A stretch of DNA of 64,000 nt from Bacteroidaceae bacterium (GTDB lineage: Bacteria; Bacteroidota; Bacteroidia; Bacteroidales; Bacteroidaceae): NCBI GenBank assembly GCA_017470525.1, contig JAFUYM010000036.1:20638-84637 (forward strand), read 5' to 3'. Both the position numbers and the translations under genes were made by a program. The notes under the pieces are model-generated. The model made no database searches. It was not told where the DNA came from and was given only the letters and a program-made list of their open reading frames with translations. Shown in pieces: positions 1 through 64,000 of the stretch; the stretch's first letter is position 1; the number at the start of each line of letters is the position of its first letter.

Positions 1-342
1 GGTGTTGAACCATCGCACAAAGAGCCTGTTGCGCGAGGCTTGCTTGCTGTCCTTAGTCTCTGTGACGTAGAGCATCACGTCGTTGTTCTGCCTGAAGAAT
101 TCCTCGACGATGGCCATCAGCGTCTGCCTGAACTTCGGGTCGCCGGGTGAAGGCTGGTGCCAGACATTGATAATGTCCAGCGCGTAAGCTCCACTGGCAA
201 TGAATATATCGTTAGCCTTGATGACGATTTCGTATTCTACTCCGAAGTCTGTGTAGAACCAGTACACGCATGGTTTGTCCACCCGCAGCGTCACGACGTA
301 AGGTGATATGCTGTTAATCCGTCCAAGATCTAAAGCATTCAT
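1..342 (-). CDS. DUF6169-like protein, cut by the window edge
   Basis: From the ATG at 342 the minus strand stays open for 114 codons to the window edge, so the C-terminus is missing. An N-terminal YWFYTDFG followed by YEIVIK resembles, from memory, the short Bacteroidales DUF6169 family, whose role is unknown. No signal peptide or membrane segment is visible. The start lies 21 bases after the stop of the small gene at 364-504, so the two are probably co-transcribed from the promoter at 536-543. The family assignment is by recall only; the coding call rests on the open frame and the operon spacing. Confidence 0.6.
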   Translation of the reverse strand, partial: MNALDLGRINSISPYVVTLRVDKPCVYWFYTDFGVEYEIVIKANDIFIASGAYALDIINVWHQPSPGDPKFRQTLMAIVEEFFRQNNDVMLYVTETKDSKQASRNRLFVRWFNT

Positions 343-363
343 GTTGTCTTTGATGCAAATAAT

Positions 364-504
364 CTAAGCAAATACGGCCTTACTTTCCGAGCGATATTTT
401 TCACTTCTCATCTGTGCAGCCTTTTGTTCTTCTTCTCTCTCACGCATAAAAGCCCTGAAGGCTGCACGGACTTCCTCGCGTGTTCTTTTCTTCGTTGTCT
501 CCAT
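364..504 (-). CDS. small charged hypothetical protein (46 aa)
   Basis: The protein starts METTKKRTREEV and is almost entirely charged and helix-forming (RAFMREREEEQKAAQ), with no membrane segment. I chose the inner ATG at 504 over the longer frame because a GGAAAG-type ribosome binding site sits just upstream and the promoter -7 box at 536-543 lies inside the longer version. It is followed after 21 bases by the DUF6169-like gene, so it is the first gene of a two-gene unit. I do not recognise a family. A short antitoxin-like or DNA-associated role is conceivable but nothing shows it. Confidence 0.55.
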   Translation of the reverse strand: METTKKRTREEVRAAFRAFMREREEEQKAAQMRSEKYRSESKAVFA

Positions 505-535
505 AATCTTTCCTTTCTTTAAAGGTTTGTCGCTG

Positions 536-543
536 CAAAGATA
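536..543 (-). promoter_or_regulatory. Bacteroidetes -7 box for the 504-1 gene pair
   Basis: On the minus strand this reads TATCTTTG, an exact TAnnTTTG -7 element, about 30 bases before the start at 504. No exact TTTG -33 element is seen; a TTGC lies about 23 bases upstream. Confidence 0.6.
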
Positions 544-568
544 CAACAAATTCCCGAATCGCGGTGCA

Positions 569-607
569 ATTCGTGAATAATTTGTGGATTATTCGTGGAA
601 ATTCGTG
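569..607. repeat. ATTCGTG oligomer tract
   Basis: ATTCGTG occurs at 569, 591 and 601. The same short oligomer builds the arms of the hairpin elements at 9901-9986, 15644-15787 and 22103-22298. Only one arm is apparent here, so this may be a decayed or partial copy. Confidence 0.35.
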
Positions 608-709
608 TTTAAGTTCACAAAATCCCCATTATATCCGTCTGTCTCAGTATGTCAAAGAACGATATTCATGTCGTTTGCTGTTTAGGGTTTAAACTGTGGT
701 TTCGGGTCG

Positions 710-950
710 CTCGCGGGAGTTCCGCGAGAGTGTCGAGAGGGTTCGGGATGCTTGCGGAGGTTCCGCGAGACCGCCGGAGCGGTTTTTCGCGCTTGCGGGC
801 GTTCCGCAGGTCTGCCGGAGCAGTTTTTCCGTCTTGCGGAGTTTCCGCAGCGTTGCCGGAGCGATTTTTCTTGCTTGCGGAGTTCCCGCGAGGCTGCCGG
901 AGCGTTTTGGCGGCCTCGCGGGGTGTCCGCAGGCGTCACGGGGTGTGACG
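710..950. repeat. 41-bp tandem repeat array, about six degenerate copies
   Basis: Units begin at 710, 751, 792, 833, 874 and 915, exactly 41 bp apart, with no spacers. The usual unit start is CTTGCGGAGTTCCGCAGG and the usual second half is TGCCGGAGCGATTTTT. The first and last copies are the most diverged. Each unit carries the small palindrome GCGGA-GT-TCCGC. Because 41 is not a multiple of three, all three plus frames stay open through the array, which creates overlapping arginine/phenylalanine-rich ORFs that are not genes. The array lies between the 3' end of the lipoprotein gene at 955 and the promoter at 536. Confidence 0.85.
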
Positions 951-954
951 GTGC

Positions 955-3900
955 TTAGTCGGCGTAGTTGAAGATGAGTTCCGAGAGGCCGAGCACGGGG
1001 TCGCCGTAATTGCCGAACACCTCGAAGCGGAAGTACTGCATGTCCTTAGGCTGCTGTCGGTTGAAGCCGAAGGTCTTGCCTCCGTGGGTGGTGGGCAAAT
1101 AGGCGGAGGGGTGCTCGTTGTCGAGCATCGTCCAGGCATCGGAGTTCTTCTTCTTGCCGTAGAGGGCGCAGTGGCTCGGGTTGCGTTCGCTGATGTTTCC
1201 ATTGACGGCGTTCCAGAGCGTCCAACTCGTCGGAGAGACGGGATAGCGTGTCTGGAACTCGCAATACCAGACCTTGGCGTCTGTGGCTACCGACTTACCC
1301 TCAGTATGGGTGTCCCAGTCGTAGATTGAGCCATCATCTTTGCACTGTGTTCTGCTGATCCATTCGGAGTTGGTGTCGCCGTCGATGAGGTTAGGCCATC
1401 CGCCGGCGGGGTTGTCCCATTCGTAGCCTGTGGCAATGATGAACTCGGTGCCGAATCCCAGACGCTGGCCCCTGTTGGGGATGAAGGTGCGGCGGGTCCA
1501 GTTGCGTATGTCGTTGATGTGCTTGGCCTGCTGGCTGTAGATGGCAGCGTCGTACTCGGCGGGTCTGCGGCTCTCCAGGTCGCTCTTGGTGGGCAGGTTG
1601 TTGATGTTTATCTCCTTGTACTCGGGCAGGTAGTTGCGCGAGTAGATGATGGGCTTGCCGTTGTGCATCACGGTGACGGTGACGGTAATCTCGTAGGCGG
1701 GCATGCAGTCGCTGCCGGCGTTGCCGTGAATGGACTGAGGCTCGATGAGGTAGTCGCTGTCGCCGCGTCCGAAGACACCGAACTGGCGGCCCTTGTAGGT
1801 ATCCACGGCGAACTTCACGCCGGTGCTGAGGCCCATCTTGTCGTCGGCTCCGCTGAGGCCGTCGAAGGGAGCCTCGCCGAAGGCACGGTTAGGATAGTCC
1901 ACATTGCCGTTGATGCCGAACTCGCTGCCCCTCAGTTTCTGGGCCTGGCGATAGGCTTCGTGGCTGCCGTGGGCCATGCCCTTGCGCACGCCGCAGACGG
2001 CCGACACCTTGGCCGAGGCGATTTCCTCGGGGGTGAACAGGTTGGGATTGAGTTTAATCTTGATGCTGCTGGGGTCGAAGTAGGCTACGTGGCCGCGGAA
2101 CGGCTCGTTGCTCTCGCTGCGCTCTTGCGTGTCTCTTCTGGTGATCGACTGTCCGCCGAAGGGACTCTTCTTGTCGGTGTAATAGACAAAGCCTATACCG
2201 CCTGATGATGAGCCCCACCACTTGTATTCATATCTCCAATCCACGTAGGCGTTGGTGAAATAGACCACTGGCGGGGTTTCGATGTTCCACACGCCCTCGC
2301 CGAAGGTGGGGATGTTGTCGTAGATGAAGTTGTCGCGCTTGAGCACCATGCCTGCGAATCCGCTGATGCCGCGCTCGGTGCTGAGCATGCCCTTGGTGTC
2401 CATCTTGCCCTTCATGGTCATGTTGATGGTGCCCTTCATGCCGGTCAGTTGCTTGGGGTCAACCTCTTTCTCTTCCTCCATGAGTCCGGCCATGATGGCG
2501 CCCTTCTTGCCGAGGGCCACGAGTCCCTTGAGGCTGCCGCCCACGTCGTCCTTCATGGCAGCGTCGTAGATGTCCTTCAGGCCCATGCCGATGTCCTTCA
2601 CCTTGCCGACGATTTCGCCGATGCCGCCCGACTTGCCGTTCTCAGAGTTGGCGTAGGTGGCTTCGAGGTCGATGTTGCCGTCGATGGTTCCCTCGAAGAG
2701 TGACGAGAGTTGTGCCTGCATGTTCTCCTTGGCGAAGAGGTTCATCAGCAGGGCGTTGTCACGGTCGCCGATGGTGCTGATGGTGGCCTCGCTGCCGCGA
2801 TAGAGCGAGAGGTCGAGGTCGTAGGCCCACCATCCGGCCTGCAGCGGCAGGCTGGCGCCGTTGAAGTTGTTGGCCACCCAGGGCGTGACGAGCTGTCCCA
2901 TGAAGTCGGGCTGGTTGAGCGCGGCCTTCGAGGCGGCGTTGGTGATGTTGCGGTCGAGCGGCACGCCGTAGCGGAAGACGGAGCGCGAGGCCAGCAGGTC
3001 GTTCATCTGCAGTCCCCACCAGTGGGTCGAGCCGTTGGAGGTGATGCCCTCGTGAACATAGAAGAAGAAGCGGAGCACGCCGGTGTACTTGTTGTAGAAG
3101 GCGAGGAAGTTGCCGTTCTTGGTGGAGTTCTCACCAATCTGCATCATGGCGAGCCGCCAGGGGTTGCCCTCCTTCACGCCGTCGTTCCACACTTCCTTCC
3201 AGATGCTCTCGGGCAGGTTGGGGCTCTCGTTGGCACCGCGCGACCAGGGCAGTTTGTGGTGCTCGAATCCGAACACCTGGTTGCCGGTCTCGGCGTCGTA
3301 GATGTCCTGGTCGCCGCCGTTCTGCACGTAGATGAAGATGTCCTCGTGGTCCTGCCAGTTGTCGACGGTCAGGGCGGGGACCCGCGTGCGCTGTGCGCCG
3401 AAGAGCATGTCGCTCGTGTTGATGTTCCAGTCGGCGGCACCATATCCGAGGATTGGCATCCAATAGTCCAACTGGGCGGCCTCGTCGTCGCTGACGCGGT
3501 GGAGCGTGAACTGCGTCTCGCCGTCGTCGGCAATCAGGCTGCCGTTGTCGTAGCGGAAGCGGAACTCCTCTTTGTCCTCGAAGCCGTCGATGTCGGTCAC
3601 GTTGAGAACCTTGATGCTGCCGTCGGACTGGATGGCGTAGTCGAAGTCCATGTACATCTGGAGGTAGTCGCCCTCTTTGCCAACGGGCTCGTTGTTCTGG
3701 TCAACGATGAAGAAGATGAACGAGCCTTTGCCGCTCTTCTGTAAGTTCACATAGACCACCTCGCGATGATAGTCGAAGATGCTGGGGTCGATGCCCTCAA
3801 CGTCGTCGAAGTCCTCGGCCTCGAAGTAGGGTTCGTCTTCCTCGCCCCAGAAGTCGTTGATCAGAATCCACTCGCCCTGAATCTGCTCGACCAGTTGGGG

Positions 3901-4020
3901 ATTCACAACGGGATTGTCGTCTTTGTCGCTGCAGGCCGCCAAGCCCACAGCCACGAGCACTGCGCACATCAGTGCGCGGAGGCCCGACATGCTCACAAAT
4001 GAAAATCTCTTTTCGTTCAT
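955..4020 (-). CDS. large secreted lipoprotein (1021 aa), function unknown
   Basis: The N-terminus has a hydrophobic signal ending in the lipobox LAAC near residue 30, so it should be a lipid-anchored envelope protein. After it comes a region resembling a lipocalin-like fold (IQGEWILIND, then FTLHRV). The last 150 or so residues (LIDGDTNSEWIS, then WTLWNAVNG, then YFRFEVFGNYGDP) look like a galactose-binding F5/8-type C domain. The middle is unassigned. GC content and codon use are clearly higher than in yidC or the operons further right. A small membrane protein gene lies 57 bases upstream on the same strand and is probably co-transcribed. Surface glycan or protein binding is my inference from the C-terminal domain. 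Confidence 0.75.
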   Translation of the reverse strand: MNEKRFSFVSMSGLRALMCAVLVAVGLAACSDKDDNPVVNPQLVEQIQGEWILINDFWGEEDEPYFEAEDFDDVEGIDPSIFDYHREVVYVNLQKSGKGSFIFFIVDQNNEPVGKEGDYLQMYMDFDYAIQSDGSIKVLNVTDIDGFEDKEEFRFRYDNGSLIADDGETQFTLHRVSDDEAAQLDYWMPILGYGAADWNINTSDMLFGAQRTRVPALTVDNWQDHEDIFIYVQNGGDQDIYDAETGNQVFGFEHHKLPWSRGANESPNLPESIWKEVWNDGVKEGNPWRLAMMQIGENSTKNGNFLAFYNKYTGVLRFFFYVHEGITSNGSTHWWGLQMNDLLASRSVFRYGVPLDRNITNAASKAALNQPDFMGQLVTPWVANNFNGASLPLQAGWWAYDLDLSLYRGSEATISTIGDRDNALLMNLFAKENMQAQLSSLFEGTIDGNIDLEATYANSENGKSGGIGEIVGKVKDIGMGLKDIYDAAMKDDVGGSLKGLVALGKKGAIMAGLMEEEKEVDPKQLTGMKGTINMTMKGKMDTKGMLSTERGISGFAGMVLKRDNFIYDNIPTFGEGVWNIETPPVVYFTNAYVDWRYEYKWWGSSSGGIGFVYYTDKKSPFGGQSITRRDTQERSESNEPFRGHVAYFDPSSIKIKLNPNLFTPEEIASAKVSAVCGVRKGMAHGSHEAYRQAQKLRGSEFGINGNVDYPNRAFGEAPFDGLSGADDKMGLSTGVKFAVDTYKGRQFGVFGRGDSDYLIEPQSIHGNAGSDCMPAYEITVTVTVMHNGKPIIYSRNYLPEYKEININNLPTKSDLESRRPAEYDAAIYSQQAKHINDIRNWTRRTFIPNRGQRLGFGTEFIIATGYEWDNPAGGWPNLIDGDTNSEWISRTQCKDDGSIYDWDTHTEGKSVATDAKVWYCEFQTRYPVSPTSWTLWNAVNGNISERNPSHCALYGKKKNSDAWTMLDNEHPSAYLPTTHGGKTFGFNRQQPKDMQYFRFEVFGNYGDPVLGLSELIFNYAD

Positions 4021-4077
4021 GCTGTTTACTTTTTAATGGGTTAATACTAAAAATATGTGGTTTCTCTTTGCGCACGG

Positions 4078-4281
4078 TCAGAACAGGGCGGCGCGGTTGA
4101 TGCCCTGGGCCACGGCCTTGTCGATGAGCGACTGGTTGCGGCGCACCTCGTGGATGATGACGTCGTTCTTCTGCCTGAGGTCCTCGTCCTTGCGGTGATT
4201 CTGCCAGAGCAGAACGACGACCAGTACCGTCAGCACCGCTACGATGCCGACCAGCATGAGGATGATTGTGGATGTTTGCAT
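4078..4281 (-). CDS. small single-span membrane protein (67 aa)
   Basis: From the ATG at 4281 the protein is MQTSTIILMLVGIVAV, one transmembrane helix of about 23 residues, then a charged coiled-coil-like tail (NHRKDEDLRQKNDVIIHEV). The longer frame from 4341 would run through the inverted repeat at 4303-4338, so I prefer the inner start. It precedes the large lipoprotein gene by 57 bases on the same strand. No family is recognised; the shape fits a small membrane anchor or accessory subunit. Confidence 0.55.
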   Translation of the reverse strand: MQTSTIILMLVGIVAVLTVLVVVLLWQNHRKDEDLRQKNDVIIHEVRRNQSLIDKAVAQGINRAALF

Positions 4282-4302
4282 AGTCTTGTCTGAATAAATA
4301 AT

Positions 4303-4338
4303 TACGGGTGCAAGGTTAGCAGAAACCTTGCGCCCGTA
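4303..4338. repeat. 15-bp inverted repeat with six-base loop
   Basis: Arms 4303-4317 and 4324-4338 pair completely with one G-U, loop AGCAGA. It sits in the presumed leader of the small gene starting at 4281 on the minus strand. It is also just beyond the 3' end of the hybrid regulator gene, so it could be a terminator, though no clear T-run follows on either strand. Confidence 0.6.
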
Positions 4339-4346
4339 CAATAGTG

Positions 4347-4426
4347 CAGACAGATTTACGAGTGTTTTCAGACAGATTTACGAATGGCCGGACGGAATTG
4401 CGGGTCTTCGCCAGACAGATTTACGA
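4347..4426. repeat. CAGACAGATTTACGA direct repeats, three copies
   Basis: The 15-base sequence CAGACAGATTTACGA occurs identically at 4347, 4369 and 4412. The spacings are 22 and 43 bases, and a degenerate copy (GACGGAATTGCGG) fills the double gap. The third copy overlaps the last codons of the gene at 4421-5221. Iterated identical sites at near two-turn spacing could be regulator binding sites or a simple tandem repeat. Confidence 0.65.
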
Positions 4427-5221
4427 ATCGGCAAACGGTTCTGGCTGGTTGCCGGAACGATACTGCGTGGGCGAGAGACCGAAGCGGGCCTTGAACTTCC
4501 GGCCGAAATAGTTGGCGTCGGAGAAGCGGTCGATGATACGATTGGCAATGGGGATAATATCGGTATGGCCGTTGGGCGACAGGTACTCACCATCGCTTTC
4601 TTTTAATACGGTTATCTTCCGCTTGGCGGCAATCAGCCAAGCATCCAGTTCGTTGAATCGGCGCACGTTGTCGAGCCTTGTCATCACACTGTCGATCTTG
4701 GTAAGCCCTTTTTGCATCCGCCCGACATGGGTGAGGTACAATCCCATCTCCGCCTCGTTGCGCAGGGCCTCCGTCTCTTCGCCCTTCTCGCGGCACAACG
4801 CCACCAACTCGGCTGTCCACCTCAAAGCCCGCTCGTCATCATGCCGCAGTCGGCAAGCGTTCACCAACGTTTCTAAAACGTCCTCCCTATACTCCCGGTT
4901 CTCCTTTGCCACGGGCCATCCCATCAGCCGCTCGGTGATGACGATGGCCGAGTCGAGCCACACGCCCTCTAATGACGAACTATAGACCTTGGCCCTCAGC
5001 CACTCTGTCTCATGGTCGGGCAGCCCCGCCGTCCTGAACGAGTCGATGACCTCCAGCGCCCGCTCCAGCTCTTCTGCCGCATGTGTCATCACCAATTCCA
5101 CGATGCGAGGAATCTCGTTCATCGTAACGCTACCTGTCGGCACACGCTTTTTGCCTCCTGTACATCCCATGATGGTCAGCACGGAGAAAGACACGCTCAA
5201 AAGAAAAGTGCGGACATCCAT
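4421..5221 (-). CDS. internally deleted TPR / AraC-type hybrid regulator, possible pseudogene (266 aa)
   Basis: The N-terminus is a signal with lipobox IMGC near residue 20, followed by TPR-like helical repeats to about residue 225. The last 35 residues (FSDANYFGRKF, FGLSPTQYR) are the second helix-turn-helix of an AraC DNA-binding domain. Bacteroidales relatives, as I recall them, are two to three times longer, with more TPRs, a membrane helix, a linker and a full AraC domain. Here a TPR segment ending IIPIANRI joins directly to the final HTH helix near base 4530, so the membrane span and first HTH are gone. It cannot be a normal membrane regulator; it may be a relic. It is 31 bases downstream of the S9 peptidase gene. 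Confidence 0.65.
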   Translation of the reverse strand: MDVRTFLLSVSFSVLTIMGCTGGKKRVPTGSVTMNEIPRIVELVMTHAAEELERALEVIDSFRTAGLPDHETEWLRAKVYSSSLEGVWLDSAIVITERLMGWPVAKENREYREDVLETLVNACRLRHDDERALRWTAELVALCREKGEETEALRNEAEMGLYLTHVGRMQKGLTKIDSVMTRLDNVRRFNELDAWLIAAKRKITVLKESDGEYLSPNGHTDIIPIANRIIDRFSDANYFGRKFKARFGLSPTQYRSGNQPEPFADS

Positions 5222-5252
5222 GAGCCTTGAGAGTTTAGGGTGGGGAAATGCG

Positions 5253-7403
5253 TTAGTTTTTTACATATTTATCCAACCAATTGAAGAAACGACGCTGCCA
5301 GAGAATGCCGTTCTGAGGTTTGAGCACCCAGTGGTTCTCATCGGGGAAACAAAGGAACTCGGAGGGAATACCACGGAGTTGGGCAGCATTGAAGGCAGAC
5401 ATGGCTTGGGAAGTGACGATGCGGTAGTCTTTCTCTCCCTGAATGCAGAGGATGGGGGTGTCCCACTGATCGACGAATCGGTGGGGTGAATTGCGGAAGG
5501 TCTTGTCGTGACCGTTCCAGAAGGCACCACCCATGTCCCAGTTGGCAAACCACATCTCTTCGGTCTCCAGATACTGCTGCTCGATGTTGAAGATACCGTC
5601 GTGAGCAATGAACGCCTTGAAACGCTTGTTGTGATGACCAGCCAACCAATACACGCTGAAACCACCGAAACTGGCTCCCACACAACCGAGACGGTCTTTG
5701 TCCACATAGGGAAGATGTTCGGCAGCATCGTCGATGGCTGAGAAATAGTCATCCATGCAGTGACCTCCGTAATCTTCGGATATCTCTTCGTTCCATGCCT
5801 TACCAAATCCGGGGAGACCCCGACGATTGGGAGCAACCACCACATAGCCGTTAGCAGCCATGATCATCATGTTCCACCGGAACGACCAGAACTGCGACAC
5901 AGGGCTCTGAGGACCACCTTCGCAGAACAGCAGGGTGGGGTACTTCTTGGTCTTGTCAAAATGGGGTGGAAGCACCACCCAGGAGAGGAGGTCTTTACCA
6001 TCGACGGTCTTTGTCCAGCGAGGCTCCACGGTTCCCCAGTCGATGTTGTCCCTGAAGTATTGGTTCTCGTGGGTCAACTGGGTGACGGTACCTTTGGCAG
6101 GATTGACGGTGTAGAGTTCTGTCGCCTCACACATGCTCTGACGAGCACAGAGGAGGTTCTTGCCCATGAGTTGCACGGAGGTGTAGTCATACTGTCCATC
6201 GGTCAACTGTTTCACTTGGTCTTTCAGGTCAACGGTGTAGATGTGTGTCTCTCCGTGCCAGACACCGTTGAAATAGAGACGCTTGCTGTCTGCACTCCAG
6301 CAGTAGGAATCCACATTGCTGTCAAAACCTGTTGCCAGTTGTCGGCATTCTCCTGTGGTGAGGTCTTTGATGATGAGACGGTTCACATCGCTCTCATACC
6401 CATCTTGCTTCATGCTCTGCCAAGCGAGATACTTGCCATCGGGAGAATACTGAGGGTTGATGTCGTAACCCGCAAAAGTCATTCCACCCACTACGGGGGC
6501 TTCGGTGTTGACCTTCTGGTTCTTCAACGATTCGGTGTAATCAACGGCTGGACGCACGTAACCTTCAGGCTTGCAGATGTTCCTTGTCTTACCTGTTTCT
6601 ATGTCATAGATGTAGATGTCGGCATCAGTCGAACAAGCGTAGTCCTTACCTTCCAACTTTCGGCAGGTGTAGGCAATCTGCTTCCCGTCGGGAGAAAAGG
6701 TCAACTGTTCAATGCCGCCAAATGGCTTCATCGGACATTCAAACGGTTCACCCTCAAGAATATCTTTTGCACCACTGATGGCTGTACCGTCGAAATCTGC
6801 CACGTAAGGGTGGGGGATGCTCTCCACCCATTCGTCCCAATGACGATGCATCAATCCTGTGATAACGCGCCCCGATGCTTTCTCCAAATCTGAATACAGA
6901 TCTTTGGTGCGTTTCCCATATTGGATAGACTTAATGAGAATAACTTTTTGCTCATTTGCAGAGAAAGTGAAATCCTCCACGTCTTCTTTTTCACACGACA
7001 ACTGCACTCGTTCCGTTCCGTCAGGATTCATCTGCCACACCTGCATGGTTCCTTTGTTGTCGGCTGCAAGAAAGGCTATCTTTTTGCCATTTGCAATAAA
7101 CTTAGGCGACAATTCCGATGTCTTGGCTGTTGTGAGCAGTTGCTCGCCTGTACCGTCACCATTTAAAACATATATTACAGTATGGCTTTTGTTTTCAGCC
7201 ACACTGTAATATGAAACATTGTATGTGATGGACCTTGCATCCGGTGAGACCGAAGCACCACCTACTCGCCCCATTGCCCAAAGGACTTCGGGGGTGAGTG
7301 TGCGGTTTTCTATCTTGGGAGTTTGTCGTCCGATGAACGTCTGTGCATCAGCATCGATGTGTGTCATTGCTATGAGAGATGCAAGAATAAGAATTTTATT
7401 CAT
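5253..7403 (-). CDS. S9 family serine peptidase (dipeptidyl-peptidase 5-like)
   Basis: This 716-residue protein has a signal peptide (MNKILILASLIAMTHIDADA), an N-terminal beta-propeller with WD40-like PD40 motifs (SPDGKQIAYT, SPDGKYLAW) and a C-terminal alpha/beta hydrolase. The nucleophile is in GASFGG (about Ser578), with Asp in GEKDYR (about 659) and His in DENHW (about 691), the S9C triad. It should remove dipeptides or acyl-aminoacyl groups from peptides in the periplasm, resembling the DPP5 type of oral Bacteroidales. Its start lies five bases after the yidC stop, so the two are one transcript. The exact substrate cannot be read from sequence. Confidence 0.9.
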   Translation of the reverse strand: MNKILILASLIAMTHIDADAQTFIGRQTPKIENRTLTPEVLWAMGRVGGASVSPDARSITYNVSYYSVAENKSHTVIYVLNGDGTGEQLLTTAKTSELSPKFIANGKKIAFLAADNKGTMQVWQMNPDGTERVQLSCEKEDVEDFTFSANEQKVILIKSIQYGKRTKDLYSDLEKASGRVITGLMHRHWDEWVESIPHPYVADFDGTAISGAKDILEGEPFECPMKPFGGIEQLTFSPDGKQIAYTCRKLEGKDYACSTDADIYIYDIETGKTRNICKPEGYVRPAVDYTESLKNQKVNTEAPVVGGMTFAGYDINPQYSPDGKYLAWQSMKQDGYESDVNRLIIKDLTTGECRQLATGFDSNVDSYCWSADSKRLYFNGVWHGETHIYTVDLKDQVKQLTDGQYDYTSVQLMGKNLLCARQSMCEATELYTVNPAKGTVTQLTHENQYFRDNIDWGTVEPRWTKTVDGKDLLSWVVLPPHFDKTKKYPTLLFCEGGPQSPVSQFWSFRWNMMIMAANGYVVVAPNRRGLPGFGKAWNEEISEDYGGHCMDDYFSAIDDAAEHLPYVDKDRLGCVGASFGGFSVYWLAGHHNKRFKAFIAHDGIFNIEQQYLETEEMWFANWDMGGAFWNGHDKTFRNSPHRFVDQWDTPILCIQGEKDYRIVTSQAMSAFNAAQLRGIPSEFLCFPDENHWVLKPQNGILWQRRFFNWLDKYVKN

Positions 7404-7408
7404 GGTTT

Positions 7409-9301
7409 TTATTTCCGGTTTTTCTGTGCTTCTTGTTGCTGTTTGAGAATCTCCAACTGCTTCTCCTGCATGGCTTGCAGACGTTCCATGATGCTGGAAG
7501 TCTTTTTCTTTTCACCCGTATTTGCCTTACGCTCAGCATGACGCTTTTCCAGTTTCTCCAACAACACATTGTCATCCGTTGTCTTGCGGAGGAACCACAT
7601 CATAAGAATGCTGATAAGACCAGAAACAAAGTAATACCAGTTAAGACCTGAACTGTAACTGTTGAACGAGAAGAAGAAAATGACTGGCATCAGATAAGTC
7701 ATCCACTTCATCATACTCATCTGCTGCTGTTGTTCTGCAGTCATGGCATACGACTGCTGACGCTGCGTAATAATGGAGTTAGCCACTGTCGATACGCACC
7801 ACAAAATACAGAAGAGAGACAAATGGTCGCCAATGCCCCAAATGTTAAAGCCCCAGTTAATCACATCATCATAGGTGGAAAGGTCATCCGCCCAAAGGAA
7901 GGACTCACCACGCATTTCGATGTAGTTAGGAATGAAGTTGAAGAGGGCAATCCAGATAGGCATCTGTATCAACATGGGCAGACAGCCACCCATTGGACTT
8001 ACTCCATATTCACTATACAGTTTCATCACTTCCTGCTGCTTCAGCATGGCATCTTCTGGCTTTGGATATTTGGCATTGATTTCGTCCATCTTCGGACGGA
8101 GCACACGCATGTTGGCTGAAGCAATATAGGATTTTTTCATCAATGGGAATACTATCACTTTCACAATAATGGTGAGCAGCAATAGCACAATACCCATGTT
8201 AAGCCCTAATCCTGTCAAGAAGTCGAATGCATAGAGGAAGAAGAAGCGGTTAATCCACTTAATGACGGGCCATCCCATATATACTAATGATTGGAGGTCA
8301 AGGTCATCACCCGACTGAAGCATCTTCTCACTCTCTTTCAAAGTAGAAAATTTGTTAGGACCAAGATACAAATGGAAACTGGTGGGTTTCACACCCTTTG
8401 TGTCAAAGTTTGCAGCAAAGGTGCTCTGATAAGTCTTCAAATAACCAGAACCATTCTCCAACTTCTCCGATGACATCGTGTTGACCTTCAGAGGCTCGTC
8501 TGCAATAAGTATCTGGCTGAAGAACTGAGTCTTATAGGCAATCCACTTCGTATCTTCTTCAAACTCATCTTCGGTCTCATCGCTACCGCTGATGGACAAC
8601 TCATGGGTGTCACCATCCGTATCACGGTAGGTGATGGTAGAATAACGGTTTTCAAAGTCATATCCTTTCTCCTGCTGCAGCATTCGCTCCATCCACTCAA
8701 TCTGCACTTCCTTCATTGCAGAAGGGAAAAAACCTTCAAGCCCCGTTGCCTTCACATCCATGTCAAGGATGTATGAATTCGGCTTGAGCGAATATACAAT
8801 GTCAAGCGCTCCTTTGCCAACAGGTAAATGCATGGTCAAACCATCTTTTTTCAAGTCGGTAGGGGAGAAGAAGAGTTCATCCGTCACAATGTTGGCGGTC
8901 TTGCCATCCAGCATCAGACGCATGTTCTGGTCTTTACCATCAAAGAGCACCACATTTCCACCATTTCGACTCTTGTAAGTACTGTCTTTCAGTTCAACCT
9001 TCTGGAGTTGACCGCCTTTGTTAGTGATTGTCACCTTGAGCAACTCATTCTCAATGACAGTCATAAGTTCTTTGCCTTGACGTGCTTCAAAGAGCGGATT
9101 CAGCGTGTCAGCCAATTCCTCCGCCTTCTTTTCCAGTTCTTTTTGCTTTACTTTTGCTTCCTTTTGTGCTTCCACCCGTGCGATAGAGTCCAATACCATT
9201 TGCTCTTCCATCTGGGTGCGGCGCGCATAGTTCTCGTAAGTCATAAAGCCGAAAACTACCAATGCCATCAGCACAAAAGCCGTTAGCGTGTTCTTGTTCA
9301 T
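7409..9301 (-). CDS. yidC: membrane protein insertase YidC
   Basis: YidC inserts and folds inner membrane proteins, alone or with SecYEG. The 630-residue protein has an N-terminal membrane anchor (LTAFVLMALVVFGFM), a large periplasmic beta-sandwich domain, and the conserved five-helix core from about residue 365 (MGIVLLLLTIIVKVIVFPL, then GGCLPMLIQMPIWIALF). The C-terminus is a basic, ribosome-facing tail rich in Lys and Gln. Length fits the Gram-negative form. It has its own -7 box at 9350-9357 and is followed after five bases by the S9 peptidase gene. Confidence 0.97.
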   Translation of the reverse strand: MNKNTLTAFVLMALVVFGFMTYENYARRTQMEEQMVLDSIARVEAQKEAKVKQKELEKKAEELADTLNPLFEARQGKELMTVIENELLKVTITNKGGQLQKVELKDSTYKSRNGGNVVLFDGKDQNMRLMLDGKTANIVTDELFFSPTDLKKDGLTMHLPVGKGALDIVYSLKPNSYILDMDVKATGLEGFFPSAMKEVQIEWMERMLQQEKGYDFENRYSTITYRDTDGDTHELSISGSDETEDEFEEDTKWIAYKTQFFSQILIADEPLKVNTMSSEKLENGSGYLKTYQSTFAANFDTKGVKPTSFHLYLGPNKFSTLKESEKMLQSGDDLDLQSLVYMGWPVIKWINRFFFLYAFDFLTGLGLNMGIVLLLLTIIVKVIVFPLMKKSYIASANMRVLRPKMDEINAKYPKPEDAMLKQQEVMKLYSEYGVSPMGGCLPMLIQMPIWIALFNFIPNYIEMRGESFLWADDLSTYDDVINWGFNIWGIGDHLSLFCILWCVSTVANSIITQRQQSYAMTAEQQQQMSMMKWMTYLMPVIFFFSFNSYSSGLNWYYFVSGLISILMMWFLRKTTDDNVLLEKLEKRHAERKANTGEKKKTSSIMERLQAMQEKQLEILKQQQEAQKNRK

Positions 9302-9349
9302 TTTCTATTTTATATTTTCGTTTTAATCTTAAATAATATAAAAATCGTG

Positions 9350-9357
9350 CAAAGTTA
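9350..9357 (-). promoter_or_regulatory. -7 box of the yidC promoter
   Basis: TAACTTTG on the minus strand, 49 bases before the yidC start. It is back to back with the plus-strand -7 box at 9402-9409, so this 137-bp gap holds divergent promoters. Confidence 0.65.
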
Positions 9358-9401
9358 GTGAAAATTTTGGAATTAAAACGGAGGAATTCTGAATAAATCA
9401 T

Positions 9402-9409
9402 TAACTTTG
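9402..9409 (+). promoter_or_regulatory. -7 box of the DUF1573 gene promoter
   Basis: TAACTTTG, 29 bases before the start at 9438. No TTTG is found at the usual distance upstream. Confidence 0.6.
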
Positions 9410-9437
9410 CAGCAGAATTTAATAAAAGATAAGATTT

Positions 9438-9854
9438 ATGAAGACAAAACTCTTGATGCTCTTTGCCGTACTAACACTTTCTATCAGTGTGCAGGCAAAG
9501 AAATATCCACAGTTGAAATTTGAGAAAACAATCATCGATTTGGGAACATTCTCAATGGACAACGCGGTACAGAAATGCACTTTCAAGTTCACCAATGTAG
9601 GCGATGCCAAATTAGTCATCACAACGGTTCAGCCATCATGTGGATGTACTGTTGCTGATTATCCAAAAGATTTTATCGCTCCAGGAGCATCTGCTGAGAT
9701 CACCGTTACATACGATGGTTCCAACAAGATGCCAGGACGATTCAAAAAGAGCATTTTAGTTTCCTCTAACTGTAAAGAAAACACGACCCACATCTACATT
9801 CAAGGAGACATGACAGATGTTCCTGTCAGCAAAAAGACCAAGAAAACAAATTGA
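9438..9854 (+). CDS. DUF1573 domain protein, secreted (138 aa)
   Basis: A cleavable signal peptide (MKTKLLMLFAVLTLSISVQA) precedes one immunoglobulin-like domain of the DUF1573 family. The signature is visible as DLGTF, FKFTNVGDAKLVI, then QPSCGCTVADYP and PGASAEITVTYD. These proteins are common in the Bacteroidetes envelope, with no agreed role. The C-terminus is a short Lys/Thr tail (VSKKTKKTN). The gene is alone, diverging from yidC, with its own -7 box and a small hairpin plus T-run after the stop. Confidence 0.9.
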   Translation: MKTKLLMLFAVLTLSISVQAKKYPQLKFEKTIIDLGTFSMDNAVQKCTFKFTNVGDAKLVITTVQPSCGCTVADYPKDFIAPGASAEITVTYDGSNKMPGRFKKSILVSSNCKENTTHIYIQGDMTDVPVSKKTKKTN

Positions 9855-9867
9855 TTCTTTTATGCTC

Positions 9868-9890
9868 TGAGTGGAGACAACACTCATTTT
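9868..9890 (+). terminator. weak terminator after the DUF1573 gene
   Basis: Stem TGAGTG / CACTCA with a seven-base loop, followed by TTTTTAC. It is short but well placed, 14 bases after the stop. Confidence 0.45.
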
Positions 9891-9900
9891 TACTTATTTG

Positions 9901-9986
9901 AACACGAATTGCACGAATCTCACGAATCTATAGTCGGGGTAGTATAAAATCCGTCTGAAAAGATTCATGAGATTCGTGCAATTTGT
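9901..9986. repeat. imperfect inverted repeat built of CACGAAT oligomers
   Basis: Arms 9901-9929 and 9961-9986 match at about 24 of 26 positions, with a 31-base spacer. Each arm repeats CACGAAT/ATTCGTG. It lies between convergent genes (DUF1573 and ppdK). Apart from this repeat and the ppdK terminator, the gap 9855-10159 shows nothing. Confidence 0.75.
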
Positions 9987-10082
9987 ATTCCTTATTTCAC
10001 TATTTAACATAATCGCGATTCGATGTAAAAACGCATAAAAAAGAATATTCAAAGAAATCACTATATATTTTTGTCCTACAAA

Positions 10083-10122
10083 AGAAATGCGATTTCGATA
10101 TTATACCGAAACCGCATTCCCT
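10083..10122 (-). terminator. terminator of ppdK
   Basis: Imperfect stem of about 15 bp: GAAATGCGATTTCG pairs with CGAAACCGCATTCC. On the minus strand it is followed by a T-rich stretch (TTTCTTTTG), downstream of the ppdK stop. Confidence 0.6.
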
Positions 10123-10159
10123 ATTAATGAATTGCAAAATTTATGAGTTACGATTTTGT

Positions 10160-12880
10160 TTATTCCTCAACTGCTGCCTGCGCGGCTGCCAAACGTGCAA
10201 TTGGCACACGGAATGGAGAACAAGATACGTAGTTCATGCCAATCTTGGCACAGAACTTCACGGATGATGGTTCGCCACCATGCTCACCGCAGATACCTGT
10301 ACGCATGCCCGGACGGATGGCACGACCCTTCTCAACTGCCATCTTGATGAGTTGACCGACACCGTTCTGGTCGAGCACCTGGAATGGGTCAACCTTCAGA
10401 ATCTTCTTCTCCAAGTAAACTGGGAGGAACGATGCGATGTCGTCGCGAGAATAACCGAAGGTCATCTGAGTGAGGTCGTTCGTACCGAATGAGAAGTATT
10501 CAGCCTCTGTAGCGATGCGGTCAGCCGTGAGGGCTGCACGTGGAATCTCAATCATCGTACCGATTTCGAATGGAATCTCAACGCCCTCTTCTGCGAATAC
10601 TTCCTTGGCAACCTTCTGGATGATTTCCTTCTGCTGCTTCAACTCGTAGAGGATACCGATGAGTGGCACCATGATTTCTGGATGTGGGTCGAAACCTTCC
10701 TTCTTCAACTGGCAAGCGGCACCGAGGATGGCACGTGTCTGCATGGCTGTGATTTCGGGGAATGTGATGCCGAGACGGCAACCACGGTGACCGAGCATTG
10801 GGTTGTTCTCTGCGAGAGAAGCCACACGCTGCTGGATAACCTTGATGTCAACGCCCATCTCGTCTGCCATCACCTGCTGACCCTTCAGGTCGTGTGGCAC
10901 GAACTCGTGCAATGGTGGGTCAAGCAGACGGATGTTCACGTGGAGACCGTCCATTGCCTTGAGGATTCCGTAGAAGTCAGCCTTCTGATAAGGAAGCAAC
11001 TTGGCAAGAGCCTTCTCACGACCTTCAACCGTGTCGGAGAGAATCATCTCACGCATGGCGATAATCTTCTGGTCGTCAAAGAACATGTGCTCTGTACGAG
11101 TCAGACCAATACCCTTGGCACCGAATGCACGAGCCACCTCTGCATCGTGTGGCGTGTCGGCATTGGTGCGAACCTGCAACTTGGTGTACTTGTCGCAGAG
11201 GTCCATGAGAGCCTTGAAGTCGCCAGAGAGTTCAGCAGCCTTTGTCTTGATTTCGCCAGCATAAACCTGACCAGTAGAACCATTCAGAGAGATGTAGTCA
11301 CCTTCCTTGTAGGTAACGCCCTCAATCTCAACAGTCTTTGTCTTGTAGTCAACGTTGATGGCACCTGCACCAGACACGCAGCACTTACCCATACCACGAG
11401 CCACCACAGCAGCGTGAGAAGTCATACCACCACGAGCCGTGAGGATGCCTTCTGCCGATGCCATACCAGCGAGGTCTTCTGGAGAAGTCTCGATACGTAC
11501 CATGATAACCTTGTGACCGTTTGAGTGCCACTCCTGAGCGTCGTCAGCGTGGAACACAATCTGACCGCAAGCAGCACCTGGAGATGCTGGAAGACCCTGA
11601 GTGATGACCTTTGCCTTCTTCAGAGCGTCCTTGTCGAATACTGGGTGCAGGAGTTCGTCGAGTTTCTGAGGCTCACAACGGAGGATTGCCGTCTTCTCGT
11701 CGATGAGACCTTCGCGAACGAGATCCATGGCAATCTTCACCATAGCGGTACCTGTACGCTTACCGTTACGAGTCTGGAGGAACCAGAGTTTGCCTTCCTG
11801 TACGGTGAACTCCATATCCTGCATGTCCTTATAGTGCTTCTCCAGTTTGTCCTGAATGTCGTTCAGTTCAGCGTAGAGAGCGGGCATTGCCTCTTCCATA
11901 GAAGGATACTTGGCAACACGCTCCTCCTCAGAGATGCCAGCACGCTCTGCCCAACGCTGAGAGCCAATCTTCGTGATTTGCTGTGGTGTGCGGATACCAG
12001 CCACCACGTCCTCACCCTGTGCGTTGATGAGGTACTCGCCGTTGAAGAGGTTTTCGCCGTTACCTGCGTCGCGAGAGAAGCAAACGCCTGTAGCAGAAGT
12101 GTCGCCCATGTTACCGAACACCATTGCCATCACAGACACAGCAGTACCCCACTCGTCTGGAATGCCTTCCATCTTGCGGTAGAGGATGGCGCGCTCGTTC
12201 ATCCAACTGCGGAACACAGCGCAGATAGCGCCCCAAAGTTGAACGATTGGGTCGGTTGGGAAGTCCTGGCCTGTGCGCTCCTTGATGGCAGCCTTGAACA
12301 ACTCGACGAGTTTCTTCAGAGACTCCACAGAGAGGTCTTTGTCGAGGGTCACGCCCTGCTCTTCCTTCACCTTCTCGATGATTTCCTCGAATGGGTCAAT
12401 GTCTTCCTTGTTCACAGGCTTCAAGCCCAGCACCACGTCGCCGTACATCTGCACGAAACGGCGGTAAGAGTCATAAACGAAGTGTGGGTTGCCGGTCTTC
12501 TTCACCATGCCTTCTGCCACTTCGTCGTTCAGACCGAGGTTGAGGATGGTGTCCATCATGCCAGGCATGGAAGCACGGGCGCCAGAACGTACAGACACAA
12601 GCAGCGGGTTCTGCACATCGCCGAACTTGCTGTTCATCAACTTCTCAATGTGAGCCACAGCAGCGTTCACCTCGTCCTGAAGAAGTTCCTTGATTTTCTC
12701 CTCCCCTACTTCGTAGTATTCATTACAGCAATCCGTAGTGATGGTAAAGCCTGGGGGCACAGGTACACCAATCAGGTTCATTTCAGCAAGGTTAGCACCC
12801 TTGCCACCAAGTGCCTCGCGCATCTGCGCGTTACCTTCAGCCTGTCCGTTGCCGAAGGTGTAAACTCTTTTCTGAGCCAT
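10160..12880 (-). CDS. ppdK: pyruvate, phosphate dikinase
   Basis: PPDK interconverts pyruvate, ATP and phosphate with phosphoenolpyruvate, AMP and pyrophosphate in the cytosol. At 906 residues it has the standard length. The N-terminal ATP-grasp domain carries GGKGANLAEM and SVRSGARASMPGMMDTILN. The swivelling phosphohistidine domain has GGMTSHAAVVARGMG (about His489). The C-terminal PEP/pyruvate barrel ends with FGTNDLTQMTFGYSRDD and TGICGEHGGEP. In succinate and propionate fermenters it links PEP and pyruvate with pyrophosphate turnover. It is a single-gene unit with a good promoter at 12992-13023 and a terminator at 10083-10122. Confidence 0.98.
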   Translation of the reverse strand: MAQKRVYTFGNGQAEGNAQMREALGGKGANLAEMNLIGVPVPPGFTITTDCCNEYYEVGEEKIKELLQDEVNAAVAHIEKLMNSKFGDVQNPLLVSVRSGARASMPGMMDTILNLGLNDEVAEGMVKKTGNPHFVYDSYRRFVQMYGDVVLGLKPVNKEDIDPFEEIIEKVKEEQGVTLDKDLSVESLKKLVELFKAAIKERTGQDFPTDPIVQLWGAICAVFRSWMNERAILYRKMEGIPDEWGTAVSVMAMVFGNMGDTSATGVCFSRDAGNGENLFNGEYLINAQGEDVVAGIRTPQQITKIGSQRWAERAGISEEERVAKYPSMEEAMPALYAELNDIQDKLEKHYKDMQDMEFTVQEGKLWFLQTRNGKRTGTAMVKIAMDLVREGLIDEKTAILRCEPQKLDELLHPVFDKDALKKAKVITQGLPASPGAACGQIVFHADDAQEWHSNGHKVIMVRIETSPEDLAGMASAEGILTARGGMTSHAAVVARGMGKCCVSGAGAINVDYKTKTVEIEGVTYKEGDYISLNGSTGQVYAGEIKTKAAELSGDFKALMDLCDKYTKLQVRTNADTPHDAEVARAFGAKGIGLTRTEHMFFDDQKIIAMREMILSDTVEGREKALAKLLPYQKADFYGILKAMDGLHVNIRLLDPPLHEFVPHDLKGQQVMADEMGVDIKVIQQRVASLAENNPMLGHRGCRLGITFPEITAMQTRAILGAACQLKKEGFDPHPEIMVPLIGILYELKQQKEIIQKVAKEVFAEEGVEIPFEIGTMIEIPRAALTADRIATEAEYFSFGTNDLTQMTFGYSRDDIASFLPVYLEKKILKVDPFQVLDQNGVGQLIKMAVEKGRAIRPGMRTGICGEHGGEPSSVKFCAKIGMNYVSCSPFRVPIARLAAAQAAVEE

Positions 12881-12991
12881 AACTTTTTCTTTTGTTTTGT
12901 TAATTATTTAAGGTCATTAAAAATATAAAATTCTCTTATCAATCAAGCAACAAGTCAATTGTTAGAAAAACTTCGTTGCATCACTCTTTTG

Positions 12992-13023
12992 CAAATATAA
13001 GACGTTTCGTTCAAATCAACAAA
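12992..13023 (-). promoter_or_regulatory. promoter of ppdK
   Basis: Minus strand TTTG (13023-13020), 20 bases, then TATATTTG (12999-12992), a full match to the Bacteroidetes consensus. It lies about 110 bases before the ppdK ATG. Confidence 0.75.
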
Positions 13024-13054
13024 ACTTTTGCCATTTTTTTTACGAAAAACGTGT

Positions 13055-14119
13055 TTATTTACCTGAAAACTTGCGAATGATGTCTTTATTGAGCAATGAT
13101 ATGCGTGGAGTTTTGCGGATGTTCTCCTGAATCAGTTCCTCTGTTTTGTTGTACATATTGCGGAAATGTTCCGTAAGGAAACTCTGCACCCTTTCCTCCA
13201 CAGCGGGGACACCTTCTTTGGACGGAGACACACACATCAAACCGCTCGGCACAATCTCCACATTCACAATTTCGCCCGTCTGCATCGGGTCGCCATCGTA
13301 ATGCACCACACCAGGCTTGGAACGCCGAATCACAGCCTTCTGGCACTGGAATGTCTTGATGCGGGAGTTTTGTGTTATCGTTCCTCCAAAAAGTTGGGTG
13401 GCAATCAAAGGTGCTTCAATGGCAGTGAATGGCTCGATGAGCGTTACGTCCATGATGCCATCCCTCACTGATGCAGTAGGTGCAATGTAGGCGTTATTAC
13501 CGTATTGCGAAGCGTTGGCACATGAAATCAGGAAAGCCTTGTGAACCTCATGCACCTCCTCCCCCTCTTTGTTATCGATGATGTCAATCTCATAAGTTTC
13601 GGGATGATACCTCAAACTGCTGTTCAACACGTTTTCGAGATAAGAAACGGGGCCTCGCTTGCCTGATTCAGCAAAACGCTGCGAGATGAAAGCGTCGAAC
13701 CCTACCCCACATGTGCAGAAAAACGGACGTTCATTCACAATGCCATAATCCATCGTCTGCACCAATCCTCTGTTGATGATTTTAATGGCACTCAAAGGAT
13801 CCGTCGGAATGCGCAAATGCCTTGCAAGCCCATTACCCGACCCCGATGGGATGATGGCAAGTGCCGTTTGAGTGTGAATCAGTCCGCTTGCCACCTCATT
13901 CACCGTTCCATCCCCTCCGATGGCACACACAATGTCCACTCCATTCCTTGCTGCCGCTTCGGTCAACTCTGTCGCATGCCCCACATGTTCCGTCTTTGCC
14001 ACATCATAAGTGTAAATTCCCTTATCCAGATAATCGTCGATGAGTCTTAGGATAAAGTTTTTACCCGATGTGCCCGAGATGGGATTCACTATAAATAAAA
14101 TTCTTTTGTTGTCTGCCAT
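13055..14119 (-). CDS. diacylglycerol/sphingoid lipid kinase family protein
   Basis: The 354-residue protein has the DAGK catalytic fold: an N-terminal FIVNPISGTSGK, then CAIGGDGTVNEV, the nucleotide-binding signature of the diacylglycerol, sphingosine and YegS kinases, and IPSGSGNGLARHL. The C-terminal beta-sandwich (GDPMQTGEIVNVEIVP) is complete. It should phosphorylate a lipid hydroxyl at the inner membrane. I chose MADNKRILF at 14119 because the longer frame from 14143 adds an unlikely eight residues. It is divergent from spt, which makes a sphingoid-base or ceramide substrate worth considering, but that is inference from context. Confidence 0.85.
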   Translation of the reverse strand: MADNKRILFIVNPISGTSGKNFILRLIDDYLDKGIYTYDVAKTEHVGHATELTEAAARNGVDIVCAIGGDGTVNEVASGLIHTQTALAIIPSGSGNGLARHLRIPTDPLSAIKIINRGLVQTMDYGIVNERPFFCTCGVGFDAFISQRFAESGKRGPVSYLENVLNSSLRYHPETYEIDIIDNKEGEEVHEVHKAFLISCANASQYGNNAYIAPTASVRDGIMDVTLIEPFTAIEAPLIATQLFGGTITQNSRIKTFQCQKAVIRRSKPGVVHYDGDPMQTGEIVNVEIVPSGLMCVSPSKEGVPAVEERVQSFLTEHFRNMYNKTEELIQENIRKTPRISLLNKDIIRKFSGK

Positions 14120-14185
14120 TATATATAAATAATGTGTATGCAATATCTACCAATCAAAAAGCACTCTGTTGTTGAAATCACAATG

Positions 14186-14193
14186 CAAAAGTA
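14186..14193 (-). promoter_or_regulatory. -7 box of the lipid kinase promoter
   Basis: TACTTTTG on the minus strand, 67 bases before the start at 14119. Confidence 0.55.
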
Positions 14194-14288
14194 CAACTTT
14201 TTATGCCAATTTCTTAAAATAAACCCATGTTTTTTGACTTTATTCATTTTTTTTCCGAAAAGATAGGGAAGAAACGTTCTTTTTTTAC

Positions 14289-14296
14289 TAACTTTG
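14289..14296 (+). promoter_or_regulatory. -7 box of the spt promoter
   Basis: TAACTTTG, followed by a leader of about 140 bases before the ATG at 14441. Divergent from the lipid kinase -7 box 100 bp away. Confidence 0.6.
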
Positions 14297-14440
14297 CAAC
14301 GTTTTTGCATGAAACGGCAGAAAGAAACAGAAAATAACAATAACAAATAGCGTGTCTCTTTCAATGTTGGCTCATACAGATTTTCATGTGACATGAGTGA
14401 GGATACAGCCAGACAGAACATTGAAATGCACATTTTAACT

Positions 14441-15628
14441 ATGGGTTTATTACAAGAAAGAATGCGTAAGTATAGAGAACCGCAGAAGTATATCAATGCG
14501 GGTGTCTATCCTTACTTCAGAGAAATTGACAGCCATCAGGACACAGAGGTGATGATGAGTGGCAAGAAAGTTCTAATGTTTGGCTCTAATTCTTACATGG
14601 GTCTTACATACGACAAGCGAATCTGTCAGGCTGCCATCAAAGCCATCGAGAAATATGGTACAGGATGTGCTGGTTCACGATTCTTGAACGGCACACTCGA
14701 CCTCCACATTCAACTCGAGCATGAACTTGCAGAATTTGTAGGCAAAGACGAAGCACTCGTCTATTCAACGGGATTCACCGTCAATTCTGGTGTCGTATCG
14801 TGCCTGACAGGTCGTAGCGACTACATCATTGGTGATGACCGTGACCACGCTTCCATCGTGGATGGACGCCGCCTCTCCTTCTCTCAGTTCTTCCATTACA
14901 AGCACAACGACATGGAAGACCTTGAACATCAACTCATGCGCTGCAATCCCGAATCCCTTAAACTCATTGTCATCGACGGTCTCTTCTCGATGGAAGGTGA
15001 CCTCGCAAAACTCCCCGAAATCATTGAACTGAAGAAAAAATACAATGCGACCGTAATGGTTGATGAGGCGCATGGTCTCGGTGTGTTCGGTAAGCAGGGA
15101 CGTGGTGTCTGCAACCACTTCGGGGTGACGGATGATGTTGACCTTATTATGGGAACATTCTCTAAGAGCCTCGCATCCATCGGTGGTTTCATTGCATCAG
15201 ACAGCGATACCATCAACTGGCTTCGCCACAACAGCCGCACCTACATTTTCAGTGCCAGCAACACGCCTGCCGCTACAGCAGCCGCTCTTGGGGCACTTCA
15301 CATCTTAAAGGCAGAACCTGAACGTCAGGAGAATCTTTGGAAGATTACCAACTACGCATTGGAACAGTTCAAGCAAGCAGGATTCGAGATTGGCGACACC
15401 GAAAGCCCCATCATTCCACTTTATGTGCGCGATGCTTTCAAGACCTTCCAAGTCACCAAGATGGCATTCGACAAGGGCGTGTTTGTCAACTCTGTCGTTC
15501 CACCAGCATGCGCCCCACAAGACACACTTATCCGCGTGGCACTCATGGCAACCCACACTAAAGAACAAGTTGACCGCTGCGTAGGAATCCTTGTGGACGT
15601 ATTCAAGGAACTCGGACTGCTGAAATGA
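14441..15628 (+). CDS. spt: serine palmitoyltransferase (alpha-oxoamine synthase)
   Basis: This PLP enzyme condenses serine with an acyl-CoA to 3-ketosphinganine, the first step of sphingolipid synthesis. The 395-residue protein from MGLLQERM is very close to the Bacteroides enzyme as I recall it (FGSNSYMGLT, GCAGSRFLNGTLDLH, DDRDHASIVDGRRLSF). DEAHGLGVFG and GTFSKSLASIGGF supply the PLP site (about Lys242). I chose 14441 rather than the in-frame ATG at 14393 because relatives begin MGLLQ. The related amino-ketobutyrate ligases lack the YPYFREI N-terminus, so spt is favoured. It is cytosolic or membrane-peripheral and divergent from a lipid kinase gene. Confidence 0.9.
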   Translation: MGLLQERMRKYREPQKYINAGVYPYFREIDSHQDTEVMMSGKKVLMFGSNSYMGLTYDKRICQAAIKAIEKYGTGCAGSRFLNGTLDLHIQLEHELAEFVGKDEALVYSTGFTVNSGVVSCLTGRSDYIIGDDRDHASIVDGRRLSFSQFFHYKHNDMEDLEHQLMRCNPESLKLIVIDGLFSMEGDLAKLPEIIELKKKYNATVMVDEAHGLGVFGKQGRGVCNHFGVTDDVDLIMGTFSKSLASIGGFIASDSDTINWLRHNSRTYIFSASNTPAATAAALGALHILKAEPERQENLWKITNYALEQFKQAGFEIGDTESPIIPLYVRDAFKTFQVTKMAFDKGVFVNSVVPPACAPQDTLIRVALMATHTKEQVDRCVGILVDVFKELGLLK

Positions 15629-15643
15629 CATATATATTTTCAG

Positions 15644-15787
15644 AACAGCGAATTTAACGAATTAAACGAATTTTTAAGGTTGTGGCAATGCACCTCGGTG
15701 CCTCAAATGAAAACGAATAGCATTCGCCCAATTCGTCGCCGCTTGGCGGCATGAAAAAAATTCGTCTAATTCGTTAAATTCGTTGTT
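15644..15787. repeat. inverted-repeat element with AACGAATTT arms
   Basis: Arms 15644-15675 and 15754-15787 pair at about 30 of 32 positions. Each is a 9-bp tandem of AACGAATT. Inside is a short GC hairpin (CGCC-GCTT-GGCG at 15737-15748). It fills most of the spt-serS gap and resembles the elements at 22103-22298 and 9901-9986. Confidence 0.8.
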
Positions 15788-15828
15788 AGAAAATAAAAAT
15801 CTTTGACGTTAAAATATAAAAGTACAAT

Positions 15829-17142
15829 ATGCTTACACTCAAGTTAATCACAGAAGAGACCGAAAGAGTTATCAAAGGTCTCGAAAAGAAGCACTTCCAA
15901 GGTGCACAAGAAGCCATAGAAAAAGCTATCGCTATCGACAAGCAACGCCGTGAAGCCCAAACAAAACTTGACGCCATCCTTGCCGAGAGCAAGAAATATG
16001 CCGCCCAAATCGGACAGTTGATGAAGGCTGGCAAACGCGACGAAGCCGAGGCAGCCAAGGCTGAAGTGGCAAAACTGAAAGCCGAAGCAGCCGAACTTGA
16101 AAATAAAAAATCAGAAGCAGAGAAAGAGTTGACTGCTCACCTCTGTACCATTCCCAATATCCCCTACGATGAAGTGCCAGAAGGTTCCTGTGCAGAAGAC
16201 AATGTGGTAGTGAAATCTTCCCTGCGTGAATGCAAGCCAGGCGACACCGTGGGCAACTGGGACACTGTGCCACAGAACGGTGAAGCCAAACTTCCCCATT
16301 GGGAACTCGCCAAGAAATACAACCTCATCGACTTCGACCTCGGCGTGAAAATCACAGGAGCAGGATTCCCCGTCTATATCGGCAAGGGAGCACAACTGCA
16401 ACGTGCCCTCATCAACTTCTTCCTCGCCGAGGCAAACAAGGCAGGATACACTGAAATTATGCCTCCAACCGTGGTGAACGCCGCCAGTGGTTACGGCACT
16501 GGTCAACTTCCCGACAAGGAAGGTCAGATGTACCACTGCGAGGTGGATGATCTCTACCTCATCCCTACAGCCGAGGTACCTGTCACCAACATCTATCGTG
16601 ATGTCATTCTTGACGAAAAAGACCTCCCCATCAAGAACTGTGCCTACACCCAATGCTTCCGTCGTGAAGCAGGAAGTTATGGCAAAGACGTTCGCGGCTT
16701 GAACCGTCTGCACGAGTTCTCCAAAATCGAGATTGTGCGCATTGACACACCCGAACACTCCAAGGAGTCGCACAAAGAGATGCTCGACCACGTGGAAGGT
16801 CTTCTCAAGAAACTCGAACTCCCCTACCGCATCCTTCGTCTCTGCGGTGGCGACCAGAGTTTCACTTCCGCCATCTGCTACGACTTCGAGGTTTACAGCG
16901 AAGCCCAAGGTCGTTGGCTCGAAGTTTCTTCTGTCAGCAACTTCGACACCTACCAGGCAAACCGTCTCAAGTGCCGCTACCGCAATGCCGACAAGAAGGT
17001 GCAACTCTGCCATACCCTTAACGGTTCCGCCCTCGCCCTGCCCCGCATCGTTGCCTCCATCCTTGAAGACAACCAGACACCCGACGGCATCCGTATTCCC
17101 AAGGCACTTGTGCCCTACACGGGATTTGAGATGATTGATTGA
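15829..17142 (+). CDS. serS: seryl-tRNA synthetase
   Basis: SerRS charges tRNA-Ser and tRNA-Sec-type tRNAs with serine. The 437-residue protein has the N-terminal antiparallel coiled-coil arm (about residues 30-110, rich in Glu, Lys and Ala) and a class II catalytic domain with motif 2 (FRREAGSYGKDVRGLNRLHEF) split around residue 285. Motif 3 is in NGSALALPRIVASILE near the end. The length is normal. ATG at 15829 gives the expected MLTLKLITEE start. No clear -7 box is seen in the short gap before it. A terminator follows at 17172-17210. Confidence 0.97.
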   Translation: MLTLKLITEETERVIKGLEKKHFQGAQEAIEKAIAIDKQRREAQTKLDAILAESKKYAAQIGQLMKAGKRDEAEAAKAEVAKLKAEAAELENKKSEAEKELTAHLCTIPNIPYDEVPEGSCAEDNVVVKSSLRECKPGDTVGNWDTVPQNGEAKLPHWELAKKYNLIDFDLGVKITGAGFPVYIGKGAQLQRALINFFLAEANKAGYTEIMPPTVVNAASGYGTGQLPDKEGQMYHCEVDDLYLIPTAEVPVTNIYRDVILDEKDLPIKNCAYTQCFRREAGSYGKDVRGLNRLHEFSKIEIVRIDTPEHSKESHKEMLDHVEGLLKKLELPYRILRLCGGDQSFTSAICYDFEVYSEAQGRWLEVSSVSNFDTYQANRLKCRYRNADKKVQLCHTLNGSALALPRIVASILEDNQTPDGIRIPKALVPYTGFEMID

Positions 17143-17171
17143 GATAAGCAAACGAAATAAGCACAATAACA

Positions 17172-17210
17172 AAGAAGGGTACGATACGACATCGTGCTCT
17201 TCTTCTTTTT
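17172..17210 (+). terminator. terminator of serS
   Basis: Stem AAGAAGGGTACGAT / ATCGTGCTCTTCTT with a five-base loop, then CTTTTTTC. Confidence 0.75.
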
Positions 17211-17290
17211 TCAACACATCTGTGTCCTATTCGTTTTCATCACCATTGTTCCTTTCATCACCAATCCCCTACACTTTCATTCATCAGCAT

Positions 17291-17665
17291 TCATTTCATC
17301 CATCTCTGTTCGATACCTCTAAACACCCAATAAATAATGACGATGCCAATCAGGTAAGCAAGAAGGTCTATCCACAGGAATCCTTGTCCAAGCATCATGT
17401 GACCGATGAATGTGTTTCGGAACGACACCAACCAATGCCAACGAATCATCTGTGAAAATTCCACAAGAAAAGAATGTGCCAGGCTGATAATTGCAATCAG
17501 TTTGAGTCCTTTCCTGGCTAAGATGATACGCCAAAGGCAAAATACCATCATTGCCCATAGCGCATCGCCAGTTTCATCTGGAATCCAACTGAGACGTCTG
17601 GAATAAAGCCCAATCGGAATCAGCACAATGATGCCAATTAACGAAATCAAAATCTTCCTTTTCAT
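17291..17665 (-). CDS. DUF2809 family membrane protein (124 aa)
   Basis: The protein has four predicted membrane helices (ILISLIGIIVLIPIGL, LWAMMVFCLWRIIL, LIAIISLAHSFLVEFSQ, FLWIDLLAYLIGIVIIYWVF). It shows the DUF2809 pattern: GDALWAMMVF, an EFSQ segment, then RNTFIGHMMLGQGFLWIDLLAY. The function of the family is unknown; it lies near VanZ-like proteins in fold. The ATG at 17665 is preferred over 17683 because GGAAGAG stands just before it. The gene is monocistronic and convergent with serS, with a -7 box at 17737-17744. Confidence 0.8.
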   Translation of the reverse strand: MKRKILISLIGIIVLIPIGLYSRRLSWIPDETGDALWAMMVFCLWRIILARKGLKLIAIISLAHSFLVEFSQMIRWHWLVSFRNTFIGHMMLGQGFLWIDLLAYLIGIVIIYWVFRGIEQRWMK

Positions 17666-17736
17666 GCTTCTCTTCCTACCCATTATTCATAAGCATAATC
17701 TTGCATTCCATAATTCTGAAATTCAATCGCTGTTTG

Positions 17737-17766
17737 CAAAGTTACAACTTATTTTTCAGAAACAAA
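17737..17766 (-). promoter_or_regulatory. promoter of the DUF2809 gene
   Basis: Minus strand TTTG (17766-17763), 18 bases, then TAACTTTG (17744-17737). Confidence 0.6.
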
Positions 17767-17919
17767 GAATTTTGAAGAGAATTTGCGTGAGCGTGTCTTT
17801 ATCGTGACTATATCTCACGGATAGCCTTAGGTGGTGCCTCTTTCATAGGTGTAGCGACAATTTTCACACAAAAAGGGGCATTCTTTGACAAAATGCGTGG
17901 TGGTTCAGAGGATTTTTCG

Positions 17920-17927
17920 TAACTTTG
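17920..17927 (+). promoter_or_regulatory. -7 box for the NfnAB/SudA-like gene
   Basis: TAACTTTG, 53 bases before the ATG at 17981. Confidence 0.6.
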
Positions 17928-17980
17928 CATCGCTATTCACGCATTAATGTGGTAAAAAGATATTTACTAAAGATATTATT

Positions 17981-20350
17981 ATGAATAAGATTGTTAAGAA
18001 AGAGCAGTTCAGCGAGAAGGTGTTCAAACTGGTGGTTGAGGCACCGCTGATTGCCAAGTCTCGCAAGGCTGGTCACTTCGTCATCGTCCGCGTGGGCGAA
18101 CAGGGCGAGCGTATGCCACTCACCATTGCTGACTCCGACGTGGAGGCTGGCACTATTACCTTGGTGGTTCAAAAGGTTGGTTATTCATCTACGAAACTCT
18201 GCAACCTGAACGAGGGCGACTGCATCACGGACGTGGTGGGCCCGCTGGGTCAGGCTACGCACATTGAGAAGTTCGGCACGGTGGTTTGTGCCGGTGGCGG
18301 TGTGGGCGTGGCTCCTATGCTGCCCATCATCAAGGCGCTGAAGGAGGCTGGCAACCGGGTGATTTCTGTGCTGGCTGGTCGCACGAAGGAACTCATCATT
18401 CTGGAGGAGGAGGTGCGCAAGCACTCTGACGAGGTCATCATCATGACGGATGATGGTTCTTACGGACAGAAGGGTGTGGTGACTGTGGGCATCGAGCAGG
18501 TGATTCAGCGTGAGAAGGTGGACAAGTGCTTTGCCATTGGTCCTGCCATCATGATGAAGTTCTGCTGCCTCTTGACAAAGAAATACAATGTACCTACGGA
18601 TGTGTCGCTGAACACCATCATGGTGGACGGTACGGGCATGTGTGGCGCTTGCCGCATCACGGTGGGTGGCAAGACTCGTTTCGTCTGCGTGGATGGTCCT
18701 GAGTTTGACGGACACGAGGTGGACTTCGACGAGATGTTCAAGCGCATGGGTGCGTTCAAGCCTATCGAGATAGAGGAGATGAAGAAGTTGGAGGAGCATG
18801 TGAACGGCGGTTCCGCATGCGGCGACGCTGCCGCTGCAAAGGCTGCGGAGGCTACGGTGGATGCTGCGAACATGACGACTGACACTCCCCTCTCTGAACT
18901 GACTGACCGCAACGCCGCTTGGCGCAAGGAACTGGCTGCCAGCATGAAGCCGAAGGAGCGTGGCGAGATTGAGCGCTGCGTGATGGGTGAACTTGACCCT
19001 GTGTATCGTGCCACCACTCGCACGGAGGAGGTGAACACGGGTCTCACGGTGGAGCAGGCTCTGACCGAAGCCAAGCGTTGTCTCGACTGCGCCAAGCCTT
19101 CTTGCATGGAGGGTTGCCCTGTGAGCATCAATATTCCTTCGTTTGTGAAGAACATCGAGCGTGGCCAGTTCTTGGAGGCAGCCAAGGTGATCAAGGCTAC
19201 GAGTGCACTGCCAGCCGTTTGCGGTCGTGTGTGTCCGCAGGAGAAGCAATGTGAGAGCAAGTGCATCAAACTGAAGATGAATCAGAAGGCGGTGGCTATC
19301 GGCAACTTGGAGCGTTTCGCTGCCGACTTCGAGCGCAACAGCGGCAAGATGGCACTTCCTGAGTGTGCGCCTAAGAACGGCAAGAAGGTGGCTATTGTGG
19401 GCTCAGGTCCTGCAGGTCTTTCTTGTGCTGGCGACTTGGCGAAGGCAGGTTACGACGTGACCGTGTTTGAGGCGCTGCACGAGATTGGCGGTGTGCTGAA
19501 ATATGGTATTCCTGAGTTCCGTCTGCCCAACGCGATTGTGGATGTGGAAATTGAGAACCTCCGCAAGATTGGCGTGAACTTCGTGAAGGACTGCATCGTC
19601 GGCAAGACCATCACCATCGACGAACTGGAGCAGGAAGGCTACAAGGCAATTTTCGTTGCCTCGGGTGCAGGTCTGCCCAACTTCATGAACATCCCCGGCG
19701 AGAACTCTGTGGGCGTGATGTCTTCTAATGAGTATCTGACCCGTGTGAACCTGATGGACGCATCGAACCCTGCCAGCGACACGCCAATCGTGAAGGCGAA
19801 GAGCGTGATGGTGGTCGGTGGTGGCAACACCGCCATGGACTCTTGCCGCACGGCAAAGCGTCTGGGTGCCGAGCATGTGTTTATCGCTTACCGCCGCAGC
19901 GAGGCAGAAATGCCCGCACGTCTCGAAGAGGTGAAGCATGCCAAGGAAGAGGGCATCGAGTTCTTGACGCTGCACAACCCGATTGAATACATCTCCGACG
20001 AGAAGGGCAATGTGACCCAAGTGAAACTCCAGGTGATGGAACTGGGCGAACCTGATGCCTCTGGCCGTCGCTCACCTGTTCCCGTGGAGGGTCAGATTGA
20101 GACACGCGACATCGACCTTGCCATCGTGGCTGTGGGCGTTAGTCCTAACCCCATCGTGCCGAAGTCGGTGGAGGGTCTCGAACTGGGCAGAAAGAACACC
20201 ATTGCCGTGAACGACCAGATGCAGTCGAACATCCCGACCATCTTTGCCGGTGGCGACATCGTGCGTGGTGGTGCCACAGTCATCCTCGCCATGGGCGACG
20301 GTCGCAAGGCTGCTGCCAACATCGACGCCATGCTGAAGGCTCAGGCATAA
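17981..20350 (+). CDS. fused ferredoxin-NADP reductase / glutamate synthase small-subunit-like oxidoreductase (789 aa)
   Basis: Residues 1-280 are a PyrK/SudB-type subunit: an FAD domain, GGGVGVAPMLPIIKAL for NAD(P), and a C-terminal [2Fe-2S] cluster region with CGACRI and FVCVDGPEFDGHEVDF. An Ala-rich linker (ACGDAAAAKAAEA) follows. Residues 320-789 are GltD-like: an Fe-S domain with CLDCAKPSCMEGCPV and CGRVCPQEKQCESKC, FAD-binding GSGPAGLSCAGDLA and NADPH-binding VVGGGNTAMDSCRTA. Two-subunit homologues are NfnAB or sulfide dehydrogenase; the fused form is common in Bacteroidetes and often named as bifunctional dihydroorotate dehydrogenase B / glutamate synthase. It probably moves electrons between ferredoxin, NADH and NADPH. 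It is monocistronic and cytosolic. Confidence 0.9.
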   Translation: MNKIVKKEQFSEKVFKLVVEAPLIAKSRKAGHFVIVRVGEQGERMPLTIADSDVEAGTITLVVQKVGYSSTKLCNLNEGDCITDVVGPLGQATHIEKFGTVVCAGGGVGVAPMLPIIKALKEAGNRVISVLAGRTKELIILEEEVRKHSDEVIIMTDDGSYGQKGVVTVGIEQVIQREKVDKCFAIGPAIMMKFCCLLTKKYNVPTDVSLNTIMVDGTGMCGACRITVGGKTRFVCVDGPEFDGHEVDFDEMFKRMGAFKPIEIEEMKKLEEHVNGGSACGDAAAAKAAEATVDAANMTTDTPLSELTDRNAAWRKELAASMKPKERGEIERCVMGELDPVYRATTRTEEVNTGLTVEQALTEAKRCLDCAKPSCMEGCPVSINIPSFVKNIERGQFLEAAKVIKATSALPAVCGRVCPQEKQCESKCIKLKMNQKAVAIGNLERFAADFERNSGKMALPECAPKNGKKVAIVGSGPAGLSCAGDLAKAGYDVTVFEALHEIGGVLKYGIPEFRLPNAIVDVEIENLRKIGVNFVKDCIVGKTITIDELEQEGYKAIFVASGAGLPNFMNIPGENSVGVMSSNEYLTRVNLMDASNPASDTPIVKAKSVMVVGGGNTAMDSCRTAKRLGAEHVFIAYRRSEAEMPARLEEVKHAKEEGIEFLTLHNPIEYISDEKGNVTQVKLQVMELGEPDASGRRSPVPVEGQIETRDIDLAIVAVGVSPNPIVPKSVEGLELGRKNTIAVNDQMQSNIPTIFAGGDIVRGGATVILAMGDGRKAAANIDAMLKAQA

Positions 20351-20372
20351 CATTTTCATACCTATCTAAAAA

Positions 20373-20410
20373 TAAGGGGGCACATCAAATCATTTGGTGT
20401 GCCCCCTTAA
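20373..20410 (+). terminator. terminator after the NfnAB-like gene
   Basis: Stem TAAGGGGGCACATCAAAT / ATTTGGTGTGCCCCCTTA of about 18 bp with one G-U, then AAAAATAT. AT ends on both sides suggest it could work in both directions. Confidence 0.8.
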
Positions 20411-20480
20411 AAATATGAGGTTTTCGACACCTTTACCAACAAAAATCGTGGATTTTATTGCTTGTTCAAAATAAAATCCT

Positions 20481-20488
20481 TACTTTTG
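20481..20488 (+). promoter_or_regulatory. -7 box of the DUF4301 gene
   Basis: TACTTTTG; an ATTG lies 20 bases upstream (20457-20460) in the -33 position. The start at 20575 is 86 bases downstream. Confidence 0.6.
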
Positions 20489-20574
20489 TGGCTGAAAAGC
20501 GATTGCGAAAGTCCCTGACGGGTTCTTTCCCAAAATAGACAATCAAAAATCACAAATATTAAATCATAAAAACC

Positions 20575-22062
20575 ATGCTTACACAAGAAGACAAGGATTT
20601 TCTCGCGAAGAAAGGCATTTCGGAAGAAAAACTGAATGCACAGTTAGAATGTTTCAAAACAGGCTTCCCCTGGCTGAAGTTGGCAGGTGCCGCATCGTCT
20701 GGCAATGGCATCACCATTCCTACAGAAAGTGAGAAGCAAGACTATCTCGCTGCTTGGGATGCCTATCTGGACGGCAGCGGGAAAGTGCTGAAGTTCGTTC
20801 CTGCATCGGGAGCCGCCAGCCGCATGTTCAAGAACCTCTTCGAGTATCTCGACAACGAGGAGAAGACCGACTTCATCGAGAAGTTCGAGCAGAATCTCGA
20901 CAAGTTCGCTTTCATCGACGACTTGAAGGCAGCCATCGCAAAGAACGGTGGCGACAACAGCACCAAGACCGCCATTGCCACGTTGCTTGGCGAGGAGGGT
21001 CTTTCGTATGGTAAACTGCCCAAGGGTCTGCTGAAGTTCCACAAGTATGAAGACGGCGCACGTACCCCAGTGGAAGAGCATCTGGTGGAAGGTGCCCTGT
21101 ATGCTGGTGGCAAGAACGGTCAGGTAACGGTACACTTTACCGTAAGCCCCGAACACCGCCCACTCTTCGAGGCACTGGTGGCAAAGGTGGCTCCCAAGTA
21201 CGAAGAGAAGTTTGGTGTGAAATACTCCGTCAGTTTCTCCGAGCAGAAGGCAAGCACCGACACGGTGGCAGCCAACCCCGACAACACCCCATTCAGAGGC
21301 AAGGACGGCAAGATTCTTTTCCGTCCAGGTGGTCACGGTGCACTGATTGAGAACCTGAACGACCTCGATGCCGACATCATCTTCATCAAGAATATCGACA
21401 ACGTGGTGCCCGACCGTCTGAAAGCCGAAACCGTGGAATACAAGAAACTCATTGCAGGTGTGCTGGTGAGCAAGCAGCAGAAAGCCTTCTCCTACCTCGA
21501 ACTGCTTGACAGCGGCAAATACACCCATGCACAACTGGAGGAAATCATCCGTTTCCTGCGCGACGAACTCTCTTGCCGCAACCCCGAACTGAAAGACTTA
21601 GAAGATGCCGAACTCACCATCTATCTGAAAAAGAAACTGAACCGCCCCATGCGCGTGTGCGGTATGGTGAAGAATGTGGGCGAACCCGGTGGTGGTCCAT
21701 TCTTGGCATACAATCAAGACGGCACCATCAGCCTTCAGATTCTGGAGAGCAGCCAAATTGACAAGAACAATGCCGAGTACTTGCAGATGTTCCAAAACGG
21801 CACCCACTTCAACCCCGTTGACCTCGTGTGTGCTGTGAAGGACTACAAGGGCAACAAGTTCGACCTCACAAAATACGTTGACCACCAGACAGGTTTCATC
21901 TCCAGCAAGAGCAAGGACGGCAAGGAACTCAAAGCCCTCGAACTGCCCGGTCTTTGGAACGGAGCCATGAGCGACTGGAACACGATTTTCGTGGAGGTAT
22001 CACTCGGCACATTCAATCCTGTGAAGACAGTGAACGACTTGCTGCGCCCACAACACCAATAA
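20575..22062 (+). CDS. DUF4301 family protein (495 aa)
   Basis: The whole length matches the Bacteroidetes DUF4301 family as I recall it: an N-terminal LTQEDKDFLAKKGISEE, then FVPASGAASRMFKNLFEYL, a GHGALIENLNDLDADIIFIKNIDNVV block and GGGPFLAYNQDGTISLQILE. The GxxSRM-like and GHGALIENLN motifs recall nucleotidyltransferases of the sugar-phosphate type, so a cytosolic nucleotidyl-transfer role is possible. No experiment is known to me. There is no signal peptide or membrane segment. It stands alone with its own -7 box. Confidence 0.85.
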   Translation: MLTQEDKDFLAKKGISEEKLNAQLECFKTGFPWLKLAGAASSGNGITIPTESEKQDYLAAWDAYLDGSGKVLKFVPASGAASRMFKNLFEYLDNEEKTDFIEKFEQNLDKFAFIDDLKAAIAKNGGDNSTKTAIATLLGEEGLSYGKLPKGLLKFHKYEDGARTPVEEHLVEGALYAGGKNGQVTVHFTVSPEHRPLFEALVAKVAPKYEEKFGVKYSVSFSEQKASTDTVAANPDNTPFRGKDGKILFRPGGHGALIENLNDLDADIIFIKNIDNVVPDRLKAETVEYKKLIAGVLVSKQQKAFSYLELLDSGKYTHAQLEEIIRFLRDELSCRNPELKDLEDAELTIYLKKKLNRPMRVCGMVKNVGEPGGGPFLAYNQDGTISLQILESSQIDKNNAEYLQMFQNGTHFNPVDLVCAVKDYKGNKFDLTKYVDHQTGFISSKSKDGKELKALELPGLWNGAMSDWNTIFVEVSLGTFNPVKTVNDLLRPQHQ

Positions 22063-22102
22063 AAATTAAAGATTGAAGTTTCGCAAGTTCCGACGCTGCT
22101 TA

Positions 22103-22298
22103 TTTAAAACAACGAATTAAACGAATTAAACGAAAACCATTCGGACTGGAATTATATTTCTCGAAGCCGCAAGCGGCAACAAATTTCACGAATTCTTCCA
22201 CCCAGATGGCAAAATTCGTGTCATTCGTTGCACAGAAGGTGCTTCGTGTCATACTTTTCTCTGAATAATTCGTTAAATTCGTGTAATTCGTTGTTAAA
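22103..22298. repeat. inverted-repeat element with AACGAATTA arms
   Basis: Outer arms 22103-22133 and 22266-22298 pair with a few mismatches and are tandem 9-mers of AACGAATTA. Inside are the GC hairpin GCCGC-AA-GCGGC (22166-22177) and further CACGAATT and AATTCGTG copies. It occupies most of the gap between the DUF4301 gene and rsmG. Its arm sequence is nearly that of the 15644-15787 element. Confidence 0.75.
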
Positions 22299-22331
22299 AT
22301 AAACATATTGAATTATTTAATTCTCCATTTT

Positions 22332-22955
22332 ATGATAATAAGCAAGTATTTTCCTCATCTCACAGAACCTCAGGTTGAGCAGTTCGCCCAACTTGAGGCA
22401 CTTTATAACGACTGGAACGCAAAAATCAACGTGATTTCACGGAAGGACATCCAGAATCTGTATGAGCATCATGTGCTCCACTCGTTGGGCATCGCCAAGG
22501 TGGTCAACTTCAGGGATGGCACCACCGTGATGGACCTCGGTACGGGAGGTGGATTCCCTGGCATTCCCTTGGCAATCCTGTTCCCCAACGTGCAGTTCCA
22601 TCTCGTTGACAGCGTCGGCAAGAAAGTGAAAGTGGCACAAGAAGTGGCAACGGCTATCGGACTGAAAAACGTGAAGTTCAGCCATGCCAGAGCAGAAGAA
22701 ATCAAGGAGCAGTATGACTTTGTGGTGACCCGTGCCGTGATGCCGATGGTAGATTTGGTGAAGGTGGCTCGGAAGAACATCAAGAAAGAGCAACACAATG
22801 CTGTTCCCAACGGCATCATCGCCCTCAAAGGTGGTGAACTGGCTGGCGAGATAGCCTCGATGAAAAACATCGCCACCGTATGGGAACTCAGCGACTTTTT
22901 CAAGGAAGAATACTTCACGACCAAAAAAGTGGTGCATGTCACCATTAAAAAGTGA
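22332..22955 (+). CDS. rsmG: 16S rRNA (guanine-N7) methyltransferase RsmG
   Basis: RsmG methylates G527 of 16S rRNA with S-adenosylmethionine. From the ATG at 22332 the protein is 207 residues, the usual length. The methyltransferase core shows LYNDWNAKINVISRKD, the SAM loop DLGTGGGFPGIPLAI, then HLVDSVGKKVKVAQEV and the conserved VTRAVMPM. The longer frame from 22308 adds eight residues of low plausibility. It lies just after a hairpin element, and the MBL hydrolase gene follows 83 bases downstream, possibly on the same transcript. Confidence 0.96.
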   Translation: MIISKYFPHLTEPQVEQFAQLEALYNDWNAKINVISRKDIQNLYEHHVLHSLGIAKVVNFRDGTTVMDLGTGGGFPGIPLAILFPNVQFHLVDSVGKKVKVAQEVATAIGLKNVKFSHARAEEIKEQYDFVVTRAVMPMVDLVKVARKNIKKEQHNAVPNGIIALKGGELAGEIASMKNIATVWELSDFFKEEYFTTKKVVHVTIKK

Positions 22956-23036
22956 AAAATGAAAAGTGAAAAATTTGCTACAGCGGCAGTGATTCATTTC
23001 TCACTTTACACTCTCAACTTCAAACTTTGCAAAAGA
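22946..23036. repeat. purine/pyrimidine oligomer hairpin between rsmG and the hydrolase gene
   Basis: AAAAGTGAAAAATG repeats (7-base period) on the left face TTTCTCACTTTACACTC and similar pyrimidine sequence on the right. Together they form a loose imperfect inverted repeat across the 83-bp spacer. Confidence 0.45.
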
Positions 23037-23038
23037 AC

Positions 23039-23680
23039 ATGAACATCAAGACATTCATCGTGAATCCGTTGGGAGAGAACTGCTACGTGGTGAGTGACGA
23101 CACACATGAAGCGGTCATCATCGACTGCGGCTGCTCCACCGAAAGCGAATGGGCTGACATCAAGAAATACATTGCCACCGAAGACCTGCAAGTGAAGCAC
23201 CTGCTCAACACCCACCTGCACTTCGACCATGTGTGGGGCACAGCATTTGCCTATCGTGACTTGGGTCTCCGCCCCGAAGCCAACTACGAAGACCTGCGCA
23301 TCTATGAAAACATGGACGAGCAAATCCGCTCCGTCGTTGGCATCAGTCTTCCCCACCCTCCCATGCCACCACTCGGCACCAGCCTGCTCGACGGCAGCGA
23401 GGTCACATTCGGCAACACCACCCTGAAAGTGATGAACACTCCCGGACACTCTCGCGGCAGCATCTGCTTCTACTCTCCACAAGAAGCCGTCCTCTTCTCA
23501 GGCGACACCCTCTTCTGTGGCAGTTGCGGACGTACAGACCTGGCAGGTGGCAGTTATCGAGACATCATGCTCAGCATCAACAAAATCGCCACCCTACCCG
23601 ACGACACCAAAGTATTCTGCGGGCATGGACCTGCCACCACCATGGGCAGGGAAAAACTATACAATCCCTACTTCCGATAG
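23039..23680 (+). CDS. MBL-fold metallo-hydrolase (glyoxalase II-like)
   Basis: The 213-residue protein is a stand-alone metallo-beta-lactamase fold. The metal ligands are in NTHLHFDHVWG (HxHxDH), with GHSRGSICFY for the third histidine, FSGDTLF for the bridging aspartate and FCGHGPATT for the last histidine. Such proteins hydrolyse thioesters such as S-lactoylglutathione or related substrates; the actual substrate is unknown. I start at ATG 23039 because the longer frame uses TTG at 23027. It follows rsmG by 83 bases and ends with the palindrome cluster and terminator at 23720-23808. Confidence 0.88.
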   Translation: MNIKTFIVNPLGENCYVVSDDTHEAVIIDCGCSTESEWADIKKYIATEDLQVKHLLNTHLHFDHVWGTAFAYRDLGLRPEANYEDLRIYENMDEQIRSVVGISLPHPPMPPLGTSLLDGSEVTFGNTTLKVMNTPGHSRGSICFYSPQEAVLFSGDTLFCGSCGRTDLAGGSYRDIMLSINKIATLPDDTKVFCGHGPATTMGREKLYNPYFR

Positions 23681-23719
23681 CCTTAGCACTTCACCCTGAA
23701 TGTCAATATCTTCCTATAT

Positions 23720-23801
23720 GCGCACCCTGCGCCCATCATTTCACGCACCCTGCGCATAAAAATACGAGCACCCAGCGCCTATCATTTAGCGCTGGGTGCT
23801 C
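23720..23801. repeat. palindrome cluster 1: four units at exact 23-bp pitch, last one inverted
   Basis: Units are GCGCACCCTGCGC (centre 23726), ACGCACCCTGCGC (23749), GAGCACCCAGCGC (23772) and GCGCTGGGTGCTC (23795). All centres are 23 bp apart. Each unit has short arms around CCC, and the fourth is the exact reverse complement of the third. Ten-base linkers also resemble each other (CCATCATTTC and CTATCATTTA). Confidence 0.85.
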
Positions 23802-23808
23802 ATTTTTT
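23766..23808 (+). terminator. terminator of the MBL hydrolase gene
   Basis: Units three and four of the cluster form a perfect 13-bp stem (23766-23778 / 23789-23801) followed by ATTTTTTC. Confidence 0.8.
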
Positions 23809-24007
23809 CACAACCACCTGTCATTAGAACAATTACGTTTTTTTCCGAAGAAAAGATAAAAAACGAAGCACTCCATCATCATTTCAGGAGATTTCTCGTC
23901 AAAAGGATAATTTTGTCCTATAATTGCAACATCATCTGTTCCTAATGCCCATTTCCTCTTTGATGATTATTTAACCATTTGTTGGTATGATTGCAATAAC
24001 CACAAAA

Positions 24008-24189
24008 ATTATCGGAACAAATTATTGTTAATTATCGGTAATTTTCGGTAATTTTCGGTAATTTTCGTTTTTCCAAACCGCTTTGGAGGTGAAGGAGCAA
24101 AAATCCTTCATGCTGGGATTAGCCTCTTGCGCTGCAGCGCAAGAAAAACGATAATTACCAATAATGACCGATAATTTGTTCCGATAATT
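24008..24189. repeat. large inverted-repeat element with CGGTAATTTT arms
   Basis: The element begins AATTATCGGAACAAATTA and ends with its near-exact reverse complement. The left arm contains three tandem CGGTAATTTT decamers, the right arm fewer. Near the middle is the perfect 18-bp palindrome CTTGCGCTGCAGCGCAAG (24126-24143). An ORF on the minus strand through it is not a gene. The rest of 23809-24007 shows no feature I can support. Confidence 0.8.
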
Positions 24190-24232
24190 GATGTTTTCTA
24201 TGGAAATGGACTTATAAATCAAGATTTTTATG

Positions 24233-24240
24233 TAAATTTG
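24233..24240 (+). promoter_or_regulatory. -7 box for the BspA-like gene leader
   Basis: TAAATTTG, placed 385 bases before the ATG at 24626. This gives an unusually long leader. Confidence 0.5.
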
Positions 24241-24625
24241 CAAGCATAACCATCAACTTAAAGTTAAACACCTAAAAAACTCTGAAACAAGAAACAGACA
24301 GTACACAGACATGATTAGGAAGCATGCGGCACGGGTGTCGCTCTTCCGTGGGAAAACGTAACATAATTATTAACCAAAAGAGATTGTGCGTATTCCCGTT
24401 CGTTCTTAAAAATATAACTTGGGCTTTCTGCTCTTGTTCTCTCAACTTCGAATACCGGCAAATATTCAACATGAGAGCAAGCGGTTCGGAAGGTTCACGT
24501 CCAGATGGGCGTGAACTGTTCTTGCTTGTTTATGTTGTAGGTCACTTGCCGGTAACCAAGAAGTTGAGAATAAGCACTGAATGGTGAACGCCTTTTCTTA
24601 TTCTCAAAACCACACATAGAAAAAC
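24241..24625 (+). promoter_or_regulatory. long structured 5' leader
   Basis: The leader can fold into a long stem of 24441-24461 with 24546-24568 (CTCAACTTC and ACCGGCAA pair with TTGCCGGT and GAAGTTGAG). Inside is the hairpin GTTCACG / CGTGAAC and a GAGCAAG / CTTGCTT pairing. A 16-codon ORF at 24311-24361 precedes it. I cannot match it to a named riboswitch. The gene it precedes is broken, so the leader may outlive its function here but be active at other loci. Confidence 0.5.
24311..24361 (+). CDS. possible 16-aa leader peptide
   Basis: ATG to TAA, reading MIRKHAARVSLFRGKT, inside the long leader of the BspA-like gene and before its main stem-loop. Position suggests a leader peptide, but there is no clear ribosome binding site and the ORF is short enough to be chance. 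Confidence 0.25.
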   Translation: MIRKHAARVSLFRGKT

Positions 24626-27600
24626 ATGAACAAACAATTACTCCGAATCTTGAAAGCATGGCTACTGATGGTCGTGCTGATGCCACTTGCAGCACATGCC
24701 TATGTAGAAGAAACATGGTCTCAAGGAACCATCTATTTAGATACTGAGGGTGGAAGACAAACCGTCTATGTGCCGTCTGGCGATGTTACCACATTTAATG
24801 AATATGATGGAACAGCATGGTCATGGAGCACCAACAATTCCTCTCTGCTGAATGTACAGAAATCTTATAAATTCAGCGAATGCTCCATCATGGCTCTCAA
24901 CACAAATTCGTGGGGCGATAATAACGTGGAATTGTACTTTCAGTATAGATTCCGCCAAGGCAGCATTACCTATCAATACAAGTTGGTATGGACGGTTAAA
25001 CTCTCTGGCATCACACTCAGTGAGACATCCGTCACACTCAAAGTGGACGACACCAAGCAACTCACCGCTACCGCTACTCCGACTTCGATAGGAAACAATG
25101 GATTCTCATGGTCATCATCTGACACCAGCGTAGCGACCGTAAGCAATACAGGTTTAGTCACGGCAGTGTCGGTTGGCATAGCAAAAATCACTTGCATGGC
25201 TAATGACGGAAGCGGGAAATCGGCAACTTGCTCTGTATTAGTCAGCGCAACAGGTACAGGTGGTGATAACACGACTGCACCTACAGAAAAGTGGTCTGAC
25301 TCTGGCAATTATTCCATCCGTTGGTATAAAAGTGGTGAGAATGAATTTACAATTTCCACTTGTGAGGAATTGGCAGGTTTGGCTTATCTTGTCAACAATG
25401 GATATTCAACCTTTTCTGTTAAAACCATCAAACTTGCAGCAGACCTCGATTTGGGCGGAAAGATTTGGGTACCTATAGGTTCATCTGATGATGCATCATT
25501 CAGAGGCTCGTTTGACGGACAGAATCATACTGTCGCTAATCTTTACATAAGCAACGCGAATGATAAACAGGAATACTTTGGATTTTTTGGTGTCATAAAA
25601 GAGGTTCAATTAAAAATATAAAACTTACAGGAAGCATGAATCTTGAAAATACAAGAGGGCGTGCTGGCTGTTTGGCTGGATATGTGTATAGCGGCACTAT
25701 TGAGAATTGTAAAATTGATATGCCAATTTCGCAGACAGGATGGAATACATGTGGGTATATAGGTGGGGTAATAGGTTCCATCGAAGAGAAGGGAAGTATA
25801 GAATACTGTATCCACAAAGGGAATATTGATTATACACAGTCGGGACCACAAGGCTCTAATCGTACTAATCCCTCTATAGGTGGAATTGCAGGTTCTTCCG
25901 GAGCAGACATTTCATTCTGTGAAAATTATTCTATCATTAATATATCCCTCCCTAAAAGAATATCCGAAGGCGGTACTATAGGTGGAGGTGGGGTTAACGT
26001 TGGTGGTATTGTTGGCTATGTGTACTACAAGAAGGGAACGTACAATTATTGTAAAAGTATCGCTAATTTTAATGTGACCGATGAGACGTTAGATGCCTTT
26101 TACAACTTTCCTCTCGAGTTTGGTTATCGTATTGGAGGCATTGTGGGGTCTACACAAGACAGTAAGTCTGTCGTCAATTGCTATAGTTCTGTTCTCGATT
26201 AAAGGTACAGACAACAGGGAAAGCAGACTTAAAAGAATTATATTATGGTGGCATAAGCAATAACAAAAACACTACTATTAAAGCCTCTTATTCAAACTCT
26301 GATGTTGCTATCAATACAAACTGTTTCAAAACTGAAGGCTATCATGGCTCCACAAACTTCACCTCGGCTCAGATGCAGACACAGGCTTTCCTTGATGAGT
26401 TGAACGTCTATTCCATCATAGAAACAGGTGAACCAGTCTGGACGCTGTGCGACGACGACCCATATCCCTGCATCGCTAAACTGCACGAAGAGGAAGAGAT
26501 TCCCGTCGTGATAGAGCCTGCATATTACTTGACAGGCAACATCAATGATTGGAATAATACTGACACGTCTTACAAACTGACCAACGACGGACAGTCACCA
26601 GAGGCAAATCCCATCTACACCTGCCGAATCCCTGCGAATGGCAATAACGACATAGAGTTTTTAATGACTCCCGAATCGGGCTTAGGTGGCGACTGGAGCA
26701 AATGCCTTTCTGCCACCAAAACGAATGAAGCGGGTCGCTTTGTCTATTATAATTATAATGAAGGACGCAATCTTGTTATCACGGCTGTTGACGGGGCTAT
26801 TTATTACGACTTGACCTTCAACATGCTGGAGCAGACTTGGAGTTACATTGCCGTGTTGGGACAACAATGGAAAGATGGCGACATCTTCACCGCCAAGACC
26901 ATCGAAGGAGTGGACATGATGTTTTATGTTTTCAGTGCCGAGGAGAAGACATGTATGGTGTATTATGATGGAAAATCTGAGACTCCTGCGATAGATACAT
27001 CTACAACAGGGACAGTCACCATCCCGAGTGAGGTCGAAGGTTTTACTGTCACCGATATTGGTTGGTCTGCATTTCAGGGCTGTCAGTTCGTGAAAAAATT
27101 TGTCATTCCTGAAAGTGTAGAATATATCGGCGGGGATGCTTTTTTCAATTGCAGTTGGTTATCTGCTATTTATATCCCTAAAAATGTATCATGGATTGGC
27201 AGAAACCTCTTCCCTGGCTGCTGGAGTCTTGAGAGAATTGAGGTGGATGCAGATAACCCCTATTACGAATCACCCAATGGATGTAATGTCATTATCGACA
27301 AAACACAAAAAGAAGTGGTAGCAGGCTGTAACACCTCTATAATTCCTAACGGTGTTAATTCGATTGGCATATGGGCATTATGGGGCTGCACGGGGATGAC
27401 ATCCATAACCCTTCCACCCAGTGTTACAACGATTGGAGATGGTGCATTTGGATATTGCCATTCTTTGGAATCCATTGTTATTCCATCAAGTGTCTCTACG
27501 ATTGATAGATATGCTTTTTGGGACTGTTATAGTTTGTCAAAAGTCGTGTCATACATCGCGGAACCTTTTGAAATCAGCGAGACTGTATTTCTCTACAATA

Positions 27601-27860
27601 ATTACTATGAAAGCGTCTTTTCTGATGCGACATTATATGTGCCAGCAGGGACAAAAGAGAAATATGAGGCGACTTCTGCATGGAATCAATTCAAGATTGT
27701 TGAAATGGAGGATGAAGTCTCCATCAAAGATGTACAGGTGGAGGGCAACCGTAGCATCCAGAAAGACTCTCTCTATTACGACTTGAGCGGCCGTGTCATT
27801 AAAGAACCCGTCAAAGGTCAGATGTACATACACAATGGACGAAAGTTCATCCAAAAGTAA
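24626..27860 (+). pseudogene. BspA-like surface protein gene broken by two one-base frameshifts
   Basis: Three frames together encode one protein of about 1078 residues. Part one (24626-25621) has a signal peptide, a BIG2 Ig-like domain (SVTLKVDDTKQLTATATP) and the first GLUG-type repeat. Part two (about 25600-26202) continues with GLUG repeats (GYIGGVIGS, VGGIVGYVYY). Part three (frame open from about 26199 to 27860) has a SusE/F-like domain (YYLTGNINDWN), leucine-rich BspA repeats (ITLPPSVTTIGDGAFGYC) and a C-terminal DLSGRVIKEPVKGQMYIHNGR typical of secreted Prevotella proteins. One added base near 25600 (restoring IKGGSIKNI) and one near 26200 (restoring LDLKVQTTGK) rejoin everything. Total length plus two is divisible by three, as expected. 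It would be an adhesin-like cell-surface protein. Confidence 0.85.
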
Positions 27861-27881
27861 AAAATAGAATTAGAAAAACAG

Positions 27882-27923
27882 AAGTTCCCAACTCGAAGTG
27901 TACGCACTCAGAGTTGGGAACTT
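27882..27923 (+). terminator. terminator of the BspA-like gene
   Basis: Stem AAGTTCCCAACTC / GAGTTGGGAACTT of 13 bp, with a second small stem AGTG / CACT inside the loop, then TTGTCTT. Confidence 0.7.
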
Positions 27924-28031
27924 TGTCTTAGTGCACCTCTATTCTATTTATGTTATCAAACATACCAAAAGGTTTCCTCGTTTGTAAACTTTGCCCAACC
28001 TTTGCAGCAGAAATAAAAACAATTATTGGCA

Positions 28032-28136
28032 ATGAAACTTCACACATTAGATGAAATGACTGACTGATACATCGGACCTGTTGGAACACCCAAACGCGAG
28101 GAGTTCGAGGCGAAACTGGCGGAAGGGTGGACAAGG
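28032..28136 (+). pseudogene. remnant of an XRE/HigA-type antitoxin gene
   Basis: The frame reads MKLHTLDEMTD, a TGA stop, then YIGPVGTPKREEFEAKLAEG. This matches the first 33 or so residues of Bacteroidales HigA-type antitoxins as I recall them (TLDxxTDKYIGxxGTPxRDxFE), with the stop in place of Lys. The helix-turn-helix part and any toxin gene are absent; the homology ends just before the hairpin at 28149. In the gap 27861-28205 nothing else is visible besides two hairpins. Confidence 0.6.
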
Positions 28137-28148
28137 ATTTATATACAT

Positions 28149-28180
28149 AAAGGGGGCGCACTTGAATGTGCGCCCCCTTT
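28149..28180. terminator. GC-rich terminator hairpin, probably for the mmd operon
   Basis: A 13-bp perfect stem AAAGGGGGCGCAC / GTGCGCCCCCTTT with loop TTGAAT, lying 25 bases beyond the stop of the decarboxylase beta subunit on the minus strand. No long T-run follows on that strand, but AT-rich sequence does. Confidence 0.65.
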
Positions 28181-28205
28181 ATGCATTTGCAAAATAATGT
28201 TCTGA

Positions 28206-29375
28206 TTACGAGAGGAAGCCGAGAAGGACACCTGCTGCTACGGCAGAACCAATCACACCCGCAACATTGGGACCCATGGCATGCATGAGGAGGTAGTTGT
28301 GGGGGTCTGCCTTGAGACCTTCGTTCTGAGAAATGCGGGCAGCCATTGGTACGGCTGACACACCAGCATTACCAATGAGCGGATTAATCTTCTGACCCTT
28401 AGGAAGGAAGATGTTCATGATGTGAACGAAGATAACACCGCTGGCTGTGGCAATAATGAATGCAAATGCACCAAGAGCGAAAATCTTAACTGTTGCAAGT
28501 GTCAAGAACTCTGAAGCCTGGGTGGAGCAACCTACGGTGAGACCGAGGAGCATCACCACGATGTCGTTCAAAGCACTACCCGCAGTCTTGGCAAGACGCG
28601 TGGTCTTGGTCGATTCCTTGAGGAGGTTACCAAAGAACAACATACCCAACAATGGGAGACCTGATGGCACGATAAAGGTTGTGATGAGCAGTCCGACAAT
28701 TGGGAAGAGCATCTTCTCTGTCTGGCTCACCTGACGTGCTGGCTTCATCTTGATTTTACGCTGTTCCTTTGTGGTGAGCAACTTCATGACACCTGGCTGA
28801 ATGACTGGCACAAGTGCCATATAGGAGTATGCACACACGGCGATGGCTCCCATAAGGTTTGGACTCAACTTGCTGGAGAGGAAGATGGCTGTAGGACCAT
28901 CGGCACCACCGATGATGGCAATACCTGCTGCCTGATTGGGTTCAAAGCCCATTGCAAGGGCAATCATGTAGGCACCGAAGATACCGAACTGTGCAGCAGC
29001 ACCAATCAGCATCAACTTTGGATTGGCGATGAGCGCACCGAAGTCGGTCATGGCGCCAATGCCGAGGAACACGAGAGGAGGATACCAACCGAGACGAACA
29101 CCTTGATAGAAGATGTTAAGCACGGAGTTGTCCTCGTAGAGACCAATTTCAAGACCTGCCGCCTTGAACGGAATATTTCCCAGAATGATACCGAGACCAA
29201 TCGGAATGAGGAGCAGGGGCTCGAAGTCCTTCTTGATGGCAAGCCAGATGAAGAAGGCACCAACAGCAATCATGATGATGTTAGCCCATTCTACATTGGC
29301 AAAGCCCGTGTAGGTGAGGAAATCGGCAAGTTTGCTCCCTATGAAATCCATTGTGGAAACACTTTCGAGTAACAT
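28206..29375 (-). CDS. sodium-pumping decarboxylase beta subunit
   Basis: This is the membrane subunit (OadB/GcdB/MmdB family) that decarboxylates carboxybiotin and exports Na+. It has nine or more hydrophobic helices and the conserved GGADGPTAIFLSSKLSPNLMG region split around residue 180, plus GNAGVSAVPMAARISQ and a C-terminal GPNVAGVIGSAVAAG. The frame is open to 29438, but those codons fall in an oligomer-repeat spacer; 29375 (MLLESVSTM) or 29351 (MDFIGSKL) are better starts. It is the last gene of the epimerase, carboxyltransferase, gamma, biotin carrier, beta operon, so methylmalonyl-CoA is the likely substrate. Confidence 0.92.
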   Translation of the reverse strand: MLLESVSTMDFIGSKLADFLTYTGFANVEWANIIMIAVGAFFIWLAIKKDFEPLLLIPIGLGIILGNIPFKAAGLEIGLYEDNSVLNIFYQGVRLGWYPPLVFLGIGAMTDFGALIANPKLMLIGAAAQFGIFGAYMIALAMGFEPNQAAGIAIIGGADGPTAIFLSSKLSPNLMGAIAVCAYSYMALVPVIQPGVMKLLTTKEQRKIKMKPARQVSQTEKMLFPIVGLLITTFIVPSGLPLLGMLFFGNLLKESTKTTRLAKTAGSALNDIVVMLLGLTVGCSTQASEFLTLATVKIFALGAFAFIIATASGVIFVHIMNIFLPKGQKINPLIGNAGVSAVPMAARISQNEGLKADPHNYLLMHAMGPNVAGVIGSAVAAGVLLGFLS

Positions 29376-29486
29376 AAGTTCTAATTGAAAATTTGTAATT
29401 GATAATTTATAATAGCCATCCGGCGTGTTGTGGTACAAGGCGGCAGCATATTATAACATTATACATTGTTAATTATATATTATGAT
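29376..29486. repeat. AT-rich oligomer hairpin spacer in the mmd operon
   Basis: Left arm repeats AATTGAAAATTTGTAATTGA; the right arm near the biotin carrier stop carries complementary ATTATAACATTATACATT. A GC-richer centre (CCATCCGGCG, AAGGCGGCAG) lies between. Imperfect, but the layout is that of the other spacers. Confidence 0.45.
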
Positions 29487-29915
29487 TTACCCGATAGTGA
29501 CGAGAATGGAACCTTCCATGACGGTGTCGCCCTTCTGTACCTTGACTTCCTTGATTTTGCCATCGCGGTCGGAGTCGATGTTGTTCTCCATCTTCATTGC
29601 CTCGAGAATGACGAGTGTTTCGCCCTTCTTGACTGCTTGACCCACGGTAACCTTGATGTCGTTGATGGTGCCTGGCAGCGGAGCGCGCACGGCAGAAACA
29701 CCTTCTGCCACAGCCTCCTGTGCTGCCTTGGGGGCTTCGATGGTCTTGACTGGAGCGGCAACAGCACGCACCACTGGTTTGGGCTGAGCAACTGGCTTTT
29801 CAAGTTCCACATCGAACTCGATGCCGTTCACTTCCACTTTGGCGATATTCTCTTCAATGCCGTTGATTTTCACATTGTAAGGAGCGCCTTTGATTTTATA
29901 ATTATATTCTTTCAT
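29487..29915 (-). CDS. biotin carboxyl carrier protein of the decarboxylase
   Basis: The 142-residue protein has a short N-terminal domain (MKEYNYKIKGAPYNVKING), a Pro/Ala/Val-rich flexible linker (about residues 40-65) and a C-terminal biotinyl domain with APLPGTINDIKV and the biotinylation site EAMKMEN. It shuttles the carboxyl group from the carboxyltransferase to the membrane beta subunit. It lies between the gamma and beta subunit genes, each separated by a repeat-containing spacer of about 110 bases. Confidence 0.95.
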   Translation of the reverse strand: MKEYNYKIKGAPYNVKINGIEENIAKVEVNGIEFDVELEKPVAQPKPVVRAVAAPVKTIEAPKAAQEAVAEGVSAVRAPLPGTINDIKVTVGQAVKKGETLVILEAMKMENNIDSDRDGKIKEVKVQKGDTVMEGSILVTIG

Positions 29916-30029
29916 TCTTTGTTAGGTTTTTGAGATTTTGAGGTTTTAAGGTTTTGAGGACCTCCGCCCTGAAAGCGAAGCGACCTTATGACCTTTACGA
30001 CCTAAATAACCTAAATTAATTTTTCAATT
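29916..30029. repeat. oligomer hairpin spacer with GGTTTTAAG / ACCTTTACG arms
   Basis: The left half is a tandem 8-mer of GGTTTTGAG and GGTTTTAAG; the right half is a tandem of GACCTTAT, GACCTTTA and AACCTAAA. The two can pair around a central CCGCCCTGAAAGCGAAGCG. Confidence 0.6.
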
Positions 30030-31007
30030 CTAATTTGCTTGATGATGCTGTGGAGTCACACGCAACTCGTGGCTCTTGTCAGCCCATGTGGTGTGAGTCT
30101 GCTGGATTGTAAGAATACCTGATTCGAGGTCGTGGGTACCACCAAAGTACTCGTGAAGAGCCAAACCGATAACGGCTGTGTAAGTCTCCATATCGATACC
30201 CTTGGTCTCTGTGGTTCCCTGCTTTGCCATTTCGACCACCTTGGATGCTTGCTCGTGGATGGCACGAATAGCACGAACACGAGCCAACTTGGCAGCACGG
30301 TTCATCGCCCAACCGAAGATGTGGAAGAAAACGAAAAGGAGGATGAGACAAGAGAACACGACTCCCATGCACATGAGGGTCATGGCAATACCGTATGGAT
30401 CTTTCTCCTTAAACTCCTTGATTTTGTCGTTGTGATAGGCAATGTTCGGAGCATTTGGAGTCACCTTATCTGCCTCAAGTACTTGCCATTCAGCATCTGC
30501 AATGCGAGCATAACTTGAACCAGCAGGAAGTGCCTCTACATGAACTGAGTCGAGCAAATCTACAGCATTTCCATCAAAGAGATAGATGGTGAAAGACTCG
30601 CCCACCGGAAGTTTGAAGTTGAGGTGAAGTGTACCACGATTGGTGTTGCCGTCGGCAAAAAACGTGATGCGCTGCTTGGCAGAAAGAGAGGTGCGTGGGT
30701 CGCCTGCCGGAATCTGCGACATGTGTGTCTCACGCTCTGGAGCGGACATGTTTTCGTCGAGAACAGCAGGGTCGATGGTGAGGAAACAGTTTCTGATGTC
30801 GTGGGTGGAATAAGAAATGTTCTCAATCTCAATCCACGAAGCAGACTGTCCGTATTCATCCACATAACTTGCCGTCTTACAAGCCGACGAATCACAGCAT
30901 GCAGGGGTATGCACATAGACCTCGTTCAGTTTGAAGTCGTGTGCGCCCTGTGCGTTCATCGTCAATGCGACAGCAAGGGATGAAAGGATTGATAATATCT
31001 TTTTCAT
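30030..31007 (-). CDS. decarboxylase gamma subunit (OadG) fused to a lamin-tail-like domain
   Basis: The 325-residue protein starts with a signal peptide (MKKILSILSSLAVALTMNAQ). Residues about 25-170 look like a lamin-tail (LTD) domain (FKLNEVYVHTP, SASWIEIENISY, LTIDPAVLD, GTLHLNFKLPVGESFTIYLFDG). Then comes one membrane helix (GIAMTLMCMGVVFSCLILLFVF) of the OadG type and a cytosolic tail. Plain OadG subunits are about 80-100 residues and lack the extra-cytoplasmic part. OadG stabilises the Na+-pump complex and binds the carboxyltransferase. It is six bases after mmdA in the operon. The LTD assignment is by pattern, not by search. Confidence 0.8.
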   Translation of the reverse strand: MKKILSILSSLAVALTMNAQGAHDFKLNEVYVHTPACCDSSACKTASYVDEYGQSASWIEIENISYSTHDIRNCFLTIDPAVLDENMSAPERETHMSQIPAGDPRTSLSAKQRITFFADGNTNRGTLHLNFKLPVGESFTIYLFDGNAVDLLDSVHVEALPAGSSYARIADAEWQVLEADKVTPNAPNIAYHNDKIKEFKEKDPYGIAMTLMCMGVVFSCLILLFVFFHIFGWAMNRAAKLARVRAIRAIHEQASKVVEMAKQGTTETKGIDMETYTAVIGLALHEYFGGTHDLESGILTIQQTHTTWADKSHELRVTPQHHQAN

Positions 31008-31013
31008 GCGTTT

Positions 31014-32579
31014 TTACAATGGAATGTTACCGTGCTTCTTAGCAGGATTTGTAAGTGACTTATTTGCAAGTTGTTCAAGTGCGCGAATCACACGGAAACG
31101 AGTGTTGCGTGGCTCAATCACATCATCGATATAGCCATATTTGGCTGCCTGATAAGGATTGGCGAAGAGTTTGGAGTATTCCTCTTCCTTCTCAGCGATG
31201 AATGCCTTTGCATCACCACCCTCTTCCTTGATTTGCTTTGCTTCGCGAGCATAGAGCACTGCGGCTGCACCGCTGGCACCCATCACGGCAATTTCAGCAG
31301 ATGGCCATGCATAGTTGATGTCGCCACGAAGTTGCTTACAAGACATCACGATGTGGGAACCACCGTAAGACTTACGAAGTGTGACGGTCACCTTTGGCAC
31401 GGTTGCCTCACCGTAGGCATAGAGCAACTTAGCACCATGAAGAATGACGGCGTTGTACTCCTGCCCTGTACCAGGAAGGAAGCCCGGCACATCGACGAAA
31501 CTGACGATTGGAATGTTGAAGGCATCGCAGAAACGAACGAAACGAGCACCCTTGCGAGAAGCGTTGCAATCGAGCACACCTGCGAATTTGCTTGGCTGAT
31601 TGGCAACGATACCTACGGAGCGACCGTTGAAACGTGCGAAACCTACAATGATATTTTGTGCATAACGAGGCTGCACTTCAAAGAATTCGCCATTATCAAC
31701 GGTGGCAGCAATCACCTTGTACATATCGTATGCCTGATTAGGATTGTCCGGAATAATCTCGTTGAGAGAATCCTCGAGACGGTCAATAGGGTCTGTACAC
31801 TCAACGATAGGGGTTTCCTCCTGATTGTTCTGAGGAATGTAACTGATGAGTTGCTGAATCATGGCCATAGCCTCTTCCTCGGTAGCAGCCGTGAAGTGGG
31901 TCACACCCGACTTTGTGGAGTGAACAGATGCACCACCAAGGCTCTCCTGGTCAACATCCTCGCCTGTCACTGTCTTCACAACGGCTGGACCTGTCAGGAA
32001 CATGAATGAAGTGTTCTCCATCATCAGCGTGAAGTCGGTCAAGGCTGGTGAATAAACGGCACCACCAGCACAAGGACCGAAGATGCCGGAAATCTGTGGA
32101 ATCACACCTGATGCCATGATGTTGCGCTGGAAAATTTCAGCATAGCCAGCCAAGGCGTTGATACCTTCCTGAATACGAGCACCACCTGAGTCATTGATAC
32201 CGATGACAGGAGCACCCACCTTCATAGCCATGTCCATAATCTTGCAGATTTTCTGACTCATGGTCTCAGAGAGAGAACCTGCATTGACGGTGAAATCCTG
32301 GGCAAAAATAAAGACGAGGCGTCCTCCGATTGTACCAGAACCAGTGACGACACCATCGCCTAAATATTGTTTCTTCTCCATACCGAAGTTGGTGCAACGG
32401 TGGAGTTTGAACATGTCATATTCTTCAAAACTGCCCTCATCGAGGAGCATGGCAATACGTTCACGTGCTGTGAACTTGCCTTTCGCATGCTGCTTGTCAA
32501 TGGCTTTCTCGCCACCACCAAGACGCGCTTTCTGACGGAGTTCTATCAACTCCTGTATTCTTTCTGTTTGCTTGCTCAT
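31014..32579 (-). CDS. mmdA: methylmalonyl-CoA decarboxylase alpha / acyl-CoA carboxyltransferase subunit
   Basis: This is the 521-residue carboxyltransferase (crotonase fold, two halves) that takes CO2 from methylmalonyl-CoA to biotin, or runs as propionyl-CoA carboxylase beta. Signs are [22 protein letters not shown] at the N-terminus, [31 protein letters not shown] and the C-terminal [17 protein letters not shown] and [16 protein letters not shown]. The presence of beta and gamma membrane subunits and an epimerase in the operon supports the Na+-pumping decarboxylase role over a carboxylase. Confidence 0.93.
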
Positions 32580-32659
32580 ATTACAAAATTTAAGAATTTA
32601 AGAATTGAAACGTTGAAGTTTTCCATACAACTACTTCAAGTTTTCAGTTCTTCAATTTT
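32580..32659. repeat. oligomer hairpin spacer between mce and mmdA
   Basis: AATTTAAG repeats on the left pair with CAATTTTTCAATTCTT on the right, with AACGTTGAAG facing ACTTCAAGTT inside. Confidence 0.5.
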
Positions 32660-33076
32660 TCAATTCTTTTTCTGTGGTTCACAAAGTTCTGTTAAAACGC
32701 CTGCGGTTGATTTTGGGTGGAGGAATGCAATAGACATTTGCTCTGCACCTGGACGTGGAGTCTTGTCAATCAGACGAATCTCCTTACCTTCAGCCTCAAC
32801 GAGTGCTTCTGCCACACCGTCTTCAACAGCAAATGCAACATGGTGAACGCCCTTGCCGCCTTTCTCAAGCCACTTGGCTACAGCAGACTCTGGTGACGTT
32901 GGCTCCAAAAGTTCCAACTTCACTTCACCGACTTTCAGGAAAGCAGTCTTTACTTTCTGGTCAGCAACTTCTTCAATGGCGTAGCACTTCAGGCCAAGCA
33001 CATTCTCAAAATAAGGGAGCACTGCGTCAATGCTCTCTACACCTATTCCAAGGTGGTCAATTCTTGAAATCTTCAT
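32660..33076 (-). CDS. mce: methylmalonyl-CoA epimerase
   Basis: A 138-residue two-module glyoxalase-fold protein that interconverts (R)- and (S)-methylmalonyl-CoA. Metal ligands are in RIDHLGIGV (His), GVHHVAFAV (His) and the Glu-containing ends (KLELLEPT, GVLTELCEP). It is the first gene of the decarboxylase operon and feeds the (S)-isomer to it, placing the whole operon in the succinate to propionate pathway. A -7 box stands at 33165-33172. Confidence 0.96.
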   Translation of the reverse strand: MKISRIDHLGIGVESIDAVLPYFENVLGLKCYAIEEVADQKVKTAFLKVGEVKLELLEPTSPESAVAKWLEKGGKGVHHVAFAVEDGVAEALVEAEGKEIRLIDKTPRPGAEQMSIAFLHPKSTAGVLTELCEPQKKN

Positions 33077-33164
33077 AATGAGTTGATTTGTTGGTTATAT
33101 TATGTGATTACTTTTGTAAGTTTTTCGAAAAGAAGGAGGCTCGGCAATGAGCCACAAAAGCATA

Positions 33165-33172
33165 CAAATTTA
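33165..33172 (-). promoter_or_regulatory. -7 box of the mce-mmd operon
   Basis: TAAATTTG on the minus strand, 88 bases before the mce ATG. The leader carries a small hairpin, GGCTC-GGCAAT-GAGCC (33139-33154). Confidence 0.6.
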
Positions 33173-33201
33173 CGGTTTTTTAATGGTACAATAAAAGTAA
33201 A

Positions 33202-33228
33202 AGTGGAAAAAAATCATTTTTCCACTTA
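33202..33228 (-). terminator. hairpin at the end of the ABC gene
   Basis: AAGTGGAAAAA pairs with TTTTTCCACTT with a five-base loop. It overlaps the stop codon of the ATPase gene at 33226. Confidence 0.5.
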
Positions 33229-33963
33229 AATATTGATATTTCCCTTGAAATAAGCCTCGATTTCAGAAGTCAACAAAGCATAATCACGGTCGTAGTCTTT
33301 AATGATTTGCCCATGTTCCAAGAGGGTGATTCGGGAACAAATATCAAGTGTATGTGTCAGGTTATGTGATGACACAATGATAGTTGCCTTGAGTTCCTTG
33401 CTGTAGGTTTCCAATAGGTATTTCATCGCCAATTGGGAAGTAGGGTCGAGGAAATTGAAAGGCTCATCAAGAATCAGCAACTTCGGATAATGCAGCATCG
33501 CACCAATGATGCCCACTTTCTGCTTGTTGCCCATCGACAAGTTGCGAATGAGTGTTTTCTGCCCCAATACTTCTCCATTCATGAAACTGTCGAACTGCAA
33601 CAGACGCTCGTTCATCACTTTATCTGTGATGCCTGATATTTTGGCAATGAAACGGAAATACTCTTCTGGTGTCAAGTAGTCAATGAGGAAACCTGCATCG
33701 ACAAAAGCACCAGTGTACGCCTTCCAGTCTTCACTCTTTGATGTATCACACGATACAGGTACGCCATCCACCACTCCATCGATGGTCACACATCCCGTAT
33801 CGGCATGAAGTAAATCGAGGATAATACGGAACAATGTTGTCTTGCCAGCACCGTTGTTACCCACAAGACCAATGGTTTCACCGCTATGAATGGAATAGTG
33901 GTCAATGTTCAGAGCCTGTTTCTCTCCGAATGATTTGGTTAGATTTTCGATTGTTAAATTCAT
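33226..33963 (-). CDS. ABC transporter ATP-binding protein
   Basis: The 245-residue ATPase shows Walker A GLVGNNGAGKTTLF, the signature LSMGNKQKVG, Walker B LLILDEPFNFLDP and the switch histidine in VSSHNLTHT. I chose MNLTIENLTK at 33963. It is the last gene of the ftsK, lolA-like, DUF5687 unit, and its membrane partner is almost certainly the DUF5687 protein just upstream. Direction and substrate are unknown; the pattern fits two-component exporters. Confidence 0.92.
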   Translation of the reverse strand: MNLTIENLTKSFGEKQALNIDHYSIHSGETIGLVGNNGAGKTTLFRIILDLLHADTGCVTIDGVVDGVPVSCDTSKSEDWKAYTGAFVDAGFLIDYLTPEEYFRFIAKISGITDKVMNERLLQFDSFMNGEVLGQKTLIRNLSMGNKQKVGIIGAMLHYPKLLILDEPFNFLDPTSQLAMKYLLETYSKELKATIIVSSHNLTHTLDICSRITLLEHGQIIKDYDRDYALLTSEIEAYFKGNINI

Positions 33964-34008
33964 GATTGAAATGTTGAGGCTTTCAGGCTTTAGCACCTTT
34001 ATGACCTG

Positions 34009-35520
34009 CTATCTTGAGTTTCTGAAACCGTCCATGTTCTGGTATCGCCGTTTCATGAATCGATTATATATATTTCTGAGCCACAGCGGATGAAGCAAAG
34101 TCCCTATCAGTCCAATGACTATCATCGCAATTGCTGCTATATCATTGTTAAAACATTCCACCAACACATACATCACCAGCATCGGCAAAAACAAAGCCGC
34201 ACCTGACATCAACATCTGCACCTTCGTATCATGCCCTCCTCTTGTCAGTTTCTTGTTCAAATGAATGGTTGAATCATTATACACCGCCAATTGAAAGATG
34301 AAAGGAAACACCGCACCAGAAGTAAAGAAGAGGCATCCCAAAGCCGTCATCACTGTGATTTTTCCTTCAAGAATAGGCATCAGTGAAAAGAGCGTTGGCA
34401 CTATCAGCATGAGGCACTGAAAATAGTATTTTGCCTTCAGCAATGAAAGCACTGTTTCCTTTCGTACCATCAATCCATCAATATAATTTCCCTCCGCACA
34501 CATCACCGTAGTCAGTGTCATCACCCCTAAGCAGGTGAAACAATATACACAGATGAACACCTTCATGAAAGGAAGGTCATCGTAAACATCCGAAAATGAA
34601 AACAATCCACAAAGCATCAGCATGCACAATCCACCTGTAATAAACTGTTTTCTCACTACCAAATTACGCACAGTTGATTTGAACTCCAGTTTGAGATATT
34701 CCCCAATGACGCCTAAACCATCAAGATAAGTCATGTTGTTGGTTTTAAACGTCTTAACGACCTCCGTCTTGGCGATTTCCACATAAATGGCGACTTTCTG
34801 AAGTTGAAAATTAACAATGTATAATGGGACAACAACAACAATAAACAACAACCAACACAAAGGATTCCACTGACAGAAACCTCTCATTAGGTGTATCGTT
34901 CCTTGAAAAAGCCACTGGTTATCAGCATCGAAGAAGATACCGAAAAATGCCAATGCCGCATAAAAGATGAATGGAATAATGACAAACAACATGTTGCGGT
35001 TGAGCAAAGTGCGCCACAGCAGATACCAATAACTGTTAAGCACAAACATCAACCACCATCCCAAAATAAAGCCGAAAAAGCCCATCACCCCATAAAACTG
35101 AGGGATGGAGAGCAATCCAAATGGCACAAAAAAGAATGCCCAAAAGAAATTGTAAGGCTGCACCCCCATACGCAACAAGAACGTATGAAGCAGGAAACTC
35201 GTAGGAATATTTTGTAGTTTATATTGCTTAATGTTCTGTGCAGGTGTCTCCTGCATGGCAAAGCGTGAAAGGAAGTCGAGAATGAGGAAGAAAATCATCC
35301 CCCCGTCTATCCAATCGAAGGCTTCCATAGCAGTGTCCTCAAATACCGCATGGGCTGAAACACCCAGCAAAATCAGATAGACAGCCCAAAAGGCAATGAA
35401 GATATAACCAAAAACCTTCATTGTCAAATTCTTCTCAAACATCGGATGGCGTCGCGCTTGCAAACGTTGATGGTGTGAGATGAATCGGTATAACATCCGA
35501 GCCCTGCCAAAATCCATCAT
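34009..35520 (-). CDS. DUF5687 family membrane protein, ABC permease
   Basis: About 503 residues with ten or more hydrophobic helices (FGYIFIAFWAVYLILLG, FLLHTFLLRMG, MLFVIIPFIFYAALAFF and more). The pattern and size fit the Bacteroidetes DUF5687 family, which I recall as ABC-2-like permeases paired with one ATPase. I start at ATG 35520, four bases after the lolA-like stop; the codons before it overlap that gene. The ATPase gene follows 45 bases later. Substrate unknown. Confidence 0.8.
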   Translation of the reverse strand: MMDFGRARMLYRFISHHQRLQARRHPMFEKNLTMKVFGYIFIAFWAVYLILLGVSAHAVFEDTAMEAFDWIDGGMIFFLILDFLSRFAMQETPAQNIKQYKLQNIPTSFLLHTFLLRMGVQPYNFFWAFFFVPFGLLSIPQFYGVMGFFGFILGWWLMFVLNSYWYLLWRTLLNRNMLFVIIPFIFYAALAFFGIFFDADNQWLFQGTIHLMRGFCQWNPLCWLLFIVVVVPLYIVNFQLQKVAIYVEIAKTEVVKTFKTNNMTYLDGLGVIGEYLKLEFKSTVRNLVVRKQFITGGLCMLMLCGLFSFSDVYDDLPFMKVFICVYCFTCLGVMTLTTVMCAEGNYIDGLMVRKETVLSLLKAKYYFQCLMLIVPTLFSLMPILEGKITVMTALGCLFFTSGAVFPFIFQLAVYNDSTIHLNKKLTRGGHDTKVQMLMSGAALFLPMLVMYVLVECFNNDIAAIAMIVIGLIGTLLHPLWLRNIYNRFMKRRYQNMDGFRNSR

Positions 35521-35524
35521 CTTA

Positions 35525-36127
35525 TCATCTGAGGTCCACAACCTCAACTTGCGGATAATTCTTCTTGTTAAACTGGAACGTGGAAGCCTTATATTTCTGA
35601 TTCTTCAAAAAAGAATTGCACTTGATGACAGTGACCACATCCTTTGAAGAAGTCATCTTAATGTTCGAAGGAGTATTGGTGGATTTATTGATTCGAATAA
35701 CAACCTTTTTATAGGAACTTGATTGGCTACCCGTTAAAATCACCTCATGCTCTTTGGCAGAACTATTGCCCATCTTGGCAGTATATCCTTTCTTATAAAA
35801 AGAGAGGAATGCATAAGGATTCATTTTCGCCGCTTCAGCAGCAGTTGGCGCCGTCACATTGACTTCTTCATTCGCCTTCACATACGTCCACATCGTTTTG
35901 CCATCAAACCACGTAATGCTGCCTCCCATATTCACGACAAACTTCTGACCTTGCAATTTAATGTAGCCAACCGACGATGTGCCATCCACCTCCAGCGTGA
36001 ATCCGATCTTCACATTTCCACCTGCTTTCAATGTGGCAGCAGTCTTGTCCAAAATATTGTTGGCATCCTGTGCGTCAACCGTCAGTAACGCAACAAAACT
36101 CATCAATAGAAAAATTATCCTTTTCAT
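35525..36127 (-). CDS. LolA-like outer-membrane lipoprotein carrier family protein
   Basis: A secreted 200-residue protein: signal peptide MKRIIFLLMSFVALLTVDAQ, then the LolA-type half-barrel with DKTAATLKAGGNVKIGFTLE, GQKFVVNMGGSITWFDGKTMWTY and a C-terminal FQFNKKNYPQVEVVDL. LolA ferries lipoproteins across the periplasm; Bacteroidetes carry several paralogues, and this shorter form may have a different cargo. It lies 19 bases after ftsK, a neighbourhood I recall from other Bacteroidales. Confidence 0.8.
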   Translation of the reverse strand: MKRIIFLLMSFVALLTVDAQDANNILDKTAATLKAGGNVKIGFTLEVDGTSSVGYIKLQGQKFVVNMGGSITWFDGKTMWTYVKANEEVNVTAPTAAEAAKMNPYAFLSFYKKGYTAKMGNSSAKEHEVILTGSQSSSYKKVVIRINKSTNTPSNIKMTSSKDVVTVIKCNSFLKNQKYKASTFQFNKKNYPQVEVVDLR

Positions 36128-36146
36128 TTTCTATATTATATTTATT

Positions 36147-38645
36147 TTATAATGTATTCAACAGACTTTCCAATGTCATCGGGTCTTTAATCAAGACTTC
36201 TCTCGGCTTACTACCCACCTGCGGACCCACAACACCCATCTTTTCCAATTGATCCATGATTTTTCCTGCACGGTTGTAGCCAATCGAATAGTTTCGCTGA
36301 ATCATTGAGGTTGAGCCGCTTTGGTTGCTCACCACAAATTTCGCCACATCTCCAAACATGGGGTCAAGATGTCCCTTATCAACAGTTCCCATACCTCCAC
36401 CGCCTTCACCTTCAGAATCAGCCACTTCTGGCAAATACATCGGATGCAGGAAGGACTGCTGCGTAGCAATAAAGTGGCAAATGTCGTTCACCTCTGGTGT
36501 GTCAACAAAAGCACATTGCACACGCACAGGGTCACCACCTTGCAGATAGAGCATGTCACCACGACCAATCAATTGATTAGCACCTGGACGGTCAAGTATG
36601 ACTCGTGAGTCCATCATTCCACTCACCTTGAAAGCAATTCTTGTCGGGAAGTTCGTTTTAATGGCACCAGAGATAATCTTCGCCTCCGGGCGTTGTGTCG
36701 CGATAATCATGTGGATGCCGACAGCACGAGCCAACTGGGCGATACGGCATATTGGTAACTCCACCTCCTTGCCTGCAGTCATAATCAAATCACCGAACTC
36801 ATCGACAATCACCACAATGTATGGCATATACTCATGCCCTTGTTCTGGATTCAGTTGACGATTCTTGAATTTCTCGTTATATTCCTTGATGTTACGTACA
36901 TGCGCCCTCTTCAGCATATCATAGCGAGTATCCATCAACACACACAACGAATTCAAGGTCTTCACCACCTTCTGCACATCAGTAATGATACAATCCTCTT
37001 CTTCTTCCAAGCGCGCCAAGAAATGGTTTTCAATTGGGCTATAAATACTGAATTCCACCTTCTTGGGGTCAACCGTCACAATTTTCAGTTCAGAAGGATG
37101 CTTCTTGTATAGCAGCGAAGTCACTATCGCATTGAGTCCAACAGACTTACCCTGTCCTGTTGCACCAGCCACCAGTAAGTGGGGCGCCTTTGCCAAGTCG
37201 AACATGAACACCTCATTACTAATGGTCTTTCCCAATGCACATGGCAGTTCCATCTTGCTTTCCTGATACACTTTACTATTGATGACGCTCTCCATCGACA
37301 CGATGCACTTCTTCTTGTTCGGCACCTCAATACCAATTGTACCTTTTCCTGGAATGGGGGCAATGATACGAATACCCTCAGCAGCCAACTGCAAGGCAAT
37401 GTCATCTTCCAAATTACGAATCTTGCTGATGCGTGTACCTGCCGCCGGAACAATCTCATACAGCGTAATGGTAGGTCCAATGGTTGCTTTGATGCTTGTG
37501 ATTTCCACACCAAACGTCTTCAACACCTCGATGATACGGTTCTTATTGGCATTCTGTTCCACCATATCAATCCGGGGACCTTGGTCATCAGCCTTCTTCA
37601 AAAGATTCAAAGTCGGATATTTATAATGTTCCAAATCCAACTTCGGGTCATACGGAGTATTGATGTCACCTCGCTTAATTTGCCCATCACCTTTCTCGGT
37701 TTCCTTAACAGTCACACCCATTGCCACGTTGTCGTCCCCACCCCCTTCTGGCGTTTCCTGTACAGGAACATCATCTGGTACGATTTCATCTATACCGTTT
37801 GAATCATCAGTGGTCGAAATGCCATCATTGCCATCCTTACGATTATCAGTGGGACTCAAATCCACCACAATAGGTGCTGCTTGATTGGGGGCATCCTCCT
37901 TTTGCTCTGTATTATCATCATCGCCTTCATCATCATCGCCTTCATCATTATCTTCTTTACCTTTAGTCATAAGGCGCTTCAGTCTTTCTGTTCTAATAAA
38001 CTTCAGCCGGAAAGCATCTCGGATAATCTCAATGGTTCTGGCACTCAGATAAACAAGATACAAAACAGCAGAAATAGCCAAAACAGCAAGCAAACCAGGC
38101 GTTCCCACCACTTGTGTCAGTATCTTCACCACATGAATGCCATGATTACCGCCCAGTTTCACAAACGAACCCTCGAAATATGGGAACAGATTGCCAAACG
38201 CCGCGAAAAACACACTTGCCCATAACATCAGCAACGTGAAAAGGATGAATTTACGCACCAACGTAAATTTGAACACGTGCATCAATCTGAATCCCACAAT
38301 GACCATATAAGGAGGAATGATGAACGATGCCAAACCAAACATGTCATTCATCAAGAAATAGGCTGTCATCGCTCCCCACGAACCACACACGTTCTTATAT
38401 CGCGCTCCTTCGTTCAGCCAATCATTGCCACTCTCCAACAAACTGTAGTCAGCCTCACCTGTTAAGAGATATGACACCATAGCAACAGCAATAAAAAGTG
38501 CTGCCACCACAAACAGCAGACCGATGCAGAACGAGAAAATCTCCATCTTGCCAAACCCCGCCAAGAAATCCCCTGCACTCAGTTTCTCTTTCTGCGCGTC
38601 CGCATATTTTTTATTCTTTTTGTTTTTTCTTTTATTCGTTGCCAT
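36147..38645 (-). CDS. ftsK: DNA translocase FtsK
   Basis: FtsK couples division to chromosome segregation at the septum. The 832-residue protein has four N-terminal membrane helices (to about residue 205), an acidic linker full of Asp and Glu (GNDDEGDDD-type runs, about 225-330), and a RecA-like motor with Walker A GATGQGKSVGLNA and Walker B YIVVIVDEFGDLI. A C-terminal gamma winged helix (SIGYNRAGKIMDQLEKMGVVG) would read KOPS-like sites. The linker is short compared with E. coli FtsK. It has a -7 box at 38683-38690 and leads the lolA-like/DUF5687/ABC unit. Confidence 0.97.
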   Translation of the reverse strand: MATNKRKNKKNKKYADAQKEKLSAGDFLAGFGKMEIFSFCIGLLFVVAALFIAVAMVSYLLTGEADYSLLESGNDWLNEGARYKNVCGSWGAMTAYFLMNDMFGLASFIIPPYMVIVGFRLMHVFKFTLVRKFILFTLLMLWASVFFAAFGNLFPYFEGSFVKLGGNHGIHVVKILTQVVGTPGLLAVLAISAVLYLVYLSARTIEIIRDAFRLKFIRTERLKRLMTKGKEDNDEGDDDEGDDDNTEQKEDAPNQAAPIVVDLSPTDNRKDGNDGISTTDDSNGIDEIVPDDVPVQETPEGGGDDNVAMGVTVKETEKGDGQIKRGDINTPYDPKLDLEHYKYPTLNLLKKADDQGPRIDMVEQNANKNRIIEVLKTFGVEITSIKATIGPTITLYEIVPAAGTRISKIRNLEDDIALQLAAEGIRIIAPIPGKGTIGIEVPNKKKCIVSMESVINSKVYQESKMELPCALGKTISNEVFMFDLAKAPHLLVAGATGQGKSVGLNAIVTSLLYKKHPSELKIVTVDPKKVEFSIYSPIENHFLARLEEEEDCIITDVQKVVKTLNSLCVLMDTRYDMLKRAHVRNIKEYNEKFKNRQLNPEQGHEYMPYIVVIVDEFGDLIMTAGKEVELPICRIAQLARAVGIHMIIATQRPEAKIISGAIKTNFPTRIAFKVSGMMDSRVILDRPGANQLIGRGDMLYLQGGDPVRVQCAFVDTPEVNDICHFIATQQSFLHPMYLPEVADSEGEGGGGMGTVDKGHLDPMFGDVAKFVVSNQSGSTSMIQRNYSIGYNRAGKIMDQLEKMGVVGPQVGSKPREVLIKDPMTLESLLNTL

Positions 38646-38682
38646 CCGTATGGTCTAAGTTTATATCAATCAGAAGATGTTG

Positions 38683-38690
38683 CAAAGTTA
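38683..38690 (-). promoter_or_regulatory. -7 box of the ftsK operon
   Basis: TAACTTTG on the minus strand, 37 bases before the ftsK ATG. A TTG lies 20 bases upstream in the -33 position. Confidence 0.65.
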
Positions 38691-38777
38691 AAGAAAAAAA
38701 TGTACACCCACAACTTTTCATAAGAAAAAACATCTTTTGCACCTTTTCAACACAATGTCCCCCAAATGATACGGAAC

Positions 38778-40058
38778 TTATTTGTATTTTTCCAATGCTT
38801 TGAGAGCATTACCACGATTCAGTTTGAAATAAGTTTCACGAAGACCTTCGAGCCAAAGGGTTCGGTTGGATTCGTCAAAGCGACGTGCCTGTTCAAAAGC
38901 CGTACAAGCATCACTGTATTGCTGAGTGATGGCTGCTCTTTGCTGAGAATAAGTGGGGTCTGACAGTGGCACATTGAAATGGGCATAGGCTTCATGTGCC
39001 TCATGCAGATGGATATTGCCAATCGCCACAAAGGCTTCTGCATCATCAGCCTTGATTTCCACACATTTCTGGAAAGAGACGAGTGCCTCAGCGTAATATT
39101 GAAGAAGTTGCTGCTCTGTTCCCGCCATATACCAATAGTCACGCCGCTCAGGATGGAGAGCCGTCATGCGCAAAGCATACTGGAGAGCCTGTTCATAGTC
39201 ACCTGTGTCATTGCAATGGCGCACAAGAGTCATGAGAAAGTATTCCGTATCAGGATAATTGTCAAAACCTTTTTGCAAAAGTTCCACCATCTGAATGGTA
39301 TCACCAAGTTGTGCTGCCGACTTACTGCCGATTTCAAGCAGTTGTGGACGCAAATTCTGGTCATTGAGACCCTCCGAAAGATACGCCATGACACCCGCAT
39401 GATTCTCCGAACCGTATGCACTGAGCGTAGCGAGCACTGCAACGTCAGTCATGTCATCAGGGTCTCCTACAAGTGTGTTTCCCTTTGAATCAGAAAAGAC
39501 AGAGGCAGATTTGGTCCGAGCATACATGTGAAAGAACTGGTATGCATGGGAATAATCTTTCTTCTGATAATAATACTTTCCTGCACTAAGCAGATTCTTT
39601 CTATAAGTCAGCATGGTATGCCCCACTTGTGAACGGAACTGCGGATTCACCTTTTTCCCAAGTGCTTCTTTGGCTGCTATACCCTGCTGTTCAAGGCTAT
39701 CGCACACCAATCCTTTCCCATAGAGTTCATACATGTAATTGAAGTAAGTTGTGGTGTCGGGATTGGTCTTGAGATAAATTTTTCGGTTCTCTACACCAAT
39801 CAACTCGTTGAGCACGTCAACCTCCAACTTATAGAACAAGGCATCAGAGGCGGCTTCCTCATGATTGCTTACAGCCTCGTCAAGTGTCTTTTTTGCCTGA
39901 CCGTAGTTCTTCTCCTTCATGTACCCGCGATAAGCCTTCACCACAGCAGATTTTTTGAAGACAGGGGCTGATTTTCCCTCATTCTTCGTCTGCTGAGCCA
40001 AAGCCGAAGATGCCAACATCAGCCATAAAAGCAATGCACTCAAATATTTCATATTCAT
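38778..40058 (-). CDS. secreted TPR-repeat protein (426 aa)
   Basis: Signal peptide MNMKYLSALLLWLMLASSALA, then several tetratricopeptide repeats, clearest at YEQALQYALRMTALHPERRDYWYMAG and YAEALVSFQKCVEIKADDAEAFVAIGNIHL split over residues 290-360. TPRs bind other proteins; location is periplasm or outer membrane inner face. I start at 40058 because the longer frame from 40085 begins with a charged stretch that would spoil the signal peptide. It is on the same strand as glgP upstream but separated by a terminator, and no promoter match is visible. Confidence 0.8.
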   Translation of the reverse strand: MNMKYLSALLLWLMLASSALAQQTKNEGKSAPVFKKSAVVKAYRGYMKEKNYGQAKKTLDEAVSNHEEAASDALFYKLEVDVLNELIGVENRKIYLKTNPDTTTYFNYMYELYGKGLVCDSLEQQGIAAKEALGKKVNPQFRSQVGHTMLTYRKNLLSAGKYYYQKKDYSHAYQFFHMYARTKSASVFSDSKGNTLVGDPDDMTDVAVLATLSAYGSENHAGVMAYLSEGLNDQNLRPQLLEIGSKSAAQLGDTIQMVELLQKGFDNYPDTEYFLMTLVRHCNDTGDYEQALQYALRMTALHPERRDYWYMAGTEQQLLQYYAEALVSFQKCVEIKADDAEAFVAIGNIHLHEAHEAYAHFNVPLSDPTYSQQRAAITQQYSDACTAFEQARRFDESNRTLWLEGLRETYFKLNRGNALKALEKYK

Positions 40059-40078
40059 ACTTCGTTGCAGGAATGGAA

Positions 40079-40111
40079 ATTGCACCGTCCTTCATGACAG
40101 GACGGTGCAAT
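40079..40111 (-). terminator. terminator hairpin after glgP
   Basis: A 13-bp perfect stem ATTGCACCGTCCT / AGGACGGTGCAAT with loop TCATGAC. On the plus strand it is followed by CTTTTTT; on the minus strand only by TTTCC, so efficiency for glgP is uncertain. Confidence 0.6.
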
Positions 40112-40163
40112 CTTTTTTATATATCATTGTTTTTCTGAATGTTGAATGCATTCAGATGTTCAA

Positions 40164-42731
40164 TTAGTTAAACCACTTCACATAGCAGAAATCCTGACGA
40201 TGTGGCAGGTCTGCATTCTTAGGATACATGCGGTATGCCACCTTGAAACTGCCGGCAGTTGGGATGACATGAGTACCCTCAAAGGTATAGAGGTTACCCT
40301 CACGCTTAGTCACCTCAAATGGGTCAACCTGGCTGATGTGCTCACGACCGTCTTCATCGCGGAAGATAGTGACGAGTTCAAAGCCTATGGCATCGTCGAG
40401 ACCCTGCTCGTCAATGACATACTTAACCTTGTATTTCTTGCCAGAAAGCACATCGCCCTTCATCATGTCCTCTTCTTTCTCGAAAGAAACCACCTTAATG
40501 CTGTCCCAACGAGAAGCCACGAGTTCCTTCCAGGCAGCGATGTCCTTTGCCTTCTTGTAGTTGTCGGCAAAGAGCATCTTGCGACGCTCTGCCAATGGAC
40601 AATAGAACTTCGTGAAGTAATCGTCGAGTTGACGCTTCATCGTATAGTGAGGAGCAATCTGTGCAATCGAGTTCTTCACTGTCTGAATCCAACCCTCAGA
40701 ATAGCCCTTTGAATTGCGAGCATAGTAGAGAGGCAGAATCTCATTCTCAAGGAGAGAATAGATGGTGGCAGCATCCAACTGGTCTTGCTGCTCCTGATTC
40801 TGGAAGGTACGCTTCTCAGTAAGTGCCCAACCTGCGCCCTCACGATAGCCTTCGAGCCACCAACCATCGAGCACTGAAAGGTTGACAACACCATTCATGA
40901 GCGCCTTCTCACCAGAAGTACCGGAAGCCTCCAATGGACGAGTTGGAGTATTCATCCAAATATCCACACCTGTCACGAGGCGGCGAGCCAACTTCATGTC
41001 ATAGTTCTCAAGGAAGATAATCTTACCCAAGAACTCAGGACGGCGGCTGATTTCGTAAATCTTCTTGATGAGACCCTGACCAGCACCATCAGCAGGGTGA
41101 GCCTTACCTGCAAAGAGGAACTGAACTGGATAGTTAGGATTGTTGACAATCTTAGCCAAACGGTCAAGGTCGCTAAAGAGCAGGTGAGCACGCTTGTAGG
41201 TGGCAAAACGACGGGCAAAACCGATGGTCAGCGCATTTGGATTGATTTTCTCCACGATGGAAACAATACGCGAAGGGTCACCCTGATGCTTGAGCCAATC
41301 ATCCTTGAATGCCTTCTTAATGTATTCAATGAGTTTTGCCTTCAATGCCAAACGTGTGTTCCAGATTTCCTGATCTGGCACATTATAGATAGCCTCCCAA
41401 ATCTTCTCATTAGACTGGTCAGCGAGGAAAGCCTTGTCGAAGTTCTTGGCATAGAGGCTCTTCCACTCAGATGCTGTCCATGTTGGCATGTGAACACCAT
41501 TCGTCACATAGCCCACATTGTGAAGTTCCTCTGGGAAGTAACCCTTCCAGATGCCATTGAACATGTCCTTAGACACCTTGCCGTGCAACCAACTTACACC
41601 ATTCACCCATGAAGATGTGTTGCAAGCAAAGGTGGACATACAGAAGCGTTCGCCCTTATCGTCAGGATTTACACGTCCCATACCGACGAACTCATCCCAA
41701 CTGATGCCCAACTTCTCAGGGTACTGACCCATATACTTGCCAAAGAGTGCCTCGTCGAAATAGTCGTGGCCTGCTGGCACAGGAGTATGTACTGTATAGA
41801 GAGAAGAGGTACGAACCACTTCGAGTGCTTCATTGAAAGTGAGACCACCCTGCACATATTCAACCAGACGCTGAACATTGGCAAGAGCCGCATGACCTTC
41901 ATTGCAGTGGATGATGTCTTTCTTGATGCCCAACTTGTTGAGCAACAGCACACCACCGATACCCAAAAGAATCTCCTGCTTCAGACGATTCTCCCAGTCG
42001 CCACCATAAAGCGCATGGGTGATGCTACAGTCATACTCCGAGTTCATCTCGTTGTCGGTGTCAAGCAGATAGAGTTTCACACGACCTACATTCACACGCC
42101 ATACAAGAGCGTGAACAGTATAGTTGTTGTAAGGAACATCAACCACCACCTGATTGCCATCAGCATCCAACTCACGTTCGATAGGCAATGTGGGGAACAC
42201 CTGAGCCTCATAGTTAGCCACCTGCTGACCTTCCATTGAGAGGGTCTGAGTGAAATAGCCATAGCGATAGAGGAAACCAACGGCACAGAAATCAATGTTG
42301 GAGTCGGAAGCCTCCTTCACATAGTCACCAGCCAAGATGCCAAGACCACCAGAGTAAATCTTGAGCACGTGGCTAAGACCATACTCCATACAAAGATATG
42401 CCACCGAAGGGCGCTTCTTGTCGGGCTTCACGTCCATGTAAGCACGGAACTCCTTATAGATTTTGTTGATGCGGTCAACAATCTTCTTGTCTGATGCGAC
42501 AGCCTCCAACTTCTCATAGTTCATGCGACCAAGGAAGAGCACGGGATTCTGCTGCACATCGTGCCAAAGCCGAGTGTCCATATCGTTGAAGATATGACCC
42601 ACTTCGTTGTTCCATGTCCACCACATGTTGTGTGCAATCTCATTCAGCGGCTCAAGAGCAGCAGGAACAGACGACCTCACACTAATTTCGCGCCAATTGG
42701 GAACATTGGCGTTGCTTGCCTGAATTCTCAT
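40164..42731 (-). CDS. glgP: alpha-glucan (glycogen) phosphorylase
   Basis: It releases glucose-1-phosphate from glycogen. At 855 residues it belongs to the shorter TIGR02094-type phosphorylases, which carry an N-terminal extension ([15 protein letters not shown]). The conserved core shows [30 protein letters not shown], and [21 protein letters not shown] with the PLP lysine. A C-terminal beta domain ([16 protein letters not shown]) follows. It lies 47 bases downstream of the glycogen synthase gene and is probably co-transcribed with it. Confidence 0.95.
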
Positions 42732-42778
42732 AATAATATTGAATTTGGTTTGTTAATGTGTCTCTATTATTTATTATT

Positions 42779-44449
42779 TTATTGACAAAGACGCTCGTTG
42801 CGCTTTGCAAGAGCCTTGTCGTATGCTTCGTAGTAATACTGAATGAAGTGCTTCCAGAGTGCCTTTTCCGCCACCTTCTCTGCATTTTTTCGAGCAGCGG
42901 AAACCTGCTTCTTGTCCATCTGGGAGAACTTCAAGATGGTGTCGCGAATGGTATCACTCACCTCATCAAAGTTATAGTCAGAACGATGCACCGTCTTCAC
43001 ACCGTCTTCTATCTCGCTGTCACCACCCTTCAAACTGTTCGCCCAGAGTCCGAAACCAGCCAAGTCGGTCGTGATGCAAGGCACATGGAACGCCACCGAT
43101 TCCGTTGGCGTATACCCCCAAGGCTCATAGTAAGAGGGGAAAATGGTTAAGTCGTTGCCAATCAGCAAATCGTAATAATGCTTGTTGAAGATGCCATCGT
43201 TACCGTCAAGATAGCAAGGCACAAAGATAACTTTCACCTTATCTTCCGGACGGTTATGCATGTCGAGCCAATTCATCTGCCCCAGCACCTTGTCACTATC
43301 CTGCTCATGCAGCACATGAGTAATGCGAGGGTCACCCACTGGGCCTTCCTGCTGTTTCTTGCTCTTCAGTGCAGCCTTTAAGTCCTCACGTGCTTCCTTC
43401 ATCCATGCCGGCACCATTACAAATGCCAACATGTTCTTATCCAGACGGTCATCCCAACGCAAGCGGTTCAACGCATCAATATACACATTGATTCCTTTAT
43501 TCTGATATTCATATCTGCCACCAGTACTGATGATGATTGTGTCGTCGCCCAACTGAGTGCCCATCAGCGTGTTTGCCACTTTCAAAAGGCTTTCACGAGC
43601 CACTTTTCTTGCTTCATTGAATTTAGCGGCAGGAGATGGGACAAAGTCATTCTCGAAGCCATTCATCAGGATTTCATCAGCAGGCTTGTCGAGCAATGCA
43701 TCACATTCCTTTCCGGTGATTTCACTGACGGTCGTGAAGCAATCCACATTCCAAGCAGCCTGCTTCTCCACAGAGTGCTTCGCCTCCACATTCAGTTCCG
43801 ATGCCATCTGGTCGCCATTATATGCCGTAAGATAATCATATAGTGGCTTATTGTTGCCCGCAATGGAACGACCTATAGTAGTGGCATGTGTGGTAAAAAT
43901 CGTAGCGACTTCGGGCACATTGGCTTTCACATAGAGAGCAGCCAAGCAGGTTTGCCATTCGTGCGCCTGAAAAATCACATTGTCTTCTTGAGTCAGCCCG
44001 AAGAATTTGTAATAACTCTCCACCACTTTCCCTGCTGCCCACGAGAACATCAGGCTTTCATCATAATCACCGTATGCATTCAACGAATTGACTTGAAAAT
44101 GTTCCCAAGCCCAACCGAAAATCTCATTTCGTTGTTCAAAAAAGGGCTTGAAATCTACCAATATGGCTATCGGTTCTCCAGGAATCTGCCAACGTCCAAT
44201 ACGGAACGTCACACCATCATACTGCTGCGCGCTCTTTCTCCATTTTGCCAGCAGCGTCTTGCTCTCTTTGAATAAAGGATTTTTCTTACCTTCCCAAAAA
44301 TCAGGACCGATAAAGAATACTTTGTCAGTTAATTTGTCTTGCAGTGTCTTTGCTCGTGTTGACAACACTGTATATATACCACCTACTTTATTACAAACCT
44401 CCCAACTTGATTCAAAAATGTAATGAGGTTCCTGTACCTTTTTAGCCAT
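42779..44449 (-). CDS. glycogen synthase, GT3 (eukaryote-like) type
   Basis: It extends alpha-1,4-glucan chains. The 556-residue protein resembles the GT3 family known from fungi and animals rather than bacterial GlgA. Signs are FESSWEVCNKVGGIYTVLSTRA, HAHEWQ-type FQAHEWQTCLAALYVK, TTHATTIGRSIAGN and the C-terminal FPSYYEPWGYTPTESVAFHVPCITTDLAGFG region. Bacteroidetes commonly use this type, with UDP-glucose as the likely donor. It leads a two-gene operon with glgP, from a -7 box at 44492-44499. Confidence 0.93.
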   Translation of the reverse strand: MAKKVQEPHYIFESSWEVCNKVGGIYTVLSTRAKTLQDKLTDKVFFIGPDFWEGKKNPLFKESKTLLAKWRKSAQQYDGVTFRIGRWQIPGEPIAILVDFKPFFEQRNEIFGWAWEHFQVNSLNAYGDYDESLMFSWAAGKVVESYYKFFGLTQEDNVIFQAHEWQTCLAALYVKANVPEVATIFTTHATTIGRSIAGNNKPLYDYLTAYNGDQMASELNVEAKHSVEKQAAWNVDCFTTVSEITGKECDALLDKPADEILMNGFENDFVPSPAAKFNEARKVARESLLKVANTLMGTQLGDDTIIISTGGRYEYQNKGINVYIDALNRLRWDDRLDKNMLAFVMVPAWMKEAREDLKAALKSKKQQEGPVGDPRITHVLHEQDSDKVLGQMNWLDMHNRPEDKVKVIFVPCYLDGNDGIFNKHYYDLLIGNDLTIFPSYYEPWGYTPTESVAFHVPCITTDLAGFGLWANSLKGGDSEIEDGVKTVHRSDYNFDEVSDTIRDTILKFSQMDKKQVSAARKNAEKVAEKALWKHFIQYYYEAYDKALAKRNERLCQ

Positions 44450-44491
44450 AATACAAGTAAAAAACTTTTACCTTAAAAATCTAACTGGCTG

Positions 44492-44499
44492 CAAAGGTA
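44492..44499 (-). promoter_or_regulatory. -7 box of the glycogen synthase/phosphorylase operon
   Basis: TACCTTTG on the minus strand, 42 bases before the ATG at 44449. Confidence 0.6.
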
Positions 44500-44596
44500 C
44501 TGATTTATTTTGAATTAAGAAAATTTTAGACTGAAAAACACACTTTTCACAACAAAAAATACAGTGAGACGAGATTTTGACAAGAGCAGATTACAA

Positions 44597-44667
44597 CAAG
44601 TGTACCCGAGGGGTACGGTACATCATACCCGAGGGGTACGCAATGCCGTACCCCTCGGGTACACTTG
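44597..44667. repeat. palindrome cluster 2: three units at exact 23-bp pitch, last one inverted
   Basis: Units are GTACCC-GAG-GGGTAC at 44602-44616, ATACCC-GAG-GGGTAC at 44625-44639 and GTACCC-CTC-GGGTAC at 44648-44662. The steps are 23 bp and the third is inverted by its centre. Arms 44597-44618 and 44646-44667 make a perfect 22-bp inverted repeat. It lies downstream of ligA, about 100 bp upstream of the glycogen synthase promoter. The small ORFs through it are not genes. Confidence 0.9.
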
Positions 44668-44715
44668 ATGAAAGCAACAGATTCTTCACCTGTAATAACG
44701 GCTTTCTGTACGGAG

Positions 44716-46740
<2,025 letters not shown>

Positions 46741-46811
46741 TTATTGAACGAAACATTTTGATATGTCGAGAGTTATTGACAGTTAATTTACACTTGAACA
46801 CATTTCCGTTG

Positions 46812-46842
46812 CAAAAATACAACAAAAAAAGCACTCTTCAAA
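46812..46842 (-). promoter_or_regulatory. promoter of ligA
   Basis: Minus strand TTTG (46842-46839), 19 bases, then TATTTTTG (46819-46812). The -33 element lies inside the terminator hairpin 46823-46862. Confidence 0.7.
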
Positions 46843-46862
46843 GTTTTTGAGGAGTGTTTTTG
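46823..46862 (-). terminator. terminator hairpin overlapping the ligA promoter
   Basis: AAAAGCACTCTTCAAA pairs with TTTTTGAGGAGTGTTTT, and on the minus strand a run of seven T follows. Confidence 0.6.
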
Positions 46863-46913
46863 TGACTTCCCCAACTTTCTCTCTCCTCAATGACGGTGCT
46901 TTTAATACACTCG

Positions 46914-46982
46914 TCATCGCAATTACGTTGTACCCTTTATCATAACTATGCTATACCCTTCATCGAAATTACGTCAAAAGGC
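46914..46982. repeat. palindrome cluster 4 (probable): three 23-bp tandem units
   Basis: Units at 46914, 46937 and 46960 begin TCATCGCAATTACG, TTATCATAACTATG and TCATCGAAATTACG. The first two end in the same ATACCCT/GTACCCT linker. Centres (46922.5, 46945.5, 46968.5) lie in imperfect palindromes (CG-CAATTA-CG, CATA-AC-TATG, CG-AAATTA-CG). An inverted last unit cannot be told here. Confidence 0.65.
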
Positions 46983-47029
46983 ATAGCGGTTCTGCCCATG
47001 CCCATTCAGGCGTTCCGTCCTTGCTGGCA

Positions 47030-47100
47030 AAGGTGATAATGGTATTATTGTGATTGTTGTGTATATAGGGCAACAATCACAATAATACCATTATCACCTT
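47030..47100 (-). terminator. perfect 30-bp inverted repeat after the restriction gene
   Basis: Arms 47030-47059 and 47071-47100 are exact complements, with an 11-base loop. It starts 14 bases past the restriction enzyme stop. Arms of 30 bp are long for a simple terminator, and no T-run follows. Confidence 0.85.
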
Positions 47101-47113
47101 CTTAAATACTATG

Positions 47114-48844
47114 TTATAGCATTCTACGAGGCTGTGGTGGAGGATCATTAGGAAGTTCTATCCAATGCGAGGCATTTTGGATTATCTTTGTATACCAGTC
47201 CATTTCATCCTCACCATCCTTCCTACATTTCATCGCTATATTCTTGGATGCATCAAAAAATCTACGTACATGAGTAGGATTGGGAGTATAATTTGCTTTA
47301 AAAGAATCTTCTATCAATTTTTGGAAAATCTTTAACGGCAATGGGATAATTGTCGAAGTCCCACCATAATATGACACATTTAGATGCTGCGCCATGTAAA
47401 AATGGCTGATAGAAGCCTCATTGATAGTAGGTGCAACAAATAGACAAAAACAAGGCTTTCCGCTTGACTTTTTCAATTTTCCAAGATGCCGCATGACGGG
47501 TTCTCCTTCCATCTCGTACTGCTTTTGACCACCAGCCATAGTCACTTCCACGCACACCATATAATCACCATAATCACAAACGATGTCTGACATGTTGCCT
47601 GATGCTGTAGACATAGGGTTTCCATAGTCATCAAACTTTAGATTTGCGGTAATATTGCCACCGTCAAGCATTGTCATAGCACGCCAAGTGTTCCATTCCA
47701 ACATAAGAGGTGCATCGTAAACGTCATTATGCGTAATCTGTTCAAACATGTGTTGAATCTCGTTGTATTGACGATAATCTTTTATCTCCGCAATTTGTGC
47801 TTTTATGTTATTTTCACGTCGTTTTTCCAGCAGATCCGCCAAAGTGTCTTTCAGTTCATCCAACGTAATAGAATGTGAAATCTGAACTTGCGGAAACTCC
47901 GTCCTAATCTTACTTTCTAATAATACACGATTATCTGTCAACAATTTAGGCAAATGTGTATTCCCTAAATAAGATGTATAAGATACGAGATTATCCACAA
48001 AAACAGGGTCTCTTTCTACTGTTTCCAATATATAATCGACCTCCTCTAATCGTTCTGGGACAATAGAAAGTGATTTTCCAATATGTGATACAGCCACAAG
48101 CCCTGTTGCACGAAGATAACGAAAGCAAGCATCAGCGTAATCACGCATGTTACTTGACTGAGTTTCCAAGAACTTTTTCAAAGATTTATCATTGCTTTCC
48201 CTTGTTTTTGTCTCACCTCTACTGATACGGTCATTGTAGATATTCTTCAGTTCATGATACAGATACTCTTTCCTAAAGGTTTGATAACTACCCTTATGCA
48301 TGGTTCTTTTATTACGGAAAAGTTCTATTTTACGAACAATTCTGTCAAAATCATGGTAATTGGTCAATTGCATGCCAAATATCTGTAACTCATCAAATTT
48401 CAACGTACCCATTGTACGCACAAGACGCAACAATTCCAAGTATGGCTTGATACAGAAATCCGCAGCCTTATCAGATGGTTGGTGATAAGGGGATGGCACT
48501 TGAAATTTTAACATTTGACGTAGAAAAACCTCATCTTTACGTTTCGATTTAAGAAGTTTTACTCCTGCAGGTGTCAATTCTATCTTTGGAGAGAGAAATA
48601 CAAAGCCTAACGATTTTGGTGCACGATTGATACGGTCTCTTGCACTAAAAGCAGGATCATTCGCACCCTTTCCATTGAAGAAATTTTCTTGCCGTAAGAC
48701 TTCCATGAAATCTCTTTGTGAAGTGCTGTTCCATTCTTTGCCTTCAAAATGCTGAATCAGTAAGTCTATTTCTGGAATCATCTTTTCTGGGGTTCTTGGC
48801 GATGTGGTCAAGAATAGTGTTTGGCTGTCAATTGGTTTTGCCAT
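47114..48844 (-). CDS. AlwI-family type II restriction endonuclease
   Basis: The 576-residue protein from MAKPIDSQ resembles, from memory, the AlwI-type restriction enzymes (type IIS, recognising GGATC and cutting outside). Signs are the N-terminal RTPEKMIPEID and a C-terminal nuclease region with DYGDYMVCVEVTMAGGQKQ (a likely D-E-Q/K site) and KPCFCLFVAPTIN. I chose the ATG at 48844, which overlaps the methylase gene by 17 bases; the longer frame from 48928 runs inside that gene. The gene is AT-rich, unlike ligA and asnA on either side. GGATC is inferred only from the family. Confidence 0.8.
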   Translation of the reverse strand: MAKPIDSQTLFLTTSPRTPEKMIPEIDLLIQHFEGKEWNSTSQRDFMEVLRQENFFNGKGANDPAFSARDRINRAPKSLGFVFLSPKIELTPAGVKLLKSKRKDEVFLRQMLKFQVPSPYHQPSDKAADFCIKPYLELLRLVRTMGTLKFDELQIFGMQLTNYHDFDRIVRKIELFRNKRTMHKGSYQTFRKEYLYHELKNIYNDRISRGETKTRESNDKSLKKFLETQSSNMRDYADACFRYLRATGLVAVSHIGKSLSIVPERLEEVDYILETVERDPVFVDNLVSYTSYLGNTHLPKLLTDNRVLLESKIRTEFPQVQISHSITLDELKDTLADLLEKRRENNIKAQIAEIKDYRQYNEIQHMFEQITHNDVYDAPLMLEWNTWRAMTMLDGGNITANLKFDDYGNPMSTASGNMSDIVCDYGDYMVCVEVTMAGGQKQYEMEGEPVMRHLGKLKKSSGKPCFCLFVAPTINEASISHFYMAQHLNVSYYGGTSTIIPLPLKIFQKLIEDSFKANYTPNPTHVRRFFDASKNIAMKCRKDGEDEMDWYTKIIQNASHWIELPNDPPPQPRRML

Positions 48845-49796
48845 AATATGGGGCCTCCGCTTCGAATAATAAATAATTGTTTTCTTCTTCAATAGGCAAA
48901 TCATAAAGTCCTGTAACTTCTTGAACAAGCCATCTCTTTCTATAATTCACCACAACAATATGTGATGCAACAGACTTGAATCGATTGCGTATATTTACCG
49001 CATAGTTCTTTTGGTACTCATCAACAATATAGCCACGATAAAGTTCAGAAGTAAGAGGAGTTCTGCCGATTACCATTAGAGTCTTGCATGGCAAATTATA
49101 AAAGTCTTGAGCCAATTGCCGATGACTTTCCTCATCAAAACCATCCCGATATTCTTCATTCCCGTAATCAGAAAAAGTACAATCGTACGGAGGGTCAAGA
49201 AAGACGAAATCATCTGTATTACAAAGATTGAAAATCCGTCTATAATCTCCGATATATATTTCAGCACGTTGCAACAAATCCGAGTGTGATTGCGTGATTA
49301 TTTTTGTGTTCAAATTTTTATATCGCCCAAAGGGTACATTAAAATCCCCATTTGCATTATACCGAATCATACCCGAATATGCCGTCTTGTTGATGTAATA
49401 ATAAAGTAATGCATCTGAATAACGTTTAGGAGAGTGTCCATTGAACATGGACCGCATTTCGTAATACAGCATTTCATTTCTATCCTCCACACGTTCATTG
49501 GGGTGCATCGCCTTCAAAGCATCAAAAGAATTTCTATTATCCGTGTAAATCCGCTCTACTTCATTCAACTCCTCACGCAGATGTGCATAGTCATTTCTTA
49601 CACTTTGATAAAAGTCCATCAATTTTCCATTGATGTCATTAATAATAGCACGTTGAGGTTCCAAGTAGAAGAAAAGCGCACCACCTCCAAAGAACGGTTC
49701 TATATACCGTCCTGTGAATCGAGGAATATGCCACATAATATTGGCTATTTCCTTTGACTTTCCACCACGATACTTGATAATGGGTTTCATTCTCAA
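48828..49796 (-). CDS. Dam-like DNA adenine methyltransferase
   Basis: This 322-residue N6-adenine methylase has class alpha motif order: the N-terminal KYRGGKSKEI, SAM motif EPFFGGGALFF, then catalytic motif IV DPPY (FLDPPYDCTFSDYG, near residue 200). It is of the Dam/DpnM/MboI family, whose targets contain GATC, consistent with protecting against an enzyme cutting GGATC. A second ATG two codons on (MKPIIKYRGG) is also possible. It overlaps the restriction gene by 17 bases, so the methylase is translated first. A leader of about 310 bases precedes it. Confidence 0.9.
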   Translation of the reverse strand: MRMKPIIKYRGGKSKEIANIMWHIPRFTGRYIEPFFGGGALFFYLEPQRAIINDINGKLMDFYQSVRNDYAHLREELNEVERIYTDNRNSFDALKAMHPNERVEDRNEMLYYEMRSMFNGHSPKRYSDALLYYYINKTAYSGMIRYNANGDFNVPFGRYKNLNTKIITQSHSDLLQRAEIYIGDYRRIFNLCNTDDFVFLDPPYDCTFSDYGNEEYRDGFDEESHRQLAQDFYNLPCKTLMVIGRTPLTSELYRGYIVDEYQKNYAVNIRNRFKSVASHIVVVNYRKRWLVQEVTGLYDLPIEEENNYLLFEAEAPYYGKTN

Positions 49797-49839
49797 AAGT
49801 CTGTTATTGCATATAACTGACTTATCGGGAATGATACGG

Positions 49840-50110
49840 GTTCGAAGAACCTCAGAAAAGAAAAAAGCGTGTAACGACCTTATCTACTCTGAGGTTCTAC
49901 CAAAACCCGCTCTATCGACAAGTCCGCCCACGCCAAGCGTGAGCATTGCAGACTTATTCGCGATAGAACTATTACGAAATTTGGTAGATTTCAGAGTATT
50001 CTCGAATAATCAGCTAATGCTGTTATTATTTAACCAAATGTCGCACCACCACCCTGCTCTCAGGGATTCTTGCCTTTCAGCAAGCATCGTTTACGACGGT
50101 TCAGCGGTAC
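49840..50110 (-). ncRNA. structured leader RNA or small RNA before the restriction cassette
   Basis: On the minus strand, after the -7 box at 50118-50125, the sequence makes a row of stem-loops. They are CTTGC-GCAAG, CCCTG-AGAG-CAGGG, CAGC-ATTA-GCTG and a long rod (49980-49996 with 49887-49905, 49951-49967 with 49911-49924, apex 49937-49944 with 49926-49933). The 3' rod arm (49888-49898, TCTGAGGTTCT on plus) can instead pair with 49846-49856. Between these lies a T-rich stretch (49857-49866 region). I do not recognise a named family. Confidence 0.55.
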
Positions 50111-50117
50111 TTGATTG

Positions 50118-50149
50118 CAAAGGTACAACAAAAAAAACACTTATCCAAA
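50118..50149 (-). promoter_or_regulatory. promoter of the restriction-modification cassette
   Basis: Minus strand TTTG (50149-50146), 20 bases, then TACCTTTG (50125-50118). The -33 element lies inside the asnA terminator hairpin. Confidence 0.7.
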
Positions 50150-50166
50150 ATTTTGGACAAGTGTTT
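50135..50166 (-). terminator. terminator of asnA
   Basis: Stem AAACACTTATCCAAAA / TTTTGGACAAGTGTTT, 16 bp with one wobble, followed by a T-run on the minus strand, 39 bases past the asnA stop. Confidence 0.75.
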
Positions 50167-50204
50167 TTGATAAATAAAGGAAAAATTGTGTTGTGTTTGT
50201 TTTC

Positions 50205-51242
50205 TCAGATGAGGGGCATGCCGGCTGCGGCACATTCCTTGCGCATTTCCTCGGGCCAGATGGAGGCTTGGATTTCGCCGACGTGGGCTTTGTGAAGAAG
50301 CACCATGCAGAGGCGGCTCTGACCGATACCTCCACCTACGGAAAGCGGCATTTCGTCGTTCATTAACTTTTTATGGAAGAAAAGATTAAGGCGTTCTTTT
50401 TTGTCTTCCAGTTCAAGTTGGCGAACCAAGGCTTCTTTGTCAACACGGATGCCCATTGAACTGAGTTCGATGCTGCGTCCGAGGACAGGATACCAGATGA
50501 GGATGTCGCCGTTCAATCCCTTGTAACCATCTTCGTTGGGGGTGCTCCAGTCGTCGTAGTCGGGGGCACGACCATCATGCTTTTCGCCATTGGAGAGTTT
50601 GCCACCGATGCCCATGATGAACACGGCACCGTATTTCTTGCTGATGGCATCTTCACGCTGCTTGGGGGTGAGGTCTGGGTACATCTGCAAGAGTTCTTCC
50701 GAATGGATGAAATGTATTTCATCAGGGAGGAAGGGCTTGATTTGCGGATAAGATTCACACACAAGGTACTCGGTGCGGAGAATGGCAGCGTAGATGTCAC
50801 GAACGATGCATTTCAGAAAATTGAGGTTGCGGTCTTCCTTGCGGATGGTACGTTCCCAATCCCACTGGTCCACGTACAAGGAATGGGTGTTGTCGAGTTC
50901 TTCATCGCCGCGAATGGCATTCATGTCGGTGTAGAGTCCATATCCCGACTGGATGCCGTACTCTCCCAGCATCATGCGCTTCCACTTGGCAAGGGAATGC
51001 ACCACTTCTGCCACCTGGTCGCCCATATCCATGATGGGGAAAGAGACAGGACGCTCCACACCATTTAGATCGTCGTTGATGCCGAGTCCGCGAAGCACAA
51101 ACAAAGGAGCCGTGACGCGACGAAGCCTCAATGCTGTGGATAGGTTTGCCTGAAAGAAATCCTTTATTTGTTTGATGCCCAATTCTGTTTGTGTAGGGTC
51201 GAGGAGTTGTTTGTACCCCTCCACCTTTATCAACTTGCTCAT
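50205..51242 (-). CDS. asnA: aspartate--ammonia ligase (asparagine synthetase A)
   Basis: AsnA makes asparagine from aspartate, ammonia and ATP, with a class II tRNA-synthetase-like fold. The 345-residue protein shows FFQANLSTALRLRRVTAPLFV, the TDMNAIRGDEELDNTHSLYVDQWDWE block in two parts, KYGAVFIMGIGG and the C-terminal SVGGGIGQSRLCMVLLHKAHVGEIQ. Length is standard. The single gene has a -7 box at 51302-51309 and a terminator that overlaps the next promoter. Confidence 0.97.
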   Translation of the reverse strand: MSKLIKVEGYKQLLDPTQTELGIKQIKDFFQANLSTALRLRRVTAPLFVLRGLGINDDLNGVERPVSFPIMDMGDQVAEVVHSLAKWKRMMLGEYGIQSGYGLYTDMNAIRGDEELDNTHSLYVDQWDWERTIRKEDRNLNFLKCIVRDIYAAILRTEYLVCESYPQIKPFLPDEIHFIHSEELLQMYPDLTPKQREDAISKKYGAVFIMGIGGKLSNGEKHDGRAPDYDDWSTPNEDGYKGLNGDILIWYPVLGRSIELSSMGIRVDKEALVRQLELEDKKERLNLFFHKKLMNDEMPLSVGGGIGQSRLCMVLLHKAHVGEIQASIWPEEMRKECAAAGMPLI

Positions 51243-51301
51243 ATCTATGTTTTTATTTTAGGCTGTATTGATTCGTATATGGCATTTGCCAAAAAGCGAT
51301 G

Positions 51302-51309
51302 CAAAGGTA
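51302..51309 (-). promoter_or_regulatory. -7 box of asnA
   Basis: TACCTTTG on the minus strand, 60 bases before the asnA ATG. Confidence 0.6.
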
Positions 51310-51441
51310 CGATTTATTTTCAAAACAAACACAAAAAACCTAAAAAATAATTGCAAAATGTAAGAAAAACATCTATTTTCTCTTACATTTATTATAGTAA
51401 AATGGCAAAACAGATGACTCTCTTATCTCCAATAAAGAAAC

Positions 51442-51499
51442 AAAAGATTGAAAAGACACCATTCGTTTTGCAAGGCAGTTGGCATCTTTTCAATCTTTT
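51442..51499 (-). terminator. long hairpin after the sigma operon
   Basis: AAAAGATTGAAAAGA (51442-51456) pairs with TCTTTTCAATCTTTT (51485-51499); the inner 28 bases are mostly unpaired. It lies 21 bases beyond the lipoprotein stop. Confidence 0.55.
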
Positions 51500-51519
51500 T
51501 CCGAAAACCTTTTGACAGA

Positions 51520-52623
51520 TTATGATTCTGTCTGCCCCATTCTTTTCGCTTTGCCTCGATAGATGAAACTGCCGATGGCGACGAGGATGATGAGGATAGC
51601 GAGTGCGTATGCCCAGATATGGGTGACTCGCGAGGTGGCGGTGATGGTGTAGTCGCCAGGGATGAGGCGTTCACCTGTCAGTTGGTAGTAAACAGCACCG
51701 TCCATAACGATTCCTGTGCCAGGATCCCACACCTTGCCTGGCATCGTGAGAACATAAGGAACGTCGAACGAGAAGATGTTGAAATGGGTGTAAAGTTTGT
51801 CGGAAAGTCCTTCTCCAAGAGGTGTCTCGTCATTGAAAAAATCGGCGTAGGCATTGGAATGATAAAAATCTCTGTAATTATCTTGAATTTCATGATTTAG
51901 GAGCATCATCTCACTTTTACCGATGATATTATGGTAGAAAGAATCGCGTAACGCCACGAAACGCTCCTTGCTGATGGGTGGATTGGGGATGGAATCATAG
52001 TTGTCCACCATGTATTCAAAGACGGATTGATAAAAGTTGTCATTAAACCATTGATCCACCTGTTCTTCCATCTTGCTGATTTTCTGCGACACCTCTGAGC
52101 CTGTGAGTCCCTGCATGAGGTTGGGTTGTCCTGTGAACCAGTAACTGATAACATCCTTGTCGGCATAGTCGGTGGCAGGCAGTTTGAAGGAGTCTGCTAC
52201 AGAGATGAAGGTCTCTGTATAGGTGTATTCTGTGTAGAACCAGCGGAAACGCTTCTCCAACGAAGCCTTGGATTTGATGCGGCTGCCATTCAGGTTCAGC
52301 GGAGTCTTCTGACACATCTCCTCCACAGAATTGAAGATGTTGGAGAACGTGGTGGTGACGGTGTCGCCCTCCACATCGGTGTGTGTGCCCATGAAGGCAT
52401 CGGTGTTCAGGTATTCCGGCAGAGGGTAAGCCCATTGTACATTGTCGCCTGCCCAGAGAGAGTCGCGCTCTTCCTTCGACATGACGGTGTGGTAAGAGAC
52501 TTCACGCTCGCACCTGCCGTCTTCGTGAATGATGGTGTGCAGTTGCACATTCTTGGATTTATCGCAAGAAGCGATGAACGCTGCTGATGTCAAGAGCATC
52601 AGGTATAAACTAATTTTTCGCAT
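51520..52623 (-). CDS. lipoprotein with C-terminal membrane helix (367 aa), operon with sigma factor
   Basis: From the ATG at 52623 the protein has a signal with lipobox FIASC near residue 19, then a mostly charged and polar soluble region. Near the end come VTHIWAYALAILIILVAIGSFIY, one membrane helix, and a basic tail (RGKAKRMGQTES). No family is recognised. It overlaps the anti-sigma-like gene by 14 bases and is the last gene of the sigma operon, suggesting an envelope-stress target or sensor part. Lipid anchor and a C-terminal helix together are an odd topology; one of the two predictions may be wrong. Confidence 0.7.
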   Translation of the reverse strand: MRKISLYLMLLTSAAFIASCDKSKNVQLHTIIHEDGRCEREVSYHTVMSKEERDSLWAGDNVQWAYPLPEYLNTDAFMGTHTDVEGDTVTTTFSNIFNSVEEMCQKTPLNLNGSRIKSKASLEKRFRWFYTEYTYTETFISVADSFKLPATDYADKDVISYWFTGQPNLMQGLTGSEVSQKISKMEEQVDQWFNDNFYQSVFEYMVDNYDSIPNPPISKERFVALRDSFYHNIIGKSEMMLLNHEIQDNYRDFYHSNAYADFFNDETPLGEGLSDKLYTHFNIFSFDVPYVLTMPGKVWDPGTGIVMDGAVYYQLTGERLIPGDYTITATSRVTHIWAYALAILIILVAIGSFIYRGKAKRMGQTES

Positions 52624-52984
52624 AGAGCATTCTTTTAACTTGGGTGTAACTGATTGGTTTGGGTTGACTTGCCTGCAAATAGCGTGTGTACATGTTCTCG
52701 AGCACGCTACTATGTGAAAAGTCAATTTTATGAGCGTAGGCATTTTGTGCCTCTGTCTTCACGGGCTGGTTGACATAGATGAAAAGCCCTATCAGCAGAA
52801 TGGCAGCCGCAGACGAGATGATTCGGAGAGCAATCAAAAAGGCGTTTCCTCTGCGAATTTCACCGATGGAATGGGCATCTTTTTCTGCCAGGCTTCCCAT
52901 GATTTGGTCAGTCAGTTCGTCGGGACGGTCAATCACGGGTTGCTGACCTTGCAATCGGTTGAGTATGTTATCAATCTGAGTCAT
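52610..52984 (-). CDS. putative membrane anti-sigma factor (124 aa)
   Basis: A short cytosolic N-terminus (MTQIDNILNRLQGQQPVIDRPDELTDQIMGSL) precedes one membrane helix (ALRIISSAAAILLIGLFIYVNQP) and an outside tail of about 55 residues. This topology and its position immediately after an ECF sigma gene, overlapping it by 14 bases, are typical of anti-sigma factors, but no zinc-binding HxxxCxxC motif is present. The call rests on topology and context. Confidence 0.65.
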   Translation of the reverse strand: MTQIDNILNRLQGQQPVIDRPDELTDQIMGSLAEKDAHSIGEIRRGNAFLIALRIISSAAAILLIGLFIYVNQPVKTEAQNAYAHKIDFSHSSVLENMYTRYLQASQPKPISYTQVKRMLYAKN

Positions 52985-53528
52985 ATCCTAATTGTTTTAA
53001 GCGTTCTCGAATTGTCTGTCGGGCTACGTAGAGGTTGCTCCTCACCTGTTTGGCATCCATTCCTGTAATCAGTTCCACCTCTGCCGAGGGCAATCCTTCC
53101 AAATGGCTGAGGGTGAACACCAACTTCTGTTTCGTACTGAGGCGGTCAGCCAAGACTCTCACAATGGACACCCACTCCCGATTCTCCAAGTTTCTTTGGT
53201 CATCCACCTCCGAGGCAAATCGGCGGAGTGTGGATTCATCTTCAGGCAAGGGGACTGTGTGCCGCATGCTTTTGAGCCGGTCGAGACATAGTCGGGTGGC
53301 AATTGTATAGAGCCATGTAGTGAAGCGTCTCTGCGGGTCGAAACTGTCGAGGTTTTGCCACACCCGAATAAACGTCTCCTGCACAATATCTTTCGCCTCG
53401 TCTTCGTCGCACAACAACTTCAGTGCCACCGAAAAGACCATCCGCTGACAGGTCTGAACAACCTCCCGAAATGCTGCCTTATCACCGTTTTGGCATCTGA
53501 TGATGATGTTGCTGTCTATTGAAGTCAT
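52971..53528 (-). CDS. ECF RNA polymerase sigma factor
   Basis: A 185-residue sigma-70 family protein with region 2 (DKAAFREVVQ, ALKLLCDEDEAKDIVQETFIRVWQN, FTTWLYTIATRLCLDRLKS) and region 4 (STKQKLVFTLSHLEGLPSAEVELITGMDAKQVRSNLY in two pieces). No other domain is present. It directs transcription of a regulon and is usually held by the anti-sigma partner encoded next. Its promoter is at 53745-53776, and the leader of about 210 bases contains palindrome cluster 3. Confidence 0.93.
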   Translation of the reverse strand: MTSIDSNIIIRCQNGDKAAFREVVQTCQRMVFSVALKLLCDEDEAKDIVQETFIRVWQNLDSFDPQRRFTTWLYTIATRLCLDRLKSMRHTVPLPEDESTLRRFASEVDDQRNLENREWVSIVRVLADRLSTKQKLVFTLSHLEGLPSAEVELITGMDAKQVRSNLYVARQTIRERLKQLGYDSD

Positions 53529-53620
53529 TTTCGAGTTTCTTTACCCGTGATACGACTGAACCGCACAAAAGTCAAATGAAAAAAGCACTTTTTTATTTTA
53601 TGTCCTTCAAGAACCTCCAA

Positions 53621-53685
53621 ATCGGACTGCTCCAGTCCGATGAACCGCACTGCTCCACTCCGACACATCGGACTGGAGCAGTGCG
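53621..53685. repeat. palindrome cluster 3: three units at exact 23-bp pitch, last one inverted
   Basis: Units are CGGACTG-CTC-CAGTCCG (centre 53631), CGCACTG-CTC-CACTCCG (53654) and CGGACTG-GAG-CAGTGCG (53677). Centres are exactly 23 bp apart and the third has the opposite centre. The reverse complement of unit three matches unit two on one half and unit one on the other. The cluster lies in the presumed 5' leader of the sigma operon. Confidence 0.88.
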
Positions 53686-53744
53686 AAAAAGAGGTGCTGA
53701 AAGACTCGTTTTCCCCCTATTGACTTTCTGCTTCTTCCGTGCTA

Positions 53745-53776
53745 CAAAGATACACTTTTTTACTTTCCTTACCAAA
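53745..53776 (-). promoter_or_regulatory. promoter of the sigma factor operon
   Basis: Minus strand TTTG (53776-53773), 20 bases, then TATCTTTG (53752-53745), a full consensus match. Confidence 0.75.
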
Positions 53777-53908
53777 AAATCATGGCATTTTATCATTTTC
53801 TGTATCAGTCAAAGTGCATGAACGGCATGAAGATGGCTGGCAAACACAATAAAAGGGGTGTTTCTATCGTTTCTATGAATGATTCCATAACCATTTTTCC
53901 AGACTACG

Positions 53909-55333
53909 ATGAAAGGATTTACACATTATATATTATTAGGAGCAATGGCAGCATTGCTGCTCCCCACTCTGCTGTGTTCGTGCAACGACGACGAACAATT
54001 CACCAACGGAGCGGGAACGAAATTGGAGTTCAGTCAAGACACCATCAGTTTCGACACGGTGTTTACAGGCATCACATCGAAAACGGAGCGCATTCGTGTG
54101 TATAACCGAAACGACAAGGGAGTGCGCATTGCCAATGTGAAACTGGAATCGGGAGGCACATCGGGATTCATGATGAATGTAGATGGGCAAAACGGAGTGT
54201 CAATCAATGATGTAGAAGTGCTTGGGGATGATAGCGTGTTCGTGTTCGTCAAGGTGAACCTCCCCGTAAGTTCCTCGATGGAATCGGAAAAAATCACCGA
54301 TGCCATCGTCTTCACACTTGAGAACGGAACACAACAGAAAGTGCTGCTGGAAGCATCGGGACAAAACGCGAAAGTGATGACAGGCGAGGTGCTGAAAGGC
54401 GATAATGTGTTCACGGCTGACGAATTGCCACGGGTGGTGTATGACAGCCTTGTCGTGGAGAAAGGTGCCTCACTGCGTCTGTTGGCAGGCACCACTTTGT
54501 ATTTCCACAACGGGGCGAGCCTGATTGTGCATGGGCAATTGACAGCAGAAGGCACCCAAGAGAACCCCGTCACATTGCGTGGCGACCGACTGGACAAGAT
54601 ACTTGACTATCTGCCTTACGACCGATTGGAAAATCAATGGGGCGGTGTCTATCTGGCTGCTTCATGCCAAGGATGCACACTCAACCACACGGATATCCAC
54701 AGCGGGAATTTCGGCATTTTCTGCGATGGAATCGAGGGTAATGTGAGTATCACAAACTCTGTCATCCACAATGTGGCGGGCAGCGGACTCTACCTGAAGG
54801 ACAGCAAGGCATTGGTGGCAAACACACAAATTTCAAATGCAAAATACGACTGCGTGAGCATCTTTGGCGGCACATCTGAGTTCATCCACTGCACCATTGC
54901 ACAGTTCTACCCCTGGAAGGCTGACCACGGACACGCACTCTACGTAAGCAACTATATCGACACCGAAGAGCATCTCGTTCAGGCAGCCAACTTCTATAAC
55001 TGCTTCATCACAGGTTATTCCGACGATGAGGTATATGGTTCTCCTGGCGAACAGACACTCAACCTCCATTTCAACAATTGCGTACTCCTCACCGACGTGA
55101 GCGATGGCGCCTATTTCCACGATTGCATCGGGGAATCCAAGGATTCCACCACCTATAAAGCCTCCAACTTCAAGATACTGGACACACATGCCTACATCTA
55201 CGACTTCCGTCTCGACACGCTCAGCATTGCACGAGGAAAAGGCTCCACCACCTATTCGGCACTTTATCCCGACGACATGAACGGTGTGGAACGTGGCACA
55301 TCGCCAGATGCAGGATGCTATCAGTTTCAATAG
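53909..55333 (+). CDS. beta-helix lipoprotein (474 aa)
   Basis: A lipoprotein signal ends in LLCSC near residue 24. Residues 40-150 look Ig-like (SFDTVFTGITSKTERIRVYNRND, similar in style to DUF1573). Residues 165-400 are a right-handed parallel beta-helix with Asn/Gly-rich turns (GCTLNHTDIHSGNFGIFCDGIEGN, NSVIHNVAGSGLYLKD). The C-terminus PDAGCYQFQ is typical of such proteins in Bacteroidetes. Surface attachment or glycan binding is a guess. It is divergent from the sigma operon; I see no clear -7 box. The rest of the 53529-53908 gap is the sigma leader. Confidence 0.8.
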   Translation: MKGFTHYILLGAMAALLLPTLLCSCNDDEQFTNGAGTKLEFSQDTISFDTVFTGITSKTERIRVYNRNDKGVRIANVKLESGGTSGFMMNVDGQNGVSINDVEVLGDDSVFVFVKVNLPVSSSMESEKITDAIVFTLENGTQQKVLLEASGQNAKVMTGEVLKGDNVFTADELPRVVYDSLVVEKGASLRLLAGTTLYFHNGASLIVHGQLTAEGTQENPVTLRGDRLDKILDYLPYDRLENQWGGVYLAASCQGCTLNHTDIHSGNFGIFCDGIEGNVSITNSVIHNVAGSGLYLKDSKALVANTQISNAKYDCVSIFGGTSEFIHCTIAQFYPWKADHGHALYVSNYIDTEEHLVQAANFYNCFITGYSDDEVYGSPGEQTLNLHFNNCVLLTDVSDGAYFHDCIGESKDSTTYKASNFKILDTHAYIYDFRLDTLSIARGKGSTTYSALYPDDMNGVERGTSPDAGCYQFQ

Positions 55334-55362
55334 TTGAAGTCGCCATCCATTTCAACATTTGT

Positions 55363-55405
55363 ATATCGCAAGTTAATTCATATTGAATAACTTGCGATAT
55401 TTTTA
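55363..55405 (+). terminator. terminator of the beta-helix gene
   Basis: ATATCGCAAGTTA pairs with TAACTTGCGATAT, a 13-bp perfect stem with a 12-base loop, then TTTTTATTC. Confidence 0.8.
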
Positions 55406-55457
55406 TTCAAGTAACTATTGATATGAATATTTCTCCTGAAATAATGGAAAAAAGAAA

Positions 55458-55483
55458 GTGGATACTCCAAATGGAGTATCCAC
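55458..55483 (-). terminator. tetraloop hairpin, terminator facing dnaB
   Basis: GTGGATACTCC / GGAGTATCCAC, 11 bp perfect with loop AAAT. On the minus strand it is followed by TTTCTTTTTTCC, so it could end dnaB transcription 210 bases beyond the stop. Between it and dnaB (55484-55690) I see only small hairpins, such as GTTGC-GTGA-GCAAC on the minus strand, and no gene. Confidence 0.65.
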
Positions 55484-55690
55484 GCCTTCTAATTGATAAA
55501 GTGAGAAAAATGTTCATTCAATCAACATATACGTTGCTCACGCAACCCTTATCGTGAAAGAATGTATGCCATGTGTTCTCGCGAATTGAGGCATAGTCAT
55601 CTGAAAATTACTTTTGATATTACATTCAATCTTATATATATTCTCGTGCCGATATAGGCCCGTTTTCATTGTTTACGATTCCTTTTCTCA

Positions 55691-57244
55691 TCAGAACGGT
55701 GCTTCGCTGGGTGCCATCGAGCCATCCAAACTGCCGAAGGAATCGTCATCTTTATGATCCGAATTCATCTTCGATGGAGACGGTTTGATGGTTCCGTCGT
55801 CCGTTGGCATTGGCGGGATGTCTTCATCAATGTTCATGAACCGTGCAAACTCGCTGCGGAAGCGCAGACGCACGTCACCCACAGCACCATTACGATGCTT
55901 GGCAATGATGATTTCCGCTATACCCTTCGTGTCGTTGCCATGCTGGTCTTTATAGATTTTATAATACTCGGGGCGATGGATGAAGCACACCATATCGGCA
56001 TCCTGCTCGATGGCACCCGATTCACGGAGGTCGCTCAACTGCGGACGCTTGCTGTCAGGACTGTCGGGATTGCTGCTCGAACGCTGTTCCACAGAACGGT
56101 TCAACTGTGAAAGTGCGATGATGGGAATATTCAGTTCCTTCGCCAAACCTTTCAACGAGCGAGAGATGGTGGAGACTTCCTCCTGTCGGGAATTGTACGA
56201 CATGCCCGACGCATTCATCAACTGCAAATAGTCAATGATGATCATTTTCACACCATAGTCGCGCACCAACCGGCGCGCTTTCGTGCGGAGTTCAAAGACC
56301 GAGAGCGATGGTGTGTCGTCCACATAAAACGGTGCGCCAAAAAGGTCACGCATCTTAAAGTCAAGTTGCGACCATTCATATTGCGCCAATTGTCCGCTCT
56401 TGATTTTTTCGCCTGAAATCTCGCAGACATTCACCAACAGACGATTGACCAACTGCACATTCGACATTTCGAGGGAGAACATGGCAATCGGAATCTGTCG
56501 GTCAACAGCCATGTTACGTGCCATCGACAGCACAAATGCAGTCTTACCCATTGCAGGACGTGCAGCAATGATGATGAGGTCGGAATTTTGCCATCCCGAA
56601 GTCATGGCATCCAGTTTGTCAAAACCCGATGCAAGCCCCGAAAGACCGTCTGTACGGGCAGCCGCTTTCCGCAGAAGTTCGTATGCCTCGTTGATGACAG
56701 GGTCAATTTGCGTGAAGTCTTTCTTCAGATTCGACTTGGAGAGTTCAAACAACTTACCTTCAGCCATTTGCATCAGTTCCTGGATGTCCTGTCCTTCGTC
56801 GAAAGCCAATTTCTGAATGGTGCTCGTATAGGATATAAGGTCGCGCGCAAGTGCTTTCTGCGCAACGATTCTTGCATGGAACTCAAGGTGTGCCGCCGAG
56901 AGCATGGAACGAGAAAGTTCCGCGATGTATGCCGCTCCACCTGCATTTTCCAATTCACCCTTCTTCTGCAACTGTTCCACCACCGTAAGCACATCAATGG
57001 GTGCATTCGTGGCAGCCAGCGATTGGATTGCCTCAAAAATCACCTGATGTTTTGACTCATAAAAAGACTGAGGCTTCAGGAAATCAGACACCATCGCAAA
57101 GGCATCCTGCTCAATGATGCATGCACCAATGACAGCCTTCTCAAGTTCTACGGCTTGAGGCTGCAACCTTCCCAACTGTGCAAGTTGGTCTGACTCATTG
57201 TTGCGAGCAGGTTTTCTACGGCTTGAGTTCCTTTGTTCTGGCAT
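55691..57244 (-). CDS. dnaB: replicative DNA helicase DnaB
   Basis: DnaB unwinds DNA ahead of the fork as a hexamer. The 517-residue protein has the N-terminal collar domain (QAVELEKAVIGACIIEQDAFAMV), the linker, then the RecA-like motor: Walker A ARPAMGKTAFVLSMA, Walker B VKMIIIDYLQLMNA, and the arginine-finger region RSSSNPDSPDSKRPQLSDLRESG. The last 50 residues are an acidic, Pro/Ser-rich tail. No intein is seen. Its promoter is at 57300-57331, and DnaA-box-like sites lie just upstream. Confidence 0.97.
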   Translation of the reverse strand: MPEQRNSSRRKPARNNESDQLAQLGRLQPQAVELEKAVIGACIIEQDAFAMVSDFLKPQSFYESKHQVIFEAIQSLAATNAPIDVLTVVEQLQKKGELENAGGAAYIAELSRSMLSAAHLEFHARIVAQKALARDLISYTSTIQKLAFDEGQDIQELMQMAEGKLFELSKSNLKKDFTQIDPVINEAYELLRKAAARTDGLSGLASGFDKLDAMTSGWQNSDLIIIAARPAMGKTAFVLSMARNMAVDRQIPIAMFSLEMSNVQLVNRLLVNVCEISGEKIKSGQLAQYEWSQLDFKMRDLFGAPFYVDDTPSLSVFELRTKARRLVRDYGVKMIIIDYLQLMNASGMSYNSRQEEVSTISRSLKGLAKELNIPIIALSQLNRSVEQRSSSNPDSPDSKRPQLSDLRESGAIEQDADMVCFIHRPEYYKIYKDQHGNDTKGIAEIIIAKHRNGAVGDVRLRFRSEFARFMNIDEDIPPMPTDDGTIKPSPSKMNSDHKDDDSFGSLDGSMAPSEAPF

Positions 57245-57299
57245 TATTATTTAGGATGAATTGTCAATCGGAATGAAGCGGTCTTCACTTTATCGATTG

Positions 57300-57331
57300 C
57301 AAAATTAGAAAATAAATCTGAATCTAACAAA
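57300..57331 (-). promoter_or_regulatory. promoter of dnaB
   Basis: Minus strand TTTG (57331-57328), 20 bases, then TAATTTTG (57307-57300). Confidence 0.7.
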
Positions 57332-57347
57332 TCAAAAAAGAAAAAAG

Positions 57348-57380
57348 TTATCAACACTTGAGTCCATAAACTGTTGATAA
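57348..57380. promoter_or_regulatory. pair of inverted DnaA-box-like sites
   Basis: TTATCAACA at 57348-57356 and its reverse complement at 57372-57380, each one mismatch from the DnaA box TTATCCACA, facing each other 24 bp apart upstream of the dnaB promoter. Confidence 0.45.
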
Positions 57381-57456
57381 CTCAACTGATAACTGTTCAC
57401 AATTCTATTAATAAGTCGATTCCATCGGTGAACTTTCCTATCGGAGCGCTCCATCC

Positions 57457-57465
57457 TTTTCCACA
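57457..57465 (+). promoter_or_regulatory. DnaA-box-like site
   Basis: TTTTCCACA, one mismatch from the consensus, beside an A/T run (57461-57480). Confidence 0.3.
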
Positions 57466-57683
57466 AAAAAATTTTTTCTTGCAAGAGTCATTTTTTGTGC
57501 TTTTTCAATCCTTTTGTGGCAAACTTTTTCAGAAGTGAGACTTAAAAAGACAAGGAGAAATGATGCCATCGGGAAGCCTGATATGATTGGTAGAAATATA
57601 CACAGGAGTAGTTTTCACATGTCGCGTTGGTTGGCATATAGGATTGACAAAGAAAAGAATTTTGCCCTATTTTATTAAATAAG

Positions 57684-57692
57684 TGTGGATAA
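57684..57692 (-). promoter_or_regulatory. perfect DnaA box
   Basis: TGTGGATAA on plus, so TTATCCACA on minus, an exact DnaA box 26 bases before the nqr -7 element. The remainder of the 57245-57866 gap shows only AT-rich sequence and the promoters. Confidence 0.45.
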
Positions 57693-57717
57693 ATTTCGGC
57701 AATCCATTAAAAAGTCT

Positions 57718-57725
57718 TAACTTTG
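57718..57725 (+). promoter_or_regulatory. -7 box of the nqr operon
   Basis: TAACTTTG, with TTTC 20 bases upstream. A leader of about 140 bases follows, with one small hairpin (CCCAT-GTTGA-ATGGG). Confidence 0.65.
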
Positions 57726-57866
57726 TAGCCACTTTGAAGTGTCAACGGGCATGAAAGTTCGTTGAAAGATTGATGCCACCCATGTTGAATGGGAAGAGAG
57801 ACTTGTATTTTTAACGTTTTGTGGAAAGATTCGTAAAAGAACTAATCATAGTTAATATTAACAAAT

Positions 57867-59210
57867 ATGGCGAATGTAATTAAGCTAAAGAAAGGCCTTA
57901 ACATCAACCTGAAAGGTAAGGCTACAGCGAAGGTTTCAGCAGCCAATGCATCGAAAGTTTATGGACTTGTTCCTGATGCATTCTGGGGTATGAAGCCGAA
58001 AGTTGTAGTGAAAGAAGGGGATGAGGTAAAGGCTGGTGATGCTTTGTTTGTCAACAAATTGCATCCCGAAATGAAGTTCGTCTCTCCAGTAGCGGGCAAG
58101 GTATTGCTCGTCGAACGAGGCGAACGTCGTAAAGTTTTAAGCGTTCAGGTCGAAGCCGCTGCTCAACAGCAGTATGTAGATTTCGGCAAGAAGCAGGTCA
58201 ATTCGCTCAATGCAGAACAGGTGAAGGCAGCCCTCCTTGAAAGTGGACTCTTCGGCTACTTCATTCAACGTCCTTACGCCATCGTCGCCAATCCCGACGA
58301 AACGCCTAAGGCGATTTTCATTTCTGCATTTAGCGACATGCCGCTTGCTGCCGACATCGACGTAGTGATGAAAGGCAACGAGGCTGATTTCCAGACGGGT
58401 ATCTCTGCGCTTGCCAAGATTGCCAAGGTTCATCTCGGCGTGAAGCCAGGCAGCAGCCTTGCAAGCACGAAGGATGCGCAGGTGACGGTTTTCGACGGCA
58501 AGTGCCCTGCTGGTAACGTGGGTGTGCAGATTAACCACATTGACCCTGTAAACAAGGGTGAGGTGGTTTGGACACTCGGTGCCGAAGAGGTTATCTTCAT
58601 CGGACGCTTGTTCAACAAGGGTGTCGTTGATTTGACCCGTACCGTTGCTGTAGCAGGTTCTGAAATCAAGGAGCCTCAGTACAAGCAAGTGCTGGTGGGT
58701 GCCAAGATTGGCGACATTGTGGCTGGCAATGTAAAGACCGAGCAGAAGGTTCGTCTCATCGACGGCAACCCTCTCACCGGCATGAAAACCAGCGAAAATG
58801 ATTTCCTGTTAGCCCATTCCACCGAGGTTACGGCTATTCCAGAGGGTGACGAGGTAAACGAACTCTTTGGCTGGATTGCACCTCGTCTGAAGAACTTCTC
58901 CGTCAGCCGTTCTTACTTCTCTTGGTTGCAGCCAAAGAGCAAGGAATATGTGCTGGATGCACGTGTGAAAGGCGGTCACCGCCACATGATTTTCAGTGGC
59001 GAGTACGAATCTGTGTTCCCAATGGACATCTATCCAGAGCAGTTGGTGAAAGCCATCATTGCAGGCGACATTGACCGCATGGAGGCTTTGGGCATCTATG
59101 AAGTGGCTCCAGAGGACTTTGCTGTGGCAGAGTTCGTCGATAGTTCTAAAGTTGAACTCCAGCGCATTGTTCGAGAAGGTCTCGACATGCTGCGCAAAGA
59201 AAACGAATAA
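57867..59210 (+). CDS. nqrA: Na+-translocating NADH:quinone reductase subunit A
   Basis: NqrA is the cytosolic, quinone-contacting subunit of Na+-NQR, which oxidises NADH and pumps Na+. The 447-residue protein begins VIKLKKGLNINLKGKA and shows the family blocks VKEGDEVKAGDALFVNK, HPEMKFVSPVAGKV and KGGHRHMIFSGEYESVFPMDI. There are no membrane helices. It is the first of six genes spaced by 5 to 35 bases, in the canonical order A-F. Confidence 0.97.
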   Translation: MANVIKLKKGLNINLKGKATAKVSAANASKVYGLVPDAFWGMKPKVVVKEGDEVKAGDALFVNKLHPEMKFVSPVAGKVLLVERGERRKVLSVQVEAAAQQQYVDFGKKQVNSLNAEQVKAALLESGLFGYFIQRPYAIVANPDETPKAIFISAFSDMPLAADIDVVMKGNEADFQTGISALAKIAKVHLGVKPGSSLASTKDAQVTVFDGKCPAGNVGVQINHIDPVNKGEVVWTLGAEEVIFIGRLFNKGVVDLTRTVAVAGSEIKEPQYKQVLVGAKIGDIVAGNVKTEQKVRLIDGNPLTGMKTSENDFLLAHSTEVTAIPEGDEVNELFGWIAPRLKNFSVSRSYFSWLQPKSKEYVLDARVKGGHRHMIFSGEYESVFPMDIYPEQLVKAIIAGDIDRMEALGIYEVAPEDFAVAEFVDSSKVELQRIVREGLDMLRKENE

Positions 59211-59215
59211 GCATT

Positions 59216-60391
59216 ATGGGACTTAAGAAAATTCTTGACAACTTGAAGCCAACCTTCTCAGAAGGTGGTAAACTCAGCGCGTTCGGCTCCCTCTTTGATG
59301 CGGCAGAGACATTCTTCTTTGTGCCCAACGAGACAGCCAAAGTGCGTGGCGCACAGATTCATGACGCCATCGACTCGAAGCGCTCTATTTTCTTTGTGGT
59401 GATTGCGCTGATACCAGCCATACTCTTTGGTATGTACAACATTGGTCTTCAGCACTCTCTCGTTACAGGTGGTTGCACTCCCGACGCTTGTCCTTGTGCA
59501 GATGTATGGGGCAACTTCCTTTATGGTCTTGCAGTGATGCTTCCTAAGATTATTGTTAGTTACGCTGTCGGTCTTGGCATCGAAATCGCTGTGGCTCAGT
59601 GGAAGAAGGAAGAGGTGCATGAAGGTTTCTTCGTGACGGGTATTCTCATTCCGCTCATCGTTCCTGTGAACTGCCCACTTTGGATTCTTGCCATCGCCAC
59701 CGCTTTTGCCGTGATTTTTGCGAAGGAAGTGTTTGGCGGTACAGGTATGAACATCTTCAACCCAGCATTGGTTACCCGTGCATTCCTTTTCTTCGCTTAT
59801 CCATCCATGATGTCAGGCGATAAGGTATGGGTGAACGGCAACTATATCGACTGTATCAACGGTGCTCCAGCAGTGGACGCAGTATCGGCTGCTACCCCAC
59901 TCGGTCAGTTGGCAGCAGGTGAAGCGGTTACAGCCTCTCCTATGGAGACTATCATCGGTACAATTCCTGGTTCCATCGGTGAAACTTCAGTCATCGCCAT
60001 CCTCATCGGTGCAGTCATCCTCATTTGGGCAAACATCGCCAGTTGGAAAATTATGCTCTCCACTTTTGTGGGCGGTGCCTTGATGGCTTACTTTCTCCGC
60101 TACGACGGTGCACAGAACTTCGAGTGGTGGGAACAACTCACTGTCGGTGGTTTCTGCTTCGGTGCCGTGTTTATGGCAACAGACCCAGTGACCAGCCCTC
60201 GCACCGAAGGCGGCAAATGGATTTTCGGATTCCTCATTGGTGCCATGGCTATCATCATCCGTGTGCTCAACCCTGGTTATCCAGAAGGCATGATGCTTGC
60301 CATCCTGCTGATGAACGTATTTGCTCCACTGTTCGACTACTTCTTCGTACAGGCTAATATTAACAAGCGCGCTAAACGTGCTAAAAAGTAA
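59216..60391 (+). CDS. nqrB: Na+-NQR subunit B
   Basis: NqrB is a ten-helix membrane subunit carrying covalently bound FMN on a threonine and riboflavin near the Na+ path. The 391-residue protein shows many hydrophobic helices (SIFFVVIALIPAILFGMYN, FVTGILIPLIVPVNCPLWIL, SVIAILIGAVILIW). Motif AVDAVSAATPLG corresponds to the SGAT-type flavinylation site, with Ala where Gly is more usual. It starts five bases after nqrA. Confidence 0.96.
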   Translation: MGLKKILDNLKPTFSEGGKLSAFGSLFDAAETFFFVPNETAKVRGAQIHDAIDSKRSIFFVVIALIPAILFGMYNIGLQHSLVTGGCTPDACPCADVWGNFLYGLAVMLPKIIVSYAVGLGIEIAVAQWKKEEVHEGFFVTGILIPLIVPVNCPLWILAIATAFAVIFAKEVFGGTGMNIFNPALVTRAFLFFAYPSMMSGDKVWVNGNYIDCINGAPAVDAVSAATPLGQLAAGEAVTASPMETIIGTIPGSIGETSVIAILIGAVILIWANIASWKIMLSTFVGGALMAYFLRYDGAQNFEWWEQLTVGGFCFGAVFMATDPVTSPRTEGGKWIFGFLIGAMAIIIRVLNPGYPEGMMLAILLMNVFAPLFDYFFVQANINKRAKRAKK

Positions 60392-60405
60392 GGAGGACAC
60401 AAGAT

Positions 60406-61035
60406 ATGGCAAAAATGAATACAAATGGCAATGCATATACGATTATTTATGCATCCGTAATGGTCATTATCGTGGCATTCCTCCTTGCGTTTGTGGCTTC
60501 GGCACTGAAGTCAAAGCAGGATGCCAATGTGGCTCTCGATACGAAAAAGCAGATTCTCTCATCTTTGAACATCCGCGACCTTGCCGATGCTGAAGCAGAA
60601 GCCAAGTACAACGAGGTCATCACCAGCGGTGAACTCAATAGCGCTACCCTCACAGCCAATGTGGACGGTGAGGAGAAACTTGTTGTAGCCGTGAAAGGTG
60701 CAGGACTTTGGGGACCTCTTTGGGGATGGATTTCCATCGACAAGGATGGTGAAACCGTCTATGGCACCTTCTTCAACCACGAATCCGAAACAGCAGGCTT
60801 GGGCGCCCGCATCAAGGAGCAGTGGTTCCAGGACGGCTTCAAAGGCAAGAAAATCTATCAGGACGGCAAGGTTGTCCTCGGTGTCTATAAGCAGGGCAAG
60901 GCTCCTGCAGGTCTCTCTACCGACTCATACGTAGATGCAGTGACAGGTGCAACCCTTACGTCCAATGGTGTTAACGACATGATTCAGAAGTGCCTGACTG
61001 ATAATCAGAGCGCGATTGAAACATTCAAAAATTAA
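60406..61035 (+). CDS. nqrC: Na+-NQR subunit C
   Basis: NqrC is membrane-anchored by one N-terminal helix (YTIIYASVMVIIVAFLLAFVASAL), with a periplasmic FMN-binding domain. The flavin site is VDAVTGATLTSNGV (SGAT-type, Thr) near residue 185 of 209. GLWGPLWGWISID and NHESETAGLGARI are also characteristic. A good AAGGAGG site precedes it; 14 bases separate it from nqrB. Flavin attachment needs ApbE, which is not encoded in this window. Confidence 0.97.
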   Translation: MAKMNTNGNAYTIIYASVMVIIVAFLLAFVASALKSKQDANVALDTKKQILSSLNIRDLADAEAEAKYNEVITSGELNSATLTANVDGEEKLVVAVKGAGLWGPLWGWISIDKDGETVYGTFFNHESETAGLGARIKEQWFQDGFKGKKIYQDGKVVLGVYKQGKAPAGLSTDSYVDAVTGATLTSNGVNDMIQKCLTDNQSAIETFKN

Positions 61036-61048
61036 GGAGGACAAGAAT

Positions 61049-61681
61049 ATGAGTTTATTTTCAAAAGAGAATGGCGAAGTCTTCATGGGGCCACTCAATC
61101 TGAACAACCCCATTGCAGTTCAGGTCCTCGGTATTTGTTCTGCGCTCGCTGTGACCTCACAACTGAAGCCAGCCATCGTGATGGGTCTTTCCGTGACCGT
61201 CATCACAGCCTTTTCTAATGTGATTATTTCCTTGATTCGCAAGACGATTCCCAACCGCATCCGCATCATCGTTCAGTTGGTGGTTGTGGCAGCGCTTGTG
61301 ACCATCGTGAGCAACATCCTCAAGGCTTACGTTTACGATGTCAGCGTACAACTTTCCGTCTATGTGGGTCTGATTATCACCAACTGTATCCTCATGGGAC
61401 GTCTGGAGGCATTCGCCATGCAGAACGGTCCTTGGGAAAGTTTCCTCGATGGAATCGGCAACGGACTTGGTTATGCTATCGTGCTTGTCATTGTCGGATT
61501 CATCCGTGAACTGCTCGGTTTCGGTACCCTGTTCGATTTCCGAATCATCCCCGAGAGTGCATACACAGAAAATGGTGGTCTTTACATGAACAACGGTATG
61601 ATGACCATGCCTGCTATGGCACTCATCATCGTAGCATGTGTCATTTGGGCACACCGTGCCTACAATAAGGACATTGCATAA
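61049..61681 (+). CDS. nqrD: Na+-NQR subunit D
   Basis: A 210-residue six-helix membrane subunit (GICSALAVTSQLKPAIVMGL, RIIVQLVVVAALVTIVSNIL, YAIVLVIVGFIRELLGFGTL). NqrD and NqrE are paralogous and carry the conserved Cys pair for the membrane Fe-S centre (here in LGICSALA and TNCILMG). I start at ATG 61049 because of the strong AAGGAGG 10 bases upstream; the longer frame from 61016 overlaps nqrC. Confidence 0.96.
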   Translation: MSLFSKENGEVFMGPLNLNNPIAVQVLGICSALAVTSQLKPAIVMGLSVTVITAFSNVIISLIRKTIPNRIRIIVQLVVVAALVTIVSNILKAYVYDVSVQLSVYVGLIITNCILMGRLEAFAMQNGPWESFLDGIGNGLGYAIVLVIVGFIRELLGFGTLFDFRIIPESAYTENGGLYMNNGMMTMPAMALIIVACVIWAHRAYNKDIA

Positions 61682-61716
61682 AAGTAACATACCTAATTAA
61701 ATAAAAGAAAAGAATT

Positions 61717-62346
61717 ATGGAACATTTCATTAGTTTGTTCGTTCGCTCCATCTTTGTGGACAACATGATTTTCGCTTTCTTCTTGGGTATGTGCTCCTAC
61801 CTTGCAGTATCCAAGACCGTGAAGACATCTTTCGGATTGGGTGTGGCAGTCACCTTCGTGCTGCTCATCACCGTGCCCGTCGATTACCTGCTCCAGACAA
61901 AGGTGCTCGCCGACGGTGCCCTCGCTGAAGGTGTCGATTTGACCTTCCTTGCATTCATCCTCTTCATTGCAGTCATCGCTGGTATGGTGCAACTCGTCGA
62001 GATGATTGTGGAGCGTTTCTCCCCATCTCTCTATGCTGCACTGGGAATCTTCCTGCCACTGATTGCTGTGAACTGCGCCATCATGGGTGCATCTCTCTTC
62101 ATGCAGCAGCGCATCCTGCTCGACCCCGCAACTTCCACTCAAGCCATCTCTGGTGTAGGTGACTGTGTGGCATACGCACTCGGTTCGGGTATCGGTTGGA
62201 CACTCGCCATCGTGGGTCTCGCTGCCATTCGTGAAAAGATGGCTTACTCTGATGTGCCAAAGCCCCTTCAGGGACTCGGCATCACATTCATCACCGTAGG
62301 TCTCATGGCAATGGCATTCATGTGTTTCTCTGGTCTCAAAATCTAA
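61717..62346 (+). CDS. nqrE: Na+-NQR subunit E
   Basis: A 209-residue, six-helix paralogue of NqrD, inverted in the membrane. It shows [13 protein letters not shown] and [14 protein letters not shown], the two cysteine-containing stretches that with NqrD bind a 2Fe-2S centre, and a hydrophobic C-terminus ([21 protein letters not shown]). It lies 35 bases after nqrD and 21 before nqrF. Confidence 0.96.
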
Positions 62347-62367
62347 AAAAGAAAGGACATAGCAATT

Positions 62368-63642
62368 ATGGATATGACATTTATATTATATAGTATAGGA
62401 GTGTTTTTGATCATCGTCATCGTACTGGTGATCATCCTCCTCGTTGCTAAGAAGTACCTTTCTCCCAGCGGTAATGTGACCATTACCATCAACGGAAAGG
62501 ATAAGTTGGAAGTGGAGCAAGGTTCAAGCCTGCTCTCCACCCTTGCTGCTCACGACGTTTACCTCCCTTCTGCCTGTGGTGGCAAGGGCTCTTGCGGACA
62601 GTGCAAGTGCCAAGTTGTTGCTGGCGGTGGCGAGATTCTCGATTCAGAAAAGGGACACTTCACCCGCAAGCAGATTAAGGAAGGCTACCGTCTCGGTTGC
62701 CAGTGCAAGGTGAAGGGCGACCTCCAAATCAAGGTGGACGACTCTGTGATGGGCGTGAAGGAATGGGAATGCACCGTGATTGGCAACCGCAACGTGGCAA
62801 CCTTCATCAAGGAGTACAAAGTGGCTCTGCCTCCAGGCGAGCACATGGACTTCGAGCCAGGTTCTTACGCTCAAATCAAGATTCCTGCATTCTTCATCGA
62901 CTACGACAAGGACATCGACAAGAGCCTTATCGGCGACACTTACCTTCCCGCATGGGAGAAGTTCGGCCTCTTCGGCCTCAAGTGCGTCAACGAGACCCCG
63001 ACCATCCGTGCCTACTCTATGGCGAACTATCCCGACGAGGGCGACATCATCACCCTCAACGTGCGTATCGCCACACCTCCTTTCAAGCCAAAGGACCAAG
63101 GTCCAGGCTTCATGGATGTGAACCCTGGTATCGCATCGTCTTACATCTTCTCGCTCAAGCCGGGCGACAAGGTCATCATGTCAGGTCCTTACGGAGAGTT
63201 CCGTCCACAGTACGGCACCGGTCGTGAGATGATTTGGGTCGGTGGTGGTGCCGGTATGGCTCCGCTCCGTGCACAAATCATGCACATGCTCAAGACGCTC
63301 AACACACGCGACCGCGAGATGCACTACTTCTACGGTGCACGTGCATTGGAGGAGATTCCGTTCCTCGACGACTTCCTCGCACTCGACAAGGAGTACGATA
63401 ACTTCCACTTCCACCTTGCCCTCGACCGTCCCGACCCGAAGGCAGACGAAGCAGGAATCAAATATACTCCTGGATTTGTGGCACCAGTGATGGGCGACAC
63501 CTACCTGAAGCAACACGAGAACCCCGAAGATTGCGAGTACTACCTATGCGGTCCTCCAATGATGGCAAAGACCGTGCTCGACCTTCTCCACTCTCTCGGT
63601 GTAGAAGACGACATGATTCGCTTCGATAATTTCGGAGGATGA
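62368..63642 (+). CDS. nqrF: Na+-NQR subunit F, NADH dehydrogenase
   Basis: NqrF takes electrons from NADH. The 424-residue protein has one N-terminal helix (ILYSIGVFLIIVIVLVIILL), a 2Fe-2S ferredoxin domain (CGGKGSCGQCKC with GCQCKV), then FAD (RAYSMANYP) and NAD (GGGAGMAPLRAQIMHML) domains as in ferredoxin reductases, ending FDNFGG. It is the last gene of the operon, two bases before the terminator element at 63640. Confidence 0.97.
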   Translation: MDMTFILYSIGVFLIIVIVLVIILLVAKKYLSPSGNVTITINGKDKLEVEQGSSLLSTLAAHDVYLPSACGGKGSCGQCKCQVVAGGGEILDSEKGHFTRKQIKEGYRLGCQCKVKGDLQIKVDDSVMGVKEWECTVIGNRNVATFIKEYKVALPPGEHMDFEPGSYAQIKIPAFFIDYDKDIDKSLIGDTYLPAWEKFGLFGLKCVNETPTIRAYSMANYPDEGDIITLNVRIATPPFKPKDQGPGFMDVNPGIASSYIFSLKPGDKVIMSGPYGEFRPQYGTGREMIWVGGGAGMAPLRAQIMHMLKTLNTRDREMHYFYGARALEEIPFLDDFLALDKEYDNFHFHLALDRPDPKADEAGIKYTPGFVAPVMGDTYLKQHENPEDCEYYLCGPPMMAKTVLDLLHSLGVEDDMIRFDNFGG

Positions 63643-63680
63643 CAAGAAAGGCAGGATTGACAATCCTGCCTTTCTTGTCA
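63640..63680 (+). terminator. nqr operon terminator
   Basis: A 20-bp perfect stem (63640-63659 / 63661-63680) around one base. It overlaps the nqrF stop and is also the start of the 111-bp duplicated unit. Confidence 0.75.
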
Positions 63681-63860
63681 GGGGATGGAAGTAGTTTTTC
63701 GGGAGGCAAGGAACGTAGCCGAAGCGAAAAATGAACGGACATCGGTGGAAATCATAGAAAGGCAGGATTGATAATCCTGCCTTTCTTGTCAGGGGATGGA
63801 AGTGGTTTTTCGAGAGGCAAGGAACGTAGCCGAAGCGAAAAACGAACGGACATCGGTGGA
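63646..63860. repeat. 111-bp tandem duplication
   Basis: Two copies (63646-63749 and 63757-63860) at a period of 111 bp differ at only a few positions. Each starts with the GGCAGGATTG-type hairpin and ends CATCGGTGGA. The open frame through both on the minus strand (HPLTRKAGLSILPF twice) looks like a repeat artefact, not a gene. Confidence 0.85.
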
Positions 63861-63884
63861 CAAAAATCCTTTTAATAAGAAATG

Positions 63885-63924
63885 AAAAAGTGGGCAACTG
63901 CAAATTTGCAGTTGCCCACTTTTT
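63885..63924. terminator. 40-bp perfect palindrome hairpin
   Basis: Arms 63885-63904 and 63905-63924 are exact complements, beginning AAAAAGTGGGCAACTG. A-run and T-run at the two ends let it end transcription from either side. The last 76 bases of the window hold no gene I can support. Confidence 0.75.
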
Positions 63925-64000
63925 TAGAATTGATAGGCAGAACTGACGAAATCTGGCGTATAGTTCATTTGTAGGCTGTTTCATGGTGAAATCGCTTGTT

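Follow-up and report, generated by a model that had tools for sequence, protein, structure and literature searches.

Three palindrome clusters with a 23-bp pitch are copies of dispersed intergenic repeat families

Introduction

REPs are short palindromes that occur in many intergenic copies with units in opposite orientation, and their families are either private to one species or common to several. They lie downstream of genes and in the gaps of tandem as well as convergent gene pairs, and their partners are commonly mismatched; REP trimers and CGTC-type REPs of Bacteroidetes are also mentioned (PMC3733652). In the strict sense, a REP is a palindrome of 20–40 bp with high extragenic copy number and an unpaired GTAG or CGTC tag at one end, while inverted palindromic units grouped at one locus constitute a BIME. 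REPIN/RAYT systems are non-autonomous populations of inverted palindromes able to fold together (PMC8266576), and a RAYT gene is expected in the repeat-rich genomes. Palindromic candidate RNAs have been reported in Bacteroidetes (PMC8040213). Within Bacteroidales, the BrickBuilt MITE of Porphyromonas gingivalis contains 23-nt intergenic repeats with dyad symmetry, which in the available text are arranged head to tail in one to about 23 copies within a leader/tail MITE with IS5-type ends (PMC4596501).

Here we describe three clusters, A, B and C, found in a 64,000-nt stretch of DNA (the window). They share with REPs and BIMEs the short palindromes, the numerous intergenic copies, the oppositely oriented units, the narrow or wider species range of their families and the location between tandem or convergent genes. 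B and C have the high extragenic copy number of strict REPs, with slightly shorter units (15–17 bp), and group inverted units at one locus as BIMEs do. Unlike REPs, which are dimers with variable spacers in the covered text of PMC3733652, the clusters consist mostly of three units at a fixed spacing of 21–24 bp, and B and C lack the GTAG or CGTC tag and the RAYT linkage; this layout was not found described for REPs in the literature covered. From REPIN/RAYT systems as presented in the accessible part of PMC8266576 they differ in that B-rich genomes without Y1_Tnp exist and the GTAG motif is absent. Set beside the clusters by description, BrickBuilt is a near neighbour, with an identical period of 23 nt and likewise dyad-symmetric repeats. 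Its printed ends, such as GAGACCTTTGCA, are unlike the flanks of C by reading, and an inverted last unit is not described in the available text, whereas B and C mostly have three units, one of them inverted (PMC4596501). The literature on REPs, Bacteroidales repeats and Prevotella yielded no paper on this element, which does not prove its absence from print.

Results and Discussion

A reading of the window from its sequence alone had claimed three clusters with centres exactly 23 bp apart and an inverted last unit, and direct reading of the DNA confirms this for all three (Table 1). The units of cluster B span 44602–44662 with centres at 44609, 44632 and 44655, and those of cluster C span 53623–53685 with centres at 53631, 53654 and 53677. 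Units 3 and 4 of cluster A (23766–23778 and 23789–23801) pair without mismatch into a 13-bp hairpin with a T run behind it, a shape that would suit an intrinsic terminator. No Rfam family matched the window at gathering score.

Table 1. Positions of the palindromic units and elements in the window
Feature	Position	Strand	Description
Cluster A (MBL)	23720..23801	+	four 13-nt palindromic units, order + + + -, pitch 23
Cluster A unit centres	23726/23749/23772/23795		last unit inverted, then T run; read directly
Family A element around cluster A	approx. 23698..23921	+	about 225–240 bp, GAATGTCAATATC to GATAATTTTGTCCTAT; boundaries by eye, from 12 copies in the examined G000 DNA, 9 of 12 aligned
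Cluster B (ligA) unit 1	44602..44616	-	GTACCCGAGGGGTAC
Cluster B unit 2	44625..44639	-	ATACCCGAGGGGTAC
Cluster B unit 3	44648..44662	+	GTACCCCTCGGGTAC, inverted
Whole B element	44597..44667	.	short complementary flanks CAAGT...ACTTG
Cluster C (sigma) unit 1	53623..53639	+	CGGACTGCTCCAGTCCG
Cluster C unit 2	53646..53662	+	CGCACTGCTCCACTCCG
Cluster C unit 3	53669..53685	-	CGGACTGGAGCAGTGCG, inverted
Whole C element	53605..53703	.	imperfect terminal inverted flanks of about 18 nt

The three clusters are copies of families dispersed through the genome and are not private to these sites. Unit matches in the genome of the window (G000) number 109 for B, 106 for C and 21 for A; these raw counts are slightly high because contig C51 repeats part of the contig of the window, and the extracted set of B elements was de-duplicated. 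The expansion is patchy and partly species-specific. The exact B unit is found in 14 of the 45 genomes of the genus and reaches at least 22 copies in seven of these 14, while the C pattern is found in only two of the 45 (62 matches in G000 and one in G011). Three units are present in 95 of the 103 B elements extracted from four genomes. The predicted enrichment of inverted last units is borne out by these 95, with orthologues entered separately: the outer units point inward in 62, outward in 13 and the same way in 20. For C, the order ++- was observed in 24 of 30 elements.

Most B elements are found immediately 3′ of genes, and many of them separate convergent genes. Outside called ORFs are 96 of the 103 B elements; 95 could be classified, as 43 convergent, 44 tandem and eight divergent, seven are inside called ORFs and one was unplaced. 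The 256 background gaps comprise 46 convergent, 146 tandem and 64 divergent ones. At positions 3–6 outside the B ends the fraction of T is 0.67, 0.72, 0.51 and 0.56 (206 ends). All 24 folds computed for 12 B elements on both strands lie below the shuffle mean, and 19 of the 24 are rods by eye; the element at 44597–44667 is predicted to fold into a rod on either strand.

We consider it fairly probable that the clusters belong to REP/BIME-like families of palindromic repeats that are scattered between genes and have a new layout. The core of the B/C superfamily would be three near-palindromic 17-nt units (CG-N5-3 nt-N5-CG) with 6-nt spacers and outer units that usually point inward. Whether as RNA or as single-stranded DNA, the element would pair its unit 1 with unit 3, and unit 2 would form the tip of the resulting rod, which, flanked by a T-rich tract on either side, may end or protect transcripts from both directions. 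Spread of the copies may have occurred in the form of short non-autonomous elements, with a putative enzyme acting on them in trans. Covariation in B rod pairs is weak (65 vs 58.2, p 0.007, and 27 vs 20.6, p 0.054, from orthologues that are not independent), and C rod pairs give none. The two half-sites of a unit show no covariation (25 identical vs 31 expected in B unit 1 and 2 vs 13 in C unit 2), so no small hairpin is under maintenance. Watson-Crick covariation was sought between spacers and across the flanks of units and was not found. In C, covariation is well below shuffle, with p-values that are not independent because the copies share descent. These results count against the proposed reading, and so do the following. 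Among 31 elements of family C no clear 3′-end bias is seen (four divergent, seven tandem, five convergent and 11 inside ORFs by simple ORF calling), and arrays of AT-rich zero-loop palindromes (GAACATATGTTC, TGAGTTAACTCA) would be poor hairpins and still keep the pitch.

The 23-bp pitch is not due to chance. Of 208 pairs of neighbouring B units from four genomes, 206 show it. The sequence-only reading would have fallen had a pitch of 23 bp been no commoner than 20–26 bp; in 590 kb of stretches of the window's own genome, 98 pairs of similar palindromes lie at 23 bp and eight at all remaining pitches from 15 to 44 bp combined. A scan of 806 kb for three units yielded 68 own-genome arrays, 64 of them at 23 bp, and none in one shuffle, with the number of 23s biased upward because the scanned stretches had been chosen around the families. 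The dominance of 23 bp in both the pair and the three-unit scan supports the view that the clusters form a genuine class in which geometry is constant and sequence varies. Pitches other than 23 bp do occur: other arrays of the genus and family have 21, 22 or 24 bp. A blind scan of other genomes revealed further palindrome triplets that differ in sequence, with centres 21–24 bp or twice as far apart in nearly every case; no triplets were seen in one shuffle per set or in 250 kb of E. coli.

The palindromes of the three clusters had been regarded as unrelated to each other. This holds for A only; B, with its units extended by a single base at either end, and C fit one 17+6 frame (CG-N5-3-N5-CG plus a 6-nt spacer). 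The same frame is present in families D, E and F of related species, and the chimeric array L323 of genome G015 combines units of F and B in a single 23-bp register. The flanks of the C element are similar to the flanks found in other copies of C and in families D and E, so that C, D and E are alike beyond their units. The common frame and the F–B chimera imply that common descent accounts for much of the fixed pitch, and the 23-bp pitch of B, C, D, E and F would thus in large part be inherited. Arrays with other sequences also keep to 21–24 bp, which suggests that the spacing is additionally constrained to about two turns of the helix.

Such a constraint could also be imposed by a protein. 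The spacers in OR of phage lambda are 6–7 bp long, and three imperfect dyads with such spacers in OR/OL, where repressor dimers lie next to and contact each other, offer a precedent. The operators are 17 bp in length according to PMC4997575. By analogy, the clusters could be dyad sites for a candidate dimeric DNA-binding protein whose dimers would sit about two turns apart and touch; its specificity would have diverged, so that the sites of each species or family changed together, and the bound arrays at gene ends may be roadblocks or chromosome-organising sites. The near confinement of the pitch to 21–24 bp or double across different sequences of genus and family suits this explanation, as do the zero-loop palindromes of other arrays. 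The B half-sites behave as alleles (CGTACCC 333, TGTACCC 93, CGTAGTC 49 and CGTAGCC 18 of 570), and stem-breaking forms are retained in several orthologues. Spacers conserve the purine/pyrimidine class and not the base, with a code that differs by family (RYRYRY in C, RNYRYRNY in B and RYYRRY in D). It had been argued that variable sequence excludes a protein site; this argument lacks support, as the B and C sequences are kept in more than 100 unit copies, in B across species. Lambda, however, has two regulatory regions per phage, as opposed to the dozens of intergenic copies here, and family B is mostly found at 3′ ends and not at promoters. An action as RNA would explain the T-rich ends and the inward outer units better. 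The genes next to the arrays show no recurrent regulator family: among the top 25 of 95 and of 59 Pfam families in G000, none exceeds two of 77 B neighbours or two of 55 C neighbours, and an AraC-type HTH was found beside B in two of 77. The same lack of a recurrent neighbour among these top 25 counts against the REP/BIME reading as well, although the remaining families may include a single transposase. We regard the clusters as rather unlikely to be operator-like arrays.

A tentative and rather unlikely proposal is that geometry, and not sequence, defines a class of intergenic dyad arrays found throughout the family, in bacteria of Bacteroidaceae/Prevotellaceae type. Each array would comprise at least three palindromes spaced by about two helical turns, with purine/pyrimidine-coded spacers; the cores would be exchanged in concert between species while frame and flanks are kept, because a fast-diversifying DNA-binding or mobilising protein would read them.

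It is very unlikely that the clusters are strict REP/REPIN elements moved by a RAYT (TnpA_REP) tyrosine transposase, although they are palindromic, mostly intergenic, of high copy number and partly species-specific, and Y1_Tnp genes occur in G000 (one, weak), G015 and G030 (one each). RAYT was rejected as the mover since no Y1_Tnp is found at E≤0.001 in four genomes rich in B, namely G041, G007, G016 and G028 with 58, 24, 31 and 22 exact B units (completeness 99% for G041 and 77–88% for the other three). GTAG is found beside none of 622 B and 184 C unit ends and occurs only within a minority B half-site allele; CGTC adjoins ten of 622 B and none of 184 C ends. Within 3.25 kb at the Y1_Tnp gene of G000 no B- or C-like unit was found, the best matches being 10 of 15 and 11 of 17 letters.

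Features typical of MITEs were also sought. The inverted flanks of B amount to a few nucleotides only, compared with about 18 imperfect nucleotides in C. No convincing target-site duplication was detected in trials of offset and length (160 for B in G000, 160 for B in G041 and 400 for C); the best eight trials per set gave 2-nt matches at or near the ends and a few 3-nt matches at p 0.01–0.05, and longer matches among them never exceeded shuffles at p 0.05. A motif of the C ends has 11 matches in about a quarter of the G000 genome, none of them more than 200 nt from a C array, and an autonomous partner element was not found in the examined DNA, which for G000 is about that quarter. These two negative results also count against the REP/BIME reading. 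The two-unit B pattern had no matches in the viral_contigs collection, and the ligA element had none in the plasmids collection.

B units are conserved across species at orthologous sites while their flanks drift. Orthologous copies differ at 56 of 1125 unit positions, 114 of 400 spacer positions and, in ungapped comparison, 774 of 1500 positions of the 30-nt flanks, as counted in 25 of 30 flank-matched pairs, several of which share a site and are not independent. Excluded were three pairs with two, four or five units in one partner (L034:12908/L293, L133/L309 and L286/L307) and two matched on a single flank (L293/L305 and L315/L325). Segment inversions have occurred between orthologues. The whole middle of L281/L308 shows ten differences when compared directly and one when inverted. 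At the ligA locus (30 loci, with eight one-flank loci set aside), where the segment between units 1 and 3 of cluster B is flipped relative to the orthologues in G041 and G030, the middle shows 12 differences directly and five inverted. Only the spacer is inverted at two further sites (7 vs 1 and 8 vs 1). These two whole-middle and two spacer-only inversions indicate that hairpin-style inversion acts between orthologous copies as a modifier; they do not show it to be the generator that the sequence-only reading had suggested. That triplets were built in place at hairpins, without dispersal, is highly improbable: the same 15–17 nt units at dozens of sites per genome, B in several species and the likeness of C, D and E beyond their units largely refute it for B and C, and family dispersal fits the copies best.

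Conclusions

The clusters are not one-off curiosities; their probable role in rumen Prevotella-like bacteria is that of repeat elements at the ends of genes. If the two-turn pitch rule is true, it offers a sequence-independent signature by which such elements can be detected by machine. If cores are swapped species by species while the frame is conserved, the co-evolution of repeat and reader would become directly testable. At the minimum, rumen bacteria have in the B elements good candidates for signals that mark gene ends in both directions.

Repeat arrays of the window and their families

The window corresponds to G000:C34:20638–84637 in a draft genome (G000) of 3.24 Mb and 83 contigs, in which contig C51 duplicates part of contig C34 with 100% identity over 1301 compared bases and is a redundant contig. 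The sequence-only reading described clusters A, B and C as units with centres exactly 23 bp apart and the last unit inverted, and direct re-reading of the sequence bore this out (Table). The window also contains perfect inverted repeats and a second kind of palindrome array, whose pitch equals four turns, not two; 41-nt repeats are described for MITE464/PgRS of P. gingivalis in PMC4596501.

Location and features of the arrays and related sequences
Feature	Location	Description
Cluster A	window 23720–23801	four units; 39 nt past metallo-beta-lactamase-fold gene
Family A element	window 23698–23921	window copy
Family A, further loci	L136, L137, L139, L142, L051, L039, L038, L055, L059	fetched G000 stretches
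Family A, extra unit matches	C13:301, C78:145, C83:587	near contig ends
Cluster B	window 44597–44667	three units; flanked by ligA and glycogen-synthase-type gene; half-sites of family B CGTACCC, CGTAGTC
Cluster C	window 53621–53685	three units; flanked by sigma-70-family gene (minus strand) and plus-strand gene; half-sites of family C CGGACTG, CGCACTG
Family D	G044	half-sites CGGAGTC, CGATGTC
Family E	G010; likely copy in G030	half-sites CGACATC, CGATGTC
Family F	G015	half-sites CGGAGTG, CGATGTG
Chimeric F–B array	L323 2435–2566 (G015)	six units
Second array type	window 713–935	TGCGGAGTTTCCGCA-like units, 41-bp pitch, then inverted copy GGCCTCGCGGGGTGTCCGC
Inverted repeat	window 47030–47100	AT-rich, perfect, 30 bp (AAGGTGATAATGG...); arms 11 nt apart
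Inverted repeats	window 63640–63680, 63756–63786, 63885–63924	two perfect 20-bp, one 14-bp copying part of the first 20-bp repeat; 0 to 3 nt between arms
AT-rich arrays	L126 14002 (G000); L172 20 and 17560 (G044); L189 3109 (G015)	GAACAATTATTC / TTCATAACTTATGAA, 21-bp pitch
Y1_Tnp/RAYT-like gene	L025 1027–2007 (G000 C72)	326 aa, weak Pfam match

A search of G000 gave 109 unit matches for family B (at most one mismatch), 106 for C (at most two) and 21 for A (at most one); among the matches listed, B and C units mostly lie 23 or 46 bp from one another. The B set comprised 103 elements of four genomes (39 from G000 stretches, 37 from G041, 21 from G030 and 6 from the G015 stretches fetched). Three units are present in 95 of them, and 206 of the 208 adjacent unit pairs have a pitch of 23. 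With the majority of units taken as plus, the three-unit elements read ++- (62), -++ (13), +++ (13) and +-+ (7), so that inward-facing outer units predominate. The 30 three-unit C elements are ++- in 24 cases, -++ in 3, +++ in 2 and +-+ in 1.

The exact B unit is present in 14 of 45 genus genomes, seven of which carry at least 22 copies. The two-unit B pattern was detected in 5 of 201 family genomes, all five among the 13 of this genus. With one genome per species it was found in 50 stretches from ten metagenome-assembled genomes by our own count, labelled Prevotellaceae, Bacteroidaceae or Bacteroidales and derived in some cases from reindeer, roe deer, goat or sheep. A search of viral contigs and plasmids did not find B. 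Family C is nearly private to G000, its pattern occurring in two of the 45 genus genomes (62 matches in G000 and one in G011).

The family A element is longer than those of B and C (about 225–240 bp). At least 12 copies are present among the G000 stretches listed, nine of which were aligned. In the window copy the palindrome array terminates in a perfect hairpin and a T run; the far end of the element bears TAATTTTG, which resembles TAnnTTTG, the -7 box found in promoters of Bacteroides. Family A may be a terminator-plus-promoter cassette.

Common frame and evolution of families B to F

In a scan of already fetched sequence, a frame of CG-N5-three-N5-CG with 6-nt spacers fitted B (widened by one base per side), C, D, E and F, the last two known from one or two loci each. 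Flanks of the CCACAGCCTCTAAAT / ATTTTAGAGG type are common to C, D and E. In the chimeric array of G015, three F units are followed by three B units in a single unbroken 23-bp register, the last B unit having one foreign half-site. Given the common frame and the chimera, the best reading is that families B to F inherited their constant pitch, while their palindrome core was replaced in concert between species. The earlier view that the palindromes are unrelated between clusters thus fails for B and C; from family A we draw no link by descent to either.

Across 25 pairs of orthologous B elements, differences were found at 56 of 1125 unit positions and 114 of 400 spacer positions, and at 774 of 1500 positions in the 30-nt flanks compared ungapped. 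The units, which change far less than spacers and flanks, are therefore kept by selection or homogenisation. Among 22 fetched ligA loci with both flanks, the element is present in three (G000 via the redundant contig, G030 and G041); unit-like sequence is absent from the other 19 (best match 11 of 15 letters). The whole middle segment is inverted between orthologues at two sites, with 10 differences direct versus 1 inverted in stretches L281/L308 and 12 versus 5 at ligA, and a single spacer at two further sites (7 versus 1 and 8 versus 1). Spacers of B, C and D conserve purine/pyrimidine class rather than base identity. The code is RYRYRY in C (91–100% per position, 61 spacers), RNYRYRNY in B (93–99% at positions 1, 3, 6 and 8, 77% at 4 and 5, 79 spacers) and RYYRRY in D (96–100%, 12 spacers), percentages for which same-genome copies share descent and are non-independent draws.

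A pitch of about two helical turns

When scanned blindly for triplets of similar palindromes (pitch 15–45, loop 0–6), 644 kb of eight genus genomes yielded 17 arrays, with a pitch of 23 in 11 (two B from G041, three D and one E), 22 in three, 21 in two and 24 in one. In 369 kb of 20 genomes of other genera the pitch was 22 in four arrays and 44 in one. The G000 stretches (806 kb), picked around the families, gave 64 of 68 arrays at 23 and the rest at 21, 24, 27 and 41. One shuffle control per set gave no arrays, nor did 250 kb of E. coli. Rerunning at pitch 12–60 changed little: 23 in 12, 22 in three, 21 in three, 24 in one and 46 in one for the genus, and 22 in four and 44 in one for other genera. 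An additional 212 kb of loci contained arrays at 20, 21, 23 and 23, both 23s being B at ligA. By eye, the wider class comprises about 15 unit sequences, some AT-rich without a loop (GAACATATGTTC, TGAGTTAACTCA). Called ORFs enclose seven of 26 wider-class arrays, and a few of the arrays may therefore be coding sequence or have arisen by chance. In L126 the AT-rich array coincides with the beginning of a long ORF that matches FecR_C/STN weakly. As a pitch near two turns recurs in arrays of many sequences, it is a rule beyond one family, and inheritance cannot account for all of it.

Possible function and relation to known repeats

The B elements are candidate bidirectional gene-end signals. By simple ORF calling without a gene finder, 43 of 95 classified elements lie between convergent genes, 44 between tandem and 8 between divergent ones, the background of 256 gaps of at least 100 nt being 46, 146 and 64. 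Of the 46 distances in G000 between an element and the 3′ end of a neighbour, at least 40 do not exceed 104 nt, and T-rich sequence lies outside both ends. Folds predicted for both strands of 12 elements were more stable than their own shuffle mean in 24 of 24 cases, 19 appearing by eye as rods in which unit 1 pairs with unit 3 and unit 2 forms the tip. Against this reading, statistical support for rod pairing is weak in B and lacking in C, C has no clear 3′-end bias, and no covariation links the half-sites of one unit. The alleles of the half-sites, together with the spacer code and the pitch of two turns, instead suit a putative dimeric DNA-binding protein; no candidate is prominent among the 132 genes neighbouring arrays in G000: among the best 25 Pfam families each, none occurs in more than two neighbours of B or of C. 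Strict REP identity is rejected, as there is neither tag nor RAYT linkage; the 3.25 kb around the sole Y1_Tnp/RAYT-like gene of G000 holds nothing that resembles a B or C unit.

Our families match REP/BIME elements in where they lie, in copy number and in having inverted partners with mismatches, whereas the GTAG or CGTC tag of the latter is absent from our families, and the fixed pitch seen here is not described for them in the excerpted PMC3733652. The 23-nt repeat of BrickBuilt in P. gingivalis shows dyad symmetry, and long stem loops are predicted for it; its copies are tandem and located in a MITE (PMC4596501), yet BrickBuilt may belong to the same wider class. The clusters are real and more widespread than first described, and they form a class of REP/BIME-like repeats whose layout is new. 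Common ancestry weakens, for B and C, the earlier proposal of a sequence-blind generating mechanism, while the geometry rule persists in arrays of other sequence, and this is the most interesting part of the finding.
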